From Rhodococcus pseudokoreensis (GTDB taxonomy: Bacteria; Actinomycetota; Actinomycetes; Mycobacteriales; Mycobacteriaceae), in assembly GCF_017068395.1 (NCBI RefSeq), contig NZ_CP070619.1:4898001-4962000 (forward strand): a stretch of 64,000 nucleotides of DNA, in the 5' to 3' direction. The translations under genes were made by a program, and so were the position numbers. Below the pieces are notes generated by a model that worked only from the letters and a program-made list of their open reading frames with translations, was not told the origin of the DNA and made no database searches. Shown here piece by piece: positions 1 to 64,000 of this stretch; position 1 is the first letter of the stretch, and each line of letters begins with the position of its first letter.

Positions 1-246
1 CGCGACCACGCCGCGCACGGACATTGCGGGCACGGTCGTGAACCCCGGGTACCTGTCGACGTAGAAGGCGCCTCTGCCGGAATCGTTCGGCCCCTCCTCG
101 GCCAGTGATCGGATCTCGGCGGGAAGCTCCTGTTCGTCGAGCCACGAGAGTGTGGCGGTCACGGTGTCACCGGGGTGCCAGAGACGGTGCGTGGGGACGG
201 GCTCGTCGTCGACGAAGACCGTGAGTGTCTGGACGAGCATTGTCAT
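1..246 (-). CDS. Hypothetical protein, C-terminus cut by window edge
   Basis: An open frame of 82 codons runs from an ATG at 246 on the minus strand off the left edge with no stop. The protein begins MTMLVQTLTVFVDDEPVP and continues with a beta-rich-looking, acidic sequence (HRLWHPGDTVTATLSW). There is no signal peptide or membrane segment. A second in-frame ATG lies two codons downstream at 240. I do not recognise the family. The codons have the high third-position GC typical of the neighbours, which supports a real gene. Confidence 0.55.
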   Translation of the reverse strand, partial: MTMLVQTLTVFVDDEPVPTHRLWHPGDTVTATLSWLDEQELPAEIRSLAEEGPNDSGRGAFYVDRYPGFTTVPAMSVRGVVA

Positions 247-313
247 GCCCCGCGCAGTCGGCGGGTCGATGGGCGAAGCCATCGGGCGCGGGGTTACCTT
301 GCGGCAGACGATA

Positions 314-344
314 CGCCGCTGCCGCACTGAACGCGGCAGCGGCG
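314..344 (-). terminator. Hairpin terminator downstream of the small secreted protein gene
   Basis: A perfect 12-bp inverted repeat (CGCCGCTGCCGC / GCGGCAGCGGCG) with a 7-nt loop lies just past the stop of the gene at 368-619. There is no long T-run, as is usual in high-GC actinobacteria. Confidence 0.7.
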
Positions 345-367
345 TTGAGCCACCCTGGTCGAGGGGA

Positions 368-619
368 TCAGTACGGCAGCGAGGAGCAGCTGGGGTGGTC
401 GACGATGGCTTGACCCTGGCACATCGCGCCCTGCGCGTCGTCGTCGAAACGGTCGCGCCGATCCCGGTCGCGATTGTCACGGTCCGACTGGGAGGTGACG
501 GCGACGTCACCGCCGCCCGTCGAAGCGGGCATGGCGTGCGCGATTCCGGCCGCGCCGGTGACGGAGAATGCGACTGCGGCGAACATCAGGCCGGCGCGAA
601 TGGCGGTGTGGCGAAACAT
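368..619 (-). CDS. Small secreted protein with signal peptide
   Basis: The 83-residue product starts MFRHTAIRAGLMFAAVAFSV, a classical Sec signal (basic n-region, about 17 hydrophobic residues) with a likely cleavage after AHA near residue 28. The mature part is short, rich in Asp and Arg (DRDNRDRDRRDRFDDD) and ends with two Cys (QGAMCQG and PSCSSLPY) that could form a disulphide. The frame is open upstream to 703, but the ATG at 619 gives the signal peptide directly and is preceded by a purine-rich AGGAC-like stretch. The mature part matches no family I know. It is probably an exported envelope or extracellular peptide. Confidence 0.6.
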   Translation of the reverse strand: MFRHTAIRAGLMFAAVAFSVTGAAGIAHAMPASTGGGDVAVTSQSDRDNRDRDRRDRFDDDAQGAMCQGQAIVDHPSCSSLPY

Positions 620-745
620 GCGGAGTCCTTGCTGGTGTGTGGTCGAGTGTTCCTTGACCACACCAACACTGCCCCTGGAAGGAGTCGGTCGACAGCCACC
701 CAAGGGTGCGCCTTTCCCACCCCCTTGTGGGAGCAGGCGGGGGCG

Positions 746-1984
746 TCAGGTCCGTCGGCGCCCTTTCGCGTGTCGTCGGCGGTTCGCTGTCGCCTCGCGC
801 AACGCGGTGCGCAGTCCCGCCCGCCGTCCGGTGCCTCCGTCGGCGGGCTCGGTGAGGGCGGTCCGGAATTTCAGTTCGGACGCGGTCTCGGGAGCGTCGT
901 CGGCGGTCGCGGACAGAAACCGGTCCGGGAACGCCAGCTTGTGGATGGTGCGCAGGGTCAGGAAGTATTGCTTGGCAAGCGAACCGGTGGTGTACGGCAG
1001 ATCGTATTTCTCGCACAGATCACGGACCCTCGTTGCGATTTCCGCGTAGCGGTTGCTGGGAAGGTCGGGGAACAGGTGATGCTCGATCTGGTAGCAGAGG
1101 TTGCCGCTCAGGAACGCCAGCACCGCTCCGGCCCGGAAGTTGGCGGTGCCCAGCATCTGGCGTAGATACCATTCGGCCCGGGTCTCGTGTTCCAGTTCCG
1201 CGGGCGTGAACTTCTCTGCGCCGTCCGGGAAGTGCCCGCAGAAGATCACGACGTACGCCCACAGGTTTCGCAGCAGGTTGGCCGAGAGGTTCGCGGTCAG
1301 CGTCCGTCGCCACCGCCGCCCGCTGACGGCGGGGAAGAGCACGTAGTCCTTGCCGGCCTGTCGAGCGATCTTGCCGAGCAGTGCGCGGGTGTGGGCGCTT
1401 TTCTCGGCGGCGGTGTCGACGCGGTCCCGTTCGGAATACAGGCCGTGCAAGGCGATGCCCCATTCGAATGTAGATGCCAGCAAAAGGTTCCGCAGCGGCT
1501 GCAGCAGATTGTCGGGCTTCCACGGCTGGTCGCGGGTGATGCGGATGACGCCGAACCCGAGGTCGTCGTCCATCCCGACCACGTTGCTGAACACGTGATG
1601 GCGATAGTTGTGCGAGTACTGCCACTGGGACGACACGCCTGCCATGTCCCACTCCCACGTGCTGGAGTGGATTTCCGGGTCGTTCATCCAGTCCCACTGG
1701 CCGTGGGACACGTTGTGCCCGATCTCCATGTTCTCGACGCTTTTGGCCAGAGCCAGGGCCGTCGTCCCGAGGATCCACCCGATTCGCGCCCGGCTGCAGT
1801 GGATCAGCAGGCGCGCAGCGGCATCCAGCGCACGCTGGAACGCGATCGTGCGACGGATGTACGTGGCATCGCGTTCACCGAGCGAATCGGTGATGTCCCG
1901 CCGGATGGCGTCGAGTTCGGAGCGGAGCGCCTCGACATCCTCCTCGGTGAGATGTGCGTATTCCTTGATGTCGGATATCGCCAT
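746..1984 (-). CDS. Membrane fatty-acid desaturase (DesA3-like acyl-CoA desaturase)
   Basis: The 412-residue protein belongs to the membrane di-iron desaturase family. The three histidine boxes are visible: HNVSHGQ, then HNYRHH about 40 residues later, and QIEHHLFP in the C-terminal half. The last box is the type found in the linoleoyl-CoA/DesA3 branch of actinobacterial acyl desaturases, which insert a double bond into acyl-CoA or lipid acyl chains using oxygen and an oxidoreductase partner. No reductase gene is adjacent here. I chose the ATG at 1984 over the open frame to 2014 because GGGAG lies about 8 nt upstream. The gene is divergent from a TetR gene, with an operator in between, so it is probably repressed by that regulator. 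Confidence 0.88.
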   Translation of the reverse strand: MAISDIKEYAHLTEEDVEALRSELDAIRRDITDSLGERDATYIRRTIAFQRALDAAARLLIHCSRARIGWILGTTALALAKSVENMEIGHNVSHGQWDWMNDPEIHSSTWEWDMAGVSSQWQYSHNYRHHVFSNVVGMDDDLGFGVIRITRDQPWKPDNLLQPLRNLLLASTFEWGIALHGLYSERDRVDTAAEKSAHTRALLGKIARQAGKDYVLFPAVSGRRWRRTLTANLSANLLRNLWAYVVIFCGHFPDGAEKFTPAELEHETRAEWYLRQMLGTANFRAGAVLAFLSGNLCYQIEHHLFPDLPSNRYAEIATRVRDLCEKYDLPYTTGSLAKQYFLTLRTIHKLAFPDRFLSATADDAPETASELKFRTALTEPADGGTGRRAGLRTALREATANRRRHAKGRRRT

Positions 1985-2052
1985 ATTCGACTCCCGATTT
2001 CCGGCCCGCGCCATGCTTCACCCTGAAGTGAACGCTGCATTCCTCAGGCTGT

Positions 2053-2089
2053 CAACACTGTAGATCTACAGTTCAGGCCTACAGTGTTG
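2053..2089. promoter_or_regulatory. TetR operator between desaturase and its repressor
   Basis: A perfect 16-bp palindrome ACTGTAGATCTACAGT occupies 2057-2072. A third half-site CTACAG follows at 2079-2084, so that an 11-bp arm at 2053-2063 also pairs with 2079-2089. The site lies in the intergenic region of the divergent pair and overlaps the probable promoters of both genes. Confidence 0.75.
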
Positions 2090-2103
2090 GTGGAGGTGTC
2101 GTG

Positions 2104-2811
2104 ATGGCCGATGAGCCCGAACGTCGTTCGATCCACTCCGACGGCGGCCCGATCACCCGGGAGCGGATACTCGAAACTGCGCTCGAGATCGTCGACCGGG
2201 ACGGAATCGACGGGCTGTCCATGCGCCGCCTCGGCAAGGCACTCGACCGCGACCCGATGACTCTCTACCGTCACGCCCCCAACAAGGCAGCGCTGCTCGA
2301 CGGTCTCGCGGAGCGCGTGCTCGACGAACTGGAGGTCGATACCGGTGACGGCGACTGGGCCACCCAACTTCGGGAGGTTGCGCGGGGTTTCCGCCGGCTG
2401 GCCCTCGCCCATCCTCAGGTGGTGCCGCTCCTGGTTACCCGGCCGCTGTCGACCCCGCTCGGGCTCAGGCCGCTCGGCACCCTGCGCCCCCTCGAGGACA
2501 TCCTGACCCTGCTGACCCGGGCGGGTTTCACCGACGCCGACGCCTTGCACGTCTATCGGGCGTTGTTCGGTTTCCTCTACGGGCACGTCCTCAACGAACT
2601 GCAGGAGCTCGTCGAGCGCCCCGACGAATCCGACGACCTCCTGCGCCTCGGTCTGCACCGCCTGCCGATCGGTGAGTTCCCGCTCCTGCGTGGTCTGGCG
2701 CCGGTGCTGGCGTCCTACGACGGCGCCGCCGAACTCGAACGCGGAGTCGACATCCTCCTGGCGGGCCTGACCGCGACGCTGAAGCGCCGGGACGGCTCAC
2801 CTCCGGAATGA
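2104..2811 (+). CDS. TetR-family regulator with TetR_C-type ligand domain
   Basis: This is a 235-residue TetR-type repressor. The N-terminal helix-turn-helix is clear at about residues 15-60 (ITRERILETALEIVDRDG, LSMRRLGKALDRDPMTLYRH), followed by an all-helical ligand-binding domain of the TetR_C class. The GTG at 2101 is only 4 nt from the GGAGG at 2092-2096, so the ATG at 2104 is the better start. The divergent desaturase and the shared palindrome suggest it controls membrane-lipid unsaturation in response to an acyl-type or hydrophobic ligand. The ligand is inferred. Confidence 0.85.
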   Translation: MADEPERRSIHSDGGPITRERILETALEIVDRDGIDGLSMRRLGKALDRDPMTLYRHAPNKAALLDGLAERVLDELEVDTGDGDWATQLREVARGFRRLALAHPQVVPLLVTRPLSTPLGLRPLGTLRPLEDILTLLTRAGFTDADALHVYRALFGFLYGHVLNELQELVERPDESDDLLRLGLHRLPIGEFPLLRGLAPVLASYDGAAELERGVDILLAGLTATLKRRDGSPPE

Positions 2812-2827
2812 ACAAGCAGCGATCGGC

Positions 2828-3211
2828 TCAGCCGACGCCGACGGTCTGTCGCTCGGGCTCGATCACGGCCACGACGCGCTCTTCGTCTCGGGGGTAGGGC
2901 GCGCCGGTGTATTTCGTGGACAGCTGGTCGATGATCTCCCACGCGGCATCGCCGTCGAGCCATTCGACGACCCGCCCGCGGACGACTACGGGTTCGAACG
3001 GGTTGTCGACGGGCGCGATGGACAGCGCCATCCGCGGGTCGCGGCGCAGGTTGCGTGCCTTGCGTGAGCCGGGACCGGTGAGGAAGACGATTCGGTTGTC
3101 GTGGGTGCCGATCCAGAGGGGAACGGTGTGGGGCGAGCCGTCCGGGAGGGCGGTGGCGAGGTGAGCGATCGAGGTGCCGTCGAGTACTCGGCGCACGTCG
3201 GGGTCAAGCAT
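2828..3211 (-). CDS. PPOX-class flavin/F420-dependent oxidoreductase
   Basis: A 127-residue split-barrel protein of the pyridoxamine-5'-phosphate-oxidase-like superfamily. Typical features are the opening DGTSIAHLATALPDGSPHTVPL, the strand with IVFLTGPGSRKARNLRRDPR, and VVVRGRVVEWLDGD. The pattern resembles the F420-binding actinobacterial subgroup, but FMN or heme binding cannot be excluded. It stands alone, convergent with the TetR gene, and its cellular substrate is unknown. Confidence 0.8.
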   Translation of the reverse strand: MLDPDVRRVLDGTSIAHLATALPDGSPHTVPLWIGTHDNRIVFLTGPGSRKARNLRRDPRMALSIAPVDNPFEPVVVRGRVVEWLDGDAAWEIIDQLSTKYTGAPYPRDEERVVAVIEPERQTVGVG

Positions 3212-3281
3212 GGGTCTGCTCCTTCATCGGGGGTGCCGGCGCGAGGCCGGTGTCGTGGGGTGGGCCCGCCAGTGGGGAGGG

Positions 3282-3875
3282 TCATCGGACCACCGCGTAG
3301 CGGAGATGGGTCACGCCGGGCGCCGGGACGGCCTCCAGAAGGCGGAGTTGCACGTGCTCCGGGAGTTCCTGGAAGAAACGGCGACCGGCGCCCAACAGGA
3401 CGGGCACCTGGTGCAGGACCACCTCGTCGACGAGCCCGGCCTTCAAGGCCGCGGTCAGGACTCCGCCGCCCATGAGGCTGACGTCCTTGTCGCCGGCGGC
3501 TTCGCGCGCCGCCGCGACCGCGTCCTCGATGCCGCTGGTGACGAGCGTCTGTTGCTCGGACATCTCGGGCGCAGGCCGATGGCTGAGGACGAACACGGGA
3601 GCGGTCGGGTGGGGGCTGCCGCCGCCGAAACGACCGGAATCCTCGTATGTGTTGCGTCCTGTAACGACCGCACCGACGCGTCCGGCGAGGGTGTCGAAGA
3701 TCTGGGCACTGGGCTCGCTCAGGCTGAACCCGTCGAACAACACGCTGGGGGTGTTGCCGTCGCCGTACCAGTCGAACAGGGAAGTCCCGTCACCGATTCC
3801 GCGACCGGGTCCGGGATTGCGGCCGGTGACGTAGCCGTCGACCGAGACTGCGTGGGCGCTGATGACCTTGCTCAT
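3282..3875 (-). CDS. Dihydrofolate-reductase-family (RibD C-terminal) protein
   Basis: The 197-residue product has the RibD-C/DHFR fold signature: SAHAVSVDGYVTG at the N-terminus, GRVGAVVTGRNTYEDSGRF in the middle, PVFVLSHRPAP, and the nucleotide-binding turn VSLMGGGVLTAALKAGLVDE. Such stand-alone proteins reduce unknown pteridine- or pyrimidine-like substrates with NADPH and are often not part of riboflavin or folate synthesis. It is divergent from an HxlR regulator, so the pair is probably co-regulated. Confidence 0.82.
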   Translation of the reverse strand: MSKVISAHAVSVDGYVTGRNPGPGRGIGDGTSLFDWYGDGNTPSVLFDGFSLSEPSAQIFDTLAGRVGAVVTGRNTYEDSGRFGGGSPHPTAPVFVLSHRPAPEMSEQQTLVTSGIEDAVAAAREAAGDKDVSLMGGGVLTAALKAGLVDEVVLHQVPVLLGAGRRFFQELPEHVQLRLLEAVPAPGVTHLRYAVVR

Positions 3876-3929
3876 CGTCGTGTTCCTTTCGGGGTTCCTT
3901 CAGGAGACTCCATGAGCGTAACAGCGTGA

Positions 3930-3944
3930 GTTCCTTGAGGGAAC
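3930..3944. promoter_or_regulatory. Candidate HxlR operator
   Basis: The inverted repeat GTTCC-TTGAG-GGAAC lies 21 nt before the HxlR start codon, between the two divergent genes. A related half-site GGTTCCTTCAGG occurs at about 3893-3904, closer to the reductase gene. It is a plausible autoregulatory site. Confidence 0.5.
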
Positions 3945-3965
3945 CCCAATTGGTAGGCTGGATCC

Positions 3966-4418
3966 ATGCAACGCACAGATTTCAGTGGGATGGCGTGCTC
4001 GATCGCGCGAACACTCGACGTCATCGGTGAGCCCTGGTCGCCGCTGATCCTGCGTGACGTGTGGGCCGGATTCACCCGATTCGAGCAGATTCAGGCCGAC
4101 CTCGGCATCTCGCGCAAGGTCCTGACTGAACGGCTCAACCACCTCGTGGAGCGTGGAGTGCTCGAGCGCCGGCCCTACGACCGGCGGCCGCGGTACGAAT
4201 ACGTCCTGACGGAGAAAGGCATCCAACTCCTCGACGTTCTGATGGCAATGGCCAACTGGGGCGACAACTGGCTCGCGGGGGAGGCGGGCTCACCGGTCCT
4301 CTACCGCCACCACGCCTGCGGCGAGGTCAGTAACGTCGACCTTCGCTGCACACACTGCGGCGAGTCGATGCACGCCGGTGACGTCGAACTACTTCAGGGT
4401 CCCGGCGCTGCTGTGTGA
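3966..4418 (+). CDS. HxlR-family winged-helix regulator
   Basis: This 150-residue regulator has a typical HxlR winged helix at residues 10-95: CSIARTLDVIGEPWSPLILRD, the recognition helix ISRKVLTERLNHLVERGVLE and the wing YDRRPRYEYVLTEKG. The C-terminal 40 residues contain CGEVSNVDLRCTHCGESM, three Cys and a His that may bind a metal as in a small zinc ribbon. This is seen in some HxlR proteins. The target is probably the divergent RibD-C gene and its own promoter. Confidence 0.85.
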   Translation: MQRTDFSGMACSIARTLDVIGEPWSPLILRDVWAGFTRFEQIQADLGISRKVLTERLNHLVERGVLERRPYDRRPRYEYVLTEKGIQLLDVLMAMANWGDNWLAGEAGSPVLYRHHACGEVSNVDLRCTHCGESMHAGDVELLQGPGAAV

Positions 4419-4515
4419 CCGTCGTTTCACTCGGCTGCTGCCGTTCTCCTTCGGCCTTGGCTCTGGCCACCAGGTCTGCTGCCGTGCGGGTGACCTTGTC
4501 TGCACTACTTGCCAT
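4327..4515 (-). CDS. Possible small basic protein, antisense to the HxlR 3' end
   Basis: A 62-codon frame begins with an ATG at 4515 that has an unusually good GGGAGG 6 nt upstream. It is preceded by an inverted repeat (TGTAGC / GCTACA, 4535-4552). The first 30 residues (MASSADKVTRTAADLVARAK) look like a genuine helical N-terminus. The remainder is Arg-rich and runs antisense into the HxlR coding region, so it looks random. It may be a real small protein or the 5' remnant of a truncated gene. I do not recognise it. Confidence 0.35.
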   Translation of the reverse strand: MASSADKVTRTAADLVARAKAEGERQQPSETTVTQQRRDPEVVRRHRRASTRRSVCSEGRRY

Positions 4516-4671
4516 TGCTGCCCTCCCACGAGGTGTAGCTACTTGCTACAAGTGCAGTAACAGCGACAGGCTGTGTCGGCGATCGCCGGCGGGGTCTCGT
4601 CGAACCGGAACGCCGGATGCCGGACGCGTTCGCCGATGGAGAGTGCGACGACCCTGATCCTCGTGCGAAAT

Positions 4672-6183
4672 TTATGTGCCGCAGAAGGTTTGGAATGTTC
4701 GGCTGAATGATTGCGGGGCGGGTGTCGTGTAGTCGGACCATTCGTCCCGGCGGTCGAACGGATGGGTGACGACCTCCAGTAGCTTCTCGAATGGAGCGAG
4801 ATCACTGTCAGTAGCGGCCCGCAATGCTGCGTCGAGTTGATGGTTGCGTGGGATGTATATCGGGTTGACGCGGTCCATTGCGTCTGCGGTCTCTGCTGCC
4901 TCGCGCCCATGTGTGGTCAGGGCGCCCCGCCAGCGTTGCAACCACGGCCCGGTGTGTTCGCGCGGTGCGAGGGCGTCGAGTGGTGTCGAGTTTCCGCGTA
5001 GTTCGTCGGCGAGAGCACGGAAACCGCTTGTCCAGTCGACGCCGTGGTCTTTCATCAGCGCCAGGAGGTCGTCGATCAGTGTTCGGTCGAGGGGTGCGCC
5101 GGCCAGACCGAGCTTTGCCGCCATGCCGGCCGCGTAGTGGCCGTCGTAACGCTCGTCGAAGGTATCGAGGGCTGCCGACGCCGCGGTGATCGCGTCGTCC
5201 GGTGTGGAATCGATCAGCGTGAGCAGCGTTTCGGCGAAGCGCGCCAGATTCCATTTCAGCACGGCGGGTTGGTTGCCGAACGCGTAGCGGCCGCCGTGGT
5301 CGATCGAACTGAACACCGCTGCCGGGTCGAATGCGTCGAGGAAGGCGCACGGACCGTAGTCGATGGTCTCCCCGGAAATGGTCGTGTTGTCGGTGTTCAT
5401 CACCCCGTGCACGAAACCGGTGAGCATCCACCGTGCCACCAGTGACGCTTGCGCCTCGACCGCCGACTCGAAGAATCTCAGGTAACGGTTGCCGGCGCCC
5501 GTCGTCGGCAGGTCGGTCAGCTCCGGGTAGTGGCGGGCGATCGCGTAGTCGGCGAGCGGTTGCAACAGCCCGCCCTGCCGCGCGGCGTATTCGAAGGTGC
5601 CGACCCGGAGGTGACTGGCCGCGACCCGGGCGAGCACGGCGCCGGGTTCGGTGCCGTCTCGGTGCACGTGCCCGCCCGTCGCGACCACCGACAGTGCGCG
5701 GGTGGTGGGGATGCCGAGGGCGTACATTGCCTCGCTGACGAGGTATTCACGCAGCATCGGGCCGACTACGGCGAACCCGTCGCCGCCCCGTGAGAACGGC
5801 GTTCGCCCCGAGCCCTTGAGATGCAGATCGACGCGCTGCCCATCACTGCTGGTCAGTTCGCCGAGCAGCAACGCCCGACCATCCCCGAGGAGCGGGACGT
5901 ACCCGCCGAACTGATGGCCCGCATACGCCATCGCGACCGGCTTGGCCCCGGTCGGTGCCGTCGAACCGGACAGGACCCCGACCCCGTCCTCGCTTCGCAG
6001 TGCCTGTACGTCCAACCGCAGCGCCGCCGCGAGCTGCTCGTTGAGCACCAGCAGCTTGGGGTCAGGTGCGGGAGCGCCTTGCCACGGCACCGTCAGGGCG
6101 CCCAGTTCGTCGGCGAAGGTGCTTTCGAGGCCGGACACCGCGGTGTTCGTGCCCACGGTGGAATCCGGGATTGCAGCCATCAC
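4672..6183 (-). CDS. selO: Protein adenylyltransferase SelO (YdiU/UPF0061)
   Basis: The 503-residue pseudokinase-fold protein AMPylates Ser/Thr/Tyr of target proteins, a role linked in bacteria to redox stress. Family hallmarks are [19 protein letters not shown] near residue 90, the glycine-rich [13 protein letters not shown], the inverted active-site segment [20 protein letters not shown] with its Asn/Asp metal ligands, and the C-terminal FCGT tail, where eukaryotic SelO has selenocysteine in place of a nearby Cys. Length is normal. A GTG at 6183 and ATG at 6180 are adjacent start options. It stands alone. Confidence 0.93.
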
Positions 6184-6374
6184 GCCAGGTTAATCGCCGC
6201 ATGACTCGCGGGCTGCATCACCAGACTTTCGCGCCCCGCCCACGGACGGAGGTGTGCCTAATCGAGCGTGACGCTCGACAGTTCTGATCGACTACCTTCG
6301 GGCCCGGAATCCCCCGCGACCTGTTGATCGGCTGCGGGCTTCGCAAGGGTCGGCGTGCTCGGTATGCTGCACGC

Positions 6375-6698
6375 ATGGCACGGATCCGGTCTGTTCTCGC
6401 GCAGGGGCTGAACATCGTTCAGCTCGCGTGGGTTGCCGTGCTGACATTGGTGATTGCCGCGACGCTCGCGATCGACGGGCCGACTGCAATCGTGGGCGCC
6501 GCGGTGGCGATCGTTTTCCTGCTCGCCGTCGCCGGTCATGCGCGGTCGCCGTTGCACCTGCTGGCGGAGCCGGCGACCGGTCCACCCCGTGAGGAGCAGC
6601 GCCTGCGTGGCGCGTTCCGTCGTCAGAGCGCCCCGGACACCCCCGGCCGCCCTCGCCTTCCCCGAGCACCCGGACGGGTCCTGGCCGCCGCCGCGTAG
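6375..6698 (+). CDS. Small membrane protein upstream of yidC paralogue
   Basis: A 107-residue protein that starts [20 protein letters not shown] and has two hydrophobic segments (about residues 14-31 and 37-53), followed by a polar Pro/Arg-rich tail. The ATG at 6375 is preferred over the open frame from 6324. In other actinobacteria a small protein of this type (I believe the DUF6412 group) precedes a second YidC copy. The family assignment is from memory and tentative. It is co-directional with yidC 133 bp downstream and may assist insertion or be an unrelated membrane protein. Confidence 0.6.
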
Positions 6699-6831
6699 CA
6701 CCTTCGGGTATTGCGTCGGCTGCCTCGTCGACTCAGTCCCCATTCACGTCCCTGGTCCTCGAATCAGGCGTGAAACTCCGACTCGCACGATGCCGCGGTC
6801 TCGCCGCGCCGTGCAGCAAAGAGGTGCTCCC

Positions 6832-7704
6832 ATGCTCGACTTCATCTATTACCCCGTGTCCGCGATCCTGTGGTTCTGGCACACAGTGTTCGGCGCGGTA
6901 CTCGGCCCGGACAACGGCGTCGCCTGGGCCCTGGCGGTGGTCTTCCTGGTCTTCACTCTCCGGATCCTCCTGCTCAAACCCGCGATCAAACAGGTTCGCA
7001 CGACCCGCCTGATGCAGGAACTCGGGCCACAGATCAAGGCACTGCAGAAGAAGTACTCCGGCGATCGGGCGCGTCAGGCCACCGAGATGCAGAAGCTGCA
7101 GAAGGAGCACGGGTTCAATCCGTTGATGGGCTGCCTGCCGGCATTGGTGCAGGCGCCGGTGTTCATCGGCCTGTATCACGTGCTGCGCTCGTTCAACCGC
7201 ACCGGAACCGGCCTCGGCCAGCTCGGCATGTCACCCGAGGCCAACGCGCACACCGCGAACTACATCTTCAGTGCCGCCGACGTGCAGTCGTTCCTCAGCG
7301 CTCGCCTGTTCGGGGCGCCGATCTCGGTGGCGATCACCAGCCCGCAGAGCACCCTGGCGTCGTTCGCCTCGCACGGGGGAATCCCGACGGTGGCCACGAT
7401 CGCCGCGGTGGCGATTCCCCTGATGGTGATCGCCGGCCTGGCCACCCACTTCAACGCGCGGGCGTCGCTGGCGAGGCAGAGTCCGGAGGCAGCCGCGAAT
7501 CCCCAGTCCGCGATGATGAACAAGTTGATGTTGTGGGTCTTCCCCCTCGGCGTTCTGGCCGGCGGCCCGTTCCTGATGATCGCGATTCTGCTGTATTGGG
7601 TGAGCAACAACATCTGGACCTACGGTCAGCAGCATCTCGTGTTCGCCCGCATCGACCGGGAAGAAGCAGCGAAGGAGCATGCAGTGGTCGAACGCCGCGA
7701 ATAG
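6832..7704 (+). CDS. yidC: YidC/Oxa1-family membrane protein insertase (paralogue)
   Basis: The 290-residue protein has the YidC core. An N-terminal segment [19 protein letters not shown] leads into the first TM, then the cytoplasmic coiled-coil hairpin ([39 protein letters not shown]), then further TMs ending in [20 protein letters not shown]. The hydrophilic-groove Arg (IKQVR) is present. The gene is not in the usual rpmH-rnpA-yidC-jag context, so it is probably a second insertase. The true start is the ATG at 6832; the frame is open much further upstream. The stop abuts the stop of the convergent TetR gene. Confidence 0.9.
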
Positions 7705-8310
7705 TTACTCGTCGAAGTCGCTGAAAAGGTAGTTGTCGATGTTCGGCCCCACGCGCTGAGCGAGGGTGTCGATGGGGGCATTCGCGACGTCGGGTAGCAG
7801 GAGGATGTATTTCGATATCGCCAACCCGGCCGTTTGGCTGACCACCAGTGCGTAGCGCTCGTCCTGGTGATCGCTGCGGATGACACCGCCGAGTGCACGC
7901 TGCACGAGTCCGAGGAAGAAATCTCGTACCCGCAAGGCGATCTCGTCGTGCGTGACGGCGACCCGCAGCAGCGCGATTGCCCGTGCTCGCTGTTGGGGGT
8001 TCGTCTCCCAGAATTCGAGTACGCGTCGGACGAAGATCTCACCCGGCGAGTCGGTCTCGGGGGTGATTCCGGAGAACACGGTCTTCGCGTCGACCTCCGG
8101 CTGGAGGGCGGCCACCAGCAGCATGTTCTTGTTGCCGAAGTAGTGATGAATCAGCGCCGGGTCGACTCCGGCCCGGGCGGCGATGGCGCGCATCGTCGTT
8201 CGGTCGAATCCTCGATCGGAGAACAGCTCTCGCGCCGACCTCAGAATGGTGTCGCGCTTGTCGGCGGAATCTGCGACGACCTTCGGCCTGCCGGGAGCGC
8301 GACTATCCAT
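7705..8310 (-). CDS. TetR-family regulator of the ABC exporter operon
   Basis: A 201-residue regulator starting MDSRAPGRPKVVADSADKRD, with a standard TetR HTH (ILRSARELFSDRGFDRTTMRAIAARAGVDPALIHHYFGNK) and a helical C-terminal domain. It overlaps the end of the preceding ATPase gene by 8 bp and is the last gene of the exporter operon, an arrangement like the E. coli ybhG-ybhFSR/CecR locus. It probably represses the operon and responds to an exported compound. The frame is open to 8445, but the ATG at 8310 fits the family start. Confidence 0.85.
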   Translation of the reverse strand: MDSRAPGRPKVVADSADKRDTILRSARELFSDRGFDRTTMRAIAARAGVDPALIHHYFGNKNMLLVAALQPEVDAKTVFSGITPETDSPGEIFVRRVLEFWETNPQQRARAIALLRVAVTHDEIALRVRDFFLGLVQRALGGVIRSDHQDERYALVVSQTAGLAISKYILLLPDVANAPIDTLAQRVGPNIDNYLFSDFDE

Positions 8311-9172
8311 GTGCTCCGGCACGCGCGAGGACCAGCATGCGCTCTTCGATGGTGGCGCGCACGGGCCGGATGTCGGCGGCGATGCCGGCTGAGTCGAGTA
8401 CAGAATCGATCGTCGCCGGATCCGTGTCCGGGACTCGGATCGCACGGCCGTCCAGGATCACGGGGATTCCGGCATCGTTCAGTGCCGCGAATGCCTGTGC
8501 CCATTCCTGCGTGTGCACCGCGACCGCGCGGGTGTCGCCGATGATGTCGTCCTCGCTGCCGGCGCCGACGAGTTGCCCGGACGACATCAGCAACAGGCGA
8601 TCACATTGCTGCGCTTCTTCCATGTAGTGGGTGGTGACGAGGATGCCGACGCCGTTGTCGGCCTGCTGCCGGATCGTGTCCCACAGCCGTGCCCGGGACA
8701 GTGCGTCCACGCCGGACGTCGGCTCGTCCAACACCAGCACGTTGGGTTCGTGTGCCAGAGCCACGACGAACGCGACCTGTCGTTGCGAGCCCAGGGCCAG
8801 TTCACGGACGAGGGTGTTGCGCGCGTCGTGGAGTTCGGCCGGAACCGCGGGCACGGGGACACCGTAGGCCTCCGCGCTGAAGGCCAGGTTCTCTTCGACG
8901 GTCAGATCGCGGTAGAGGCCCAGGTTCTGGGGCACGTAGCCCATGCGCGCGCGGCGCGTTCGGTCCGGCGGGCCGCCGAGCAACTCGACCGCGCCCTCCG
9001 TCGCCGCGAGCAGACCCAGGAGCATCCGGATCAGCGTGGTCTTCCCTGCCCCGTTGGCGCCGAGAAGGCCGACCACCTCGCCGGGGGCGACGGTCATCGA
9101 CATCGAGTCGACGGCAGTGAAGTCACCGAACTTCCGGGTCACCGAGCGTGCCCGCAGTACCTCAGCGGTCAT
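8303..9172 (-). CDS. ABC exporter ATP-binding protein 2 (divergent signature)
   Basis: The 289-residue nucleotide-binding domain has Walker A GANGAGKTTLI, a Q-loop (YVPQNLGLYRDLTVEENL), Walker B VLVLDEPTSGVD and the switch His (VTTHYMEEA). The ABC signature is degenerate: LALGSQRQ stands where LSGGQRQ is expected, so its own ATP site may be weak in a heterodimer with the other ATPase. It begins with an ATGA overlap with the upstream ATPase stop. The C-terminal 80 residues after the switch are the usual regulatory extension of drug-type exporters. Confidence 0.88.
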   Translation of the reverse strand: MTAEVLRARSVTRKFGDFTAVDSMSMTVAPGEVVGLLGANGAGKTTLIRMLLGLLAATEGAVELLGGPPDRTRRARMGYVPQNLGLYRDLTVEENLAFSAEAYGVPVPAVPAELHDARNTLVRELALGSQRQVAFVVALAHEPNVLVLDEPTSGVDALSRARLWDTIRQQADNGVGILVTTHYMEEAQQCDRLLLMSSGQLVGAGSEDDIIGDTRAVAVHTQEWAQAFAALNDAGIPVILDGRAIRVPDTDPATIDSVLDSAGIAADIRPVRATIEERMLVLARAGAHG

Positions 9173-9993
9173 GATGCCCCGACCTCCCGCCGACGTGAAA
9201 GAGACAGCGCGATGACGATGTCTTCGAGATCTGGCGTGATGGTCGCGGCGTCGGTGCCGGGGTGTCCGTCCTCCCAGTACTCGTGACGCTCCCGGCCGCG
9301 GCGCCACGACCACTCGGGTCGCACGGGATCGGCTGCCGAGGTGATGGCGCCGGTGAATCCGGCCCGCACCTCGTCATAGGAGCCCTGGGTCAGGATTCGG
9401 CCGGAGTCCAGGACGACGAGATGCCCGGCGCGTTCGGCCTCGTCGAGATATGTCGTCGACATCACCACGGCCGCACCGTCCGCGGCGGCCTCCGAGATCA
9501 ACCGCCACAGGTCGATGCGGCTCACGGGGTCGACGCCGGTGCTCGGTTCGTCCAGGATCAGCATCTTGGGTCGGTGCAGCATGGCCATCGCCGTGCCCAG
9601 CTTGCGCCGCATCCCTCCGGACAATGCCGAGGCGAGTCGGTCCGCCGCGTCACCCAGCCCGGCCCGGTCGATGAGTTCCTCGCGCCGCTCGGCCAATTCG
9701 TTGCCGCTCAGGCCGTAGATGCCGCCGACGAAATCCATGTTCTGCCGAACCGTCAGCGCCGCCCAGCTACCCGGGCCCGCACAGAGGAACCCGATTTCGT
9801 GCTTGCCCGGGGCGTGAACGGTCCCACTGTCGGGGAGGACCTCCCCCACGAACGTCCGCAGCAGGGTCGACTTCCCCGCCCCGTCTCCTCCGACCAAGGC
9901 CACCACCTGGCCGGCCGGTACGTCGATGCTCACTCCGTCGAGGGCTGTCCGGTCGCCGAACCGGACGACGACGGACTCGGTCGCGGCGATCAC
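9169..9993 (-). CDS. ABC exporter ATP-binding protein 1
   Basis: A 274-residue ABC ATPase. Walker A is GGDGAGKSTLLRTFVGE, the signature ALSGGMRRKLGTAMAML is canonical, and Walker B is MLILDEPSTGVDP. The switch position carries Thr instead of His (VVMSTTYLDEA). The GTG start at 9993 overlaps the permease stop (GTGA), which indicates translational coupling, so I prefer it to the long upstream-open frame. Together with the second ATPase and one permease it should form an efflux pump of the Ybh/Yhi type. Confidence 0.87.
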   Translation of the reverse strand: MIAATESVVVRFGDRTALDGVSIDVPAGQVVALVGGDGAGKSTLLRTFVGEVLPDSGTVHAPGKHEIGFLCAGPGSWAALTVRQNMDFVGGIYGLSGNELAERREELIDRAGLGDAADRLASALSGGMRRKLGTAMAMLHRPKMLILDEPSTGVDPVSRIDLWRLISEAAADGAAVVMSTTYLDEAERAGHLVVLDSGRILTQGSYDEVRAGFTGAITSAADPVRPEWSWRRGRERHEYWEDGHPGTDAATITPDLEDIVIALSLSRRREVGAS

Positions 9994-11069
9994 GAGGCGT
10001 CCGCACCGGTCGGATCGACCGACTTCGACCCCTCGGGCCTGCCCGCCTTCGAGACGTCGGGCGCGAGATCTCGCCGGAAACGAAGCGTCGACCCGGTGAA
10101 GACCACGATCGCCATCACGGCCAGCACGACCAACGGCAGCCACAGCGACGAAATCGGCGCATCACGCAACATCACGCCCTGCGAGATCATCGTGAAGTAG
10201 GTCAGCGGAAGCAGGTAACCGATCCAGCGAACCCCCGCCGCCATCGCGTCGAGCGGAAAAATCATGCCGGACAACAAAATCTGCGGCATCAGGAACAAGA
10301 ATGCGGTCTGGATCGCTTGTCCGGTGGTCTGCGAGATCGTCGATATCAGCACACCGAGACCGAGGACGACGAACAGGAAGAGCGCGGCGCCCAGCGCGAA
10401 CACGAGCACGTTGCCGTTGAACGGCACCCCGAACAGCACCATGCCCAGCACCGTCACCACGGTCATGTCCAGCGCGGCGAGCAGAAAATACGGCACGATC
10501 TTGCCCAAGATCACCTGGCTCGGCCGGATGGGCATGACCGCGAGTTGTTCGAGGGTCCCGGCCTCACGTTCCCGGACCAGACCGATGCTGGTGACGATCG
10601 TGCCGATGAAGGTCAGGATCAGGCCGATGATCGCCGGCACCATCACCCACGACGTCTTCAGTTCGGGATTGAACAGCACCTCGGTGCGGACCTGGTCGCC
10701 GAGTTTGTTCAGGATCGACACCGTCGACTGGGCAGCGAACAGATTCGAGCCGTCGACCAGTGCCGTCGACTGCTCGGCCGGGGTCGATCCGGTCACCACG
10801 ACGACGTCGACCTTGTTCTCCCGCAACAAATCCGTCGCCTGCGCGGTCGAGCCGTCGACGTCTGTCTGTGTCACATCGAAGAATGGCGGCAACGACGTGC
10901 TCACCTGTTGAGCCGAGGGGCCCATGACGGCAGTTTCGACCGAGGAGACATAGAAGTTGGCGGCGTAGCCGAAGATCACGAGCAGGAGAAGCGGCAGCGC
11001 AATCAACATCGCCAATGTGCGGGGGTCCCGCCGAAGTTCGCGAAATTCCTTGAGAATCATGGCGCGCAT
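9990..11069 (-). CDS. ABC-2 type exporter permease
   Basis: The 359-residue permease starts with the typical cytoplasmic MILKEFRELRRDPRTLAMLI and a first TM near residue 20-38. A large extracytoplasmic domain (about residues 45-170) and five C-terminal TMs follow. The motif VREREAGTLEQLAVMPIRPSQVILGK marks the ABC-2 family. It is the promoter-proximal gene of a permease-ATPase-ATPase-TetR operon. The C-terminal tail after FRRDLAP is extended by about 20 polar residues. Substrate is unknown; hydrophobic drugs are the usual cargo. Confidence 0.88.
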   Translation of the reverse strand: MRAMILKEFRELRRDPRTLAMLIALPLLLLVIFGYAANFYVSSVETAVMGPSAQQVSTSLPPFFDVTQTDVDGSTAQATDLLRENKVDVVVVTGSTPAEQSTALVDGSNLFAAQSTVSILNKLGDQVRTEVLFNPELKTSWVMVPAIIGLILTFIGTIVTSIGLVREREAGTLEQLAVMPIRPSQVILGKIVPYFLLAALDMTVVTVLGMVLFGVPFNGNVLVFALGAALFLFVVLGLGVLISTISQTTGQAIQTAFLFLMPQILLSGMIFPLDAMAAGVRWIGYLLPLTYFTMISQGVMLRDAPISSLWLPLVVLAVMAIVVFTGSTLRFRRDLAPDVSKAGRPEGSKSVDPTGADAS

Positions 11070-11145
11070 ATTCGATGCTAGGCACGCCCAGTGACCTGGG
11101 TCAACAGTTGATGAATTACACGCCGTGCCGGAGATCAGTCGTCCG

Positions 11146-11679
11146 TCAGCGGCGAAGGGCGGCGTCCAGCATGCGGATCAGTTCGCCGACCCGTCCGCCG
11201 CCACCCGGTGCCGCCGGAAAACGTCCGAGTACGTCGACGACGACCGGTGTCGCACGCTGGACCGCCAGCCCGACGTGTTCGGCGCCGACGGTCCGATCGT
11301 CCCCGGCGACGAGTTCGGCCGCCCTGGCCGCATACGCGGCCGCTCCGAGAATGTGCTTGACCTGGGTGGCCTTCGCCAAGGGATGCAGGTAGGCGGCGCC
11401 TGCCGCGGCCATCGCTGCCCACGCCGCCTCGCGCGCAGCCTCGGTGTCCGTGCCCTTGGCGGCCGCGAGCGCCGCCCACGCCGCGTCGCGGAGAGGTTTC
11501 CCGCGCTCACCACCCCGAGCGAACTCCCACGCGGTAGTGATCGCGCCGCGGGGCCGGGGGTCGTCCGGCCGATCGGCCTCGAATATCTCGAGCACCCCCT
11601 CCGCGCACCCCGCGGCGAACGCGGCGACCTCCCGCAGATCCTGATTACTCAGAACGATTTCCGTTGCGTCCCCTGCCAT
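11146..11679 (-). CDS. Immunity-like helical protein (paralogue of 51580-52110)
   Basis: A 177-residue alanine-rich helical protein starting MAGDATEIVLSNQDLREVAA. The segment FEADRPDDPRPRGAITTAWEFARG is nearly shared with the protein at 51580-52110 (FESVRPDDPRPRDAIENARAWVRG), as is the later AAYAARAAELVA-type helix. This motif is typical of a family annotated as putative immunity protein (Imm5-like), which usually occurs as an orphan gene without a toxin. No toxin gene is nearby, so the immunity role is only a label. The open frame upstream overlaps the 16-bp box at 11720 and is not the real start. Confidence 0.65.
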   Translation of the reverse strand: MAGDATEIVLSNQDLREVAAFAAGCAEGVLEIFEADRPDDPRPRGAITTAWEFARGGERGKPLRDAAWAALAAAKGTDTEAAREAAWAAMAAAGAAYLHPLAKATQVKHILGAAAYAARAAELVAGDDRTVGAEHVGLAVQRATPVVVDVLGRFPAAPGGGGRVGELIRMLDAALRR

Positions 11680-11719
11680 GGATCCATTTTCGACGACCGG
11701 CCGACGGGGCATCGAGACT

Positions 11720-11735
11720 GTCCCCCAAAGTGGAC
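11720..11735. promoter_or_regulatory. 16-bp box upstream of the carboxylation cluster
   Basis: The sequence GTCCCCCAAAGTGGAC is an imperfect inverted repeat (GTCC-N8-GGAC) 100 nt before the first gene of the cluster. The same 16 bases with a single change (A to C at position 10) recur at 17044-17059, at the start of the LuxR gene. The shared box suggests direct control of this operon by that LuxR protein. Confidence 0.6.
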
Positions 11736-11834
11736 TGTGGCGCACGACACAGCGGCTCGTAGCGTTCCTGGCACCGACGAAAGTGCGTGTTCAAGACAAT
11801 CCCACGCCCACGAATGGGCCGAACGGAGTATGTG

Positions 11835-12212
11835 ATGAGCGGAGACCTGAACGAGGTCGGGACCGGTGTCAACCTATTCACCGCAGGGGAGGTTCGCGGT
11901 ACTGCGAGGTGGTTCAACGACACGGCCGACGTGCTGTCGATCGACGACGACGACCTCGAGGACACTATCGCGTTCGTCAGCAAGGGCGGAATGACGTTCC
12001 TGTCGCCGATCCTGCCGGACCTGCGCGCGATCGTCTGTACGGCCGGTAGCCGGGAGTCGCACCTCGCGATCCTGTCGCGAGAGTCCGACGTCCCCTGCGT
12101 GCTCGCCGCCGACCTGACCGGAGCCGTCGCAGACGGCGACACCGTGGTCCTGGACCTGTCGGATACCGAGACCGCACGCGTGGCCGTCGCTGCCGGGGCG
12201 GTGACGGCGTGA
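11835..12212 (+). CDS. Stand-alone phosphohistidine swivelling domain protein (pair 1)
   Basis: A 125-residue protein made almost entirely of one PEP-utilising-enzyme mobile domain. The core GGMTFLSPILPDLRAIVCTA leads into RESHLAILSRESDVPCVLA, where the His corresponds to the phosphorylated His of PPDK/PEP synthase (TSHAAVV). In those enzymes this domain shuttles a phosphoryl group from the ATP-grasp site to the substrate. Here it is a separate subunit, and its stop overlaps the start of the next gene (GTGA), so the two are probably made in equal amounts. The same pair of domains is fused in the protein at 13409-15031. Confidence 0.82.
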   Translation: MSGDLNEVGTGVNLFTAGEVRGTARWFNDTADVLSIDDDDLEDTIAFVSKGGMTFLSPILPDLRAIVCTAGSRESHLAILSRESDVPCVLAADLTGAVADGDTVVLDLSDTETARVAVAAGAVTA

Positions 12213-13405
12213 CCGCACAACTGACCACTCCCGTGAACGTGGAGGCCCTGTACACCGACCCGGCCTACGAGCCCACACTCGAGGAATGGAACTGGCTTGT
12301 GCACGCCGCGGGTGCGGCCTACAAGTCCGAACTGTCGGCGCGGACCGTGTTCGAGTCGGAACTGTTCGGCATGAACACCTACATTCTGATGTCGATGATG
12401 GAGGACTACCTCCGGGTGCCGGAGCGCATCCGCACCATCCGACAGCACGCCACCCCCACCGAACTGGTGCGCAAGGCTCTGCCCATCGGCAACAAGCGCA
12501 GCTTCATCAACCTCGCGGCCACCCCGCTGCACTACCTCACCGGTCGTGAACTGTTCGTCGACCTCGGCGAGAACACCCTGTCGGACGGTCTGGAGGACCA
12601 GCTCGAGGTGCTGCGCTTCTGGCGCGAGGCGACCATCGCCATCCGCACCGACAACGTCCTGTTCAACATGGACGCGGAGCCGCAGAACAGTTCCCATGTA
12701 ATCGGCGGCGACTTGCTGGCGGAGATCCGGTCCCACCTGGTTCCCGCGGACGACGAGGTCAAGGCGGGGATTCGCAAGTTCGGTGCGCGGCTGACCGCGT
12801 ACGCGTTCCTGGAGAACTGCGACGCACGCACCGCGGTGTGCGACACCGGGCCCTATCAACTCGAGGACGGCACGTTCCTGGCGCTGCGCGAGACCTGCAC
12901 GGACGGTGACGGAGACTTCCCCTGGGTCGACGGCATCCGCGAAACGCTGCCCTACCACCATTTCGTCATCGCCCACCGGCTGCCCGCCACGGTGAAGATG
13001 GACAACAACGTCTGGGGCACAGCCTGGTTCACGCCGAGCGACTACCAGGCCGACATCATCGAAACCCGAGTGTTCTGCACCGACGGCGGCACCCTCCGCC
13101 CACTCGGCGCCGACGAGGTCGAGGAGGCCACCAAGGCGATCCGGAAGGCGCACCGAGCGCTGTACCAGCGGTTGGCCGAGACCGACGCCGAAGAACGCAA
13201 CCTGTACGCCACCGAGATGTACGCATGGAAGCTCAAGGCGTGGGCACGACTCGCCGGCTGCTACGACGAGATCGATTGGGCCATCACGCCGCGGATCGCC
13301 GAATCCTTCCAGAAGTTCAGCGACCCGGACCTCGCGCTGCAGTTGATCGGCGGCGTCTTCGTTCCGCAGAACCGCGACGGTTGCTTCCGTCCACTGGGAG
13401 GCTAG
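12209..13405 (+). CDS. Unrecognised family, phosphohistidine-partner protein 1
   Basis: A 398-residue soluble protein with no domain I can name. It shares a set of motifs with the proteins at 13409 (C-terminal part) and 17910: an SELFGMNTYILMSMMEDY helix, a GRELFVDLG motif near residue 110, then ENCDARTAVCDTGPY (general form C-[DE]-x-R-x-G/A-x-x-[DN]-[ST]-G-P-Y), a DFPWVDGI segment, and an NVWGTAWF strand. It always follows or is fused to a swivelling phosphohistidine domain, so it probably binds the molecule that receives the phosphoryl group. That role is inferred from association only. Confidence 0.75.
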   Translation: MTAQLTTPVNVEALYTDPAYEPTLEEWNWLVHAAGAAYKSELSARTVFESELFGMNTYILMSMMEDYLRVPERIRTIRQHATPTELVRKALPIGNKRSFINLAATPLHYLTGRELFVDLGENTLSDGLEDQLEVLRFWREATIAIRTDNVLFNMDAEPQNSSHVIGGDLLAEIRSHLVPADDEVKAGIRKFGARLTAYAFLENCDARTAVCDTGPYQLEDGTFLALRETCTDGDGDFPWVDGIRETLPYHHFVIAHRLPATVKMDNNVWGTAWFTPSDYQADIIETRVFCTDGGTLRPLGADEVEEATKAIRKAHRALYQRLAETDAEERNLYATEMYAWKLKAWARLAGCYDEIDWAITPRIAESFQKFSDPDLALQLIGGVFVPQNRDGCFRPLGG

Positions 13406-13408
13406 GTC

Positions 13409-15031
13409 ATGTCCATTCTCGGCAAGGGAAATCCGTCGTACTCCTTCGCGCCGGTCACCGGAACAGTGCACCATTTCCGGTCGCCGGACGACGTGATCGC
13501 CTCCCTCGACAGCGACCTCGAGTCCACGATCGCGCTCGTCGCGTCGGGCGGCACGACATTCCTTTCGCCGATCCTGGGTCGGCTCGGGGGAATCGTCTGC
13601 CTGGATGGAACACTCCGCTCGCACCTGGCGATCGTGTCACGAGAGTTCGAGGTCCCGTGCCTGGTCGGTACCGAACTGTCCGAGGACATCCCCGACGGTA
13701 CCGAGGTCACGCTCCGTATCGAGGAGCAGACGGGGGTCGTGGCTTCCCCGGATACTGAAACCGGATCGGATGTGAGCGCCGCGTGGTGGGAATACATCCG
13801 GCGCGTGGGAGACGAGATCGCCGTCAAGGACTTCATGGTCGACGTGACGGGCGCTGCGCTCGAGGCACTCATCTCCGAGGAACTCACCGACGACCGCCTC
13901 GACGACCTCGTCCAGCACATGGGCCGGGCATTCAAACCCGAATTGACGCGCCGCTCCGGTTTCACCTCCGAACTGTTTCCGATGCTGCCCTACATGTCGC
14001 TGTCGGTCATCGAGGACTTCCACAGCTACGTGGATCGGATACGCGTGATCGAGGCGGCTGTGCCGGCTGAAGAGTTGGGTCGCCGGTTGCGTGAGGGGCC
14101 GAACAAGGTCAGCCCGCTGTGGATCTGGATGATCGGCTACCACTTCCTCTGCGGTCGAGAGTGCCTGATACAGATGGGCACCATCGAGCCCGGTGACCAC
14201 CGGGAGGATATTCGCACCGTCGTGGACTTCTGGCGCCGGCTCACCCTGGCGCACCGTGGTGACGGCACACTCGACTACAAGGACGCCGGATTCACCAACC
14301 GCTACCTGTCGACAGCAGTCGTCGAGGAGCTGGTCGGCGCGGCAACGGTGTTGGACGCGACCACTGCGAAGAGCCTCAAGCGGCTGAACGCGACGGTCTC
14401 GGGATACTCGTTCCTGTACTTCTGTGACTCACGGGTCGGTATCTGCGACTCCGGTCCGTATCCGCGGCCGACGGGAAACCGGCAGACGATCGTGCGGGAC
14501 TATCTCTCCCTCGGCCCCAGCTCGTGGGCGTATCCATGGACGGACGATCTGGACCCGCCCTACACCGGGTTGACGATGGTCCTGACATTCGACCGCTCGA
14601 AGTTCACCGAGTTCGAAATCAACGACTGGGGAACAACGTTCACCGAACCCGATCAACTTCTCGCCGTCGTCGACGAAGCTGCCGTGTACGGGTACCGCGC
14701 CGACGGCACCCGTGAACTGATCGCGCCGGAAGACTGGCCGAGTGTTGCCGCGGATCTCAGCCGATGCCACATGGGCCTGTATCAGAAGTTCGCCACCATG
14801 GACCGGAGCGACCGAATTTTGGCCGCCACCACCATGTACACCTCAGGTCTTCGCCCCTTCGCCGCCCAGGCCGGGGTGACCGACCACGTCGACTGGGAGA
14901 TGTCGCCGAAGACCCTTGCGCTCTACCCCGATCCATTCGATGACGACGACAAGGCCGCGGCCATCTTCGGAGGTGCCCTGGTGGCACACGACATGCCCGG
15001 ATCCTTCTCGCCCATCCGCCCGAACTCCTGA
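13409..15031 (+). CDS. Fusion of phosphohistidine domain with the unrecognised partner family (pair 2)
   Basis: The 540-residue protein joins two modules that are separate in pair 1. Residues 1-115 are a phosphohistidine swivelling domain (GGTTFLSPILGRLGGIVCLD, then LRSHLAIVSREFEVPCLVG). After a short acidic linker, residues 150-540 match the partner family: TSELFPMLPYMSLSVIEDF, GRECLIQMG, YFCDSRVGICDSGPYP, YPWTDDL and INDWGTTF. The fusion is good evidence that the two modules work as one unit. It starts 3 nt after the previous stop and probably belongs to the same transcript. Confidence 0.82.
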   Translation: MSILGKGNPSYSFAPVTGTVHHFRSPDDVIASLDSDLESTIALVASGGTTFLSPILGRLGGIVCLDGTLRSHLAIVSREFEVPCLVGTELSEDIPDGTEVTLRIEEQTGVVASPDTETGSDVSAAWWEYIRRVGDEIAVKDFMVDVTGAALEALISEELTDDRLDDLVQHMGRAFKPELTRRSGFTSELFPMLPYMSLSVIEDFHSYVDRIRVIEAAVPAEELGRRLREGPNKVSPLWIWMIGYHFLCGRECLIQMGTIEPGDHREDIRTVVDFWRRLTLAHRGDGTLDYKDAGFTNRYLSTAVVEELVGAATVLDATTAKSLKRLNATVSGYSFLYFCDSRVGICDSGPYPRPTGNRQTIVRDYLSLGPSSWAYPWTDDLDPPYTGLTMVLTFDRSKFTEFEINDWGTTFTEPDQLLAVVDEAAVYGYRADGTRELIAPEDWPSVAADLSRCHMGLYQKFATMDRSDRILAATTMYTSGLRPFAAQAGVTDHVDWEMSPKTLALYPDPFDDDDKAAAIFGGALVAHDMPGSFSPIRPNS

Positions 15032-15045
15032 GAGGAGGCGCCCAC

Positions 15046-16191
15046 ATGCGCCAATCGATGCAGAAACTCATTCACGCCGACGAGCTGTTGTGTCACCAGA
15101 CGCCCGAAACCTTCGCGACCATCAGCCACGCCGACACGTCCTGGACGGAGAAACTCTGGGCGTCGCTGTTCGCCCGCGACGGGTCCATTCAGGTCGACAT
15201 CGGCCTCGGGAAATACCACAACCGGAACGTGATGGACATGTTCGCCGGCGTTTCGCGAGGGAAGGAGCAGCTGACGGTCCGTGCCAGCAGGCAGCTCGAT
15301 CTCGATGGCGAGCGGATCGGCGTGGGGCCCTTGGACTACGAGGTCATCGAGCCTCTCCGTCAGGTGCGCTGGGTCCTGCAGGAGAACGACGTGGTCCCAC
15401 TGCGATTCGACCTCACCATCACCGGAGTGCTGCCGCCGTTCCTGGAACAGAAGGACGTCCAGCGTGAGCCGCAGGGCTTCCGGGTGCAGTCCGACCTCCT
15501 CCGCTACCACCAGGCGTCGACGATCAGCGGCGAGATCTGGATCGACGGCGAGCGGATCGAGGTCCGGGACGAGGAATGGTTCGGCTTCCGCGACCACTCC
15601 TGGGGAGTGCGGATGGACGTCGGCGAGACGGCGCCCGACGTCTTCAAGCCGCAGCGCCTCGATGGCGACTTCATCCTCACCTGGAGTCCGATGTGGATGC
15701 AACGTCCCGATGGAAGTAGCTACGAAATCCATCACTACCTGCAGTGGGTCGACGGCGCCGTGACCTACTTCTCGGGTTTCGAGAACCTGCCGGACGGCAC
15801 TCAGCGGCAGCTTCACGGCATGCGGGACGAACTCAAGTACGATCCCGTCAACCGCCGCCTCCTCGGGGGCAAGATGACGTTCGACTCCGGTTGGGGCGAG
15901 ACCCGGACCCTCGAGATCGAACCGATCGGCGACACCGGTTTCCATCTCGGTACCGGCCTGTATTTCGGCTTCAAGGGGCACCGCCACGGGCAGTGGCACG
16001 GTCCGTCCCACCTGGACGGTGAGCGGTATGCCGATGTCTCCGAGGAGAATACGGCACGCGAGGTGCATCAACTGCGTGACTGTGTGATCAGGGTTCGTGA
16101 AGGCGACGCCGTCGGCTACGGCATCTTCGAATCGATGGTGATCGGTGAACATCCCCGCTACGGGCTGACGAAGGAGAGTTCCTTCCTCTGA
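15046..16191 (+). CDS. CrtC/AttH-like lipocalin-fold protein
   Basis: A 381-residue protein with the motif WFGFRDHSWGVRMD at about residue 180. This D-H-S-W-G signature is characteristic of the hydroxyneurosporene-synthase (CrtC)/AttH superfamily and its DUF relatives, which bind or hydrate terpenoid and polyketide-like compounds. The repeated beta pattern (ITGEIWIDGERIEVRD-like strands) fits a tandem lipocalin-type barrel. It closes the first half of the cluster 14 bp after pair 2. It could hydrate, isomerise or sequester the hydrophobic substrate. It has no signal peptide. The exact reaction is not deducible. Confidence 0.7.
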   Translation: MRQSMQKLIHADELLCHQTPETFATISHADTSWTEKLWASLFARDGSIQVDIGLGKYHNRNVMDMFAGVSRGKEQLTVRASRQLDLDGERIGVGPLDYEVIEPLRQVRWVLQENDVVPLRFDLTITGVLPPFLEQKDVQREPQGFRVQSDLLRYHQASTISGEIWIDGERIEVRDEEWFGFRDHSWGVRMDVGETAPDVFKPQRLDGDFILTWSPMWMQRPDGSSYEIHHYLQWVDGAVTYFSGFENLPDGTQRQLHGMRDELKYDPVNRRLLGGKMTFDSGWGETRTLEIEPIGDTGFHLGTGLYFGFKGHRHGQWHGPSHLDGERYADVSEENTAREVHQLRDCVIRVREGDAVGYGIFESMVIGEHPRYGLTKESSFL

Positions 16192-16236
16192 CCGGAGCGT
16201 GACGGGGCCGCGGACGAACAGTCTGCGGCCCCTTTG

Positions 16237-17067
16237 TCATATCCGCTGCGCCCGCGCCAGCAGCGCCAGTTCCATCCGTGACTGGCAACCGGTGGTCGTG
16301 AGGATTCGGGTGACGTACTTCTTCACGCTGTCCTCGGCGAGCGAGAGGATCTCGGCGATCTGCGCATTCGACAATCCGTCGGCGACGAGTCGGACAACCT
16401 GCCGCTGGCGCACGGAGAGTCGTGCGAGGGCCGCCTGCGACTTCGACGCGGGCAGGCCGCGGGCCATGGCCGACATCTGCTGGCTCAGCAGCCGCAGCGT
16501 GGCCGCCTCGGAGGCACCGATCTTGCCGGGCTCCGGGTCGAACATCCCCAGCAGTGCCGTGTGTCCCGCGCTCAACTCCAGGCGCAATGCGGCAGCGGTC
16601 TGCATGCGCCACGTGGAGGAGAGGAAGTATCGGACGTAGGCGTCGGCCGCCGCGGGCATCTGGCCCATCGACTGCAGTTCGTCCAGTGAGGACACGCCGC
16701 TGGAGACGAGTTGCCGCATCGCCGCCGGCGTGCCGAAGATGTCGTAGCGGGCCCACCTGTCCTGGTATTCGGGCAGCATCTTGGCGGTTTTGCCCGCGGT
16801 CAGGGGTGCCGAATCCTCGAACACGGTGTGGAAGGTCGCGCCGGCGAAGAACGAGACGTGTCTCAGGGCGAAGTGCTCACTGATCGCTTCGACGGCCCGT
16901 TCCTTGAAGTCGGGAAGGCAGGCCGCGCCGGAGCACTGTTCGAGGATGTCGAACGCGCGCTCGTAGTCGGCCTTGCTCAGGTTGGCTCGGAACGGGGAGC
17001 GGTTTCGGGACGAGGACTTTGCAGTCGGCGTTGTCCCGGAAGTGTCCCCCAACGTGGACTGGGTCAC
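16237..17067 (-). CDS. LuxR-type regulator of the carboxylation cluster
   Basis: A 276-residue regulator with a C-terminal GerE/LuxR helix-turn-helix at about 208-265 (LSVRQRQVVRLVADGLSNAQIAEILSLAEDSVKKYVTRIL) and an N-terminal sensor region of unknown type. It contains no recognisable receiver, PAS or ATPase domain. It lies opposite to and between the two halves of the cluster. The annotated GTG at 17067 lacks a good ribosome binding site, and the 16-bp box at 17044-17059 falls inside its first codons. The true start may therefore be a later TTG or GTG, leaving the box in the promoter. Autoregulation is likely. Confidence 0.82.
   Translation of the reverse strand: MTQSTLGDTSGTTPTAKSSSRNRSPFRANLSKADYERAFDILEQCSGAACLPDFKERAVEAISEHFALRHVSFFAGATFHTVFEDSAPLTAGKTAKMLPEYQDRWARYDIFGTPAAMRQLVSSGVSSLDELQSMGQMPAAADAYVRYFLSSTWRMQTAAALRLELSAGHTALLGMFDPEPGKIGASEAATLRLLSQQMSAMARGLPASKSQAALARLSVRQRQVVRLVADGLSNAQIAEILSLAEDSVKKYVTRILTTTGCQSRMELALLARAQRI
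17044..17059. promoter_or_regulatory. Second copy of the 16-bp box, at the LuxR start
   Basis: GTCCCCCAACGTGGAC differs by one base from the copy at 11720-11735. It overlaps the first codons of the longest LuxR frame and sits 130 nt before the divergent gene at 17189. It could serve both directions. Confidence 0.6.
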
Positions 17068-17188
17068 ACCACGGAGCGTAGCTAGTTTTATGTCACAACG
17101 CCAAGAAGCCGGAGAAAAAAATACCAGGTAGCCACCTGTTTCCGGCCGCGATGGCGGCTGCGTCAGTCCCTAGGAAACGTGAGGTGAC

Positions 17189-17905
17189 ATGTCCGACTCC
17201 GTGGTTACGCCCCCCAAATGGGGATCGACCGAAATGCTCCCATTGCCGGGCCGATTCAACACCGCTGTTCGGTCGTTGGCGGCACAACGATTCTCCGCCA
17301 CCGGAGAGCAATGGAAAGACAGCGTATTCGAACGTCAGTTCGATATTTTCTCGGTGGAGGATGCGCGAGCGATCGAGCAGGAGGCCCTGGATTCCGGGTA
17401 CCGGTTCGAATACTCCGCGACGGTCTCCCTCGAATCCGAGCCGCACAAGTACAAGCGAACCGACCGAGAGGCGCGGGCGTTCTCGGAAGACCGGGACTCG
17501 GACGGTCGCCGTCACGTGGGTATCGGCGACAACGTGATCAAGAAGTCCCAGACGGTCATCGGACCGGTCGCATTGATCTCCGCGGTCGAGCAGGTCATGG
17601 AATTGCTCACCGACGGCATCCCACCCGGCACGATCGCCGTGATCGACGACTCGGGCGGCACCTTGACGGCGCCGATCATCGAAGGGTTCGCCGGTGTCAT
17701 CTGCCTCGGCGGCACCGTGCGCTCGCACCTGGGCATCCTCGCCCGGGAGTACGACGTCCCCACGCTGATGAACTGCAAGATCAACGACCTGAAGAACGGC
17801 GACGTGGTCGAACTCGAAGTGACCGCGGCGCCCCCGGCAGCGGATGCCTACGAGACGGGTGACACCGGGCATGCCCGGATCTGGCTGATCGAAAGCGAGA
17901 GCTGA
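17189..17905 (+). CDS. Phosphohistidine swivelling domain protein with N-terminal extension (pair 3)
   Basis: The 238-residue protein has about 110 N-terminal residues of unknown fold (WKDSVFERQFDIFSVEDARAI, EFSYATVSLE-like strands, many charged residues). A phosphohistidine domain follows: GGTLTAPIIEGFAGVICLGG, VRSHLGILAREYDVPTLMN. The phosphoacceptor His is conserved. It is the first gene of the operon divergent from LuxR and lies 4 nt before its partner-family gene. The extension distinguishes it from pair 1 and may dock the kinase or a second substrate. Confidence 0.8.
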   Translation: MSDSVVTPPKWGSTEMLPLPGRFNTAVRSLAAQRFSATGEQWKDSVFERQFDIFSVEDARAIEQEALDSGYRFEYSATVSLESEPHKYKRTDREARAFSEDRDSDGRRHVGIGDNVIKKSQTVIGPVALISAVEQVMELLTDGIPPGTIAVIDDSGGTLTAPIIEGFAGVICLGGTVRSHLGILAREYDVPTLMNCKINDLKNGDVVELEVTAAPPAADAYETGDTGHARIWLIESES

Positions 17906-17909
17906 GACC

Positions 17910-19487
17910 ATGGCGAATCTGAACTACCGGACCCTGCTGGAGACCAACAACTACCTGCGGAGTCTGTCCGACACCACCTACTGGCTGTGCATCACGCGCA
18001 CGGTGCAGGAATCGAAGCTGTTCCCCATGAACCCGTACATGCTGGTGAGCTATCTCAACAGCTTCTACCGGTTGCCGACCCTGTTGCGCGAGATCGACGC
18101 GGCGACGCCGGCCGAGGAACTCGGAGACCGCGCCCGCGAGGTCAGCCTGAAGGTGGACACGGTCAACGCGGCGTGGGGCATGCCCGCGTTCTACCTCATC
18201 GGCCGGGAAATGCTGATGAACTGGGGGCTCCTGCGGCCCACCGACGCGGTCGACGACGTCGTCGACGTGCTCGACTTCTCCCGGCGGTTCAATCTGGCCT
18301 ACCACCGCAACGACGGACACCTGACGAACAAGGAATTCGGTGACCGCAGCCAGTTCCTGCCCGAACGAACCCTGCAGGTCTTCGAATCCGACCTGCACGG
18401 TGTGGTGCCCGGTGACCGGCTGCACACCGCCGCAACCAAACTCGTCGCCCAGCTGTCGCAGTACGCGTTCCTTGCGCACTGTGAGTGCCGCATCGGTCTG
18501 CACAACAGCGGCCCCTACGACTTCGGCAACAACCGGCAGATGATCATGCGGGACTTCTTCGACCTGACCGAGGGCGATTACCCGTGGCTCGACGGCATCG
18601 CCACCCAGTTGCCGTTCAATAATCTCACGATTCCGATCGTCTTCAAGGGCACCAACTTCCACTTGATGGACGACTGGGCGTCCTTCGAGGCCGAACCCGG
18701 ATACAACGCCGCCAACATCGAAGCGGTCGGGATGTACACCTCGGATGCGCTGACCGACGGATACATTCCGGTCGGCATGGACAACGCCGACACCCTGGCC
18801 GACACCATGGAGCAGTACCGCGAGATCCTCAACGAGGCGACCACCGACCTGTGGAAGCGGACCGCGACCTGGTCACGCGAGCAGATGATCGACGCCGGCG
18901 CCCTGGTCTACTCCTCGGTCGGCAAGGATTTCGCTCATCTCGCCGGAACCTACCGGCAGGACGACTGGTTTCAGGTCGACGAACGAGTGCAGCGATTCAA
19001 GCCCCTGCTCAACGACGAATACGGACGCGACAACCTCGGCGAGATGGTGGGTCTACTGGGATTGCCCCACCAGACGAGCAACGAGTACACCATGGCCCGC
19101 TATTCCGACCTGAACCGCAACATGCTCACCGGCATCCCCTTCTCGGTGCTCACCGACGACGACTACGCACCGACCGCCGGTGACCGGTTCACCGGATCGT
19201 CGAGCCTGCCCGGCAAGACCGGTTTGTGGACCACCAGCGCAGGCCGCATCGACATCGACGACTACAACACGCGCGCACAGGGATTCACGCCCGCCGTGCT
19301 CGACGGCGGCAACCGCTACCTCGACGAGGAATGGGTGAAGTGGAACCACGGGACCCCGCAGGCGGACGAGCTGTACCGCCTCGCGCAGCGAGGCTCACGG
19401 AACATCGAGGGCCGCGGGTCCGGGCTGCGTCGCGCCGACCTGCCCGCCGCCGATGGCACGAAGGGAACCGACGATGCAGATCGGTGA
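17910..19487 (+). CDS. Unrecognised family, phosphohistidine-partner protein 3
   Basis: A 525-residue member of the same family as 12209-13405. Shared motifs are ESKLFPMNPYMLVSYLNSFY, GREMLMNWG, LAHCECRIGLHNSGPYDFG and DYPWLDGI, with MDDWASF in place of the NVWGTAWF strand. It carries about 120 extra C-terminal residues (from GRDNLGEMVGLLGLPHQTSN onward) not found in the other two. Its end overlaps the next gene by 14 bp. A role in presenting the substrate to the phosphorylated swivelling domain is inferred from the pairing. Function is otherwise unknown. Confidence 0.75.
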   Translation: MANLNYRTLLETNNYLRSLSDTTYWLCITRTVQESKLFPMNPYMLVSYLNSFYRLPTLLREIDAATPAEELGDRAREVSLKVDTVNAAWGMPAFYLIGREMLMNWGLLRPTDAVDDVVDVLDFSRRFNLAYHRNDGHLTNKEFGDRSQFLPERTLQVFESDLHGVVPGDRLHTAATKLVAQLSQYAFLAHCECRIGLHNSGPYDFGNNRQMIMRDFFDLTEGDYPWLDGIATQLPFNNLTIPIVFKGTNFHLMDDWASFEAEPGYNAANIEAVGMYTSDALTDGYIPVGMDNADTLADTMEQYREILNEATTDLWKRTATWSREQMIDAGALVYSSVGKDFAHLAGTYRQDDWFQVDERVQRFKPLLNDEYGRDNLGEMVGLLGLPHQTSNEYTMARYSDLNRNMLTGIPFSVLTDDDYAPTAGDRFTGSSSLPGKTGLWTTSAGRIDIDDYNTRAQGFTPAVLDGGNRYLDEEWVKWNHGTPQADELYRLAQRGSRNIEGRGSGLRRADLPAADGTKGTDDADR

Positions 19488-20943
19488 CCTGATCCGCCGC
19501 GCCGGGCGTCAGTTCGGCACCGCACCCGCGCTCATCGACGGCGATCGAGTGGTCAGCTTCGCCGAGTTCGACGAACTCACCGACCGGCTCGGCCACGCAC
19601 TGCTGGCCCGCGGCCTCGACGCCGGTGACCGTGTCGCGGTGCTCATGCCGAACGGCATCGACGGCGTCGTCGTCTATTACGCCCTCGCGAAGGCCGGGCT
19701 GGTCCGGGTCCCGCTCAACGTGCGTGAGACGGCCCACGAGCATGCCTACAAGGTCGAGGACTCGCAGGCGCGGGCCCTGGTCTACGCAGGGGAGCCCCCC
19801 GCCCGGGTCGAGTTGATGATCACTGCCGACGAGCTGCCCGGACTCGTCGCCGGCACCCCCGACGGCCCGTGCGACGTCCGGCGCGACCAGGACGAACCGC
19901 TGCGGCTGGCCTACACCGGCGGCACGACCGGCAAGCCCAAGGCGGTGGTCCTCACCACGCGCAGCGAGCTCGCCGAAGTGGCGAATTTCCTGGTCGACCT
20001 GCTGCCCAACCTGCGACCGGACTCGGTGATGCTGCACGCCGCACCGATCACCCACGGCAGCGGCGCGTTCTTCCTGCCGCACCTGGTCAAGGGCGCCCCG
20101 AACGTCATCGTGTCGAAGTTCTCGCCCGGCGCCTTCCTCGACGCCGCGCAGAAGTACCGGGCCACGTCGACGTTCATGGTGCCGACGATGATCGCGATGC
20201 TACTCGAGGATCCCGCCACGGCAACAGCGGATCTCGCCCTCGAGCGGTTGTGCTACGGCGGCGCCCCGATCGCGACCAGTGTGCTCCAACGCGGAATCGA
20301 CATCCTCGGACCGGTTTTCGCGCAGCTCTACGGTCAGGCGGAGGCGCCACTGGCGATCACGTGCCTGCAGCCGTGGGAGCACACCCCGGAACGGCTGACC
20401 TCCGCCGGCAAGCCCTACACGTTCGTCGAGGTGCAGGTCCGGGCCGCCGACGGCACGGTGCTCGGACCGGACGAGGTCGGGGAGGTCCTGACCCGGGGAC
20501 CGCACACGATGAGCCGGTACTGGCGTCGCCCGGACGCCACCGCCGAGACGATCGAACCGGACGGCTGGTTGCACACCGGAGACATCGGACGCTGGGACGA
20601 CGACGGATACCTGCACCTGCTCGACCGCAGGCACGACGTCATCATCTCGGGCGGCTTCAACGTCTACCCCCGCGAGGTCGAAGACGCCCTGCTCACACAC
20701 CCCGCGGTCGTCGAGGCCGCGGTGGTGGGCCTGCCCGACGAGAAGTGGGGCGAACGGGTCGCCGCCGCTGTGGTCACCCGCACCACCGCCGAACCCGACG
20801 AGATCCTCGAGTTCTGCGCCGATCGGCTGGCCGGTTTCAAACGACCCCGTTCCCTGGAGATCTGGCCGAACATCCCCACCAGTCCGGTCGGGAAATCCCT
20901 GCGCCGCGAAGTGCGCGACCGCATGGTCGCCGCGCAGGTGTGA
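19474..20943 (+). CDS. Acyl-CoA synthetase / AMP-dependent ligase
   Basis: The 489-residue ANL-superfamily ligase activates a carboxylic acid as acyl-AMP and transfers it to CoA. The P-loop YTGGTTGKPKAVVLTT is intact, as are the A5 region (YGQAEAPLAIT), the hinge/A8 segment DGWLHTGDIGRWDDDGY...GGFNVYPREVED and the A10 lysine (SPVGKSLRREVRDRM). The ATG at 19474 has AAGGGA 8 nt upstream and overlaps the previous stop, better than the ATG at 19453. In context it would ligate CoA to the carboxylated (beta-keto acid) product before thiolysis. Confidence 0.9.
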   Translation: MQIGDLIRRAGRQFGTAPALIDGDRVVSFAEFDELTDRLGHALLARGLDAGDRVAVLMPNGIDGVVVYYALAKAGLVRVPLNVRETAHEHAYKVEDSQARALVYAGEPPARVELMITADELPGLVAGTPDGPCDVRRDQDEPLRLAYTGGTTGKPKAVVLTTRSELAEVANFLVDLLPNLRPDSVMLHAAPITHGSGAFFLPHLVKGAPNVIVSKFSPGAFLDAAQKYRATSTFMVPTMIAMLLEDPATATADLALERLCYGGAPIATSVLQRGIDILGPVFAQLYGQAEAPLAITCLQPWEHTPERLTSAGKPYTFVEVQVRAADGTVLGPDEVGEVLTRGPHTMSRYWRRPDATAETIEPDGWLHTGDIGRWDDDGYLHLLDRRHDVIISGGFNVYPREVEDALLTHPAVVEAAVVGLPDEKWGERVAAAVVTRTTAEPDEILEFCADRLAGFKRPRSLEIWPNIPTSPVGKSLRREVRDRMVAAQV

Positions 20944-20966
20944 CCGAGACACCGAAAGGACCAATC

Positions 20967-21575
20967 ATGCTCGACCCCAACGAACTCACCGTTCACACCC
21001 TGACCCTGCGTCAGCTCGGATCCGCCGAACAGCTCGCCGAGATCAACGCCCTCCCGATCGCCGACGTCGAGGCGGCGCTGGAAAAGGCCGTCGCGGACGG
21101 CGCGGTGATGGCCGCACGCGGCAACTACATGATCACCCCGGCCGGCCGCGAGTTCCTCGACGAGGTGTACCTCCGCGCCTTCGCCGGTCTGCGCGCGGAC
21201 CCCGCCGTCACCGACGCGATGGACTCCTTCGAGACCGGCGTCAACAAGCAGGTCCTCAGCCTGACCACCGACTGGCAGACCATCGAGGTCGACGGCGCCC
21301 GCGTGAGCAACGATCACGCCGACGCCGACTACGACGCCAAGATCGTCGAGAAACTCGGCCGCGTGCACGAGAAGACCCAGAAGGTCCTGCAGCCCCTGGC
21401 CCAGCAGAACCCGCTGGTCGATCGATTCCTCGACCGGATCGGCGCGGCGCTGATCCGCGCCGAGGGCGGCGAGACCGACTACGTCAGCGGCGTCCGCGTC
21501 GACTCCGTCCACACCGTGTGGTTCCAGATGCACGAACACATCCTCCGCCTCACCGGACGGGAGCGCCCCGAATGA
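20967..21575 (+). CDS. Winged-helix-like accessory protein coupled to the PPDK-like kinase
   Basis: A 202-residue protein. Residues 1-70 look like a winged helix (LTVHTLTLRQLGSAEQLAEI, VEAALEKAVADGAVMAARGNYMITPAGREFL). The rest is helical (KIVEKLGRVHEKTQKVLQPLAQQ, VDRFLDRIGAALIRAEGGE). It is not a convincing transcription factor: it overlaps the kinase gene by 4 bp (ATGA) and has GAAAGGA 6 nt before its ATG. A stoichiometric regulatory or structural subunit of the kinase is more likely, comparable in position to the small third subunit of phenylphosphate synthase, although it has no CBS domains. Confidence 0.65.
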   Translation: MLDPNELTVHTLTLRQLGSAEQLAEINALPIADVEAALEKAVADGAVMAARGNYMITPAGREFLDEVYLRAFAGLRADPAVTDAMDSFETGVNKQVLSLTTDWQTIEVDGARVSNDHADADYDAKIVEKLGRVHEKTQKVLQPLAQQNPLVDRFLDRIGAALIRAEGGETDYVSGVRVDSVHTVWFQMHEHILRLTGRERPE

Positions 21576-23311
21576 GCACCGCAACGGGTTTTCGCTGGCT
21601 GGTCGTCCCCGACGAGGACGCCGCCGAGCCGAGCCGCGATCTGGTCGGCGGGAAGGCATGGAGCCTGTGGCGGATGCGGTCCCTGGGCCTGCGGGTGCCA
21701 CCGGCGTTCGTCGTCACCACCGCGGCCTGCGAGGCATACTTCGCCGACGGCGGCCTGCCCGAGGGCCTGGCCGACGAACTGATCACCGGAATCCGGTTGC
21801 TGGAGAAGCAACTCGGCCGCACGTTCGGCGGCACCGAACGCCCGCTGCTGGTGTCGGTCCGCTCCGGCGCCGCGATCAGCATGCCCGGCATGATGGACAC
21901 CATCCTCGACCTGGGCTGCAACGACGAGGTCGAGGCCGCCCTCGCCGCAGAAAGCGGTGACCGCGACTTCGCCGCCGAGGTGCATCGCCGCTTCACCGGC
22001 TTCTACGGCCGCCTCGTCCTCGGCTGCACCGAGGAACTCGAGGACCTGCCCGACACCGCGTCGGTCCGGGCCGCGATCTCGTCCGACGTCGGTGACGCCG
22101 TGCCGGCCGACCCGTGGGAGCAGCTCCGCGCCGCGGTGGCCGCGGTGTTCGCATCGAGCCGATCCCGGCGCGCCCTCGCCTACCGCAAGCACTACGGCAT
22201 CCCGGACGATCTCGGCACCGCGGTCACCGTGCAGGCGATGGTGTTCGGCAACCTCGACGACGACTCCGGCACCGGGGTGCTGTTCACCCGCAACCCGGTC
22301 GATGGCGCCCGCGAACCCTACGGCGAATATCTGCAGCGCGGGCAGGGCGAGGACGTCGTGTCCGGCCGGATCACCCCGAAACCGCTGACCGACCTGGAAG
22401 AGCGCTGGCCGACCGTGCACGCCGAATTGCTCGACGCCGCCGAGCAACTCGACCGTGAGGGTCGCGACGCACAGGACATCGAGTTCACCGTGCAGAGCGG
22501 CGAGCTGTTCCTGCTGCAGTCCCGCCCGGCGAAGCGCACCGCCCGCGCCGCCGTGCGGATCGCCGTCGAACTCGTCGACGAGGGTGTACTCGAACCGGAG
22601 GAGGCGCTGTCCCGGGTCACCGCAGAGCAGATCCGCACTCTCCTGCGCCCGGAGATCGCACCCGGCGCCGCCGACACCGCGGACGTACTGGTGACCGGGG
22701 TGGCCGCAAGCCCGGGCGTCGCCACCGGTGTTGTCGTCGATACTCCCGAAGCGGCACAGGCGAACCCGGGAAGCATCCTGGTCCGCAAATCGACCAGCCC
22801 GGACGACGTCCACGGCATGATCGCGGCCGCCGCAGTGGTCACCGAGCAAGGCGGCGCAACCTCACACGCAGCCGTCGTCAGCCGAGCCCTCGACACCCCC
22901 TGCGTCGTCGGCTGCGGCACCGACACAGTGGCAGGCCTGGTCGGCCGCACCGTCACCGTCGACGCGACCACCGGCCACGTCTACGCCGGCGCACTGCCGA
23001 CGTCGGCGATCGACGAGAGCGACGACGAGGACCTGCGCCGCCTCACCCGGTGGGCCGAGAGCGCCACCCCGGTGCGGGTGGGTCCCGACGTCGCCGCCCC
23101 ACCGATCTTCGACGCGGAAACCCTCGCCGCCGAGGACCTCGGTGAGCAATTGCCCGACATCCCGACCGGCACCAAAACCGTACGCGGCGCGGTGTTCTGC
23201 GCCCCCGACGGCGTGCGCGCCGCACTGGACGCCGGCGTCGACGCGATCGTCACCGCACACCGGCTGCCGGTGCTGCTCGCCGCCATCGCACACCAAAGGA
23301 GAACCTCATGA
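21572..23311 (+). CDS. PPDK-like kinase lacking the PEP-binding barrel
   Basis: The 579-residue protein has the pyruvate-phosphate-dikinase ATP-grasp half. It shows DLVGGKAWSLWRMRSLGLRV, the PPDK-type loop VSVRSGAAISMPGMMDTILD, and LFTRNPVDGAREPYGEYLQ followed by GQGEDVVSG. A phosphohistidine domain follows (EQGGATSHAAVVSRALDTPC, His near residue 435). The C-terminal TIM barrel that binds PEP/pyruvate in PPDK (about 350 residues) is reduced to roughly 110 degenerate residues. It can therefore take phosphate from ATP but must hand it to another protein or substrate. The three extra phosphohistidine-partner proteins in the cluster are the obvious recipients. Confidence 0.85.
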   Translation: MSTATGFRWLVVPDEDAAEPSRDLVGGKAWSLWRMRSLGLRVPPAFVVTTAACEAYFADGGLPEGLADELITGIRLLEKQLGRTFGGTERPLLVSVRSGAAISMPGMMDTILDLGCNDEVEAALAAESGDRDFAAEVHRRFTGFYGRLVLGCTEELEDLPDTASVRAAISSDVGDAVPADPWEQLRAAVAAVFASSRSRRALAYRKHYGIPDDLGTAVTVQAMVFGNLDDDSGTGVLFTRNPVDGAREPYGEYLQRGQGEDVVSGRITPKPLTDLEERWPTVHAELLDAAEQLDREGRDAQDIEFTVQSGELFLLQSRPAKRTARAAVRIAVELVDEGVLEPEEALSRVTAEQIRTLLRPEIAPGAADTADVLVTGVAASPGVATGVVVDTPEAAQANPGSILVRKSTSPDDVHGMIAAAAVVTEQGGATSHAAVVSRALDTPCVVGCGTDTVAGLVGRTVTVDATTGHVYAGALPTSAIDESDDEDLRRLTRWAESATPVRVGPDVAAPPIFDAETLAAEDLGEQLPDIPTGTKTVRGAVFCAPDGVRAALDAGVDAIVTAHRLPVLLAAIAHQRRTS

Positions 23312-23841
23312 CCACGCCGGAACGGGTGACCCACCGCGAGGTGCGGGAGATCCTGCGCACCTTCCAGGACTCCGGATGGGCCGCCATGACCCTCGAACTC
23401 GACGGCATGCGTATCACCGTCGGCAAGGACGGCCCTCCGGCCACAGCGGGCCAGTCGGCGGCCCCGGCCCCGGTCCCGGCCCTGGCCTCGACCCCGATGC
23501 CTGCTGCCGCCCCCGCCACCGCCGTGCCTCCGGCCGCGAGCGCCCCTGCCGCGCCTGCACCGCCCGCACCGGCCGCCGACGTGGACACCGCCGGCTGCAT
23601 CGAGGTTCGATCCCAGACCGTCGGCGCCTTCTGGGTGGCCCCCGGCCCCGGTGAGCCGCCGTTCGTGCAGGTCGGGCAGATCGTCGAGGCCGGGCAGCAG
23701 ATCGCCATCGTCGAGGTCATGAAGCTGATGAACCCGGTGGTCACCCCCCACGGCGGGGAGATCGTGCAGATCTGCGCCACCAACGCGGACCTGGTCGAAT
23801 TCGACCAGGTGCTGTTCCTGATCAGGCCGACCGATGGCTAG
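23308..23841 (+). CDS. Biotin carboxyl carrier protein (BCCP)
   Basis: A 177-residue BCCP. An N-terminal helical region is followed by a long Ala/Pro linker (about residues 45-92) and a C-terminal biotinyl domain ending DLVEFDQVLFLIRPTDG. The biotinylation motif is EVMKLMN, with Lys139 as the expected biotin site. Overall it resembles the AccB type of acetyl-CoA carboxylase. The gene overlaps the kinase before it (ATGA) and the biotin carboxylase after it by 8 bp. This is strong evidence that the phosphotransfer and carboxylation genes work together. Confidence 0.92.
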   Translation: MTTPERVTHREVREILRTFQDSGWAAMTLELDGMRITVGKDGPPATAGQSAAPAPVPALASTPMPAAAPATAVPPAASAPAAPAPPAPAADVDTAGCIEVRSQTVGAFWVAPGPGEPPFVQVGQIVEAGQQIAIVEVMKLMNPVVTPHGGEIVQICATNADLVEFDQVLFLIRPTDG

Positions 23842-25243
23842 CCCGTCGACCCTGACCACCGAGTCACCGCGCCGCACCCCGCTGCGGCGGGTCCTGGTCG
23901 CCAACCGCGGGGAGATCGCGGTCCGCGTGATCAAGGCCTGCCGCGCCCTCGGCATCGAAACGGTCGCGGTGACCTCGACCGTGGACCGCGACGGACTGGC
24001 CGCCCGGATGGCGGACCGCGCGGTGTGCATCGGCCCCGCCCCGGCAGCGCAGAGCTACCTGGCGATCCCCGCAGTGCTCAGCGCCGCGCTCGGCGCCGGC
24101 TGCGACGCCGTGCACCCCGGCTACGGGTTCCTGTCGGAGAACCCGGAATTCGCCGCCGCCTGCGTCGCCGAGGGCCTCACCTTCGTCGGACCGCGGCCGG
24201 AAGCGGTCGCCCAGGCCGGCGACAAGGCCCGCGCCCGCGAACTCGCCCGTTCGGCCGGTATCCCCGTGCTGTCGGGATCGCCGGTGATCGACTCGACCGA
24301 GGCCGCGGTCGCCGCGGCCGCCGAGCTCGGCTATCCCGTGTTGGTCAAGGCCGCCGCCGGCGGCGGCGGCCGGGGAATGTCGGTGGTCGAGAACGAGTCC
24401 GAGCTGAGGGCCCGCTGGTCGTCGGCTGCGGCGGAGGCCCAGTCGGCGTTCGGCGACGGACGACTGTACGTCGAGCGATTCATCCGCAACGCCCGCCACA
24501 TCGAGGTCCAGGTGCTCGGGGACAAACACGGCTCCGTCATCCACCTCGGCGAACGCGACTGCACCCTGCAACGGCGTCACCAGAAGGTCGTCGAGGAATC
24601 GCCGGCACCCAACCTGCCCGAGACGATTCGTCAGGACATCCGACGCAGCGGAGTTCTGTTCGCCGAGGCGCTCGGGCTCGACAGCGCCGGAACCGTCGAA
24701 TTCATCTACGACGCAGACACCCACGAGTTCGCTTTCCTCGAGTTCAACGCCCGAATCCAGGTCGAACACCCCGTGACCGAGATGGTCACCGGCGTGGACC
24801 TGGTCGCCGAGCAACTGCGTTCGGCGGCCGGCGAACCGCTCCGCTTCACCCAGGACGACATCGCCCTGACCGGGCACGCCATCGAGGTTCGCATCACCAC
24901 CGAGGATCCGGCCCGCGGTTTCATCCCCAACCCGGGCACGGTGCAGACGTGGGATCCCCCGGAGGGGGAGGGCATTCGCGTCGACAGCCACTGCGAAACC
25001 GGCTACGTCGTCACGCCCTACTACGACTCCCTGCTCGCCAAGATCGTGGCACACGGGACCGACCGTGACGTCGCAGCGGACCGGATGGTCGCTGCCCTGG
25101 GCCGACTGGGGGTGACCGGAGTTCCCACCACCGCGGATTTCGCCCGGGTGGCCCTGGACCATCCGGACTTCCGGGCCGGCACCGTCACCACCGACTGGAT
25201 CGCCTCTCGGGGCCTCCCCGACTACTTGGAGAAGATCTCATGA
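23834..25243 (+). CDS. Biotin carboxylase
   Basis: The 469-residue ATP-grasp enzyme carboxylates the biotin of BCCP with bicarbonate and ATP. Visible hallmarks are RVLVANRGEIAVRVIKACRA, HPGYGFLSENPEFA, the glycine loop AAAGGGGRGMSVVENE, GERDCTLQRRHQKVVEESPA and the active-site segment EFNARIQVEHPVTEMVTGVD. The usual MNTR is EFNAR here, with the catalytic Arg kept. The first 18 residues are extra; GTG or ATG codons before RRVLVANR are alternatives. It is a separate BC subunit rather than the fused pyruvate-carboxylase form. Confidence 0.93.
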   Translation: MASPSTLTTESPRRTPLRRVLVANRGEIAVRVIKACRALGIETVAVTSTVDRDGLAARMADRAVCIGPAPAAQSYLAIPAVLSAALGAGCDAVHPGYGFLSENPEFAAACVAEGLTFVGPRPEAVAQAGDKARARELARSAGIPVLSGSPVIDSTEAAVAAAAELGYPVLVKAAAGGGGRGMSVVENESELRARWSSAAAEAQSAFGDGRLYVERFIRNARHIEVQVLGDKHGSVIHLGERDCTLQRRHQKVVEESPAPNLPETIRQDIRRSGVLFAEALGLDSAGTVEFIYDADTHEFAFLEFNARIQVEHPVTEMVTGVDLVAEQLRSAAGEPLRFTQDDIALTGHAIEVRITTEDPARGFIPNPGTVQTWDPPEGEGIRVDSHCETGYVVTPYYDSLLAKIVAHGTDRDVAADRMVAALGRLGVTGVPTTADFARVALDHPDFRAGTVTTDWIASRGLPDYLEKIS

Positions 25244-26742
25244 GTTACCTCGACTGTGCCCCGCGTAACGCCGACGGCAGCAAGCGCAAGATCGACATCG
25301 TCGACCAGACGCTGCGCGACGGCCCCCAGAGTTGGTGGGGCATGCGGCTGCGCAAGGACATGGGTCTGCCCATGGCGTCCGAGCTGGACCGCACCGGCTT
25401 CCACACCATCGACCTCGCCGGAAGCTCACTCTTCGAGGTGCTCGTGCGGCACTGCAAGGAAGATCCGTGGGAGCAGCTGATCTCGCTGTCGAAGTCGATG
25501 CCGGAGACGACGGTTCGCGCCGGTACCCGCAGCAACGGCATCGTCACGTTCGGCCTCACTGCCGACAGCGTGATGGACCTGTGGGTGCAGCGACTGATCG
25601 CCCACGGCATCGGCAGCTTCTGGATCTACGACGGCCTGTTCAACATCGACAAGATCGGCCGTCTGGTCAAGACCGTGCAGGCCGAGGGCGCGAAGGCACT
25701 GCCCTGCATCCTCTTCGCTGACACCCCGTACCACACCGACGAGTACTACGCCGCCCGCACACGGGAGCTGGTCGGTCTCGGCGCCGACGGCATCGAACTC
25801 GAAGACGCCGCCGGACTACTCACCCCCGAACGCACCCGTTCCCTCGTCGCGGCCATCAAGGGCGCGGCCGGAAACCTGCCGGTGGAGATCCACTTCCACA
25901 GCAACAACGCCCTCGCACCCCTGAACTATCTCGAAGGCATCCTCGCCGGCGCAGATCGTGTCCACACGGCAAGCCGCCCGCTCGCCGCCGGGGTGTCGCT
26001 GCCCTCGACGGAGAACACCGTCGCGAACCTGCGCTACGCCGGATTCGACGTCGACGTCGACGAGTCCCGCTTCGCCGCAGTCGAACAGCACCTGCTGCGG
26101 GTCGCGGAGTACGAGGACCTGCCCGTCGGCCAGCCGGCCGAGTACTCCCTGTTCCAGTACCGGCACCAGCTTCCCGGCGGCATGGCGGGCACGTTCAAGG
26201 CGCAGCTGCGGGACCGCGGCATGGAGGATCGTTTCGAAGAGGTCCTCGACGAGATGTCCCGGGTGCGAGAAGAACTCGGCTACCCCGTCATGGCCACCCC
26301 GTTCTCCCAGCTGGTCGGCACCCAGGCGGTGCTGAACGTGGTGACCGGGTCGCGGTACTCGGTGGTGCCGGACGAGGTGATGATCTACGCGCACGGCTTC
26401 TACGGCCAACCGGCCGCGCCGATGGACCCGAACGTGCTCGACACCATCATGAGCTCACCCAAGGCCAAGAGCTACCAGAACTGGGAGCCCCCGCAGCCGA
26501 GCCTGGACGAACTGCGCAAGAAGTTCGGTGGGTCGATCAGCGACGACGAACTGCTTCTGCGACTCCTCGTCCCGGAGAACGACATCGATGTCATGCGCGC
26601 GACCCCGCAACGCAACCGCGACTTCGCCCCGACCAGCAAGCAGATGAAGTACATCAGGGACCTGGTCGAGACATCCGTGGGTGCCTACCTGCACATCGAG
26701 GCGGACGACTTCTCCCTGACTTTGGAAGGCGATCACCGATGA
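25240..26742 (+). CDS. PYC/OADA-type carboxyltransferase subunit with altered active site
   Basis: The 500-residue protein matches the carboxyltransferase part of pyruvate carboxylase and oxaloacetate decarboxylase alpha. An HMGL-like barrel (VDQTLRDGPQSWWGMRLRKD, HFHSNNALAPLNYLEG) is followed by the PYC_OADA domain (YRHQLPGGMAGTFKAQL, TPFSQLVGTQAVLNVVTG, HGFYGQPAAPMDP). These enzymes move carboxyl from carboxybiotin to an enol(ate). The position of the carbamylated metal-ligand Lys (family IKDMAGLL) reads ELEDAAGLL, near residue 186, so the Lys is replaced by Glu. The usual RDAHQS is RDGPQS. A substrate other than pyruvate is therefore likely, for example a ketone or its enol phosphate. Confidence 0.85.
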   Translation: MSYLDCAPRNADGSKRKIDIVDQTLRDGPQSWWGMRLRKDMGLPMASELDRTGFHTIDLAGSSLFEVLVRHCKEDPWEQLISLSKSMPETTVRAGTRSNGIVTFGLTADSVMDLWVQRLIAHGIGSFWIYDGLFNIDKIGRLVKTVQAEGAKALPCILFADTPYHTDEYYAARTRELVGLGADGIELEDAAGLLTPERTRSLVAAIKGAAGNLPVEIHFHSNNALAPLNYLEGILAGADRVHTASRPLAAGVSLPSTENTVANLRYAGFDVDVDESRFAAVEQHLLRVAEYEDLPVGQPAEYSLFQYRHQLPGGMAGTFKAQLRDRGMEDRFEEVLDEMSRVREELGYPVMATPFSQLVGTQAVLNVVTGSRYSVVPDEVMIYAHGFYGQPAAPMDPNVLDTIMSSPKAKSYQNWEPPQPSLDELRKKFGGSISDDELLLRLLVPENDIDVMRATPQRNRDFAPTSKQMKYIRDLVETSVGAYLHIEADDFSLTLEGDHR

Positions 26743-27149
26743 GTGAGCTGGGGGTGGGGCGGCCGACCAAGCGCCGCGCCGGGTCCGCCGTCGGGGGGCT
26801 GCCCGTCGCAGACTCGCGTCCTGTCCTCGACGGCGATGCCGTACTCGGGTCCCGGTGCACGGTGTGCCGGTACCCGACCGCGCAGCAGCATCTGCCGTGG
26901 TGCCCGGTGTGCTACGGCGCCACCGAACCGGCCCGCTTCGCCCGCACGGGCAAGACCTGGTCATCGACCGTGGTTGCGATCCCCGTGGGCACCCGCCGTC
27001 CGCCGTTCGGGCTGGCGTATGTCGATCTCGACGACGGCCCAAGGGTACTCGCTCATCTCGACGAACCCGCGGTACTCGCGCTCGGTACTCGCCTCGAGAT
27101 CACCGGAACAGACGACGGCGACCTCGTCGCCACTACGGAGGTGCAGTGA
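26739..27149 (+). CDS. DUF35 OB-fold/zinc-ribbon partner of the thiolase
   Basis: A 136-residue protein with a rubredoxin-like zinc ribbon, CTVCRYPTAQQHLPWCPVC, followed by an OB-fold (TWSSTVVAIPVGTRRPPFGLAYVDLDD). DUF35/ChsH2-type proteins act as obligate partners of thiolases, HMG-CoA synthases and SCP2-like enzymes and channel acyl-CoA substrates. The genes before and after overlap it by 4 and 1 bp. Its pairing with the next gene supports a two-subunit thiolase. Confidence 0.88.
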   Translation: MSELGVGRPTKRRAGSAVGGLPVADSRPVLDGDAVLGSRCTVCRYPTAQQHLPWCPVCYGATEPARFARTGKTWSSTVVAIPVGTRRPPFGLAYVDLDDGPRVLAHLDEPAVLALGTRLEITGTDDGDLVATTEVQ

Positions 27150-28288
27150 TGAACCAGGCCATGTTGTGGGGCGTCGGAACCTCGTCCTACGGCCGATTCC
27201 CCGACCAGCGAGTCGAGTCACTCGCCTGGACCGCGGTCGCCGAAGCAGTCCAGGACGCCGGCATCCGGCCCGACGAGATCGACGCGATCATAGTCGGGTC
27301 GGTGTTCGGCCCGCCCGGGGTGGCCACCCGCATCCAACGCGGACTCGGCATTCCCTCCGTGCCCATGTGGACAGTCGAAAATGCCTGCGCCAGCGGCACC
27401 GCGGCCTACCACGAAGCAGTGGAGGCCGTGCGGCACGGCCGATTCAAATGCGTTCTGGTTCTCGGGGTCGATCAGATGTCGACCCTGTTCTCCGGGGCCA
27501 TCGTGCCGGAGGCGACCGACCCGGAAGGCGCTGCATCGCTGCCGTTGCCGGGGCTCTACGCTCTGCAGGCGCAGCGGTACGTCGGCGAATTCGGGGTCAC
27601 CCCGGAACAACTCGCGGCGATCGCGGTCAAGAACAAGACCAACGGGATGGACAACCCCCGCGCCCAGTTGCGTGACACGGTGCCCACGGTTCAGGAGGTG
27701 CTCGACTCCCGCATGATCGCCGAACCGTTGACGTTCCTGCAGTGCTGCCCGACCAGCGACGGGGCCGGCGCCGCCATCGTCGGCGGCGACCGCGGCGACC
27801 GCAGCGATCTGCGGATCGAGGCCTCGGCGATGGTCTCCGGTGCCCTGTGGGACCAGCGCAGCGAGGACGTCTGGGGATTTGCCAGCGTCGCCCGCGCTGC
27901 CGAGAAGGCGTTCGACCAGGCCGGCCGCACCCCGCAGGAGATCGACGTTCTCGAGGTGCACGACGCCTTCACCATCGGTGAGATCATCACCCTCGAGGCG
28001 CTCGGCATCGCACCCCGCGGCAAGGGCGCCGAACTCGCCCCCTCCGGTCACACCACCCGCGATGGGGCGCAACCGGTCAACCCGAGCGGAGGCCTGCTCT
28101 CACGCGGACATCCCCTCGGTGCAACCGGAATGGCGCAACTGGCCGAAATCGCCTGGCAACTGCGCGGACAGGCGGGACCGCGGCAGGTCGCCCGGCATCG
28201 CGTCGGGCTCGTCGAGACGATGGGTGGGGGAGCGGCAGGAATGGACGGCAACGCCTGCGTGGTCACCATCCTGTCCACCCAGTCATGA
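27149..28288 (+). CDS. SCP2/thiolase-family enzyme
   Basis: The 379-residue thiolase-fold protein is of the SCP-x/lipid-transfer type. The nucleophile segment is WTVENACASGTAAYHEA (Cys near residue 80), the general-base region is LEVHDAFTIGEI, and the C-terminal motif is SRGHPLGATGMAQL, so catalytic Cys and His are in place. The conserved EMGGGAAG-type loop appears as ETMGGGAAGMDGNACV. It should cleave a beta-ketoacyl-CoA to acetyl-CoA (or another short acyl-CoA) and a shortened acyl-CoA, the expected last step of a ketone carboxylation route. Confidence 0.9.
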   Translation: MNQAMLWGVGTSSYGRFPDQRVESLAWTAVAEAVQDAGIRPDEIDAIIVGSVFGPPGVATRIQRGLGIPSVPMWTVENACASGTAAYHEAVEAVRHGRFKCVLVLGVDQMSTLFSGAIVPEATDPEGAASLPLPGLYALQAQRYVGEFGVTPEQLAAIAVKNKTNGMDNPRAQLRDTVPTVQEVLDSRMIAEPLTFLQCCPTSDGAGAAIVGGDRGDRSDLRIEASAMVSGALWDQRSEDVWGFASVARAAEKAFDQAGRTPQEIDVLEVHDAFTIGEIITLEALGIAPRGKGAELAPSGHTTRDGAQPVNPSGGLLSRGHPLGATGMAQLAEIAWQLRGQAGPRQVARHRVGLVETMGGGAAGMDGNACVVTILSTQS

Positions 28289-29460
28289 CCACGACCTACG
28301 CAGGGCTTCTCGGCTTCCGGGACGTCGGTGGGCTGCGTACCCGGGACGGCGGCCGCGTCCGGGCAGGAGTGCTCTTCCGCAGTGGGACACCGCAGTTCCT
28401 GGACGGGCAGTCGGCTCGGAAGCTGATCGCAGACACCGGGATCCGGGCGACCATCGATCTGCGGCTGCCTCACGAGGTCGCGGTGGAGGGGCGGGGACCT
28501 CTCGACGAGTTGGGGGTTCGCCACTTCCCCCACCCGTTCAGCATCGGCGACCGCGTGGCCGAGGACTCGGCGGTTGCCCCGATGGACGGTGACGATCCGC
28601 TGGTCACCCGCTACCTGAAGTACCTGGCCGAGGATGCCGCCGGGGTCGTTTCGCTGTCCACACGACTTCTCGAGCCTGCCGTTCTCCCGGTCTTGGTGCA
28701 CTGCACCGTCGGCAAGGACCGGACCGGAGTGGCGGTCGCACTGCTCTTGGACGCCATCGGGGTACTCCGCGAGGACATCGCCGCGGACTACGCCGCCGCT
28801 CCCGACGACGTCACCGCATCCATGCGGCGACTGCGGCAGATGGCGTCGTACGGTCCTGCCGCCGACCTCTACCCACCGGAGGCGTGGACGGCGCCGGCGG
28901 ACGCGATGGAACGGTTCCTCGGCAGCGTCGACCGGCGGTACGGCGGGACCCGCAACCTGCTTCAGGACAACGGTATAGGGCCGGAGGAGATCCGCCGACT
29001 GATCGAACTGCTCATCACCTACGACGACGCAACGACGAAGGAGCACCGCATGCGAGTAACCGAAACCTGCGTCATCCGGACAACACCCGATGCCGTGTGG
29101 AAGGTCGGCGGAGACACCGCGAACGTCGCGGACTGGATTCCCGCGCTGGAGAAGTCGCACCAGCACGGTGACCTGCGGTACGCGACTTTCGCCAACGGCG
29201 GAGGCGAGGCGACGGAGCGGATCGTCCACCACGACGATCCGCAGCGAAGCTACACCTACGAGTACGTATCCGGGCCCCTGCCTCTGTCGTACTATTCCTC
29301 CACCTTCACCGTCAACGATCACCCCGACGGCGCCGAAGTCGTGTGGAGTGCCGATTTCGCATCCACGTCTCCTGAGAGTGAACCCGAACTCGCAGCGGCG
29401 ATCACAGACATCTACCGGTCCGCGTTGATCGAATTGGCCAACCACACAGAAGCGCACTGA
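28285..29460 (+). CDS. Tyrosine-phosphatase-family domain fused to SRPBCC domain
   Basis: The 391-residue protein has two parts. Residues 1-250 are a bacterial Y_phosphatase3-type phosphatase: FRDVGGLRTRDGGRVRAG, then the P-loop VHCTVGKDRTGVAVALLLDA with Cys140 and Arg146. Residues 256-391 are an SRPBCC/polyketide-cyclase-like ligand-binding domain (CVIRTTPDAVWKVGGDTANV). An in-frame ATG at 29050 starts the second domain and has AAGGAG 6 nt upstream, so a separate SRPBCC protein may also be made. A phosphatase in a cluster with a phosphoryl-transfer system could release phosphate from an activated intermediate. This is inferred. Confidence 0.82.
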   Translation: MTTTYAGLLGFRDVGGLRTRDGGRVRAGVLFRSGTPQFLDGQSARKLIADTGIRATIDLRLPHEVAVEGRGPLDELGVRHFPHPFSIGDRVAEDSAVAPMDGDDPLVTRYLKYLAEDAAGVVSLSTRLLEPAVLPVLVHCTVGKDRTGVAVALLLDAIGVLREDIAADYAAAPDDVTASMRRLRQMASYGPAADLYPPEAWTAPADAMERFLGSVDRRYGGTRNLLQDNGIGPEEIRRLIELLITYDDATTKEHRMRVTETCVIRTTPDAVWKVGGDTANVADWIPALEKSHQHGDLRYATFANGGGEATERIVHHDDPQRSYTYEYVSGPLPLSYYSSTFTVNDHPDGAEVVWSADFASTSPESEPELAAAITDIYRSALIELANHTEAH

Positions 29461-29564
29461 GTTGTTTCGTTTCGGAGCGGGCGCGGCGGTAGATCTCGAG
29501 GCCGACGCGGTAGGAGCCGAAGGCGCCGGGCCGGCTTCGGCCCTCCCCTCCCGTCAGCGGGCTG

Positions 29565-29872
29565 TCACGTCCGCCAAACCGACGTGAATTCGTACCATGG
29601 GCCGCCGAGGTGCGTTGCGGTGAAATCGTCGATTCCGGCAGGTACACCGTTCGGGGAGTACGCCCGACCGCTGCTGACCGTCAATGCGAATCCACCTGCT
29701 CGAATTCTGAACGCGTGTCGTCGAACGACGGTCGTGGCACCAGCATCATCGTTGCGACGGCGACGAGCGCGACCACCGGTGCAGGCACGATCCACCACGA
29801 CCCGGACCGGGCGGCTTGTTCGGCTTGTCCTTGCCGCTCACGGAAGTCCGTCGGCGAGAATCGGCGGTCCAC
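29565..29872 (-). pseudogene. Small membrane protein, possibly frameshifted
   Basis: A GTG at 29872 opens a 63-codon frame (to 29681) with one clear TM, WWIVPAPVVALVAVATMMLV, and a polar tail ending VDSH. At that point a second minus-strand frame (to 29565) continues with protein-like, GC3-biased sequence: FALTVSSGRAYSPNGVPAG and DFTATHLGGPWYEFTSVWRT. The two together would make a single-pass membrane protein of about 100 residues broken by one frameshift near 29683. The other possibility is that only the 63-residue protein is real. The rest of 29461-29914 shows nothing I can support. Confidence 0.4.
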
Positions 29873-29914
29873 TCGTCGCGCTGTGGTTCCGACGATCCCA
29901 TGCAGGCATCGTAA

Positions 29915-30478
29915 TCACACCGACCGGTCTGTGTGATCGATCGGGGGCCGTGAATCCGACTGCGCAGCAAGCTGTGCGAAATCCGCAGCGTAGACGGCCA
30001 TCCAGTGCGGATGCAGCCGGTAGTAGACCACGTCGTTGTCCCAGTCGAAGGAGTCTGCGCCGTAGAAGTCCTTGAAGTAGGCGAGCAGGTCCGGCCAGTC
30101 TGCGGCCGGATCGCCGTCTTGCGGGTTGAGGATCTCCACCGTGCCATGCGTGAACACGCCCAGTTCCTCACCGCGCATGTGCGCGGCACTGGCGGCGGGC
30201 CGGGCGGCGAGGTGGCGGGCCTTTGCCGCGCCGCGCGCCGTGCCGAAGTGCCACATTCCGTGCAGGAAGTGCCCGTCCACACCGCTGATCCGCGGTTCGC
30301 CCGCGGCCGTGACGGTGGACAGCGCGAGCGTGCACATGCCGGTGACAACCTGGGCGAGTTGCTTCGCCGTCAATGTTCTGTCGATGTCGATGATCGAACG
30401 CAGATGTGCGGTGGAGCGGGACAGCGAGGCGTCGAGGAGTCGCTGGAGTTCGCTGAGTTCTTCCGGTGTTTCGCGCAT
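29915..30478 (-). CDS. Pyridoxamine-5'-phosphate-oxidase-family protein
   Basis: The 187-residue protein starts MRETPEELSELQRLLDASLS, then enters a PPOX split barrel: KQLAQVVTGMCTLALSTVTA and GEPRISGVDGHFLHGMWHFGT, followed by a later strand pair (GVFTHGTVEILNPQDG, DVVYYRLHPHWMAVYAADF). It is probably flavin- or F420-binding. The ATG at 30478 has AAGGACC about 7 nt upstream and is preferred to the open frame to 30532. An inverted repeat lies just upstream at 30525. No partner gene is evident. Confidence 0.75.
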   Translation of the reverse strand: MRETPEELSELQRLLDASLSRSTAHLRSIIDIDRTLTAKQLAQVVTGMCTLALSTVTAAGEPRISGVDGHFLHGMWHFGTARGAAKARHLAARPAASAAHMRGEELGVFTHGTVEILNPQDGDPAADWPDLLAYFKDFYGADSFDWDNDVVYYRLHPHWMAVYAADFAQLAAQSDSRPPIDHTDRSV

Positions 30479-30524
30479 GGAGGTCCTTGTCTGTCGATTC
30501 GTGGAATCATGCTCGCACCGAGAC

Positions 30525-30543
30525 CCTGACATCCTGTGTCAGG
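30525..30543. promoter_or_regulatory. Operator-like inverted repeat upstream of the PPOX gene
   Basis: CCTGACA-TCCTG-TGTCAGG is a perfect 7-bp inverted repeat 47 nt before the start at 30478. It lies between that gene and the 3' end of the LysR gene. Confidence 0.45.
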
Positions 30544-30592
30544 AATTATTCGCGATCCTGCGAGCCGACCTCCGTCGCGGACTGCACACTTG

Positions 30593-31474
30593 TCACGGCG
30601 AATCCGCGGGCCAGGCGGCGATGAGGTAGCCGATAAACATTTCAACGGCGGGCGGAATGCTGCGGTTGGCGGATCGGGCGATCGAAATCTGTCGTGTGAG
30701 CAGCGGATCGGTCGGAACAGTGGCGAGGGTGAACCCGTCCTTTGGAATGGCTGAGTCGGGGATGAACCCGTAGCCGCCGAGGCCGGTGACAAGCTCGGCA
30801 ACTAGTTGGGTGGTGTCGACTTCGGCGACCGGGGTCGGGTAGGCCTCACCGGCCGAGAAGAAGCGTTGCGCTTCCAGTAGCGCACCTAGGCGCCGATGCA
30901 GCCCGACGTAGGGCACATCCCTAAGGTCCGCGGGGCGGAGCGGTGCCTGTTCTATCAGTGGATGATTATGCGGCAGAACGAGGTGCAATGTTTCGCGGAT
31001 GAGTGGAGTGTTGACGATGCCGTCGTCGGCGTAGCCTTCGCAGATCGCCAGATCGAACTGGTCCTCGCGCAGACCTGCGATCATAGCGCCCCGCAGCGAC
31101 GTGAATAACGACCATCGAGTGCCCGGATGCGTGTGAGTGTAGTCGGCCATCAGTGTGCACAGGCGCGGGCCTAACGACGGCAGACAGGTGAGGCGGATGA
31201 CCGGGCTTTCGCCGGTGCGGATGCATTCCATTTCGAACGTAGCGTCGGCGATGTCGCTCATGACGCGCCGCGCGATCGGCAACAGAGCGCTACCCGCAGC
31301 CGTCAGCTTGACTCGCTGGCCTGTCCGGTCAAGGAGTTGTACGCCGAGGCCGTTCTCGAGCAACCGCAGGTCCTGCGAAACGGCACCCTGGGTTTTGTAG
31401 AGCCGTCGGGCGGCGGCGGTCAGCGTGCCCGCATCGACGATGCTTATAAAGGTCTCCAGCTGCCGGAACTGCAC
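30593..31474 (-). CDS. LysR-family regulator
   Basis: A 293-residue LTTR. The HTH is at residues 3-60 (FRQLETFISIVDAGTLTAAARRLYKTQGAVSQDLRLLENGLGV) and is followed by a substrate-binding domain of periplasmic-binding fold. The GTG at 31474 has AGGAG 7 nt upstream (31482-31486), whereas the ATG at 31504 would add ten residues of poor family fit. It is divergent from the UxaA-like operon, with an LTTR-type box in the gap, so it is the likely regulator of that operon. Confidence 0.85.
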   Translation of the reverse strand: MQFRQLETFISIVDAGTLTAAARRLYKTQGAVSQDLRLLENGLGVQLLDRTGQRVKLTAAGSALLPIARRVMSDIADATFEMECIRTGESPVIRLTCLPSLGPRLCTLMADYTHTHPGTRWSLFTSLRGAMIAGLREDQFDLAICEGYADDGIVNTPLIRETLHLVLPHNHPLIEQAPLRPADLRDVPYVGLHRRLGALLEAQRFFSAGEAYPTPVAEVDTTQLVAELVTGLGGYGFIPDSAIPKDGFTLATVPTDPLLTRQISIARSANRSIPPAVEMFIGYLIAAWPADSP

Positions 31475-31541
31475 CTCTTGGCTCCTACCAGTGAGAATAG
31501 CCATTGTTGCGATGAACGGATACTAGCGGGTGTACAGCTCG

Positions 31542-31559
31542 GCTAATGACCCTGTTAGC
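31542..31559. promoter_or_regulatory. Candidate LysR box between LysR and UxaA-like genes
   Basis: GCTAA-N8-TTAGC is a short inverted repeat with the T-Nx-A form of LTTR sites, placed between the divergent genes. It also overlaps the spurious upstream ATG at 31546. Confidence 0.4.
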
Positions 31560-31605
31560 GATTGGTGCTTTCCGCGACGAGGCAGCGACACTGAGACTGA
31601 ACAGC

Positions 31606-31878
31606 ATGAAATTGCTCCTACTCGATGACCGCGACAATATTGCGGTCGCCGTCACTGACCTGCACAGCGGGGAGATGACCAGCACGAATGATATCCGCCT
31701 GACCATCCGTAGCCACGTACCGCGTGGACACAAGGTGGCACTTCACCCGATAGCGCGGGGCGCCGACATCATTCGGTACGGCGAACCGGTCGGCGAAGCC
31801 ACTTCCGACATTGCATCCGGTGAGCACGTGCACGTGCAGAACGTCATCAGCAAGCGGCTGCCCGGAGGACCTCGATGA
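31606..31878 (+). CDS. SAF-domain small subunit, UxaA/galactarate dehydratase family
   Basis: A 90-residue protein consisting of a single SAF domain (MKLLLLDDRDNIAVAV; HVPRGHKVALHPIARGADII; SGEHVHVQNVIS), equivalent to the N-terminal domain of altronate dehydratase UxaA and galactarate dehydratase GarD. In split systems this subunit joins the large iron-dependent dehydratase subunit. The ATG at 31606 is chosen over 31546 because the latter lies in the regulatory region. Its stop overlaps the next gene by 4 bp (ATGA). Confidence 0.82.
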   Translation: MKLLLLDDRDNIAVAVTDLHSGEMTSTNDIRLTIRSHVPRGHKVALHPIARGADIIRYGEPVGEATSDIASGEHVHVQNVISKRLPGGPR

Positions 31879-32795
31879 CCCAGATCAACGCATACCCTCG
31901 TACTCAGGGGCAACCCGGCGCCCGAAACCACGTCTTCGTGCTCCCGTCCGTGGTGTGCTCGGCCCTCGTCGCAGCCGAGATCGCCGATGCCGCCGGAGCG
32001 ACGGCAGTGGCGCATCAGCACGGATGCGGGCACATCGGGCAGGATATCGTGCAGACCCGGGCACTGTTCGCAGGACTGGCGAGCTCACCGAACGTGGCCC
32101 AGTCGCTGGTCGTCAGCCTCGGCTGCGAGACCGTTCAGGGACGTGGCGTCGTCGACGAGATCGTCCGGCAGGGCCGGGAACCGCATTTTGTCGGCATCCA
32201 AGACAGCGGCGGTAGCACAGCGGCACGGGAAGAAGGTATCCGTGTCGCGCAGAAGCTGAAGACGACGGCCGACGCCCTCGAACGCGAAGCCGCCGACGTG
32301 GGTGCCCTGACTCTCGGCATCGTCGCCGATCGCACGGACGACCGACTCGCAGACCTTGTGACACTCGCCGTTGCCCGAGGTGCCCGCGTAGTTCTCGCCG
32401 CATCGAAAGACGCGGACTTGTCCGGGGTCGCGGAACCGAACACCGCACTGACAATTGGAAGCGAGCCGGGACCATCCGCGGTCAGTGTGCTCGCGAACGA
32501 TCCCGGGACCCAGAGCGCACGCGTGCTTGCGGTGGCGTCCTGCCGACCGCAAGTCATCGTCGAGTTCCCGGCGGAAAACCAACCGCCATCATCGATCGCG
32601 CTCGTTCCTATCGTCGGTGTCGCTGCAGCGGGAGGGCTGCACGCGGCTATTCCCGACGAGTTCGACATCGCGGCCGGTGAGGCCGCCGCTGACATCTGGT
32701 CTGTCGTACTCGACGTTTTTTCCGGTGTTCCCGCGAAATCTGAACTGCGGAACTCCACCACCTTTGCTATTCCGCGATTGCTGAGGACGATGTGA
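31875..32795 (+). CDS. UxaA-family protein, N-terminal-half-like subunit
   Basis: The 306-residue protein matches the second (catalytic iron) domain of the UxaA/GarD family: NHVFVLPSVVCSALVAAEIA, HQHGCGHIGQDIVQT and VVSLGCETVQG, giving Cys and His residues that can bind the metal. It lacks the conserved C-terminal domain with ECGGSD. A second UxaA-like gene follows with a 4-bp overlap, so the dehydratase probably acts as a multi-subunit enzyme on a hydroxy acid. The substrate is unknown; sugar acids are typical, but the neighbouring catabolic genes point to something else. Confidence 0.8.
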   Translation: MTQINAYPRTQGQPGARNHVFVLPSVVCSALVAAEIADAAGATAVAHQHGCGHIGQDIVQTRALFAGLASSPNVAQSLVVSLGCETVQGRGVVDEIVRQGREPHFVGIQDSGGSTAAREEGIRVAQKLKTTADALEREAADVGALTLGIVADRTDDRLADLVTLAVARGARVVLAASKDADLSGVAEPNTALTIGSEPGPSAVSVLANDPGTQSARVLAVASCRPQVIVEFPAENQPPSSIALVPIVGVAAAGGLHAAIPDEFDIAAGEAAADIWSVVLDVFSGVPAKSELRNSTTFAIPRLLRTM

Positions 32796-33949
32796 AGACC
32801 GAACTGATGGGTTTCCTGCGGCCGGACGGTCGCTGGGGGTACCGCGACCACACGCTTGTCGTACCCGTGCACTCGGCGCTGTGCAAAATTGCCGCGGACG
32901 TGGCAGAGTCCACGAACGACGACATCGTCGCGATCCGGCACGAGTGGGACAGTCCTCGCGATCATGCTGACCAGGCGCGCGTGCTAGCCGCCTTGCTGGG
33001 TTTCGCCACACATCCCAACGTCGGGGCAACACTGATACTGGGTGTCGGCGACGAGGTCGAGCTATTCGAGCAGGCGCTGACGGCCGCAGAGAAGCCGCAC
33101 CGCGTCGTCCGGTTGGACCGGGCCGACACCTTCGACGGTCTCGAGAGTTCCGCGAAGGCTGCCCTCGCTGAACTTCTCGGAGAGAAGGTACCCGCAGTTC
33201 GGCAACCGGCGCCGCTTTCGTCGCTGTGCCTGGGACTCGAATGTGGCAGCTCCGATGCTTTCTCGGGTATCACCGCAAACCCGGCCCTGGGGGTGGCTAG
33301 TGATCGCCTCGTCGAAGCCGGTGGGACGTCCATTCTTGCGGAGATCACCGAGCTACTCGGGGCCGAGCATCTCCTCGCCAAACGCGCCGTCAGCGACGAG
33401 GTGGCACGGCAAATCATCGAAGTCGTCGCGAGGTTCGAGAAGGATGTCGCGAGAATCGGCGTGGATCTGCTGGGCAGCCAGCCGGCTCCGGGCAACATCG
33501 CCGGCGGCCTCACGACCATCGAAGAGAAGTCGATGGGCGCGGCCCGCAAGGGCGGCACCGGCCCGATCAGCGGTGTGGTCGAGTACGCCGAGAGTCCACC
33601 TGGTCCGGGCCTGTACATCATGGATACGCCGGGACAGGACATCGAGCAGATGGTGGCGATGGTGGCAGGAGGTGCACAGATCGTGGCGTTCACGACCGGT
33701 CTCGGTACCCCGACCGGATCCCCGATCGCGCCGTGCTTGAAGATCAGCTCGAATTCCGAAGTTGCGAAAAGGCTTCCGGAACTGATCGATATCGATGCGG
33801 GAACAATCCTCACGGGTACACCGATCGACGAAATCGGCCAGCGCATACTCGACGAGCTCATCGAGGTGGCCTCGGGCAGGCACACCAAGGCTGAGTCGCG
33901 CGGCAATCACGAGTTTGCGCTCAGCTTCATCAGACCGACCGGAATGTGA
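32792..33949 (+). CDS. UxaA-family large subunit
   Basis: A 385-residue protein spanning both large-subunit domains of the UxaA family. The N-terminal part is a diverged iron domain (GYRDHTLVVPVHSALCKIAAD) in which the HGCG motif of the upstream protein is replaced by IRHEWDSP. The C-terminal domain is canonical (LCLGLECGSSDAFSGITANP; TGPISGVVEYAE; GGAQIVAFTTGLGTPTG). With the iron site better kept in the preceding gene and the sugar-acid-binding domain here, the two look complementary. The gene is the last of the LysR-divergent operon. Confidence 0.8.
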   Translation: MKTELMGFLRPDGRWGYRDHTLVVPVHSALCKIAADVAESTNDDIVAIRHEWDSPRDHADQARVLAALLGFATHPNVGATLILGVGDEVELFEQALTAAEKPHRVVRLDRADTFDGLESSAKAALAELLGEKVPAVRQPAPLSSLCLGLECGSSDAFSGITANPALGVASDRLVEAGGTSILAEITELLGAEHLLAKRAVSDEVARQIIEVVARFEKDVARIGVDLLGSQPAPGNIAGGLTTIEEKSMGAARKGGTGPISGVVEYAESPPGPGLYIMDTPGQDIEQMVAMVAGGAQIVAFTTGLGTPTGSPIAPCLKISSNSEVAKRLPELIDIDAGTILTGTPIDEIGQRILDELIEVASGRHTKAESRGNHEFALSFIRPTGM

Positions 33950-34017
33950 AACAGGGATAGGATCGGAATCGATACGGGTTTCTGGCATGACCCGAAAGAA
34001 GTCGGAGGATTGACAAG

Positions 34018-35874
34018 ATGACGGATCTCATCCTCCCCGGCAGCCCCATCCGCACCACGCGTGCCGAACTGGTTCGGGCGCGGCCCACCTCGGCGTCGCT
34101 GGCGCATCAGCGTGCGCTGCGCGAGCAGTTCCTGTCCGACCCGGGCAATGTTGAATTGACGGGAGTCCGGGAGGTGATCGAACGGTCGTGGCGGCGCAGT
34201 GCAGCGTGCCTGGTCGATCCCGAATCGCTGGCTACGGAGGTGCGTGAATCCCGGCTCGACGCTCCATTCCTTCAAATTGCGACGCCCATCATGCAGCGAC
34301 TCGACGACATGGCGCGAGACACCGGGGCGTGTGTCCTGCTATCGGATGCTTCAGGGGTTCACGCGCTTCGGATGGGCGATTCGGCGGCGCTCCGTTGGGC
34401 CGATTCGCATGCGGCGGTGATCGGCATGGGGGCGGCCGAGGAGTTCGCGGGCACGAACTCCGATGGAACCGCACTCGAAGAGGTTGGGACGGTACAGGTA
34501 TGGGGGCCAGAGCACTATGCCGAGGACCTACAGGGGACATACTGCACGTCCGCGCCGATCCTCGATAGCCTGCGCAATCGTGTCGTCGCGGTACTCACGC
34601 TGATGGTGCCGGAGCATATCGCTCTCGATTCGGCACCCGGCGCGCTCGCCCTACCGGTGGAGTGGGCCGCCGGCGAGATCGGCCGGCAGGTGGCCGATCG
34701 CTTGACCTTCCGCGAACAGGCCCTTCTGCGGGCGTATACACGTGAGTCCCGGTTGCGTGGTGGTGCCGCCGTCGTCGCGATCGACGACCGCACGACAATC
34801 GCGAGTAACCGGGCCAAAGAGATGCTGTCGAACAGTGACTTCGCGGTCCTGTCTGCCGTCGCACGGCAGGTGGACGCGTTCGGCGAGGTACGGGAGGAGG
34901 TTGTGGTGCTCGCCGACAGTCGTGCGTTGACTGTCACCGTGAAACCGGTGACGGTCGACGGCCGGGTGATCGGTGCGGTGATGCGGCTCCATGAGATCAC
35001 GGCCCGGTCAGCGATCGGCGGCGCCGCGGTACTACCGGCTCCGGTCTCGCTGGCCCCCCTCGATGACCTCATCGGCGCCAGCGCCGTGGTGCGTCGGCTG
35101 AAGTCGGCGGCTGTAGCCGCGATGGCGCAGGGTGTCGCGGTGTGCCTGACCGGCGAGCGCGGCACCGGCCGCACCCACCTTGCCCGTCTGATGGCAGCGG
35201 CTATGACACCGGAGGTAGCGGTGATCGACTGCGGTCCAGTCGATTCGGGGAATGCCGGGGCGTTCGCGGCAATGCTCGACGCCGCGCTCGACGCCGGCCG
35301 GACTGTGGTAGCCAGAAATTTCGATCAGCTTTCGCCGGAAGTCCTCGACCACACGCGGGATGGCCTCCGGGCAGCCGCGGAACGGGGAAAGCTCATGGCA
35401 ACGGCTTACGATATGGATGCTGGATTCTTCACCGACGCCATCGGTACCGTGCCGATCGAGTTGCGGCTACCGCCCCTGCGGTCGCGGCGTGATGACATAC
35501 CCCTGCTCGTCGGATATTTTCTGAGATCGGCGGACCCCGGCGCGAGGAAGGTGTGCAGCGGCCGGCTCCTAGCCGCACTGGCGAATGCCGAGTGGCCCGG
35601 GAACGTGGCGCAGCTGCGCGACGTCGTGACAACGGCCGCGACCCGGAACACAACGGGAACGGTGTGTGTGTCCGACGTGAACGAGGCGCACCAGGCAGCT
35701 TTGGCCCGCGGGCGGCTCAGCAGACTCGAAGCCGCGGAGCTCGAGCAGATACGCCATGCACTGGCCGAGTCTGAAGGTAACCGGGCCAAGGCCGCGGATC
35801 TGCTCGAGATCGGGAGGTCGACCCTGTATCGGAAGATGGAAAATTACAATCGGAGGGGCTACGAACTCGGCTGA
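34018..35874 (+). CDS. AcoR/MimR-type activator with degenerate AAA domain
   Basis: A 618-residue regulator with an N-terminal GAF-type sensor (residues about 60-230), a middle AAA region and a C-terminal Fis HTH (ELEQIRHALAESEGNRAKAA, DLLEIGRSTLYRKMENY). The AAA region is reduced. The P-loop is GERGTGRTHLARL, with Arg for the Walker-A Lys. The sigma54-contacting GAFTGA loop is absent, and the Walker B position reads TVVARNFDQL. It therefore cannot act as a standard sigma54 activator, in line with actinobacteria lacking sigma54. GGAGG lies upstream of the ATG. It is the likely controller of the TGRCACA regulon downstream. Confidence 0.83.
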   Translation: MTDLILPGSPIRTTRAELVRARPTSASLAHQRALREQFLSDPGNVELTGVREVIERSWRRSAACLVDPESLATEVRESRLDAPFLQIATPIMQRLDDMARDTGACVLLSDASGVHALRMGDSAALRWADSHAAVIGMGAAEEFAGTNSDGTALEEVGTVQVWGPEHYAEDLQGTYCTSAPILDSLRNRVVAVLTLMVPEHIALDSAPGALALPVEWAAGEIGRQVADRLTFREQALLRAYTRESRLRGGAAVVAIDDRTTIASNRAKEMLSNSDFAVLSAVARQVDAFGEVREEVVVLADSRALTVTVKPVTVDGRVIGAVMRLHEITARSAIGGAAVLPAPVSLAPLDDLIGASAVVRRLKSAAVAAMAQGVAVCLTGERGTGRTHLARLMAAAMTPEVAVIDCGPVDSGNAGAFAAMLDAALDAGRTVVARNFDQLSPEVLDHTRDGLRAAAERGKLMATAYDMDAGFFTDAIGTVPIELRLPPLRSRRDDIPLLVGYFLRSADPGARKVCSGRLLAALANAEWPGNVAQLRDVVTTAATRNTTGTVCVSDVNEAHQAALARGRLSRLEAAELEQIRHALAESEGNRAKAADLLEIGRSTLYRKMENYNRRGYELG

Positions 35875-35885
35875 CTCGGGGTGCT

Positions 35886-35923
35886 GGGGCCGCTGCGCGC
35901 ATTGCGCACGCGGCCCCTTTTTT
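35886..35923 (+). terminator. Rho-independent terminator after the activator gene
   Basis: GGGGCCGC pairs with GCGGCCCC (8 bp), with an inner TGCGC/GCGCA stem, followed by six T residues. It isolates the regulator from the permease operon. Confidence 0.88.
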
Positions 35924-35948
35924 GCTGCGCACAGCGGTAGTTCGGAGG

Positions 35949-35965
35949 CGTCCCATATTGACACA
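35949..35965. promoter_or_regulatory. TGRCACA palindrome, site 1 (permease)
   Basis: CGTCCCATATTGACACA matches TGTGYCA-N3-TGRCACA with a full right arm and a diverged left arm. It lies about 190 nt before the permease start. Confidence 0.5.
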
Positions 35966-36151
35966 GTCCGGTGGCCGACGCGGCTGCCTAGACTTCCCCC
36001 AGTCCGAAATAAGAGACGCAGATCACTGTATCCGCGAAGTAGCGCGGTGGTGATTCGACGCTTCTTTCACAATCGAAATTCGGCGATACGGCGGTTCCCT
36101 ATCCGCCGAACGGACTGTCGACCGATTCACTCCCGACGGGATCAGGTGGAT

Positions 36152-37681
36152 ATGAAAATGCAGGAACCCCCGGCAGCCCCGGCGCTGCCTTCGAGCGGAG
36201 CTGAGGGCACCACCGAGCCCACGCAGCCGACGCGGCTAACCGGCAATCTCGGAACCACGCCGCTAGTCCTCGGTGTCATGGCGTTTTCAGCTCCGATTGT
36301 CACGATCGCCGGCTACATGGCCTTCGCCATCGACTTCGCCGGCGAGATCGCACCGCTGGTCTACATCATCACCACAGCGCTCGTGCTCATCTTCGCGGTC
36401 GGGTTCACCACAATGACGCGGCGAGTGCCCCGCCCAGGTGCGTTCTACGCCTACATCACCGTGGGGATAGGCAGGGCGTTCGGACTCGGCAGCGCCTTCG
36501 TAGCAGCGCTGTCGTACACGATGATCCTCGTCGGCCTCTACTGCTTCACCGGCGTGACCATCGCCGAGATGATCACGCTCTTCCGCGGTCCGGAAACCCA
36601 GTGGTGGATATGGACGCTCCTCGCGTGGGCGATCGTCAGTGTGCTGGGATACTTCCACGTCGAGGTGTCGGCCAAGGTCCTCAGCATCGTCATGGGGTTC
36701 GAGATCCTGCTGGTGGTGGTGTTCAATTTCGCCTCGCTGGGTCAGGGCGGCGTCGATGGTCTCTCGGTGCAGCCGTTCAACCCCTCAGGCCTGAGTGGAG
36801 CCGGCGCCGGAATCTTCGTCGCACTCCTGTTCACCTTCGGCAACTTCGTCGGATTCGAATCGACGGCCCTGTACCGCGACGAGGTTCGGGAACCGGTCAA
36901 GACGATCCCGCGGGCGACGTATCTCGCGGTGATCTTCATCGGCATCTTCTACAGCGTCTCCTGTTATGCCCTGATCTCCGCCTACGGGTCGAGTTCCCAA
37001 CAGGTCGCACAGGACAACCCGGCCGGGATGTTCAATGACGCTCTCGACACGTTCGTCGCGTCGAACGTGTCGATGATCGCGGCTGCGCTGGTCGCCACGT
37101 CGTCGATCGCCGCTCTGATCTCGACGCACAACGTGGCCTCGCGTTACATCTTCAACCTGGCCGCCGATCATGCGGTGCCGCGGTATCTGGCAGGTGTCCA
37201 CCCCAAGCATCATTCGCCCTATCGGGCTTCGCTCGCGGTCGCGGTGATCGCGGTGGTCGCCCTGGTCACGATCGCCGGTCTGCCTGTCAATGCACCGGTG
37301 GTGTATGGCGCGATGAGTGGACTCGGCTCGATGGGGGTGATGACTCTGATGGTGCTGGTCAGCATCGCCGTCATTGCCTGGTTCGCCCGCCCGCTCAACC
37401 GCGGCACCGACAGCATTTGGAAGACCGCCATCGCTCCACTCATCTCCATCATCGCCATCGGAACGATCGTCGTGTTCGCGATGTCCCGGTTCGACCTCGT
37501 GGTAGGCGGTCAGCCCGGACAGTTGACGTGGCTGCTCGCGGTTCCGGCGACGGCCCTGGCGATCGGTATCGCCATCGCGCTGTACTTCCGCAGTGCGAAA
37601 CCGGAGTACTACGAGAATCTCGGGCGCGCCGAACGTGGCGACGAGGACACAGCAGCAGGAGGCACGAAGCTGCAGGTCTGA
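36152..37681 (+). CDS. APC-superfamily amino-acid/organic-cation-type permease
   Basis: The 509-residue protein has about 12 TM segments, beginning after a polar 30-residue N-terminus with TPLVLGVMAFSAPIVTIAGY. The APC signature region is recognisable (GAFYAYITVGIGRAFGLGSA; ALLFTFGNFVGFESTALYRDE; TSSIAALISTHNVASRYIF). The AGGTGGA at 36144-36150 is 2 nt from the ATG at 36152 but 7 nt from the ATG at 36158, so the latter may be the true start. The much longer upstream frame runs through the terminator and is not coding. It probably imports the substrate degraded by the island. Confidence 0.87.
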   Translation: MKMQEPPAAPALPSSGAEGTTEPTQPTRLTGNLGTTPLVLGVMAFSAPIVTIAGYMAFAIDFAGEIAPLVYIITTALVLIFAVGFTTMTRRVPRPGAFYAYITVGIGRAFGLGSAFVAALSYTMILVGLYCFTGVTIAEMITLFRGPETQWWIWTLLAWAIVSVLGYFHVEVSAKVLSIVMGFEILLVVVFNFASLGQGGVDGLSVQPFNPSGLSGAGAGIFVALLFTFGNFVGFESTALYRDEVREPVKTIPRATYLAVIFIGIFYSVSCYALISAYGSSSQQVAQDNPAGMFNDALDTFVASNVSMIAAALVATSSIAALISTHNVASRYIFNLAADHAVPRYLAGVHPKHHSPYRASLAVAVIAVVALVTIAGLPVNAPVVYGAMSGLGSMGVMTLMVLVSIAVIAWFARPLNRGTDSIWKTAIAPLISIIAIGTIVVFAMSRFDLVVGGQPGQLTWLLAVPATALAIGIAIALYFRSAKPEYYENLGRAERGDEDTAAGGTKLQV

Positions 37682-37751
37682 GCGTTGCACGTGCCCGTTC
37701 GGTGACCGAGGATGCATCTGTGATCCGACGCGCCGAATGGGCATTTCGCGC

Positions 37752-37768
37752 TGTGTCAGATTGGCACA
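37752..37768. promoter_or_regulatory. TGRCACA palindrome, site 2 (SDR operon)
   Basis: TGTGTCAGATTGGCACA is a near-perfect palindrome of the form TGTGYCA-N3-TGRCACA, 78 nt before the SDR start codon. Confidence 0.65.
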
Positions 37769-37846
37769 GTTCACAGCATCCCCGTAAAGGGAATCTAGAT
37801 CACCGGCCGCCTGTGACGGGCGGCACCGAAGGAGAGGAACGAAGCA

Positions 37847-38677
37847 ATGGGACGTGTCGAAGGCAAAGTCGCATTCATCTCGGGCGCGGCACGCGGTCAG
37901 GGCCGGAGCCACGCGGTGGCGCTGGCGGAGGAGGGGGCGGACATCATCGCCTTCGACGTGTGCGCTCCAGTCGAAACGGCGCCGTATCCGATGGCGTCCG
38001 AAGAGGACCTGCAGGAGACGGTGCGTCTCGTGGAGAAGGCGGGCGGTCGGATCCTCGCCCGAAAGGCCGACGTACGCGACCTCGACCGCCTCACCGAGAT
38101 CGTCGATGAGGGCGTGGATCAGTTCGGCCGACTGGACATCATACTCGCCAACGCGGGCATCGTCAGCCAAGGGCTCATGTCGCAGATGACCGCCACCCAG
38201 TGGCAGGAAATGATCGACATCAACCTGACCGGTGTTTTCAACACCGTCCGGGCCGGGATGAACCAGATGATCGACGCCGGCAACGGCGGATCGATCCTGC
38301 TGACCAGCTCTGCCGCCGGCCTGCGGAGCATGGACAACATCGGCCACTACGTGGCGGCCAAGCACGGGGTGACAGGTCTGGCCAAGGCACTGGCGAACGA
38401 GCTCGGGAAGCACAACATCCGAGTCAACTCACTGCACCCGAGCAACGTCCGGACGGACATGCTCGTCAACGAGGGCAACTTCCGGATGTTCCGGCCCGAC
38501 CTGGAGCACCCGCAGCTCGAGGATGCCATCGAGGCTTACGGCACGATTCATCTGCTCGACGTCCCCTGGATCGAGCCGGAAGACGTGAGCGCGGCGGTGC
38601 TCTACCTGGTGTCACACGAGGGGCGGTTCATCACCGGCGCCCAGTTCACCATCGACGCCGGTTTCCAGGCCAAATGA
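37847..38677 (+). CDS. Mycofactocin-coupled SDR oxidoreductase
   Basis: A 276-residue short-chain dehydrogenase with the characteristic opening of the mycofactocin-linked family (GRVEGKVAFISGAARGQGRS, ALAEEGADIIAFDV). The catalytic set is Ser (LLTSSAAG), Tyr and Lys (HYVAAKHGVTG). Members carry a tightly held NAD(H) and pass electrons to mycofactocin. Typical insertions such as the APVETAPYPMAS segment near residue 45 are present. RBS GGAGAGG precedes the ATG. It probably oxidises an alcohol intermediate of the island pathway. Confidence 0.88.
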   Translation: MGRVEGKVAFISGAARGQGRSHAVALAEEGADIIAFDVCAPVETAPYPMASEEDLQETVRLVEKAGGRILARKADVRDLDRLTEIVDEGVDQFGRLDIILANAGIVSQGLMSQMTATQWQEMIDINLTGVFNTVRAGMNQMIDAGNGGSILLTSSAAGLRSMDNIGHYVAAKHGVTGLAKALANELGKHNIRVNSLHPSNVRTDMLVNEGNFRMFRPDLEHPQLEDAIEAYGTIHLLDVPWIEPEDVSAAVLYLVSHEGRFITGAQFTIDAGFQAK

Positions 38678-38704
38678 GGTGACGGCACAGCTGGAAGGTG
38701 CGCC

Positions 38705-40054
38705 GTGACGACCGCGAGTCGGCCGGGGCAAACCCGGGAACTCGCTGAATTCGTCAGCGCCTTGACCCTCTCGGAGGTACCGCAGCTGGCCGCTGACCGG
38801 GCGCGAACGGCGATCGCCGATGTGATCGGGGTGGCTATCGCGGGCCGCCGCCACCGCATCGGTTCGACGATGCTCGAGTACGTCGCCGATCAAGAGGCAC
38901 GCGAGGTCTCCGGCATACTCGGTGGCGGTCGCACGTCTCCCGAACTCGCGGGCCTGGTCAACGGAACCTTCGCGCATGCCATGGATTTCGATGACTCGAA
39001 CCATCCGTTGTACGGGCATCCCAGTTGCCATCTGGTACCGGCGATGCTGGCGGTAGGGGAAGAATGTGGCGCCTCGTTCGGCGACGCGCTGACGGCCTAC
39101 ATCGCGGGATTCGAGGTCGACGCCGCCCTGGCTAGTGCGATGAATATGGCGCACTACGAGACCGGATTCCACTCCACCGGCACGATCGGCACCGTCGGCG
39201 CCGCAGCAGCGGCGGCCCGGACGATGGGTCTCGACGGCGAGACGACACAACGAGCGTTGGGCATCGCCGCCTCCCGCGCCGCCGGCATCCGCGCCAATAC
39301 CGGGACGATGACCAAACCATTGCACGCCGGAGCAGCGGCCATGGGCGGAATCCAAGCCGCTCGACTCGCCGCCCGCGGCTGGGACGCCGATCCCGCCGCT
39401 CTGGAAGCCGACCTCGGGTTCTGCTCGGTGTTCATGGGACGTGCCGCGGGCACCCCGGTGGAATTCGCCGCGCAGCTCGGCCGGACCTGGTCCCTTCTCG
39501 ACCCGGTCGGGCTGGCGATCAAACCCTATCCCTCGTGTGGCGCTTCGCATCCGGCCGTGCAAGCCGCGTTGACGATCCATACCGAACTCGGTGACGACGA
39601 GATCCGGCAGATCCGGGTGGGGGTCAGCGCCCTCGCGCCGAAGCTACTGGTACACAACACACCGGTGACCGGGAACGAGGCACGGTTCAGCGCGCAGTAC
39701 ACGGTGGCGGCGGCGCTGGTCCGGGGTCACCTCGACCTGTCGGACTTCACCTCGGACGCAGTCGCCGATCCCGCTGTGCGCGCACTGATGGAGCGAATTA
39801 CGGTCGTCGTCGACGAACGCCACCGTGACGGCACCGAGTTCCCCGCCTCGATCGAGGTGCACACAATGTCCGGGCGTCGTATCGAGCGGACGGTCGAGAT
39901 AGCTCGGGGCAAGAACGCGGACCCGATGAGCGACGCCGAACTGGAGGCGAAATTCATCGCCTGTGCCGGCCCCGCGAAGACCGCACTGTGGGCGGGCATC
40001 CGAAAAGCCGCGCTCGACGTTCCGGTAGCGGAGATCGTCGCATCCACGGTGTGA
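38705..40054 (+). CDS. MmgE/PrpD-family protein
   Basis: The 449-residue protein matches the MmgE/PrpD family (2-methylcitrate dehydratase, iminodisuccinate epimerase, cis-aconitate decarboxylase). Motifs include VNGTFAHAMDFDDSNH, YGHPSCHLVPAMLAVGEE, HSTGTIGTVGAAAAAARTMG, TKPLHAGAAAMGGIQAARLA and KPYPSCGASHPAVQAA. It starts with GTG 27 nt after the SDR. In this operon it may dehydrate or isomerise a carboxylic-acid intermediate. The family is too broad for a firm reaction. Confidence 0.87.
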   Translation: MTTASRPGQTRELAEFVSALTLSEVPQLAADRARTAIADVIGVAIAGRRHRIGSTMLEYVADQEAREVSGILGGGRTSPELAGLVNGTFAHAMDFDDSNHPLYGHPSCHLVPAMLAVGEECGASFGDALTAYIAGFEVDAALASAMNMAHYETGFHSTGTIGTVGAAAAAARTMGLDGETTQRALGIAASRAAGIRANTGTMTKPLHAGAAAMGGIQAARLAARGWDADPAALEADLGFCSVFMGRAAGTPVEFAAQLGRTWSLLDPVGLAIKPYPSCGASHPAVQAALTIHTELGDDEIRQIRVGVSALAPKLLVHNTPVTGNEARFSAQYTVAAALVRGHLDLSDFTSDAVADPAVRALMERITVVVDERHRDGTEFPASIEVHTMSGRRIERTVEIARGKNADPMSDAELEAKFIACAGPAKTALWAGIRKAALDVPVAEIVASTV

Positions 40055-40058
40055 CCGC

Positions 40059-40075
40059 GTGCCACTTTGGCACAG
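40059..40075. promoter_or_regulatory. TGRCACA palindrome, site 3 (monooxygenase operon)
   Basis: CGTGCCACTTTGGCACA contains the perfect inverted repeat GTGCCA-CTT-TGGCAC, 80 nt before the GTG start of the luciferase-like gene. A related TGTGACAC element follows at about 40095. Confidence 0.7.
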
Positions 40076-40155
40076 TTCGCGCACGGCAGTGACTGTGACA
40101 CTTCAAGTAGGTCAACAGTTCTCCGAGAACTACTCAGAACAAAGGGAGGAAAGTC

Positions 40156-41277
40156 GTGGATATCGGCCTTTTCATGGTTCCGTTTCGGCTTCCGGAAACG
40201 AATTTTCAAGACGGCTTCGACTGGGACATGCAGGTCATCCGGTGGGCCGAGGAGTACGGACTGTCGGAGGTGTGGGTCGGTGAGCACACCACCCAGCGCT
40301 GGGAACCGGTCGCCAGCCCTGAGCTGTACCTGGCGGCAGCGATCACCCAGACTAGCCGCATCAAGCTCGCGACCGGTGCCAACGTTCCGGCGAACCACAA
40401 CCCGATCGCGCTGGCCCACCGGTTGATGCAATTCGACCACATGTCCCGCGGCCGCCTAATGGTTGGTTTGGGTGCCGGCGCGACCCGCGAAGATCTGCAG
40501 ATCCACGGCACCAGCGAGCCCAAGCCGATGATGGCAGAGGCCGTCGAGATCATGCGCAAGGTCTGGTCCGGGGAACGTCCTCTGCGCCATGAGGGCAAGT
40601 ACTGGACGCTCGATGTCCCCGCCTACAGTGAGGAACTGAGCGGACCGTTCTTGACCCCCTATCAGCAGCCCCATCCGCCGCTGGCCATGGCCGGTCTGAG
40701 CCCCAACTCGGGCACCCTCAGGGAGGCCGGCGCAGCCGGCTGTCTGCCGATGAGCTTTGCGATCAATCGCGATTACCTTGCCGGCCACTGGCATAAGTAT
40801 GTCGAAGGCGCCGAATCCGCCGGCCACACGCCGAACCGCAACGATTGGCGCGTCGCCCATACCGTCTTCGTCGCCGACACCGATGAAGAAGCGATGGAGC
40901 TCGCGATCAGGGGCGGACTCGGCCGCAGCTACCGCGAATGGACCTGGCCGGCGTACGCCCGCTCCGGCATGCTCCCCCTCATGGCACCCGAGCTCGACGA
41001 GCACGATCCGGCAACGATGTCACTCGAGTACTTCGCTGAAAATCATTGGCTCATCGGCTCTCCGGACACCGTCGTCGAGAAGTTGCAGCGCGATATCGAG
41101 GTCTCCGGCGGCTTCGGCACGCTCATCGCTTTTACCTTCGACTACCTCGACCAGCCGGAGGCCTATCGGCGCAACCTCGAACTCCTCGGCACGGAGGTAC
41201 TGCCGCGGATCAAGAACCTCGAACACAAGACCGAGTCGCTGTCCGAGTTGCAGCAGCAGATCGCGGTCGCACGCTGA
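40156..41277 (+). CDS. Luciferase-like (LLM) flavin-dependent monooxygenase
   Basis: A 373-residue bacterial-luciferase-fold enzyme (MDIGLFMVPFRLPETNFQDG; SEVWVGEHTTQRWEPVASPE; RLMVGLGAGATREDLQIHG). It is in the group that includes limonene 1,2-monooxygenase LimB. These use reduced FMN (or F420) supplied by a reductase. The island contains a flavin reductase and a riboflavin gene, which favours FMN. The GTG start is set by GGGAGGA 5 nt upstream. It is the probable ring- or C-H-oxygenating enzyme of the pathway. Confidence 0.87.
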   Translation: MDIGLFMVPFRLPETNFQDGFDWDMQVIRWAEEYGLSEVWVGEHTTQRWEPVASPELYLAAAITQTSRIKLATGANVPANHNPIALAHRLMQFDHMSRGRLMVGLGAGATREDLQIHGTSEPKPMMAEAVEIMRKVWSGERPLRHEGKYWTLDVPAYSEELSGPFLTPYQQPHPPLAMAGLSPNSGTLREAGAAGCLPMSFAINRDYLAGHWHKYVEGAESAGHTPNRNDWRVAHTVFVADTDEEAMELAIRGGLGRSYREWTWPAYARSGMLPLMAPELDEHDPATMSLEYFAENHWLIGSPDTVVEKLQRDIEVSGGFGTLIAFTFDYLDQPEAYRRNLELLGTEVLPRIKNLEHKTESLSELQQQIAVAR

Positions 41278-41370
41278 CCGGCAACACCCGCCTGGTTTAC
41301 CGGGCCCGGCCGGAATCCCCGGTGCGGGCTCATCCACCGACGAAGAAGATGAAAGGAAGTACACCCGCTC

Positions 41371-41736
41371 ATGACTTCCCCCGGAGCTGCAAAGAACGCC
41401 GAGACGATCCGCGCGTTCGCCGAAGGCCAGAACAACATCGACCGCCAGGCCATCGAGGCGCTGCTGACCGAGGATGCGACGTTCTACCCCGGCGCCCGCG
41501 ACGCATCGTTCGAGGGCCGAGAGGCATTCCTCGATGCCCTGCTCGGCTGGCTGAACAACCACGAGAACGGCCGCTTCAAGATCCTCACCGAGATCTACAC
41601 CGACGACGAAGCCGTCAACGAGTGGCGATTCGTCGCCAAGACCAAGGACGGGGCCGACGTCGATACGCACGGCATCGACTACTTCAAGCTCCGAGACGGG
41701 AAGATCCTCTCCAAGAGCTCCTTCCGCAAGGTCTGA
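41371..41736 (+). CDS. NTF2/SnoaL-like protein A
   Basis: A 121-residue alpha+beta-cone protein (NAETIRAFAEGQNNIDRQAI; ALLTEDATFYPG; NEWRFVAKTKDGADVDTHG; YFKLRDGKILSKSSFRKV). The fold includes limonene-epoxide hydrolase and ketosteroid isomerase, but the active-site residues cannot be assigned by eye. A clear paralogue lies at 48850-49203, at the far end of the island, with the same NEWRF-K-DG and SFRK ending. Both may act on successive or alternative intermediates. Confidence 0.78.
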   Translation: MTSPGAAKNAETIRAFAEGQNNIDRQAIEALLTEDATFYPGARDASFEGREAFLDALLGWLNNHENGRFKILTEIYTDDEAVNEWRFVAKTKDGADVDTHGIDYFKLRDGKILSKSSFRKV

Positions 41737-41787
41737 CGCAATACCGCGTCCGCGATCCGCCCCTGCCACCGAACCCCGGAGCACGCC

Positions 41788-43242
41788 ATGACGAATCCCG
41801 CCCCCGACCTCATCGCCCCCGACCTGATCACCAGACCCGACCTCTACATCGACGGGCACTGGGTCCCGGCGACCGGAAACGGCACCCTCGATGTGCTCGA
41901 CCCGGCCACCGAGTCACTGATCGGTTCGGTGCCGAATGGAACAGCTGACGACGTCGATCGGGCGGCTCGGGCGGCCCGGGCAGCGTTCGACTCATGGTCG
42001 CGATTGTCGCCGCGCGAGCGTGGCGGGTGGATCAGGCGGATCGCGGACGCGATCGACTCGCGGGCAGATGAGTTCGCCGAGCTCATCTCCCGCGAGGTCG
42101 GCATGCCCCTGGCTCAATCCCGATCCATTCAAGTCACACTCGCGATCGGTGACCTCGCCGTGATGCCCGGAGCGATCGATGAGGTCGCCTGGGAGGAACG
42201 AATCGGCAACTCGCTCGTGCTACGTGAGCCGATCGGTGTGGTCGGAGCCATCACGCCATGGAACTACCCCCTGCACCAAGTGACCGCCAAGATCGCCGGC
42301 GCGCTCGCAGCAGGCTGCACAGTCGTGGTCAAGCCTTCCGAGATCGCGCCTCTGAGCATCTTTCTCCTCGCCGACGTGATCGACGAGATCGGACTGCCCA
42401 ACGGAGTCTTCAACCTCATTTCCGGGGACGGCATCACCACCGGCGAGGCCCTGGTATCGCACCCGGACATCGACATGGTGTCCTTCACCGGATCGACACG
42501 AGCCGGTCGGCGGATCTCTGAGATCGCCGGCGCGGCCGCGAAGCCGGTTTCGATGGAACTCGGCGGCAAATCCGCCTCGGTGATCCTCGAGGACGCCGAT
42601 CTCAAAGAAGCCGTCACGGTCAGTCTGTCGAAGTGCTACCAGAACTCCGGGCAGACCTGTAACGCGCTGACCCGCCTACTCGTGCCGCGCGCCAAACTCG
42701 CCGACGCAGAAGCCGCGGCGGCCGCCGCAGCCGACACCTACCGGGTCGGACAGCCGTTCGACTCCGACTCGACGATGGGCCCCGTGGCCAGCGCCGACCA
42801 GAGACGCCGCGTGCTCGACTACATCGAACGTGGAATCGCGGACGGCGCACGCATCGTCGCGGGCGGCACCGAAACAACCGACCGCCCGCCGCACGGCTAC
42901 TTCGTGGCCCCGACCGTCTTCTCCGACGTCACCGCGGACATGGCGATCGCGCAAGAAGAGATCTTCGGCCCCGTCGCGGTCCTCATTCCGTTCGACGACG
43001 AAGCCGAAGCCGTCGAGCTCGCGAACGATAGTGAGTTCGGCCTCGGAGGCGCAGTCTGGTCCGGTGACACAGACCGCGCGCTGGACGTCGCCCGCCGCAT
43101 CCGCACCGGCCAAATCTCGATCAACGGCGGCGCATACAACTCACGGGCACCCTTCGGCGGTTTCAAATCCTCAGGTCATGGCCGCGAGGGCGGCCGCTTT
43201 GGCATCGAAGAATTCCTCACCTACAAATCGCTGCAGTTGTGA
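41788..43242 (+). CDS. NAD(P)-dependent aldehyde dehydrogenase
   Basis: The 484-residue ALDH has a full catalytic set: WNYPLHQVTAKIAGAL (oxyanion Asn), the nucleotide-binding FTGSTRAGRRI, catalytic Glu in MELGGKSASVIL, catalytic Cys in NSGQTCNALTRLL, and EEIFGPVAVLIPF. Length is normal. It sits 51 nt after the NTF2-like gene in the same operon and would oxidise an aldehyde intermediate to its acid. Confidence 0.92.
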   Translation: MTNPAPDLIAPDLITRPDLYIDGHWVPATGNGTLDVLDPATESLIGSVPNGTADDVDRAARAARAAFDSWSRLSPRERGGWIRRIADAIDSRADEFAELISREVGMPLAQSRSIQVTLAIGDLAVMPGAIDEVAWEERIGNSLVLREPIGVVGAITPWNYPLHQVTAKIAGALAAGCTVVVKPSEIAPLSIFLLADVIDEIGLPNGVFNLISGDGITTGEALVSHPDIDMVSFTGSTRAGRRISEIAGAAAKPVSMELGGKSASVILEDADLKEAVTVSLSKCYQNSGQTCNALTRLLVPRAKLADAEAAAAAAADTYRVGQPFDSDSTMGPVASADQRRRVLDYIERGIADGARIVAGGTETTDRPPHGYFVAPTVFSDVTADMAIAQEEIFGPVAVLIPFDDEAEAVELANDSEFGLGGAVWSGDTDRALDVARRIRTGQISINGGAYNSRAPFGGFKSSGHGREGGRFGIEEFLTYKSLQL

Positions 43243-43300
43243 CGCCGCCGGCGGCACCCGCTGACGCCCCCAGATAACGAGAACAGGACCCTGGCCGAAC

Positions 43301-44146
43301 ATGGCATATGCAACTTATGAAATCGACGGCCGGCGCCGCGTCGGTGTCGTCGAGCGTTCGGAAAACGCCGCCGATCGCCTAGTACCTCTCGACGGCCTCG
43401 TCGAACTGGGCGTGAGCACCACTCCGGACGTCCTCGCCGGTGCCCGACGGCTCGAAGATGAGGCCGTCGGGGTAGAGGAGGTGCGTCTGTGTCCGGTCGT
43501 GCCCAACCCGGGAAAAATCATCTGCATCGGACTCAACTATCACGAACACGTTGGCGAGACCGGACGTGACCTGCCCACCTACCCGGTGATGTTCACGAAG
43601 TTCCCCTCCGCGCTGATCGGCCCGTACGACGACATCGTGGCACCGCCGGAGACCACAGAGATCGACTACGAGGCCGAGATGGCCCTCGTGATCGGCCGTC
43701 CCGGCCGACGGATCTCGCGCGAGAATGCCCACGAACACATCCTCGGCTATACCGTCGCCAACGACATTTCGATGCGCGACTACCAGCGGAAAACCCATCA
43801 GTGGTTGCAGGGGAAGACATGGGACCGGTCTACCCCGATCGGCCCGTACCTTTTCACCCCGCCGGAGGTACCGGGGATCGCCGATGCGTGCATCCGGACC
43901 GTTCTTGACGGAAAGATCCTCCAGGAAGCACGCATTTCACAGTTGATCTTTGACATCCCACATCTCATCGAAACTATCTCGGAGTTCACGTCACTCTTAC
44001 CCGGCGACGTCATCCTCACCGGCACCCCCGGCGGCGTGGGGATGAAGCGGCAGCCGCCAGTTTTCCTTGGAGACGGTGACTGCATCACCGTCGAAATCGA
44101 AGGCCTCGGTTCGCTCACCAACACCGTGCGCAACGAGCGCGTGTGA
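43301..44146 (+). CDS. Fumarylacetoacetate-hydrolase-family enzyme
   Basis: A 281-residue FAH-family protein: KIICIGLNYHEHVGETGRDL, then the metal-binding EIDYEAEMALVIG with acidic ligands, GYTVANDISMRDYQRK and DVILTGTPGGVGM. The family covers C-C bond hydrolases, hydratases and decarboxylases of oxo-acids. It is co-directional with the ALDH, 58 nt downstream, and should act late in the route. Confidence 0.88.
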   Translation: MAYATYEIDGRRRVGVVERSENAADRLVPLDGLVELGVSTTPDVLAGARRLEDEAVGVEEVRLCPVVPNPGKIICIGLNYHEHVGETGRDLPTYPVMFTKFPSALIGPYDDIVAPPETTEIDYEAEMALVIGRPGRRISRENAHEHILGYTVANDISMRDYQRKTHQWLQGKTWDRSTPIGPYLFTPPEVPGIADACIRTVLDGKILQEARISQLIFDIPHLIETISEFTSLLPGDVILTGTPGGVGMKRQPPVFLGDGDCITVEIEGLGSLTNTVRNERV

Positions 44147-44171
44147 TGTGAGGACGGACTGCCGGTCGAAA

Positions 44172-44190
44172 GGTGGCAGATTTTGACACA
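44172..44190. promoter_or_regulatory. TGRCACA element, site 4 (flavin reductase operon)
   Basis: GTGGCA and TGACAC form the arms with a 5-nt spacer, 81 nt before the flavin reductase GTG. The right arm TTGACACA is shared with site 1. It could alternatively be only a -35 box. Confidence 0.45.
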
Positions 44191-44270
44191 CTTCGCCCGC
44201 AGCCGGCGCCAATAACGTAGAGGTCAATCCGCAGATGCGCGGTCGGAGAATCAACCACAAGGAGTCCACA

Positions 44271-44774
44271 GTGCCTGCACTCGAACCTATCGCTGCTGGC
44301 GACCAGATCCGCCGCGCATTCGGACATTTCCCCTCGGGAGTGACGGCTGTGTGCGCGGAAATCGAAGGCGAAAAAGTCGGTTTGGCCGCGAGTTCATTCA
44401 CCGGAGTGTCCTTGGAACCGCCGCTGGTGTCGGTGTGCATGCAGCACAGTTCCACGACCTGGCCGAAGCTGCGGCTTGCGACGCGCCTGGGCCTGAGTGT
44501 GCTTGCCGAGTGGCAGGACGCAATCTGTGGTCGACTCGCCAGCAAGCACGGTGATCGGTTCGCCGGCACCGACGTCACAGTCGAGAACGATGGAAGCCTG
44601 TTCATCGACGGGGCATCGCTGTGGCTGGACTGCACGATTTACGCCGAACTGCCATGCGGCGACCACGACATCGTGGTGCTCGAAGTGCACGGAACCGGAA
44701 CCGGTGAAGATTCTCCACTCGTGTTCCACGGGAGCCAGTTTCGGCGTCTCGCCGAAGTCGAGGCGGCGTTGTGA
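44271..44774 (+). CDS. Flavin reductase (HpaC-like)
   Basis: A 167-residue flavin-reductase-domain protein (RRAFGHFPSGVTAVCAEIEG; LAASSFTGVSLEPPLVSVCM; DCTIYAELPCGDHDIVVLEV). It reduces FMN or FAD with NAD(P)H and delivers it to a separate monooxygenase, here most likely the LLM enzyme at 40156. The GTG at 44271 has AAGGAG 6 nt upstream. The ATG at 44235 is therefore rejected. The stop overlaps the riboflavin gene start by 4 bp. Confidence 0.9.
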   Translation: MPALEPIAAGDQIRRAFGHFPSGVTAVCAEIEGEKVGLAASSFTGVSLEPPLVSVCMQHSSTTWPKLRLATRLGLSVLAEWQDAICGRLASKHGDRFAGTDVTVENDGSLFIDGASLWLDCTIYAELPCGDHDIVVLEVHGTGTGEDSPLVFHGSQFRRLAEVEAAL

Positions 44775-45820
44775 CCCCGCTCAGCACAAGCGCGGCCCAC
44801 GCGCGAGTGCGTACGGCCCTGACCGCGATTGCGGCCGGCTGTCCCGTGGTGGTCCTCGACGACGCGAACCGCGAGAACGAAGGTGACTTGGTCCTTGCCG
44901 CGACGCTCGCCACCACCGAAACCGTCGCGTTCATGATCCGACATACCTCAGGGTTCCTGTGTGTCGCGTTGCCCGAGGCCATCTGTGATCGACTCGACCT
45001 ACCGGCGATGCACCACTCCAATGACGACCCGCACGGGACCGCCTACTGCGTGGCCACGGACCTGCACGACAACGGAACCGGCATCTCTGCCACTGCCCGT
45101 GCCCGTACCATTGCAGCACTCGGCGATCCCGAAACCACTGCCGCGGACCTGGTGCGTCCAGGACATGTGATCCCCCTGCGAGCTCGCGCCGGCGGTGTGC
45201 TTACCCGGCGCGGGCATACCGAAGCGGGTGTCGACCTGACCCACCTGGCCGGCCTCACGCCTGCGGCGGCGCTCGCCGGGATCGTCTCGGCAGACGTCCC
45301 CGACGAGATGGCCCGCAGACCCGAACTCGAGCGATTCGCTGCCGATCACGGACTGGTCGTTGTCACGGTCGCCGACATCGCCGAGTACCGGCTCAGCACC
45401 GAGCCCCAAGTTGCACGCGGTGCGACAACCGTGGTGCCAACCCAGTACGGCCGGTTCGACGCGGTCGGCTACCGGGACGCCCGGGGCGGTGAGCACATGG
45501 CTCTGGTGTCCGGGGCATTGACAGGAATTGGACCAGATACTCCGGTGTACGTTCATCGCGAGTGTCTTACCGCCGGCGTCTTCGGAGGCGCCGCGTGCGA
45601 CTGCGGGGCACGATTGTCCTCCGTCCTCACGCGTTTCGGGAGTCAAGGGTCCGGTGTCGTCGTCTATCTGCGCGACAACCATCACGCGTGCGGAGTGTCC
45701 ACGAATAGTGTTGCAAGCGAATATCTGTCGAAAATCCAAGATTGGATTCTGAAGGACTTGGGTGTCGACCCGAGCCGGGCGCTGCACAGCGTGACTCCAC
45801 GCCTCAGCCGGACAGCCTGA
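44771..45820 (+). CDS. RibBA-like protein with shortened GTP cyclohydrolase II domain
   Basis: The 349-residue protein has an intact DHBP synthase (RibB) domain: DDANRENEGDLVLAA, MIRHTSGFLCVAL, RPGHVIPLRARAGGVLTRRGHTEA. The GTP cyclohydrolase II half keeps the zinc Cys (VHRECLTAGVFGGAACDCGA) but ends VYLRDNHHACGVSTNSVASE instead of the family LRGHEGRGIG. It lacks the following 60 or so residues with the catalytic and GTP-binding part. It is probably active only for 3,4-dihydroxybutanone phosphate formation. Translational coupling to flavin reductase suggests a boost of flavin supply for the monooxygenase. Confidence 0.85.
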   Translation: MTPLSTSAAHARVRTALTAIAAGCPVVVLDDANRENEGDLVLAATLATTETVAFMIRHTSGFLCVALPEAICDRLDLPAMHHSNDDPHGTAYCVATDLHDNGTGISATARARTIAALGDPETTAADLVRPGHVIPLRARAGGVLTRRGHTEAGVDLTHLAGLTPAAALAGIVSADVPDEMARRPELERFAADHGLVVVTVADIAEYRLSTEPQVARGATTVVPTQYGRFDAVGYRDARGGEHMALVSGALTGIGPDTPVYVHRECLTAGVFGGAACDCGARLSSVLTRFGSQGSGVVVYLRDNHHACGVSTNSVASEYLSKIQDWILKDLGVDPSRALHSVTPRLSRTA

Positions 45821-45849
45821 CAAGACCGAAGCAACAGGAAGATGAACTA

Positions 45850-46914
45850 ATGACAACATCGGTCGAGCTGACCTCCGCCGACGCACTGGACCTGGCCGCA
45901 GCCGTCATGGCTGGACTGGGTACACCCGCAGATATGGCGCGAGAGATCGCCGAGCATCTGGTTGACGCGGATCTGGTGGGCCACGGCTCGCACGGAATCA
46001 GCAGGTTGCCGTCGTACGCCAAATATGTTGACGACAAGCAGGTCGTTGCCAGCGCGCGGCCCCAAGTTCTCACCGGCACCACCTCGCCGACAGTGAGCGC
46101 GGAATGGGGCTTCTCGCACGTGGCGGCCCGGATGACGACCGATCTGGCGTGTGAGCGGGCCCGGTCCGGCGGTCTCGGACTGGCTGGACTGGTCCGCAGT
46201 ACACATGTGGGTAGGCTCGGCGCCTACATGGAGCGAGCAGCAGCGGCAGATTGCATCGCGATGGCCTTCGTGGGCGGGATGGGCGGCAGCCGCCTGGTCG
46301 CCCCGTTCGGCGGCCGGTCCGGACTGCTCAGCACCAACCCGATCGCAGCGGGATTCCCGACCGCCTCGGGGAAGCCGTTGGTCGTCGATTTCTCGACGGC
46401 TGCAGCTCCGATCGGCAAGATCATGGTCGCGGCCCTGGAGGGCCGGAGGATGCCTAATGAAAGCCTCGTCGACGCAGACGGTCGGCCGTCTAACGATCCG
46501 ACGTTGCTCGAACGCGGCGGATCGATGCGAACTTTCGGTGATCACAAGGGGTTCGGGCTTGCCGTTCTCGTCGAACTGCTCGGGCGCGTGTTGCTGGGGT
46601 CGGAACGCTTCGGCGACGGCGGTGGCCCCATCTTCGAGCGGCAGGGTCTGCTCATCTTGACTGTCGCCGCGGACTCGTTCCGCGACTTGTCCGATGTACT
46701 CGCTGAAGCCGAGCAACTCCGCGACGACATCCATGCGGTGCCGCCGGCCGAAGGTTTCGACCAGGTTCTCGCGCCGGGTGACCCGGAACAACGGGCGAGG
46801 GAACGGAGCGGAGATCGCGTCGTGATCAGCGAAGGTGCGTGGAACTCCATCCAAAGCGCGGCGACTCGGGTCGGTGTCGCGGACAGAATTCCACAGCCAT
46901 TGTTGCCGAGCTAA
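45850..46914 (+). CDS. Ldh-family (malate/L-lactate/ureidoglycolate-type) dehydrogenase
   Basis: A 354-residue NAD(P)-dependent hydroxy-acid dehydrogenase of the Ldh_2 fold. It has LVGHGSHGISRLPSYAKYV, GLGLAGLVRSTHVGRLGAYM (catalytic His region), GRSGLLSTNPIAAGFP, and FGDHKGFGLAVLVELLGRVL, the last matching the conserved GxKGxGL loop. The ATG at 45850 with AGGAAG upstream is the start. It would interconvert a 2-hydroxy acid and 2-oxo acid in the pathway. Confidence 0.87.
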   Translation: MTTSVELTSADALDLAAAVMAGLGTPADMAREIAEHLVDADLVGHGSHGISRLPSYAKYVDDKQVVASARPQVLTGTTSPTVSAEWGFSHVAARMTTDLACERARSGGLGLAGLVRSTHVGRLGAYMERAAAADCIAMAFVGGMGGSRLVAPFGGRSGLLSTNPIAAGFPTASGKPLVVDFSTAAAPIGKIMVAALEGRRMPNESLVDADGRPSNDPTLLERGGSMRTFGDHKGFGLAVLVELLGRVLLGSERFGDGGGPIFERQGLLILTVAADSFRDLSDVLAEAEQLRDDIHAVPPAEGFDQVLAPGDPEQRARERSGDRVVISEGAWNSIQSAATRVGVADRIPQPLLPS

Positions 46915-46977
46915 TCCAGGTCCAACCTGCGCCGGCATCACACCAAGAGTCAACCCACGACGTGAAAGGGAAACTGT

Positions 46978-47853
46978 ATGAACCGTCTCGACGGCAAGAC
47001 AGCTTTCATCACCGGCGGTGCGCGAGGCCAGGGGCGTGCCATCGCTGAGAAATTCGCTCGTGAAGGTGCGAACATCATCGTATGTGACATCGATGGACCG
47101 ATCGAACACATCCACTACCCACTCGCGACCGCGGCGGACCTGAAAGAGACAGAAGCTTCCGTCGAACGACTCGGCCGCGGTGTGGTTGCCGAGATCGCAG
47201 ACGTCCGTGACCAGGAACAGATCGACAGGGTCGTCGCCGCCGGACTCGACAAGTTCGGTCACATCGATGTCGTTGTCGCGAACGCCGGTGTGCTCGACAA
47301 CAAGCCATTCTGGGAAATGACCGACTCCGAATGGAAAGTCGTCACGGACATCTGCCTCAACGGTGTCTGGCGAACGGTCAAAGCCGTGGCTCCCCACATG
47401 ATGGAGCGCATGCGTGGGTCGGTCATACTGACCTCGTCGACGAACGGGCAGGAGGGCGACGCAGGGAACATGTCCTATGTCGCTGCCAAGCATGGTGTGA
47501 TCGGTGTGATGAAGTCTGCAGCGCTTGCGCTCGGCCAGTACAACATTCGCGTCAATGCACTTCTGCCCGGACCTGTCGACACGATTATCAACGACAACCC
47601 CGGAACCCGAGATCGGATCACCGGCAAGGCCGGGGCCACGCGCGAAGACTACCTGGCGGCGTGCCGGAACTGGCACGTACTCCGCGGCCGCAGTGCCCTG
47701 GCGCCGGAAGCCGTCGCAGACGGTGCGATTTGGCTCGCGTCGGACGAATCGCGGCACGTGACAGGGTTGGAGATGTTGATCGACGCCGGCCATCGGCTGC
47801 TGCCAGGACTGAATTTCGACAACGATGTCGTCGACGAAGAAGCTTCACGCTGA
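46978..47853 (+). CDS. Second mycofactocin-type SDR oxidoreductase
   Basis: A 291-residue SDR (NRLDGKTAFITGGARGQGRA; NIIVCDIDGPIEHIHYPLAT; VILTSSTNGQEGDAGNMSYV; AAKHGVIGVMKSAALALGQY). Ser, Tyr and Lys of the active site are present. The insertion after the Rossmann beta2 strand resembles the mycofactocin-coupled class. It follows the Ldh gene by 63 nt. With the first SDR at 37847 there are two alcohol dehydrogenases of this type in the island. Confidence 0.87.
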   Translation: MNRLDGKTAFITGGARGQGRAIAEKFAREGANIIVCDIDGPIEHIHYPLATAADLKETEASVERLGRGVVAEIADVRDQEQIDRVVAAGLDKFGHIDVVVANAGVLDNKPFWEMTDSEWKVVTDICLNGVWRTVKAVAPHMMERMRGSVILTSSTNGQEGDAGNMSYVAAKHGVIGVMKSAALALGQYNIRVNALLPGPVDTIINDNPGTRDRITGKAGATREDYLAACRNWHVLRGRSALAPEAVADGAIWLASDESRHVTGLEMLIDAGHRLLPGLNFDNDVVDEEASR

Positions 47854-47973
47854 ACGGAGGCACTCCCGGACCGCCCGGCACTGCCAAGCGACTGTGGACC
47901 CAAGCGCCAACGAGGCAGCGAGTGTCGCCGGTGTCGATTACGCCGGCGACGCGTCTAACGGACATTTCGGCCC

Positions 47974-48253
47974 GATGGCGGGAGTTGAACTGCAGATTCC
48001 ACAGCGGCAGGAGATCGGTGTCGCGGACTTCGAGGTGCACGTGCTTTCGATAACCAAGTTGGTTCTGCCGCTATTTCTTGCCGTCGTTGTATTGCTGTAT
48101 CTCGGGCATCAAGAGCAAGTGCTCTATCTTCTCGTCTTGCTGTTCGCATCGACCGTGAGATGGCACGAGGTCCGCGGATGGGATCCCGTCAGGCGTTGTC
48201 GGGGAATACGTAGGACATCCCTTGGAAAGAACAAAGATTCAGAGATCGGGTGA
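47974..48253 (+). CDS. Possible small membrane protein in degraded region
   Basis: An open frame (longest form from 47825; internal ATG at 47974) contains a strongly hydrophobic stretch LVLPLFLAVVVLLYLGHQEQ followed by VLYLLVLLFASTV, enough for two short TM segments. The first half overlaps the SDR end and has atypical composition. There is no good ribosome binding site. It may be a real small membrane protein or a decayed fragment like its neighbours. Confidence 0.3.
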
Positions 48254-48421
48254 TCCTGGATAGCTGACTCAGGTGGTGAATCCCCCCGGGGACTATGCTG
48301 CATTTAGTGCGAGTGCAGTAAATGTTAATGCTGTCGGGTGTCCTGAACGATTGCATCTGAGTGTGCCAGCGACACTGCAAGGTCATGTAAACACGCCGGC
48401 CCCGAGCTGGAATGGGAATCA

Positions 48422-48697
48422 TTGACTGATCACGAGCGCCAGATCCTCAACGGCATAGCTGCTGGCCGCAGCAACCCCGAGGTGGCCGCCGAACTCTTCG
48501 TCAGCGTGAACACGATCCGATTTCATGTTACAAATGTGCTCGGGTCGCTCCTTCCGTTTCTGCGATCAGCGCTGCAATGCTCACACCCGCGCACCGCTGG
48601 ACGGATCGACCGTTACGAATCATTCTGCACCGAAACAGATATCAGAGTTTCGTACGGTGTTGGACACCCGATACGGGGCGTGATCGACACAAGTTGA
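48422..48697 (+). pseudogene. LuxR-type HTH fragment
   Basis: The frame starts with a TTG and reads LTDHERQILNGIAAGRSNPE, VAAELFVSVNTIRFHVTNVL: three helices of a GerE/LuxR DNA-binding domain. After GSLL the sequence loses all similarity (the expected KLGVRSRTEA-type end is missing) and becomes unrelated coding noise. No sensor domain lies upstream. It is a relic of a regulator gene left at the edge of the island. 48254-48421 and 48698-48849 contain no gene I can support; an AAGTTG/CAACTT hairpin occurs at 48691-48710. Confidence 0.65.
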
Positions 48698-48708
48698 TGG
48701 TCGACAAC

Positions 48709-48725
48709 TTTCCCGAATTGGCACA
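48709..48725. promoter_or_regulatory. TGRCACA half-site, site 5 (NTF2-like gene B)
   Basis: The right arm TTGGCACA is complete and is followed by GTTT, as in sites 2 and 3 (CACAGTT). The left arm is poor. It lies about 125 nt before the gene at 48850. Confidence 0.45.
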
Positions 48726-48849
48726 GTTTCCGCGAATGCGGCCTGCATATGGTCATGTACGTGATGGCGGATCGAGAAAGTGAGTCCGACATCCGCCCCA
48801 CCCGCCGTCGTCGACGGCGGAAAGCCATACGACAAGGAGAACGTGAAAT

Positions 48850-49203
48850 ATGACCTCGAACGCCGAGATCACGCGCAAGTTTACCGCGGCACAGAACGCT
48901 CGCGATGCGGATGCCATCGCGGCCTTGCTCGCTGAAGATGCCCACTTCGAGTCGGCTCGACTGCCGATCGCGGCCGAAGGTCGAGCAAACGTGACCCAGT
49001 CACTCACCGATTGGCTCGACGCCCACACCGAGTACGAGTTGAAGACGATCCGTGAGTTCTACGCCGGTGATGAGGGTTACAACGAATGGCGCTTCACCGC
49101 GAAGAAGGACGGAGAGCCGATCGAGACACACGGTGTCGACTACTACCGCTTCAAGGACGGCGTGATTGTGGAGAAGAACTCGTTCCGCAAGTTCCTCTTC
49201 TGA
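48850..49203 (+). CDS. NTF2/SnoaL-like protein B
   Basis: A 117-residue paralogue of the protein at 41371-41736 (EITRKFTAAQNARDADAIAA; LLAEDAHFESARLP; NEWRFTAKKDGEPIETHGVD; SFRKFLF). Its own upstream regulatory half-site and a strong downstream hairpin make it a single-gene transcription unit. It may be an epoxide hydrolase-, isomerase- or lactonase-like enzyme; catalytic residues cannot be assigned. Confidence 0.78.
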   Translation: MTSNAEITRKFTAAQNARDADAIAALLAEDAHFESARLPIAAEGRANVTQSLTDWLDAHTEYELKTIREFYAGDEGYNEWRFTAKKDGEPIETHGVDYYRFKDGVIVEKNSFRKFLF

Positions 49204-49222
49204 GATCGACCATCACTAGCGC

Positions 49223-49257
49223 ACCATCCCGCGGCGTCAGAAGCGCCGCGGGATGGT
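49223..49257 (+). terminator. Strong hairpin closing the catabolic island
   Basis: A perfect 14-bp stem (ACCATCCCGCGGCG / CGCCGCGGGATGGT) with a 7-nt loop lies 20 nt after the stop of the NTF2-like gene. Confidence 0.8.
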
Positions 49258-49490
49258 ACACGTCGGAGTGCTCGCGAGCCCTTCGGCGAGCTGAGGTCGG
49301 ATCTCAGTCGTAAACTCGGTGAAATAGTCTGAGGGTCAGCGTCGATCGAAAATTGCGGAACAGGCCACGACTAGTGAAACTGGATCCGCGATCCATGACG
49401 GGCCCTGCAGAGAGGGTTTCATCGATAGTAGGTATACCCAAAGGCTTTGTGGTGGAGCAGATTGTGTCCATTGCGTGGTAGGTGTCAGTG

Positions 49491-49745
49491 CTATCTTCGG
49501 ACCGGCCGTGCGCGCCGAGCGCCGGTCTGAGTGCAATACGTCCAGTCCAACTGGGCACGGTCTTCGGTGACCTCGGCAACCGATTTCTTCTGGTTCCCGA
49601 ACAACATCCTGGTGGTGTCGGCGAAGAACAGCGGGTTGTCGATGCCGGCGAACCCGGAGTTCATCGACCGCTCGAGCACGATAACGATTTCGGGCTGGAG
49701 GGGTCGTTGCGGCCGGCCGGGTTGGGCGAGTAGCCGTACATTGCG
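49491..49745 (-). pseudogene. pntB: Broken 3' end of pntB (NAD(P) transhydrogenase beta subunit)
   Basis: One minus-strand frame reads [20 protein letters not shown] then [22 protein letters not shown], which matches the C-terminus of PntB (family KRSMNTGYAGVQNPLFF...HMLFGDAK). Just upstream, a different frame reads [11 protein letters not shown], the PntB motif VNPAAxxDPxSP. The roughly 12 residues that normally join these (IAGMPVLEVWKA in E. coli) are missing, so the relic has an internal deletion with a frameshift and no 5' part. No pntA is nearby. 49258-49490 shows nothing else. Confidence 0.8.
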
Positions 49746-49781
49746 CGGCACCCCGTTCCCAGGGCTTTGCCGTAACCACGG

Positions 49782-50834
49782 CTATCGTTGCTGGTGGCCC
49801 GCTGTTTGATCGCGCGCTATCCTCTCCGGATCCAGCTCACGGTCCTGCGCGCTGATGATCGCTGCCGCGGTGGAGGCGATCGTCCGGTCGCCGTCGTGGG
49901 TCAGAAGGGTGAGTGCCCTCCGTGCCGCGGTGCCGGGAATCTCGGCGAGGGCCTGCGTGATTCGCAACCGTGTGGGCGCGTCGTCGACGGTGTCGAGTGT
50001 GTCCTGCATGGCCCCGACGATGTCGTCGGCAGACGGAGAGAGCGTCGTCAGCAGACCCAGCACCTCGGCGGCCTCGACGTCGAGCCGGCCCGTGACGACC
50101 ATCTGGAGGAGGACGGGTATCGCCTCGCTGTTCCCGCGGGAGCCGAGCGCGAGGGCCGCGTATCCGCGGACCGTGGCGTCCGAGTCGTCGAGGGCCCGTC
50201 TCAGATGTGCGACGGCCTCGTCGGTGTGGATTGCCGCTATCGCGGTCGTGGCCCGACGCCGGACGTCGACCTCCTCCGCGTCGAGTCCGTTGGCGAGATC
50301 CGCGAGTCCCCGACCGGCGATCCTCGCCAACGACCATTGCAGCGCGCCGGCCACATTGAGGTCGTCCTCCGACAGGGCGGCCTCGACCAACGCCTCGACC
50401 GGCAGCGACGCCTTGCCGTTCGCGGACAGGATCGCCTGCTGACGACGGGCGGCGGACTCCGATTCGAGCGCCCGCAACAGGGTGACGAGGTTCAGGACAT
50501 CGTCCCACTCCGCGGGGGAGGCAGCGTCGACGCTTTCGAGCCTGCCGAGCAGTTCCTCCTCGGCCGCGATCCGCTGGCGGGTGTGCCGAATGAGGTCTCC
50601 CACCAGATCGGCCGGTGCGAAATCGGGCTCGTCCAGTGCGCGTTTGGCCTCGTTCAGCGACAGCCCCAGCGTCCTCAGGCTCTCGACGTGGAAGAGCCGT
50701 CGGATGTCGTCGGCGGAGTACTCGCGGTAGCCACCCGACGTGCGGCCGGTGGGCTCGACCAGTCCCAGCCTGTCGTAGTGGCGCAACATCCGGGTGCTGA
50801 CACCGCACCGCCGCGAGACCTCGCCGATCAACAT
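49782..50834 (-). CDS. MerR-family regulator with HEAT-repeat C-terminal domain
   Basis: The 350-residue protein has a MerR HTH at residues 1-70 (MLIGEVSRRCGVSTRMLRHY; GGYREYSADDIRRLFHVESL), then a helical linker. About 200 residues of HEAT-like repeats follow (VDVRRRATTAIAAIHTDEAV; ATVRGYAALALGSRGNSEAI; ALAEIPGTAARRALTLLTHD). AGGAGG 7 nt upstream fixes the ATG at 50834; the frame open to 51656 is spurious. It is co-directional with the HEAT protein at 50846, 11 bp apart, so the two probably interact. Confidence 0.83.
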   Translation of the reverse strand: MLIGEVSRRCGVSTRMLRHYDRLGLVEPTGRTSGGYREYSADDIRRLFHVESLRTLGLSLNEAKRALDEPDFAPADLVGDLIRHTRQRIAAEEELLGRLESVDAASPAEWDDVLNLVTLLRALESESAARRQQAILSANGKASLPVEALVEAALSEDDLNVAGALQWSLARIAGRGLADLANGLDAEEVDVRRRATTAIAAIHTDEAVAHLRRALDDSDATVRGYAALALGSRGNSEAIPVLLQMVVTGRLDVEAAEVLGLLTTLSPSADDIVGAMQDTLDTVDDAPTRLRITQALAEIPGTAARRALTLLTHDGDRTIASTAAAIISAQDRELDPERIARDQTAGHQQR

Positions 50835-50845
50835 CCCATCTCCTC

Positions 50846-51505
50846 CTACTGCGTGTCGGGTCCGGCGACCGCGACGCGCTTCGCCATCTCGAGTGAGAGG
50901 GCGAATCCGCTGTCGGGGTCGTGGCAGAGCTGCCTCGTTGCATCGGCATGCGCGCGAAGGTGCGGATCGGGACTCGTCCCGGCTGCGTCGAGGACCGGTA
51001 GGGCGGCGTCCCCGAGTCCGACGAAGGCACGGCTCAGACTGAGGTGCATCTGATGGTCGCCGCGTCCGAGTTCGGTCACCAGTTCGGCCGCGAGCGCAGC
51101 CTCGTCGCCGGGCGGCACGAGGACCACGGCCGCCCGCCACGCGCTGCGCGCGACCTCGTCGTGCCCGTCGTGCAACAGTGCCGACACCGCGGGCCACGCG
51201 AGCCGATCCCCGATCTTGGACAGGGTGTGCAGCGACTGGCTGCGGGCCTGCGCGGAGCCGGATCGGAGTTCGTGGACCAGTCTCGGCACCGTGACCTCGG
51301 CCGGCAGTCGGCACAGTGCCCAGGTCAGCATGTCGCGGACGTAGAAGTCCGGTTCGACGGCACACCGATCGACGAGAGCGTCCGCGAATCGGGGATCGGG
51401 GTGCGTGCCCGCAGCGAGCGCCGCCCGCAGCCGAGCGGACGGATCGGCCGCGGCCAGAGCGTCGACGAGGTGAGCATTCGGCCCACCGTGGTTGGTTGTA
51501 TTCAC
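50846..51505 (-). CDS. HEAT-repeat protein upstream of the MerR-HEAT regulator
   Basis: A 219-residue protein of HEAT/PBS-lyase-type helical repeats (DPRFADALVDRCAVEPDFYV; RDMLTWALCRLPAEVTVPRL; SLHTLSKIGDRLAWPAVSAL). It has no signal peptide. The GTG at 51505 has AGGAGG about 9 nt upstream, better spaced than the GTG at 51514. It is similar in type to the C-terminal domain of the following regulator, which suggests they arose by duplication or bind the same partner. Function unknown. Confidence 0.78.
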   Translation of the reverse strand: MNTTNHGGPNAHLVDALAAADPSARLRAALAAGTHPDPRFADALVDRCAVEPDFYVRDMLTWALCRLPAEVTVPRLVHELRSGSAQARSQSLHTLSKIGDRLAWPAVSALLHDGHDEVARSAWRAAVVLVPPGDEAALAAELVTELGRGDHQMHLSLSRAFVGLGDAALPVLDAAGTSPDPHLRAHADATRQLCHDPDSGFALSLEMAKRVAVAGPDTQ

Positions 51506-51537
51506 GACAACCACCTCCTTCGCCGACCATTCGAGTC

Positions 51538-51560
51538 CTTGTCACTGTGTCAGGGTCAAG
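51538..51560. promoter_or_regulatory. MerR-type operator candidate
   Basis: CTTG-x-C-x-CTG ... CAG-x-G-x-CAAG is an interrupted palindrome of 23 bp between the divergent HEAT operon and the immunity-like gene, with a TTGACC -35-like hexamer on the minus strand. The long dyad fits autoregulation by the MerR-HEAT protein. Confidence 0.45.
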
Positions 51561-51579
51561 CGCCGGGTGGATGCGCGTG

Positions 51580-52110
51580 ATGGAAAATCTGTCCATGATC
51601 CTCCCGAAGGTCCGAGACCCGCGCTTCGTGACGATCCGCCGCGGTGGCACCCTCACCGACGCGGATCACCAGCTCCTGGCGCTGTGGGCGGCAACGTGCG
51701 CGGAGCACGTCCTGAACCTGTTCGAGTCGGTTCGGCCCGACGACCCACGGCCGCGTGACGCGATCGAGAACGCCCGCGCGTGGGTGCGCGGGGAGGTCAA
51801 GATGATGGAGGCGCGCGCCGCCGGCGGCCATGCCATGGGCGCGGCCAGGGACCTGCGCGGAGCCGCCCGGCACGCCGCCTACGCTGCGGGGCAGGCCGGG
51901 GCGGTCGCGCACGTCGCGGCGCACGAACTCGGTGCCGCCGCCTATGCGATCAAAGCTGTCCGTGCTGCCGCGCCCGCGGGTGAGGCAGAGGCAGCCGGAC
52001 GACGCGAGTGCCGGTGGCAGCGCGACCAACTCCCCGAGGCGATTCGCGAACTCGTACTCGACGACCAGCGGCTGCGGAACGACATCTGCTGGTCGGTGTT
52101 CGACTGCTGA
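51580..52110 (+). CDS. Immunity-like helical protein (paralogue of 11146-11679)
   Basis: A 176-residue alanine-rich helical protein (MENLSMILPKVRDPRFVTIR; LLALWAATCAEHVLNLFESV; RPDDPRPRDAIENARAWVRG). The motif RPDDPRPR is shared with the gene at 11146. Its family is usually labelled putative immunity protein (Imm5-like). Starts at 51571, 51580 and 51595 are all in frame; 51580 has GGGTGG at a good distance. No polymorphic toxin is adjacent. It shares its upstream region with the MerR-HEAT operon. Confidence 0.72.
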   Translation: MENLSMILPKVRDPRFVTIRRGGTLTDADHQLLALWAATCAEHVLNLFESVRPDDPRPRDAIENARAWVRGEVKMMEARAAGGHAMGAARDLRGAARHAAYAAGQAGAVAHVAAHELGAAAYAIKAVRAAAPAGEAEAAGRRECRWQRDQLPEAIRELVLDDQRLRNDICWSVFDC

Positions 52111-52117
52111 GCGCCCC

Positions 52118-52723
52118 CTACCGAGCTTCACCTGTTCGGACGGGTCGGCGTCCCCGTCCGAGCACCCAGCCGGCGTAACCGATGAACACGACCCCGGCTC
52201 CGGCACCGGCCGCCGCGCTCGGCGCCACGGCGCCGGCAAGCCCGAGACCCGCAGCGGCCACCGCGCCGACCGCCGCGACGACACCGGTCAGCGCAAGGCC
52301 CCGGGCATGAAAGACCCTGCCCAGCGGAATGAAGTGGACACCGACGACGAACAGCGTCCATGCCGCGTCGTAGGCCTGATGCCCGACCGCGGCAAGGAGG
52401 AGGTTTCCGCCGACGATCAAAACCACTTCCACCGCCACCGTGAGCCAGTAGCGGCGGCGGACCCGCGGATCTGCCATCGGAGAGCCGGTCGTCGTCAGTC
52501 GTCGTACCAGCAGCACCACCAGCGCGACCAGGAGTAGCGCCGAGATCACCGACCCGGCGACAAGGTAGGGGACCCACGGTGCCGGCGGATCCTCCTGTGC
52601 CCAGCCGAACCAGGCGATCCCCGCGACCGCCAGCACCGCTGCACCGATCACCTCGCCGCGATCCCACAACGGCCTCATCGGCACCACCGGGACGGCAGTT
52701 TCGGACAACTGATGTTCACTCAT
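52118..52723 (-). CDS. Multi-pass membrane protein
   Basis: A 201-residue protein with about five or six TM segments: VIGAAVLAVAGIAWFGWA, YLVAGSVISALLLVALVVLL, WLTVAVEVVLIVGGNLLLAA, YDAAWTLFVVGVHFIPLGRV, and two Ala/Gly-rich C-terminal helices. The ATG at 52723 with AGGAGG upstream is the start, and the gene overlaps the esterase end by a few bases, so the two form an operon. The family resembles small actinobacterial integral membrane proteins of unknown function. Confidence 0.75.
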   Translation of the reverse strand: MSEHQLSETAVPVVPMRPLWDRGEVIGAAVLAVAGIAWFGWAQEDPPAPWVPYLVAGSVISALLLVALVVLLVRRLTTTGSPMADPRVRRRYWLTVAVEVVLIVGGNLLLAAVGHQAYDAAWTLFVVGVHFIPLGRVFHARGLALTGVVAAVGAVAAAGLGLAGAVAPSAAAGAGAGVVFIGYAGWVLGRGRRPVRTGEAR

Positions 52724-53651
52724 GCCGACTACCTCCTGCACTCGGGCGTGGGTGGCCGTTCAGCCACCTCTGCATGTCGTCGTGCGCCGCCCTGGCCATC
52801 GGTGTCGGGTGGCCGGTGAATCCGTGGGGCGAGTTCGGGTAGATGCGGAGATCGACGTCGACGCCCGAAGCGGACAGTCGCGCGGCCATGGCCAGGTTGT
52901 CCTGGAGCAGGATGTCGGCGTCCCCGACGACTATCAGGACCGGAGGCAGGCCGGTGAGGTCGGCATAGATCGGGGAGAGGTCGGGGTGAGTGCGGTCCGA
53001 CGCCGCGCCCGCGTAGGCGTCGAGGAAGTACTCGTCGGCGATCAGGCGTCCGGCGGGTGTCTGTGCACTGAGGTCGTACGTTCCGAACTGCAGGACGGCG
53101 GAATCAAGGGCGGATATCCCCTGATCGCGCAGCCGTAGCAGCGTGGTCGTCGCGAGCGTTGCGCCCGCCGAGAAGCCGCCGATGGAGAACCTCGCTGTTC
53201 CGAAGCGGTCCTCGGCGTGCTCGACGAGCCACAGCGCCGCGGTTTCGCAGTCGTCGGGTGCGGCCGGCCACGGGTGTTCGGGAGCGAGCCGGTAGTCGAC
53301 GCTGACGACCGCGACGCCGAGCGCGTCCGCGAGCCGGCGGTTGCGGACGTCGCTGCCGGCGGCCGACCCCATGTAGAAGCCGCCGCCGTGAATCTCCAGG
53401 TAGACACCTGTTGCTGCCCGCCCGACAGGGGCGTGAATCCGCAGCGGGACTCGACGGCCATCGCTGACGACGACCTCCTCGACAGCCGGCGGTTGCGACG
53501 GGGCGGGGGCGGGGGCATCGGCGCGGACAGCGCGAAGTTCCTCCCAGCCACTCGGACCCCGACCGGCGACGCGCTTCGCGTAGAACGCACGCGATGCGTC
53601 GACGAGAGGCAGCAGGCGCGGGTCGATCAGGTCCGTCAGTCCGAGTTCCAT
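52716..53651 (-). CDS. Alpha/beta hydrolase, HSL/lipase (fold-3) family
   Basis: The 311-residue esterase has the oxyanion motif EIHGGGFYMGSA, the nucleophile elbow IGGFSAGATLA (G-x-S-x-G), the acid in VVGDADILLQDN and the His in SPHGFTGHP. The linking DYRLAPEHPWPAAPDD is typical of the hormone-sensitive-lipase family. It hydrolyses short- to medium-chain esters. It precedes the membrane protein gene in a two-gene operon. Confidence 0.9.
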   Translation of the reverse strand: MELGLTDLIDPRLLPLVDASRAFYAKRVAGRGPSGWEELRAVRADAPAPAPSQPPAVEEVVVSDGRRVPLRIHAPVGRAATGVYLEIHGGGFYMGSAAGSDVRNRRLADALGVAVVSVDYRLAPEHPWPAAPDDCETAALWLVEHAEDRFGTARFSIGGFSAGATLATTTLLRLRDQGISALDSAVLQFGTYDLSAQTPAGRLIADEYFLDAYAGAASDRTHPDLSPIYADLTGLPPVLIVVGDADILLQDNLAMAARLSASGVDVDLRIYPNSPHGFTGHPTPMARAAHDDMQRWLNGHPRPSAGGSRHE

Positions 53652-53700
53652 CGAGACTCACAGTACGGACAGTAGGCCGGCGCCGTGGCAGGGTGAGTCG

Positions 53701-54657
53701 GTGGGCGACGCACTGTATCCGGCGGTAGAGCCGTACGAGTCCGGACTCCTCGACGTCACCGATGGTCACCGCCTGTATTGGGAGACCGTCGGGTCCCCGA
53801 CCGGGGTTCCCGTGGTGTACCTGCACGGCGGACCGGGTTCGGGAAGTACGGCGGGAGTGCGACGTTATTTCGACCCGACCGCCTTCCGGGCGGTGCTGTT
53901 CGACCAGCGCGGGTGTGGTCGCAGCACGCCGTTGGCAGACGGCCCCGATTACGACCTGGGGTCGAACACGACCGGGCACCTGGTCGACGACATCGAGCGT
54001 CTACGTGAACATCTCGGGATCGACCGGTGGATCGTCACCGGTGTCTCGTGGGGCGTCAACCTGGGGTTGGTGTACGCGCAGAAGTATCCGGAGCGGGTGG
54101 TCGCGGCGGTGTTCGGTGCGATCACCACGGGTTCCCGCAGGGAGATCGAGTGGATCACCCGTGCCATGGGGCGAGTGTTCCCTCAGCAGTGGGAACAGTT
54201 CGCCGCGGGTGTGCCGCAAGGCGAGAGGGCGGGGAATCTCGCGGCCGCCTACGCACGCCTGCTGGCCGACCCGGACCCGGATGTGCGCCGGAGAGCGGCG
54301 GTGAGGTGGTGTGCGTGGGAGGACACGCACATCTCACTGATGCCGGGGTGGCAGCCGAACCCGCGCTACGACGATCCCGCATTCCGGAGTGTGTTCGCGC
54401 GGTTGGTGACGCACTACTGGTCGCATGACTGCTTCCTCGCCCCCAACGAGATCCTCGACGGGATGGGCGCACTCGCCGGCATCCCGGCGATCCTGGTGCA
54501 CGGACGTTACGACGTGTCCGGGCCGTTGGACACCGCGTGGGAGATCGCGCAGGCCTGGCCGGGCAGCCGGTTGGTCGTGCTCGACGACGCCGGGCACGGG
54601 GGAGAAGGATTCGCCGCCGCAGTCACTGCCGCGGTGGACAGTTTCAACGTGAGTTGA
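53701..54657 (+). CDS. pip: Proline iminopeptidase-like alpha/beta hydrolase
   Basis: A 318-residue S33-family hydrolase with VYLHGGPGSGSTAGVRRYFD, FDQRGCGRSTP, the nucleophile elbow VTGVSWGVNLGLVYAQKYPE and the His in DDAGHGGEG. These are the proline iminopeptidase hallmarks, removing N-terminal proline from peptides. The GTG start follows a GGCAGGGTGAG stretch. The gene stands alone. Confidence 0.87.
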   Translation: MGDALYPAVEPYESGLLDVTDGHRLYWETVGSPTGVPVVYLHGGPGSGSTAGVRRYFDPTAFRAVLFDQRGCGRSTPLADGPDYDLGSNTTGHLVDDIERLREHLGIDRWIVTGVSWGVNLGLVYAQKYPERVVAAVFGAITTGSRREIEWITRAMGRVFPQQWEQFAAGVPQGERAGNLAAAYARLLADPDPDVRRRAAVRWCAWEDTHISLMPGWQPNPRYDDPAFRSVFARLVTHYWSHDCFLAPNEILDGMGALAGIPAILVHGRYDVSGPLDTAWEIAQAWPGSRLVVLDDAGHGGEGFAAAVTAAVDSFNVS

Positions 54658-54695
54658 GCTCGACCAAGTCTCGGCCGCTCGTGGAGAAGTGAAAT

Positions 54696-55613
54696 ATGCT
54701 GTGTGAGGTGGACATTGTCGATGCGCATCAGCATTTCATCAATCTGCCCGACCTCGCGTACCCGTGGATCGACAATCGCCCAACCGCGCTGACTGCATTG
54801 CTGCCGAATTACTATGACGCGGCGCGCCGATATGTGCCGCAAGACTATCGGGCACAGGTCGACGGGATACCTGTCACGGCTTCGGTCGCGTGTGAGTTCG
54901 GCGCAGCGGACGGTGTCGCGGAGGCAATCTGGGTTCAGGAGTGCGCCGATCGTGTCGGTGGTCCGGACGCCTTCATCGCGGCTGTGCAGCTCGAATCAGC
55001 TGATTTGGCAGGTGTTCTCGCGCGGTACCGGGATCTGCCGGTGGTCCAGGCGGTGCGTCAGCCGCTGTACTGGGCGGACGACCCCGCCAAGCGTCTGGGT
55101 GCGCGTGGCGACTACCTGTCGGACCCGGACTGGCTGTGCGGGTTCGAGAAGGTCGCCGAGGCAGGGCTCGTGTGGGATCTACTCGTGTACGACGAGCAGC
55201 TACCCGACGCGCACGAACTCATTGCGGCGTTTCCCGACACGACCTTCGTGTTGGAGGCGGTCGGCTGGCCCGTCGACCTCACTGCCGAGGGCTTCTCCCG
55301 TTGGGAAGAACGCCTCGGCGCGGTGAGTCGGTTTCCGAACGTCGTCCTCAAGTTTCAGGGAATCGCCCTCATCTTCGGAACCTCCCTGGACGCAATCGGT
55401 CGCTGGGTGCGGGCGGCAGTCGGGATCTTCGGTGCCGGGCGATGCATGTTCGCCTCGCACTACCCGATCGACCATCTGCTGTGGGACGGCGAAACCATGG
55501 TGTCCACGGTGGAGGCAGCGCTCGCCGACCTGCCGTCGGACGAACAGGCTCTCTTCTTCGGCGAAACCGCGCGGCGGGTGTATCGCCTGCCGGCGGCCGG
55601 TGATCCGGGTTGA
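54696..55613 (+). CDS. Amidohydrolase-2-family metal-dependent hydrolase
   Basis: The 305-residue TIM-barrel protein starts [20 protein letters not shown], the metal-binding HxH of the amidohydrolase_2 / lactonase (YitF/LigI-like) group. It continues with [37 protein letters not shown], and the acid-containing [17 protein letters not shown] near the C-terminus. Substrates in this family are lactones of sugar acids or dicarboxylic acids. A GGAGA sequence precedes the ATG. Confidence 0.85.
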
Positions 55614-55629
55614 GCGCGCCCCGCGGACT

Positions 55630-56799
55630 TCAGACGTTCGGGGGCCGGTCGGGGACGAGGAGAGCGCCGATGTCTTTGCCGATGGGGACGGCGTTGTTGG
55701 TGTCGGAGTTGGCTTTCGGTCCGAGGGTGCAGTAGACGACGATCGTCGTGTCGGTTTTCGTGTCGTAGAAGGCGACGCCGTTGTAACCGCCGAAGGCCGG
55801 GTTCATGTAGAGCCAGTCGTCGATGTGGACGACCCCGAACGCGAAGTACTTCTGCGCCGTCATGGGGCCGAGGCCTGCGGTGCTGGGGGCCATCATCTCC
55901 TTGAACTGCTCCTCGGACAGGACCTTGCCTGCGGCGAGCGCGCGCACCCACACGGAGACGTCGGCGAGGGTGGAGTTCATGTTGCCGCTGTTGAGGAAGG
56001 CGGTGGGGTTCCAGAACGTGGAGTCCTCGAAGACGCCGCGTTCATTCGTGTAGCCGTGCAGCGTCGGCTCCGTCATCTGGGGTGTGAGCACGACGTCGCT
56101 GGCGTTCATGCCGAGCGGGTCCAGGATGCGCTGCTGGATGAGGTTGTGGAGCGTCGTGCCGGTGGCCTTCTCGAGGACCACGCCGAGCAGGCACAGGTCG
56201 CTGTGGGCATATGCCCAGTTGGTGCCGGGCTCGAACAGCGGCGGCCGCGAGTTTGCGAGGTCGAAGATCTGCTGCGCGGTGAATCCCGCCATCGGGTTGG
56301 CGTAGAACTGCTTCAGGAATTCGGGGTCGGTGACGTAGTCCGCGATGCCCGTGGTGCTGTTGGCGAGCATCCGCGGGGTGATCTTGTCTGCGCGCGGGAA
56401 GTCGGGGACCCATTCGGCGATCGGCTTGTCGAGGGGGACGACGCCGTCCTTGTCGAGTTGCAGCAGCACCGTCGACAGCATCGGTTCCATCGGCTGGCCC
56501 ACCCGCAGCTGCATGTCGGGCGTCGCGGGAACGCCGATCGGGGATCCGCCCAGCGCACCCACGGTGATCTGCTCGTCGCCCCGCCACACCCCGAACACGG
56601 CGGACGAGAGGTCGAGTTCGGTCATCTTGCCTTGGACGATCTGTTCGATCTTCGCGACGTCGGCGGATTCCGGGGCTGTCGACTCCGTCCCACCGCCGCT
56701 GGTGTCATCCGATCCGCAGGAGAGCGTGGCGAACCCGATGGCGACGGCGAGGGCGGCGGATGCACCGCGGCGCATCCACCGGTGAGTCGGCTTACTCAT
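55630..56799 (-). CDS. Beta-lactamase-fold lipoprotein with missing catalytic residues
   Basis: A 389-residue protein with a lipoprotein signal ([20 protein letters not shown] ... lipobox LSCG, Cys28) and a class C beta-lactamase/DD-peptidase fold. The position of the active SxxK (family RIGSITKxxTATL) reads [14 protein letters not shown], so both Ser and Lys are absent. The Y-x-N motif is YAH ([13 protein letters not shown]). The remaining fold markers ([26 protein letters not shown]) are intact. It is probably an anchored, non-enzymatic binding protein. It is convergent with the amidohydrolase. Confidence 0.83.
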
Positions 56800-56944
56800 A
56801 ACGGACGATCCCTTCGACGAGCGGGAATCTTGCGGGAGCAGCGATACGTGAATCTACCGTCGCCGACGCCGCGCGGGGAGCAAACGGCGGGTGCGCCCGT
56901 CCGATCCGGTGCCTGTACGGCCACCGCTCGGGCAAGATCGGAGT

Positions 56945-57280
56945 ATGAAGTACGTCCTGCTGATCTGCGACGACGAGTCGGTATCGCCGACGAACGAGGA
57001 ACTCGAGGCAGACCCCGTGCATCAGGCGTGGTGGGCCGACGTGCAGCGGCGCGGCGGGTTCCTCGTCGGCCAGCGGTTGCGGCCGGTGGTGGACGCCACG
57101 ACGGTCCGGGTCCGCGACGGCGAGACTCTGGTGTCGGATGGGCCGTTCGCCGAGACCAAGGACTTCGTCGGCGGATTCGTGATCGTCGACTGCGAGAACC
57201 TGGACGAGGCGATCGAGATCGCGGCCGGCCATCCCTACGCGCGGTGGGGCGGCGTCGAGATCCGCCCAGTGTGGGAATGA
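56945..57280 (+). CDS. YCII-domain (DGPF) protein
   Basis: A 111-residue YCII-like protein with the [19 protein letters not shown] motif and an N-terminal [15 protein letters not shown]. Such proteins are co-encoded with ECF42 sigma factors, as here, where the sigma gene overlaps by 4 bp (ATGA). They are thought to modulate the sigma factor or to act on a small molecule under its control. The role is not firmly known. Confidence 0.87.
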
Positions 57281-58497
57281 CGGAGTCCGAGAACCGAGTC
57301 CGTGCGGCCGTCGCTGCGGCGTTCCGGGACGAGTGGGGTCAGGTGGTTGCGACCCTGATCGGGATGACGGGGGACTGGGATCTGGCCGAGGACTGCGCGC
57401 AGGACGCGTTCGCCTACGCGTTGACGAGCTGGGAACGCGACGGCGTACCGCGGCGCCCCGGTGCCTGGCTCACCACGACGGCCCGCAACCGTGCGATCGA
57501 TCGGCTGCGCCGCGACGCCGCAGGTGCGGGCAAGGTGCGCCAGCTCGCCGTCTTGGCACCCGACCCGGACGAGCTGCCACACGACGAGATCCCCGACGAG
57601 CGGCTGCGGCTGATCTTCACCTGCTGCCATCCGGCGCTGCCGTTCCCGGCCCGGGTCGCGCTCACCCTGCGGACGTTGGCCGGTTTGAGCACCGCCGAGA
57701 TCGCCCGGGCCTTCCTGACCGCGGAGACCACGATGGCGCAGCGTCTCGTCCGTGCGAAGCGGAAGATCCGGGAGGCCGGGATCCCGTACCGGGTGCCGCC
57801 CGTCGAACTGCTCCCGCAGCGACTGACCTCCGTCCTGGCGGTGCTCTACCTGATCTTCAACCAGGGCTACGACGAGGAGAACGGAGAACGGGCCCTGACC
57901 GCCGAGGCGATCCGCCTGGCCCGGTTGCTGGTGCGGCTGATGCCCCAGGAACCCGAGCCGCGCGGTCTGCTCGCGCTGATGCTGCTGCACGAGTCACGGC
58001 GCGCGACGCGCACCGACGCCGGTGTGCTGGTCACCCTGGAGAACCAGGACCGGTCTCGGTGGGACCGGACGCTGATCGCCGAAGGAGTGGCAACACTCGA
58101 CCAGGCGCTGGCGACGGGACGAACCGGTGCCTACCAGGTGCAGGCCGCCATCGCCGCCTGCCACGTCACCGCGCCCGACGCGGCGAGCACGGACTGGCCG
58201 CAGATCGCGGCCCTGTACACGGAGTTGGCGCGGCTGGCGCCGTCCCCGGTCGTGGATCTCAACCACGCCGTGGCGGTCGCGATGGCCGACGGCATCCCGG
58301 CCGGCCTGGCCCTCGTCGACCAGATCGCCGCCTCCGGCCGGCTCGACCACTACCACCTGCTGCCCGCGACCCGCGCCGACCTGCTCCGCCGGGACGGCCG
58401 CGCCGCCGAGGCCAGGGCGGCGTACGAGCAGGCCCTGCAGCTGGCACCGACCGACGCCGAGCGTCGCTACCTGACCGGCCGGCTGCGCGAGCTCTGA
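57277..58497 (+). CDS. ECF42-type RNA polymerase sigma factor with C-terminal TPR-like extension
   Basis: The 406-residue sigma factor has region 2 ([40 protein letters not shown]) and region 4 ([40 protein letters not shown]). A 220-residue extension follows with the [13 protein letters not shown] motif and TPR-like helices ([20 protein letters not shown]), typical of ECF42. There is no anti-sigma gene; regulation is thought to be through the extension. The frame is open far upstream, but the ATG at 57277 overlapping the YCII stop is the start. Confidence 0.92.
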
Positions 58498-58590
58498 GAA
58501 ATCTCGAGATTTTCTCGCGATTGTTGTCGATCCCGGGCGGCATCCTTCGTCGGTTGGTTGAAAGCCCACCTGGATGAAAAGGAGACTGTT

Positions 58591-59310
58591 GTGAACACCG
58601 AAACGACCCCACCGGCACCGTCCGTCGTCGACCACGAGACCTATCTGGCCGAACTGGACGCGTTGCGGGTCCGGGAGAAGGCGCACACCCATGAAGGCGA
58701 CGCGATCGCCGCGGCCCGCCGGCGGCTGCCGATGGTCGAGGTAGACCCCACCATCACCCTGGTCGGCGCGGACGGCCCGGTGCCGCTGCTGGACGTGTTC
58801 GAGGGCCGCAGCCAGTTGATCGCGTACTTCCACATGTGGCACACCGACGAGCCCGTGGCCGAACAATGCGAGGGGTGCACGTTCTTCAACGGCCAGGTCC
58901 GGGAGCTGTCGTACCTGCACTCCCGCGACGTCACGTACGCCACGCTGTGCCAAGGTCCGTACGACGTGAGCGTCGACTATCGCGACTTCATGGGCTGGGA
59001 CGTGCCGTGGTACTCGGCACAGGATTCGGCGGATGCTCTGCTCGGCGACCGCCAACGGTCGCCGGCGCCGCTGGTCTGCTATCTGAGACAGGGCGGCCGA
59101 GTGTTCGAGACGTTCTGGACCAGTGGCCGTGGCCTGGAACCGATGGCTCCGACGTACGGGCTCCTCGACATGACCACGTACGGGCGGCAGGAATCGTGGG
59201 AGAACTCGCCCGCCGGTTGGCCGCAGCGGTGGCAGCGCCGCACGCGGGACATCATGCGCACCGACGGACGGCCCACCGCGCAGTGGTCCCGGTTGCGTAG
59301 CCGCCCGTGA
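58591..59310 (+). CDS. DUF899-family thioredoxin-like protein
   Basis: A 239-residue DUF899 protein (LRVREKAHTHEGDAIAAARR; RLPMVEVDPTITLVGADGPV; LIAYFHMWHTDEP; CEGCTFFNGQVRELSYLHSR; YGLLDMTTYGRQESWENSPA). The CEGC pair is at the usual redox-like position of the family. The GTG at 58591 has AAGGAG 6 nt upstream. It lies 93 nt after the ECF42 gene and is a common companion of such sigma factors. Its stop codon is inside the left arm of the shared terminator. Confidence 0.85.
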   Translation: MNTETTPPAPSVVDHETYLAELDALRVREKAHTHEGDAIAAARRRLPMVEVDPTITLVGADGPVPLLDVFEGRSQLIAYFHMWHTDEPVAEQCEGCTFFNGQVRELSYLHSRDVTYATLCQGPYDVSVDYRDFMGWDVPWYSAQDSADALLGDRQRSPAPLVCYLRQGGRVFETFWTSGRGLEPMAPTYGLLDMTTYGRQESWENSPAGWPQRWQRRTRDIMRTDGRPTAQWSRLRSRP

Positions 59311-59350
59311 GTACTTATTAACCGCCCGACGTTAATAAGTACTCACGGGC
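59303..59350. terminator. Bidirectional 20-bp perfect hairpin between DUF899 and P450 genes
   Basis: GCCCGTGAGTACTTATTAAC and its exact reverse complement are separated by an 8-nt loop (CGCCCGAC). The stop codons of both convergent genes lie inside the arms, so each gene's last codons form part of the stem. The AT-rich centre is unusual for this genome. Confidence 0.88.
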
Positions 59351-60563
59351 CGAAGGCACGCACCGGAAGTGAGTGCACGCCATAGATATTCATGTCGGAC
59401 TTGAGTTTCACCTCGCCCGCCGGGACGGCGAGTTCGAGATTCGGGAAGCGGCGCAGCAGTCCCTCGAAGCCGGCGCGCATCTCGAGGCGGGCAAGTTGCT
59501 GGCCCAGGCACAGGTGGACGCCGTGGCCGAAGGACAGGTGACCGCGGGCCTTGCGGTGGATGTCCAGGGTGTCGGGGTCGTCGAAACGCAAGGGGTCGCG
59601 GTTGGCGGCCAGCAGGGAGACGACGACGGTCGATCCCTGTCCGATCGTTTCGCCGCCGAGTTCGATGTCTTCGGTGGCGTAGCGGTAGAAGATGTCGGCG
59701 ACGGCCAGGTAGCGCATGAGTTCCTCGACGGCATCGGGCATCAGGTCCGGGTCGGCGCGGAGTTCGGCCAGCTGCTCGGGGTGCTCCAGCAGCGCGAAGG
59801 CGCCCAGCGCGAGCATGTTGGCGGTCGTCTCGTGGCCCGCGAGCAGCAGCAGGAACGCGACGCCGATCAGCTCCTCGACGGTGAGGTCGTCGTCGCGGGC
59901 CAGGTCGGACAGGATGTCCTCGCCGGGCGCCGCGCGTTTGAGCGCGACCAGTTCGGCCAGATACCCGGTCAGCGCGCCGTACGCGGCCATCTTCTCGTCG
60001 AGCGACTGGTCCTTGACCAGGAATTTGGCCGTGTTGACCTGGAACGTCTCCCGATCCGCGTAGGGAACGCCGAGCAGTTCGCAGATCACCAGTGAGGGCA
60101 CGGGCAGTGCGAACTCCTTGACCAGGTCGACCGGCTGGGGCAGGTGCGACATCTCGTCCAGTTGCCGTTCGACGACGTCGACGATGTGCTCCTCGAGTTG
60201 CTTCATACGCCGCACGGTGAAGGCGCCGGTGAGTTTGCGTCGCAACCGGGTGTGGTCCGGCGCGTCCATCGCGATGAACAGACCCGGCACCTGCGGGGAC
60301 GGCTCGGTGGCGGCGGGCATGCCGGGCGTCTCGTACGGCACGTGGAGAATGCCGAGGTCCGAGCGGGAGCTGAACCGGGTGTCGGCCAGAAGCCGGCGGA
60401 CCGCGTCGTAGCCGGTGACGAGCCAGCCCTCGTGACCGTCGGGGAAGACCAGCGGACTGACGGGTCGAGCGTCGCGCAGCCGGGTGATCGCGCTGGGCGG
60501 GTCGAACGGGCCCGCGTCGCGATCCATGGGGAGGCCGTGCGGGACGGGAACGGTTCGGCTCAT
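59343..60563 (-). CDS. Cytochrome P450
   Basis: The 406-residue soluble bacterial P450 shows the I-helix LLAGHETTANMLAL, the K-helix pair (EELMRYL ... RYATEDIEL) and the heme loop FGHGVHLCLGQQLARLEM with the Cys ligand. It starts MSRTVPVPHGLPMDRDAGPF, and the ATG at 60563 has GAAGGA 6 nt upstream. It resembles CYP105/107-type actinobacterial hydroxylases of hydrophobic compounds. No ferredoxin gene is adjacent, so electrons come from elsewhere. It follows the DUF4097 gene and may be on the same transcript. Confidence 0.92.
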   Translation of the reverse strand: MSRTVPVPHGLPMDRDAGPFDPPSAITRLRDARPVSPLVFPDGHEGWLVTGYDAVRRLLADTRFSSRSDLGILHVPYETPGMPAATEPSPQVPGLFIAMDAPDHTRLRRKLTGAFTVRRMKQLEEHIVDVVERQLDEMSHLPQPVDLVKEFALPVPSLVICELLGVPYADRETFQVNTAKFLVKDQSLDEKMAAYGALTGYLAELVALKRAAPGEDILSDLARDDDLTVEELIGVAFLLLLAGHETTANMLALGAFALLEHPEQLAELRADPDLMPDAVEELMRYLAVADIFYRYATEDIELGGETIGQGSTVVVSLLAANRDPLRFDDPDTLDIHRKARGHLSFGHGVHLCLGQQLARLEMRAGFEGLLRRFPNLELAVPAGEVKLKSDMNIYGVHSLPVRAFGP

Positions 60564-60637
60564 CGGATGTCCTTCTCGTGCCGGGTGAGTGTGCCTGACG
60601 GTCATGGGTTTTCCCTTTCTCCAGGGCTGGAAGTGGA

Positions 60638-61483
60638 TCAGGAACGGCGGATCGTGATGCCGCCGAACGAGGTGTGCGCACGCACTTCGGCGGTCCGGTC
60701 GGACGCCGCGGGCCGGGTGACGTCATCCAGCAGGTTGTGCACCCGCCCGAACTTCGACTTCACGTCCAGCCGTGCGGCGGTGCCCTCGGCGATGCCGATC
60801 TCCAGGTCGCCCATCGCTGTCCCGACCTCCACCGAGCCGTGGGCCACCTCGGCGATGCGAATGCTGCCGTTGGCCGTCTTCGCCTCGACACTCGCGCCTG
60901 CCCGGTCGACGGAGATGGCGCCGTTCGCCGAGCGCACCCGGACGTCCCCGGTGACCGCGGCGATCGTGGTGTCGCCGTTGGAGTTCTTCACGACCACGGA
61001 GCCCGCGGTCTCGCCGATGCGGATCTTCCCGGAGCCGGTGTGGATCTCGGCGTCGCCCGCGACGCCGTCCGCGGTGACGTCGCCGGCGGCGGTGTTCACG
61101 CGCAGGGAGCCGGTTCGCTCGAGCCGGACGTTCCCGGCGGAGGTCTTGAACGTGCATTGCCCGAGCCGGCCCTCGCCGCTGAGGTTTCCCACCTGCAACG
61201 AACCGGATACCCTTGAACCGCTGGGCACTTCGATGGACACGTTCACCGACCTGGTCTTGTGGGAGAAGTCGAAGGCGCGCGCCTTCGGTCCCGTGACCTG
61301 GAGAACGCCGTCCGTGTAGTCGACGCGGACCTGCCGGGCGGCCTCGACGTCCGACTCGTCGGAGTCGTCGCTCGGATGCACGTCGACGACGGTGTCGGTG
61401 CGGTCGCTCGCGGTGATCCGCACATTGCCGACGCCGAGGCCGAGCGTGACGGAAATCGGTTCGGGTGTCTCGAATTTGGGCAT
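60638..61483 (-). CDS. DUF4097 beta-helix-like protein
   Basis: A 281-residue protein of the DUF4097 family (LiaG/YvlB-like adhesin-type right-handed beta repeats). Regular strands alternate N, G, D and V residues, such as LQVGNLSGEGRLGQCTFKTS, GDAEIHTGSGKIRIGETAGS and VEAKTANGSIRIAEVAHGSV. There is no signal peptide, so it is cytoplasmic as in most actinobacterial members. It starts MPKFETPEPISVTLGLGVGN with GGGGGA upstream. A tandem 11-bp repeat lies in its promoter region. Confidence 0.85.
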   Translation of the reverse strand: MPKFETPEPISVTLGLGVGNVRITASDRTDTVVDVHPSDDSDESDVEAARQVRVDYTDGVLQVTGPKARAFDFSHKTRSVNVSIEVPSGSRVSGSLQVGNLSGEGRLGQCTFKTSAGNVRLERTGSLRVNTAAGDVTADGVAGDAEIHTGSGKIRIGETAGSVVVKNSNGDTTIAAVTGDVRVRSANGAISVDRAGASVEAKTANGSIRIAEVAHGSVEVGTAMGDLEIGIAEGTAARLDVKSKFGRVHNLLDDVTRPAASDRTAEVRAHTSFGGITIRRS

Positions 61484-61616
61484 GGTTTCCCCCTTCATCG
61501 TGGGTGGGTGGCACGTCCCGCAGGTCGGGGACGTGATGTGGCGGGATGCACGGCCGCATCCTCGAACGGCTCAGCAGGCGGTGCGGTCGCGGTGTCTTCC
61601 GTACGAGATCAAGTGC

Positions 61617-61649
61617 ATGGCACCACTATGGCACCAAGATGGCATCAAT
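61617..61649. repeat. Three tandem 11-bp repeats upstream of the DUF4097 gene
   Basis: ATGGCACCACT, ATGGCACCAAG and ATGGCATCAAT follow one another without gap, 134-166 nt before the DUF4097 start. The 11-bp period equals one helical turn, so a regulator could bind all three on one DNA face. The surrounding 61484-61761 holds no gene. Confidence 0.7.
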
Positions 61650-61761
61650 ACAAGACCCATGTGGCTCAACCTGGGCGTAGCGCGGCACCATGCAGTAAAA
61701 GCTGCTGGTCAGGAAGCGACCAAGTCGATCGGCGCAGAATGTCTTCAGAAGGCCCGGATGG

Positions 61762-62979
61762 TCACTGTCCGGGGTCGGGTCGTGCCTGCAGCACCGGCGC
61801 GGCGGCGGCCAGCAGCGCGTCGCGGTCGCGGTTCAGCGGGGGATAGATGCGCTGGGTGTTGATGGTGACCTTGGTGGCTTTGGCCTGCGCGCCGCGAGTC
61901 ACCACCTGGCGATCCCACCCCTCGGTGTAGACCGCACCGGCCGGTCCGAGGTCGAGAATGGTGGCGTACCAGGGGATCCGGAGCGGCAGCATCGGCTCCC
62001 CCAGTAGATCGCTGATGACGTTGTAGCCCGCGTAGCGGCCCATCGGACGCCCGTGCTGGCACGACATCACCGACAGGTGGCCCTCGTCCACCCGCGCCGC
62101 GGCGACGTCACCCGCGGCGAATACGCCGGGCGAGCCGATCACCCGCAGATAGTCGTCGACCGGCAGGCGGCCGAGCCGGTCGCGCTCGGCATCGAGTTGT
62201 GCGGTCAGCGGGTTCGCCCGCATGCCCGCGCACCAGACGACGGTGCTCGCCGCCAGCACCTCGCCGGAGGAGAGCGTCACCCCGTGCTCGTCGACCGCCG
62301 CGACGCCGACACCGGTCATCGTCTCGACGCCGTTGTCGGACAGGCCCGCTTCGATCACCGGTCGCGCCGAGTCTCCCATGTCGGAACCGACGTGGGGATT
62401 GTGGTCGATCAGCACCACCCGCGATTCGCCGTGGCAGGCCTTCGCGAGCATTGCGGGCAACTCGGACGCCGTTTCGATGCCGGTGAGTCCGGCGCCGACC
62501 ACCACCGCGGTCGCCGCGCCGGCGCCCGCTCGGCCGTTGGACAGTGTGGCCAGGTGGCGCTGCAGCTTCATCGCGCCGTCGTACGTGTCCACGTCGAAGC
62601 CGAATTCCCGCAGGCCGGGGATGTCGGGCTTCGCCACTCGGCTGCCCAGCGCCAGGACGAGGCGGTCGTAACGCTGCGTGCCTGCTGCCCCGTCGCCCGA
62701 GACGGTGACGGTGCGCGCCGCGGTGTCGATCGCCGTCACCTCGGCGGTGATGTGCCCGACGCCGACCGGGTCGAGCAGGTCGGCCAGCGGGATGCGGCAC
62801 GCGCTCAGGTCCGCTTCGTAGTTGCGGACCCGGATGTCGTGGAACGGCTTCGCGCTGATCGCCGTCACATCGACGGCGCCCGCTGCGCCGAGTTCGTCGA
62901 GCCGCCGCGCTGCCCCCAGCGCGGCCCACAAACCGGCGAACCCCGAGCCGAGGACGAGGACGCGATCGGAATCGGTCAC
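61762..62979 (-). CDS. NDH-2-like FAD-dependent oxidoreductase
   Basis: The 405-residue flavoprotein has the N-terminal FAD-binding GxGxxG (RVLVLGSGFAGLWAALGAAR), a second nucleotide-binding motif (AVVVGAGLTGIETASELPAM) and the C-terminal FAD motif GSPGVFAAGDVAAARVD. It resembles type II NADH dehydrogenases, but the C-terminal membrane-anchoring helix of true Ndh is short or missing (it ends LLAAAAPVLQARPDPGQ), so the electron acceptor is uncertain. It stands alone, with its start close to 62980. Confidence 0.83.
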   Translation of the reverse strand: MTDSDRVLVLGSGFAGLWAALGAARRLDELGAAGAVDVTAISAKPFHDIRVRNYEADLSACRIPLADLLDPVGVGHITAEVTAIDTAARTVTVSGDGAAGTQRYDRLVLALGSRVAKPDIPGLREFGFDVDTYDGAMKLQRHLATLSNGRAGAGAATAVVVGAGLTGIETASELPAMLAKACHGESRVVLIDHNPHVGSDMGDSARPVIEAGLSDNGVETMTGVGVAAVDEHGVTLSSGEVLAASTVVWCAGMRANPLTAQLDAERDRLGRLPVDDYLRVIGSPGVFAAGDVAAARVDEGHLSVMSCQHGRPMGRYAGYNVISDLLGEPMLPLRIPWYATILDLGPAGAVYTEGWDRQVVTRGAQAKATKVTINTQRIYPPLNRDRDALLAAAAPVLQARPDPGQ

Positions 62980-63087
62980 CCCGCCATCGTGCCAGGTCTA
63001 CGCCGCGACGACTGCCGGATCGCGATCACGCGCGATCAATCATTCAGAACCCGGATGCGTTCAGAGTGCCGACTTGATGCACGGTGG

Positions 63088-64000
63088 TCAGGAAGCAGGC
63101 GTGGTCGCGTCGAGGACAAGCTTCCCTCGGACGTGTCCTCCCCGACCCTCTTCGTGGGCGGCTTGCGCCGCGGCGAGGGGATACACCGAGCTGACTGTGG
63201 GCCGCACTGTGCCGTCCTCGACGAGCCGGGAGATTTTGGCCAGTGTGTCAGCGTTCGGTTCGACGCTGAAGTGTCGCGTCCGTATACCGCGTCGCTCGGC
63301 TTCGGCCTTGACCTGGTCCGGGACCTCTGCTGGCAGGGCAACGAGAACCCCGTCGCGCTCCAGCACGTCGAGGGACCGCTGTTGGACGTCGCCGCCGACG
63401 GTGTCGATCACGGCATGCACCGGAGCCACCGACGTCTCGAACCGCTGCTTGCGGTAGTCGACGAACTCGTCAGCGCCGAGCGATTTCACATACTCCCGGT
63501 TGGAGCCGGACGCGGTTGCGACCACGTGTGCTCCGAGTGCTTTCGCAAATTGCACGGCCAGATGGCCGACACCGCCCGAGGCGGCATGGATCAACACGCG
63601 TTGCCCTCGTTGTAGGCCGGCCTCGTCGAAGAGGGCCCGCCACGCCGTCAATCCGGTCATCGGCAGCGCCGCCGCTTGTATGTGGTCCAGGCTGGGCGGC
63701 TTGGCGACGACCTGACCGGCGGGGACTGACGCGTAATCGGCGTAGGCGTTGCCGGGTTCGGGCAGCCGAACCATTCCATAGACGCTGTCGCCCTGCTGGA
63801 ATCCGCTGACGTCGGTACCGACCACTTCCACAACTCCCGAGATGTCCCACCCCGGAATCCACGGCAGCGGAACATCGGGAAAGTATTCGAACCCGCCTTC
63901 GCCCAGCAGCCAGTCCAACACGTTGACTCCCGCAGCGTGCACCCGCACCAGGAGTTCGTCCCCGGCAGACTCGGGGCGGGGAGCATCCTCGTAGACCAGC
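63088..64000 (-). CDS. Zinc-less MDR quinone-oxidoreductase-like protein, N-terminus cut by window edge
   Basis: The open frame continues to the right edge (LVYEDAPRPESAGDELLVRV before the first internal start), so about 304 residues are seen. It is an MDR-family NADPH oxidoreductase: AGVNVLDWLLGEGGFEYFPD, GWDISGVVEVVG, Rossmann motif HAASGGVGHLAVQFAKALGA, and SLGADEFVDYRK. It carries none of the zinc-ligand cysteines, which fits quinone/enone reductases. The first 15-25 residues lie outside the window. Confidence 0.87.
   Translation of the reverse strand, partial: LVYEDAPRPESAGDELLVRVHAAGVNVLDWLLGEGGFEYFPDVPLPWIPGWDISGVVEVVGTDVSGFQQGDSVYGMVRLPEPGNAYADYASVPAGQVVAKPPSLDHIQAAALPMTGLTAWRALFDEAGLQRGQRVLIHAASGGVGHLAVQFAKALGAHVVATASGSNREYVKSLGADEFVDYRKQRFETSVAPVHAVIDTVGGDVQQRSLDVLERDGVLVALPAEVPDQVKAEAERRGIRTRHFSVEPNADTLAKISRLVEDGTVRPTVSSVYPLAAAQAAHEEGRGGHVRGKLVLDATTPAS

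Follow-up and report, generated by a model that had tools for sequence, protein, structure and literature searches.

The window, a stretch of 64,000 nucleotides from Rhodococcus pseudokoreensis, carries a gene set (11814-29460) in which a PPDK-type kinase lies beside a biotin carboxylase, a CoA ligase and a thiolase. This raises the question of what the kinase phosphorylates and what becomes of the phosphate. A first-pass annotation proposed that a ketone becomes an enol phosphate or similar, is carboxylated to a beta-keto acid, ligated to CoA and thiolysed, with phosphorylation of a phenol or alcohol as an alternative. In our leading reading, to which we give close to an even chance, the cluster would phosphorylate the hydroxyl of a ketone substrate, carboxylate it beside the carbonyl, dephosphorylate it and cleave the beta-keto acid as its CoA ester.

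Composition and conservation of the cluster

Pfam and NCBIfam searches found all the parts named by the first-pass annotation, namely phosphohistidine (swivel) proteins, a kinase, biotin carboxylase parts, a CoA ligase, a thiolase with DUF35 and a phosphatase-SRPBCC protein. Gene E (15046..16191), gene X (20967..21575) and the C-type domain of C, D and G had been missed. All genes are on the plus strand except R (16237..17067, minus strand; PF00196, 50 bits), which encodes a LuxR-type regulator and divides the gene run into two. According to the coordinates with refined gene starts, overlaps of 1-14 bp occur at 9 of the 13 same-strand junctions, bearing out the short overlaps reported earlier: B/C (4 bp), G/H (14), X/I (4), I/J (4), J/K (8), K/L (4), L/M (4), M/N (1) and N/O (4), with gaps of 3 bp at C/D, 14 at D/E, 4 at F/G and 23 at H/X. 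Ten flank proteins were scanned in total. The upstream flank holds genes for a fatty-acid desaturase, SelO, a 60-kDa membrane insertase and an ABC transporter, and the downstream flank those for galactarate dehydratase, a permease, an SDR and MmgE/PrpD. SDR, GntR, SurE, transporter, enoyl-CoA hydratase, TonB and regulator genes flank the related loci, and the neighbours of window and relatives indicated no single substrate.

One scan gave 145 relatives of G, and 77 loci of other organisms, selected by G alone, were analysed. The core of the cluster is common to dozens of other bacteria, other phyla included, and G, I and L, whose co-occurrence the earlier annotation had suggested checking, were found together in 60 of the 77 loci, in Actinomycetota, Pseudomonadota and Bacillota; the LuxR-type regulator family was found in 23 of the 77. 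Since the gene order is kept on two Rhodococcus plasmids and G, I and L recur together, the cluster is more than a chance assembly. Among the 60 loci, gene calling and tblastn respectively detected F in 54 and 60 (other swivels may cross-match in the latter), X in 45 and 59, the biotin carboxyl carrier protein (BCCP) in 43 and 57, the biotin carboxylase in 52 and 56, and the ligase in 53 and 57, with an identity of at least 45% in 48. A thiolase of one of two families was called in 58; by tblastn, the N-type thiolase was found in only 41 and the DUF35 protein in 25. Homologous clusters thus mostly retain both ligase and thiolase, whose consistent absence the first-pass annotation had regarded as fatal to its pathway. 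The distance matrices of six core genes were only moderately correlated (Spearman 0.36-0.73, 40 loci). Judged by titles and the starts of abstracts, the open-licence literature yielded papers on Hpe, VadK and steroids and none on this gene set.

The kinase, its partner and the substrate modules

Kinase I (21572..23311) matched NF004531, which we take to be the model of the Rv1127c/VadK family, with 779 bits against a cut-off of 456. The alignment with PPDK from the PDB ends near residue 558 of 874, showing that the PEP/pyruvate barrel is absent; what is left is a truncated ATP-grasp with a catalytic His (swivel) domain, the VadK-type architecture. A GG.TSHAAVV-type motif was present in 62 of 65 kinase I proteins. 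The neighbouring gene X encodes a 202-aa protein with no assigned fold and a weak winged-helix-like N-terminus; it lies -60..200 bp from the kinase in 40 of the 47 loci having both on the plus strand, and in R. opacus B4 it is fused to a swivel and a C domain.

Three swivel modules besides the kinase were found in the gene set. B (11814..12212; alternative ATG at 11835) is a free-standing phosphohistidine protein with the motif GSRESHLAILSR (PF00391, 37 bits), and the GS..ESHL motif occurs in 18 of 18 B proteins. F (17189..17905) carries the motif GTVRSHLGILAR (PF00391, 29 bits), and D (13409..15031, 540 aa) is a swivel (PF00391, 35 bits) fused to a C-type domain. This domain, which has no Pfam family, is shared with C (12209..13405, 398 aa) and G (17910..19487, 525 aa), predicted substrate-binding subunits paired with B and belonging to the core kinase, respectively; C shares 28-31% identity with the D and G regions of two related loci (L037 and L038). 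For an AlphaFold2 model of D (mean pLDDT 90.4), good fold matches were confined to about residues 1-120, and the Foldseek and VIA lists contained no PDB fold match for the C-type domain, either in G or in D beyond the swivel. RPH/HpeH-type folds were missing from the same lists, an absence that neither excludes a substrate-binding domain of that type nor proves a new fold.

All 68 loci with I and G (no more than about 44 kb in length, in most cases 21 kb) contained exactly one kinase I gene beside one to three C-type subunits, and 21 of them contained three C-domain genes. The single kinase gene suggests an engine shared by several interchangeable substrate modules. Kinase I with X would charge second swivels on the C-type subunits and would thereby likely form a new kind of multi-part kinase. 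Kinase I would autophosphorylate from ATP at the histidine of its swivel, as published for its relative VadK, and together with X would hand the phosphate to another swivel histidine, that of F, B or D. G, C or D would bind the substrate, and by analogy with HpeHI, and from the lyase and phosphatase neighbours, a phenolic or alcoholic hydroxyl would be phosphorylated. The accessible parts of the literature on related kinases contained no description of swivel-to-swivel transfer. The small-molecule dikinases rifampin phosphotransferase, phenylphosphate synthase PpsAB and CreHI likewise combine ATP-grasp and swivel, as far as they are described in PMC12167813, but the presumed phosphate path here, unlike theirs, has two swivels. 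We also consider, somewhat more tentatively than an even chance would allow, a PTS-like phosphorelay in which the VadK-like I with X charges the interchangeable modules F+G, B+C and D on a fold without PDB match, and the products go to a phosphate lyase from the 25-phosphosteroid-lyase family, for an ATP-dependent dehydration overall, or else to a biotin carboxyltransferase of a new class that works without the carbamyl-lysine centre. If this is true, it would be a general partner system for VadK-type 'orphan' kinases. Truncated PPDK kinases gain a testable role from this locus, which also provides a kinase subunit of unassigned fold.

VadK (Rv1127c) is described, in the accessible part of its report, as a truncated PPDK of mycobacteria that autophosphorylates and, as a histidine kinase, regulates the methylcitrate cycle by binding and tuning its enzymes (PMC13400623). 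Given this precedent and the family membership of I, the kinase could be a regulatory protein-histidine kinase with the swivels as targets, the carboxylase using an unphosphorylated ketone or acid. We consider this improbable, as F-G-X-I is conserved inside a catabolic operon across distant phyla, and the adjoining phosphatase and phosphate-lyase homologue argue for a phosphorylated metabolite. The accessible text gives VadK no pyruvate/PEP-domain partner in its genome, whereas kinase I is accompanied by X and by swivel and C-type genes within a catabolic operon.

The biotin carboxylase and the relation to the Hpe pathway

J (23308..23841; PF00364) encodes the BCCP, K (23834..25243; PF02786, PF00289 and PF02785; NF006367, 610 bits) the biotin carboxylase, and L (25240..26742; PF02436 and PF00682; IELEDAAG) a PYC/OADA-type carboxyltransferase, the same trio as in the Hpe/Acv pathway; together they would carboxylate the phosphorylated ketone. 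The BCCP biotin motif E[VI]MKL was found in 46 of 46 proteins and the biotin carboxylase motif in 53 of 54. No hydantoinase-type Pfam domain, the feature of the biotin-independent HyuA/HyuB-type acetone and acetophenone carboxylases, was detected among the scanned cluster genes, as the earlier annotation had stated. For Desulfococcus biacutus, the accessible text of a paper on acetone places its PPDK gene within a CO-dehydrogenase cluster (PMC4103992).

L shares the HMGL-like and PYC_OADA domains with the carboxyltransferases of pyruvate carboxylase and oxaloacetate decarboxylase. A carbamylated lysine is an active-site residue of PYC/OADA carboxyltransferases. This lysine was kept in none of the 59 core-locus carboxyltransferases, where it is replaced by Glu in 29, including L of the window, and by Tyr in 30; it is also missing in L130 (Ser) and in L043 (Glu), a plasmid carboxyltransferase inside the core clade with no kinase match nearby. 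The five Hpe-type carboxyltransferases have kept it. A His-x-Asn sequence was found in at least 28 of the 59, and with such a site catalysis need not resemble that of HpeCBA. The altered site could suit an acceptor that arrives in activated form, for instance an enol phosphate, and the change at the metal site is relevant to the way in which biotin enzymes activate acceptors.

In a tree of 33 chosen rows, with long branches flagged, the window carboxyltransferase fell into a 26-row group (98/96) with the Hpe-type carboxyltransferases and one from Sulfitobacter, apart from OadA and pyruvate carboxylase. Within it, a 20-row clade (100/99) contained the window and a separate one (100/100) the five Hpe-type rows, the joining order not being resolved. 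The Hpe-type rows were assigned by context, two (L127 and L126) by HpeHI-like genes and three (L125, L040 and L129) by Tm-1-like genes. Automatic plasmid annotations read 'pyruvate, phosphate dikinase', and some relatives are annotated 'pyruvate carboxylase subunit B', as expected if an ordinary anaplerotic pair were a chance neighbour of a catabolic operon. Such a pair is hardly credible and was rejected: the kinase has no pyruvate barrel, the carboxyltransferase is without carbamyl-lysine in a clade of its own, and the linkage to ligase and thiolase is conserved.

In the accessible parts of the reports, the Hpe pathway of R. rhodochrous GD02 starts with the phosphorylation of a hydroxyaryl ketone; a biotin enzyme then adds the carboxyl group, the phosphate is removed, and CoA activation and cleavage are proposed to follow (PMC9618137). 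Acv of Sphingobium SYK-6 is homologous to Hpe (HpeHI-CBA-D-E-F; PMC9618137, PMC12167813). The order of phosphorylation, biotin-dependent carboxylation, dephosphorylation, CoA activation and cleavage is therefore already published as the logic of Hpe and of acetovanillone degradation by Acv, and the claim of a different solution to ketone carboxylation is not supported for the logic as a whole. The novelty lies in the components, namely the kinase design, the C-type subunits, the carboxyltransferase site, the PTP or SurE phosphatase and gene E. Both systems combine a swivel dikinase, a three-part biotin carboxylase with PYC-type transferase, a phosphatase and a CoA ligase in one operon, and both would cleave a beta-keto acid. 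As described, however, HpeI consists of just an ATP-grasp and is nearer to PEP synthase, and HpeH, with its C-terminal swivel, resembles rifampin phosphotransferase, whereas the kinase here is a PPDK-type ATP-grasp and swivel accompanied by a C-type subunit and by second, separate swivels. A PTP or SurE stands here in place of the NagD-like HAD HpeD described for Hpe, and a thiolase in place of its beta-ketoacyl-CoA hydrolase; the carboxyltransferase belongs to another clade with the carbamyl-lysine replaced, and the lyase-like E and the modules B, C and D are additional.

Could the cluster nevertheless be an Hpe/Acv pathway with exchanged parts, acting on 4-hydroxyacetophenone or a close lignin ketone? 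The order of chemistry is the same, the thiolase resembles, among others, the benzoylsuccinyl-CoA thiolase subunit BbsB, and plasmid pA of R. pyridinivorans P23 has a gene for an HpaB-type phenol hydroxylase close to the cluster. We think this quite unlikely. The HpeI reference (R. leguminosarum, L127) matched only L127, L126 and the host's own PEP-synthase-like frame (L001), in a database from which the window was absent and its 98% relative L045 present, and the HpeD reference matched in 5 loci, none among L045-L124. The window carboxyltransferase is only 33-38% identical to the five Hpe-type ones, among which that of R. leguminosarum is 50-54% identical to the other four, and the lake, marine and groundwater MAGs among the carriers imply that the substrate may be broader. 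An HpeHI-type two-component kinase was rejected, as the HpeI reference had no core-locus match and the kinase of the window is of the PPDK type and carries a swivel itself. The literature seen in part on R. oxybenzonivorans and R. pyridinivorans P23 gave no pointer to the cluster. If our leading reading is true, phosphorylation followed by biotin-dependent carboxylation, published for a few lignin-ketone degraders, would be far more widespread as a catabolic strategy, with at least two different kinase designs and perhaps another one, represented by Tm-1-like genes next to Hpe-type carboxylases.

Fate of the phosphate and cleavage of the product

O (28285..29460) fuses a Tyr-phosphatase-like domain (HCTVGKDRT; PF13350, 157 bits) to an SRPBCC domain (PF10604, 69 bits); its counterpart is two separate genes in L037 and L038. 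A tRNA-Pro call at 28478-28557 lies inside O and was taken as a false positive. O is a predicted small-molecule phosphatase and, or SurE in other bacteria, would remove the phosphate. PTP-like domains as such need not act on small molecules. A phosphatase was found in 35 of the 60 G+I+L loci, PTP in 21 and SurE in 15, with both in only 1, and a non-homologous replacement is possible. Neither was found in the other 25, or in 17 of the 46 loci of at least 20 kb, so the phosphatase may lie elsewhere or be unneeded.

Gene E belongs to the Rv3169 family (NF053593, 386 bits against 150) and is homologous over its full length (residues 7-372, E=4.4e-25) to PDB 9fzn/9g2i/9g4c, whose 25-phosphosteroid lyase function we take from the entry names alone. 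It accompanies C/D, being present in 25 of the 27 loci with C/D and 1 of the 50 without. Because of this homology, one phosphorylated intermediate is probably eliminated by E, a predicted lyase; in Actinomycetota, B-C-D-E as an additional unit would place a phosphate on another hydroxyl, and E would then eliminate that phosphate, leaving an alkene, as proposed for 25-phosphosteroid lyase. This would tie the Rv3169 family to phosphate elimination. The tandem of 25-hydroxysteroid kinase and 25-phosphosteroid lyase in Sterolibacterium denitrificans shares the principle of alcohol phosphorylation followed by phosphate elimination, but its kinase, as far as the sources describe it, follows a sequential mechanism via a ternary complex and does not work through phosphohistidine (PMC8449060, PMC11061730), whereas the one here descends from PPDK; no steroid substrate is implied.

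The fused swivel-C-X protein of R. opacus B4 lies together with kinase I, a PTP and a clear homologue of 25-phosphosteroid lyase (1.4e-35), adjoining ADH and ALDH and with no match to J, K or L, which suggests phosphorylation of carbinols. Two more carboxylase-free modules (L131 and L132) have a DUF7065 gene as neighbour, for which comparison with E (BLASTP E=0.011) and with the PDB (no lyase match) did not support a relation to the phosphate lyases, so that it is not counted as evidence.

The B4 module bears on whether the kinase makes an enol phosphate of a plain ketone that is carboxylated with loss of phosphate to the beta-keto acid. The PPDK ancestry of I and the loci lacking PTP and SurE would suit this route, and the altered metal site of the carboxyltransferases leans towards it, as loss of the carbamyl-lysine might follow from a pre-activated acceptor. 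We nevertheless regard it as unlikely, since the kinase lacks the barrel, the B4 module has no carboxylase match beside it, and a phosphatase, found in most G+I+L loci, would be superfluous if phosphate were lost on carboxylation. Hydroxyl phosphorylation is therefore favoured, and the alternative offered by the first-pass annotation, a phenol or alcohol as acceptor, is the better reading. The broader proposal, a carboxylation that depends on ATP and biotin and is coupled to CoA ligation and thiolysis, is backed by gene anatomy and conservation.

After hydroxyl phosphorylation, carboxylation and phosphate removal, H (19474..20943; PF00501, 237 bits), an AMP-forming acyl-CoA ligase, would form the CoA ester, and N (27149..28288), an SCP2-type thiolase with the Cys motif ENACASG, would thiolyse it with M (26739..27149; PF01796), a DUF35 OB-fold protein and presumed thiolase partner. 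The closest PDB entries to N were the SCP2-thiolase 6hsj (8.6e-67) and the benzoylsuccinyl-CoA thiolase subunit 7pxp_C (1e-59).

Gene content of the cluster and its published counterpart

Using Pfam and NCBIfam scans with refined gene starts, we found sixteen genes within positions 11814-29460 of the window, and the coordinates showed overlaps of 1-14 bp at 9 of the 13 same-strand junctions. The first gene, B, encodes a phosphohistidine (swivel) domain. C has no Pfam family, D combines a swivel with the C-type domain common to C, D and G, and E belongs to the Rv3169 family; a LuxR gene lies on the minus strand between E and F. The remaining genes encode a swivel (F), a C-type protein (G), an AMP ligase (H), a 202-aa protein (X), a kinase with PPDK ATP-grasp and swivel domains (I), BCCP (J), BC (K), a PYC-type carboxyltransferase (L), DUF35 (M), a thiolase (N) and a Tyr-phosphatase-like plus SRPBCC protein (O). 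A tRNA-Pro (ggg) called by ARAGORN at 28478-28557 is located inside coding gene O and is probably false. Kinase I matched NF004531, which we take to be the Rv1127c/VadK family, at 779 bits (cut-off 456). Its alignment to PPDK ends at about residue 558 of 874, indicating that the PEP/pyruvate barrel is missing.

The first-pass annotation had proposed, as a possible new solution, a route from a ketone through an enol phosphate or similar intermediate, carboxylation to a beta-keto acid and a CoA ester to thiolysis. In the work of Dexter et al. 2022 (PMC9618137), acetovanillone and 4-hydroxyacetophenone were shown to be phosphorylated by HpeHI, the biotin carboxylase HpeCBA accepted the phosphorylated ketone only, and HpeD took the phosphate off; formation and cleavage of a CoA ester are the proposed roles of HpeE and HpeF. 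Published production of HpeCBA was in R. jostii RHA1. Acv of SYK-6 is homologous to Hpe. Therefore, the proposed step order, enol phosphate aside, is already in print.

Distribution of the gene set

Plasmids from R. oxybenzonivorans S2-17 and R. pyridinivorans P23 carry the whole gene set again, with carboxyltransferases 92% and 90% identical to L, respectively. Scanning genome contigs with a G-family query of seven sequences gave 145 relatives; among the best 80, which were kept, the closest named relative was R. koreensis DSM 44498 (G 98% identical). After leaving out six loci of 7 kb or less, we analysed 77 of 83 loci, namely 74 of the best 80 plus L037-L039, and found G, I and L together in 60. 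Gene calling detected F in 54 of these, X in 45, J in 43, K in 52 and the ligase in 53; the corresponding tblastn counts, which are more prone to cross-match relatives, were 60, 59, 57, 56 and 57. Fifty-eight of the 60 had a thiolase from one of two families; by tblastn the N-family thiolase alone was present in 41 and DUF35 in 25. Among the hosts were Rhodococcus, Gordonia, Nocardia, Amycolatopsis, Pseudonocardia, Acidithrix, Nanopelagicales, Nevskia, Novosphingobium, Rhodobacteraceae-like genera and one Bacillus. Within the order, G or a related C-type protein occurred in 9 of 298 genomes, own included (six at 50% identity or more), and L at E<=1e-60 in 7 of 61, own included (five at 92% or more). 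Despite its wide spread, the cluster is thus accessory.

Close to the cluster, RibB-like (3,4-dihydroxy-2-butanone-4-phosphate synthase) genes were located at L037:7777-8994, at L038:32127-32771 and after N in L060, accompanied by flavin reductase genes on both plasmids (L037, L038).

The carboxyltransferase and its altered lysine position

In a 33-row carboxyltransferase tree, with long branches flagged, L belonged to a clade of 20 rows, and the five Hpe-type rows formed a separate one: one from an HpeHI-type cluster of Rhizobium leguminosarum, one from Rhodococcus JS3073 with HpeH/HpeI matches, and three adjoining Tm-1-like genes (L125, L040, L129). Together with one Sulfitobacter row they made up a 26-row group (98/96) whose internal branching order was unresolved, separate from OadA, pyruvate carboxylase and a Caballeronia/Arthrobacter pair. 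The plasmid carboxyltransferase of L043, whose 21 kb stretch gave no kinase match, nests in the 20-row clade. Free-standing PYC-type carboxyltransferase, BCCP and BC operons were seen on Caballeronia (L044:9998-13410) and Arthrobacter (L133:4947-8345) plasmids; their carboxyltransferases keep the usual lysine, and the annotation shows no kinase in the vicinity.

At the site of the carbamylated lysine in pyruvate carboxylase, the carboxyltransferases of loci with G, I and L had Glu in 29 and Tyr in 30 of the 59 counted, and Lys in none; at least 28 of the 59 had His-x-Asn. All five Hpe-type rows kept Lys and His-x-His. The BCCP motif was apparently intact in 46/46 and the BC motif in 53/54. The lysine loss is the best argument for the enol-phosphate route.

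Fate of the phosphate and kinase modules without carboxylase

We nevertheless consider a phosphorylated hydroxyl likelier than an enol phosphate, because in R. opacus B4 the kinase module lies with dehydrogenase and phosphatase genes and a phosphate-lyase homologue, and because 29 of the 46 loci spanning 20 kb or more contain a PTP or SurE phosphatase. Among the 60 loci with G, I and L, 21 had a PTP-type phosphatase (19 by direct match to O), 15 SurE, one both and 35 either; the HCxxGKDRT motif of O was present in 21/21. E is homologous over its full length to 25-phosphosteroid lyase (E=4.4e-25). In published work (PMC8449060, PMC11061730), that lyase is the putative partner acting with 25-hydroxysteroid kinase when tertiary alcohols are dehydrated at the expense of ATP. 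Of the 27 loci that have C or D, 25 also have E (22 found by gene calling and three more by tblastn), and the remaining two are stretches of 8 and 12 kb; among the 50 loci lacking both C and D, E was found once. In four loci, two from Gordonia and one each from Nocardia and Millisia, the E-D-C-B unit is divergent from F-G. As to the substrate, BbsB-like thiolase relatives and the presence of an HpaB-type gene close to one cluster hint at an aromatic compound, but the mycofactocin-linked SDRs on the S2-17 and P23 plasmids would also fit terpenoid alcohols.

We found swivel, C-type, X and I together, with J, K and L all unmatched in the stretch examined, in R. opacus B4 (L041), Rhodococcus 008 (L132), Paraburkholderia PGU19 and at another site of the own genome (L017). 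Of these, only L041 had a clear lyase homologue (1.4e-35); the kinship of a DUF7065 gene of L132 to phosphate lyases was not borne out by a check. On the B4 plasmid, swivel, C-type and X domains are fused in a 793-aa protein (L041:9911-12292); genes nearby encode a P450, a ferredoxin, a phosphatase, and proteins resembling ecdysteroid kinase and 25-phosphosteroid lyase. In the own genome, the region some 30-115 kb upstream of the cluster (C6:4794442-4879114, L009-L013) encodes seven proteins with a C-terminal swivel and also has four E-like genes or pieces and one kinase and X pair; a whole-genome PPDK_N search found no separate HpeI-type ATP-grasp gene for these swivel proteins. On a Methylibium petroleiphilum PM1 plasmid, C-type, swivel and X genes (L042:9701-12590) precede cobalamin-dependent mutase genes by a few kb, with no kinase I match within the 21 kb examined. 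On plasmids of Pseudomonas putida YC-AE1 (L125), Sphingomonas bisphenolicum AO1 (L040) and Novosphingobium humi (L129), a Tm-1-like ATP-binding gene adjoins the Hpe-type carboxyltransferase, with a HAD phosphatase match in all three and BCCP and BC in L125 and L040; the Tm-1-like genes are possibly a third kinase type serving the phosphorylate-then-carboxylate logic.
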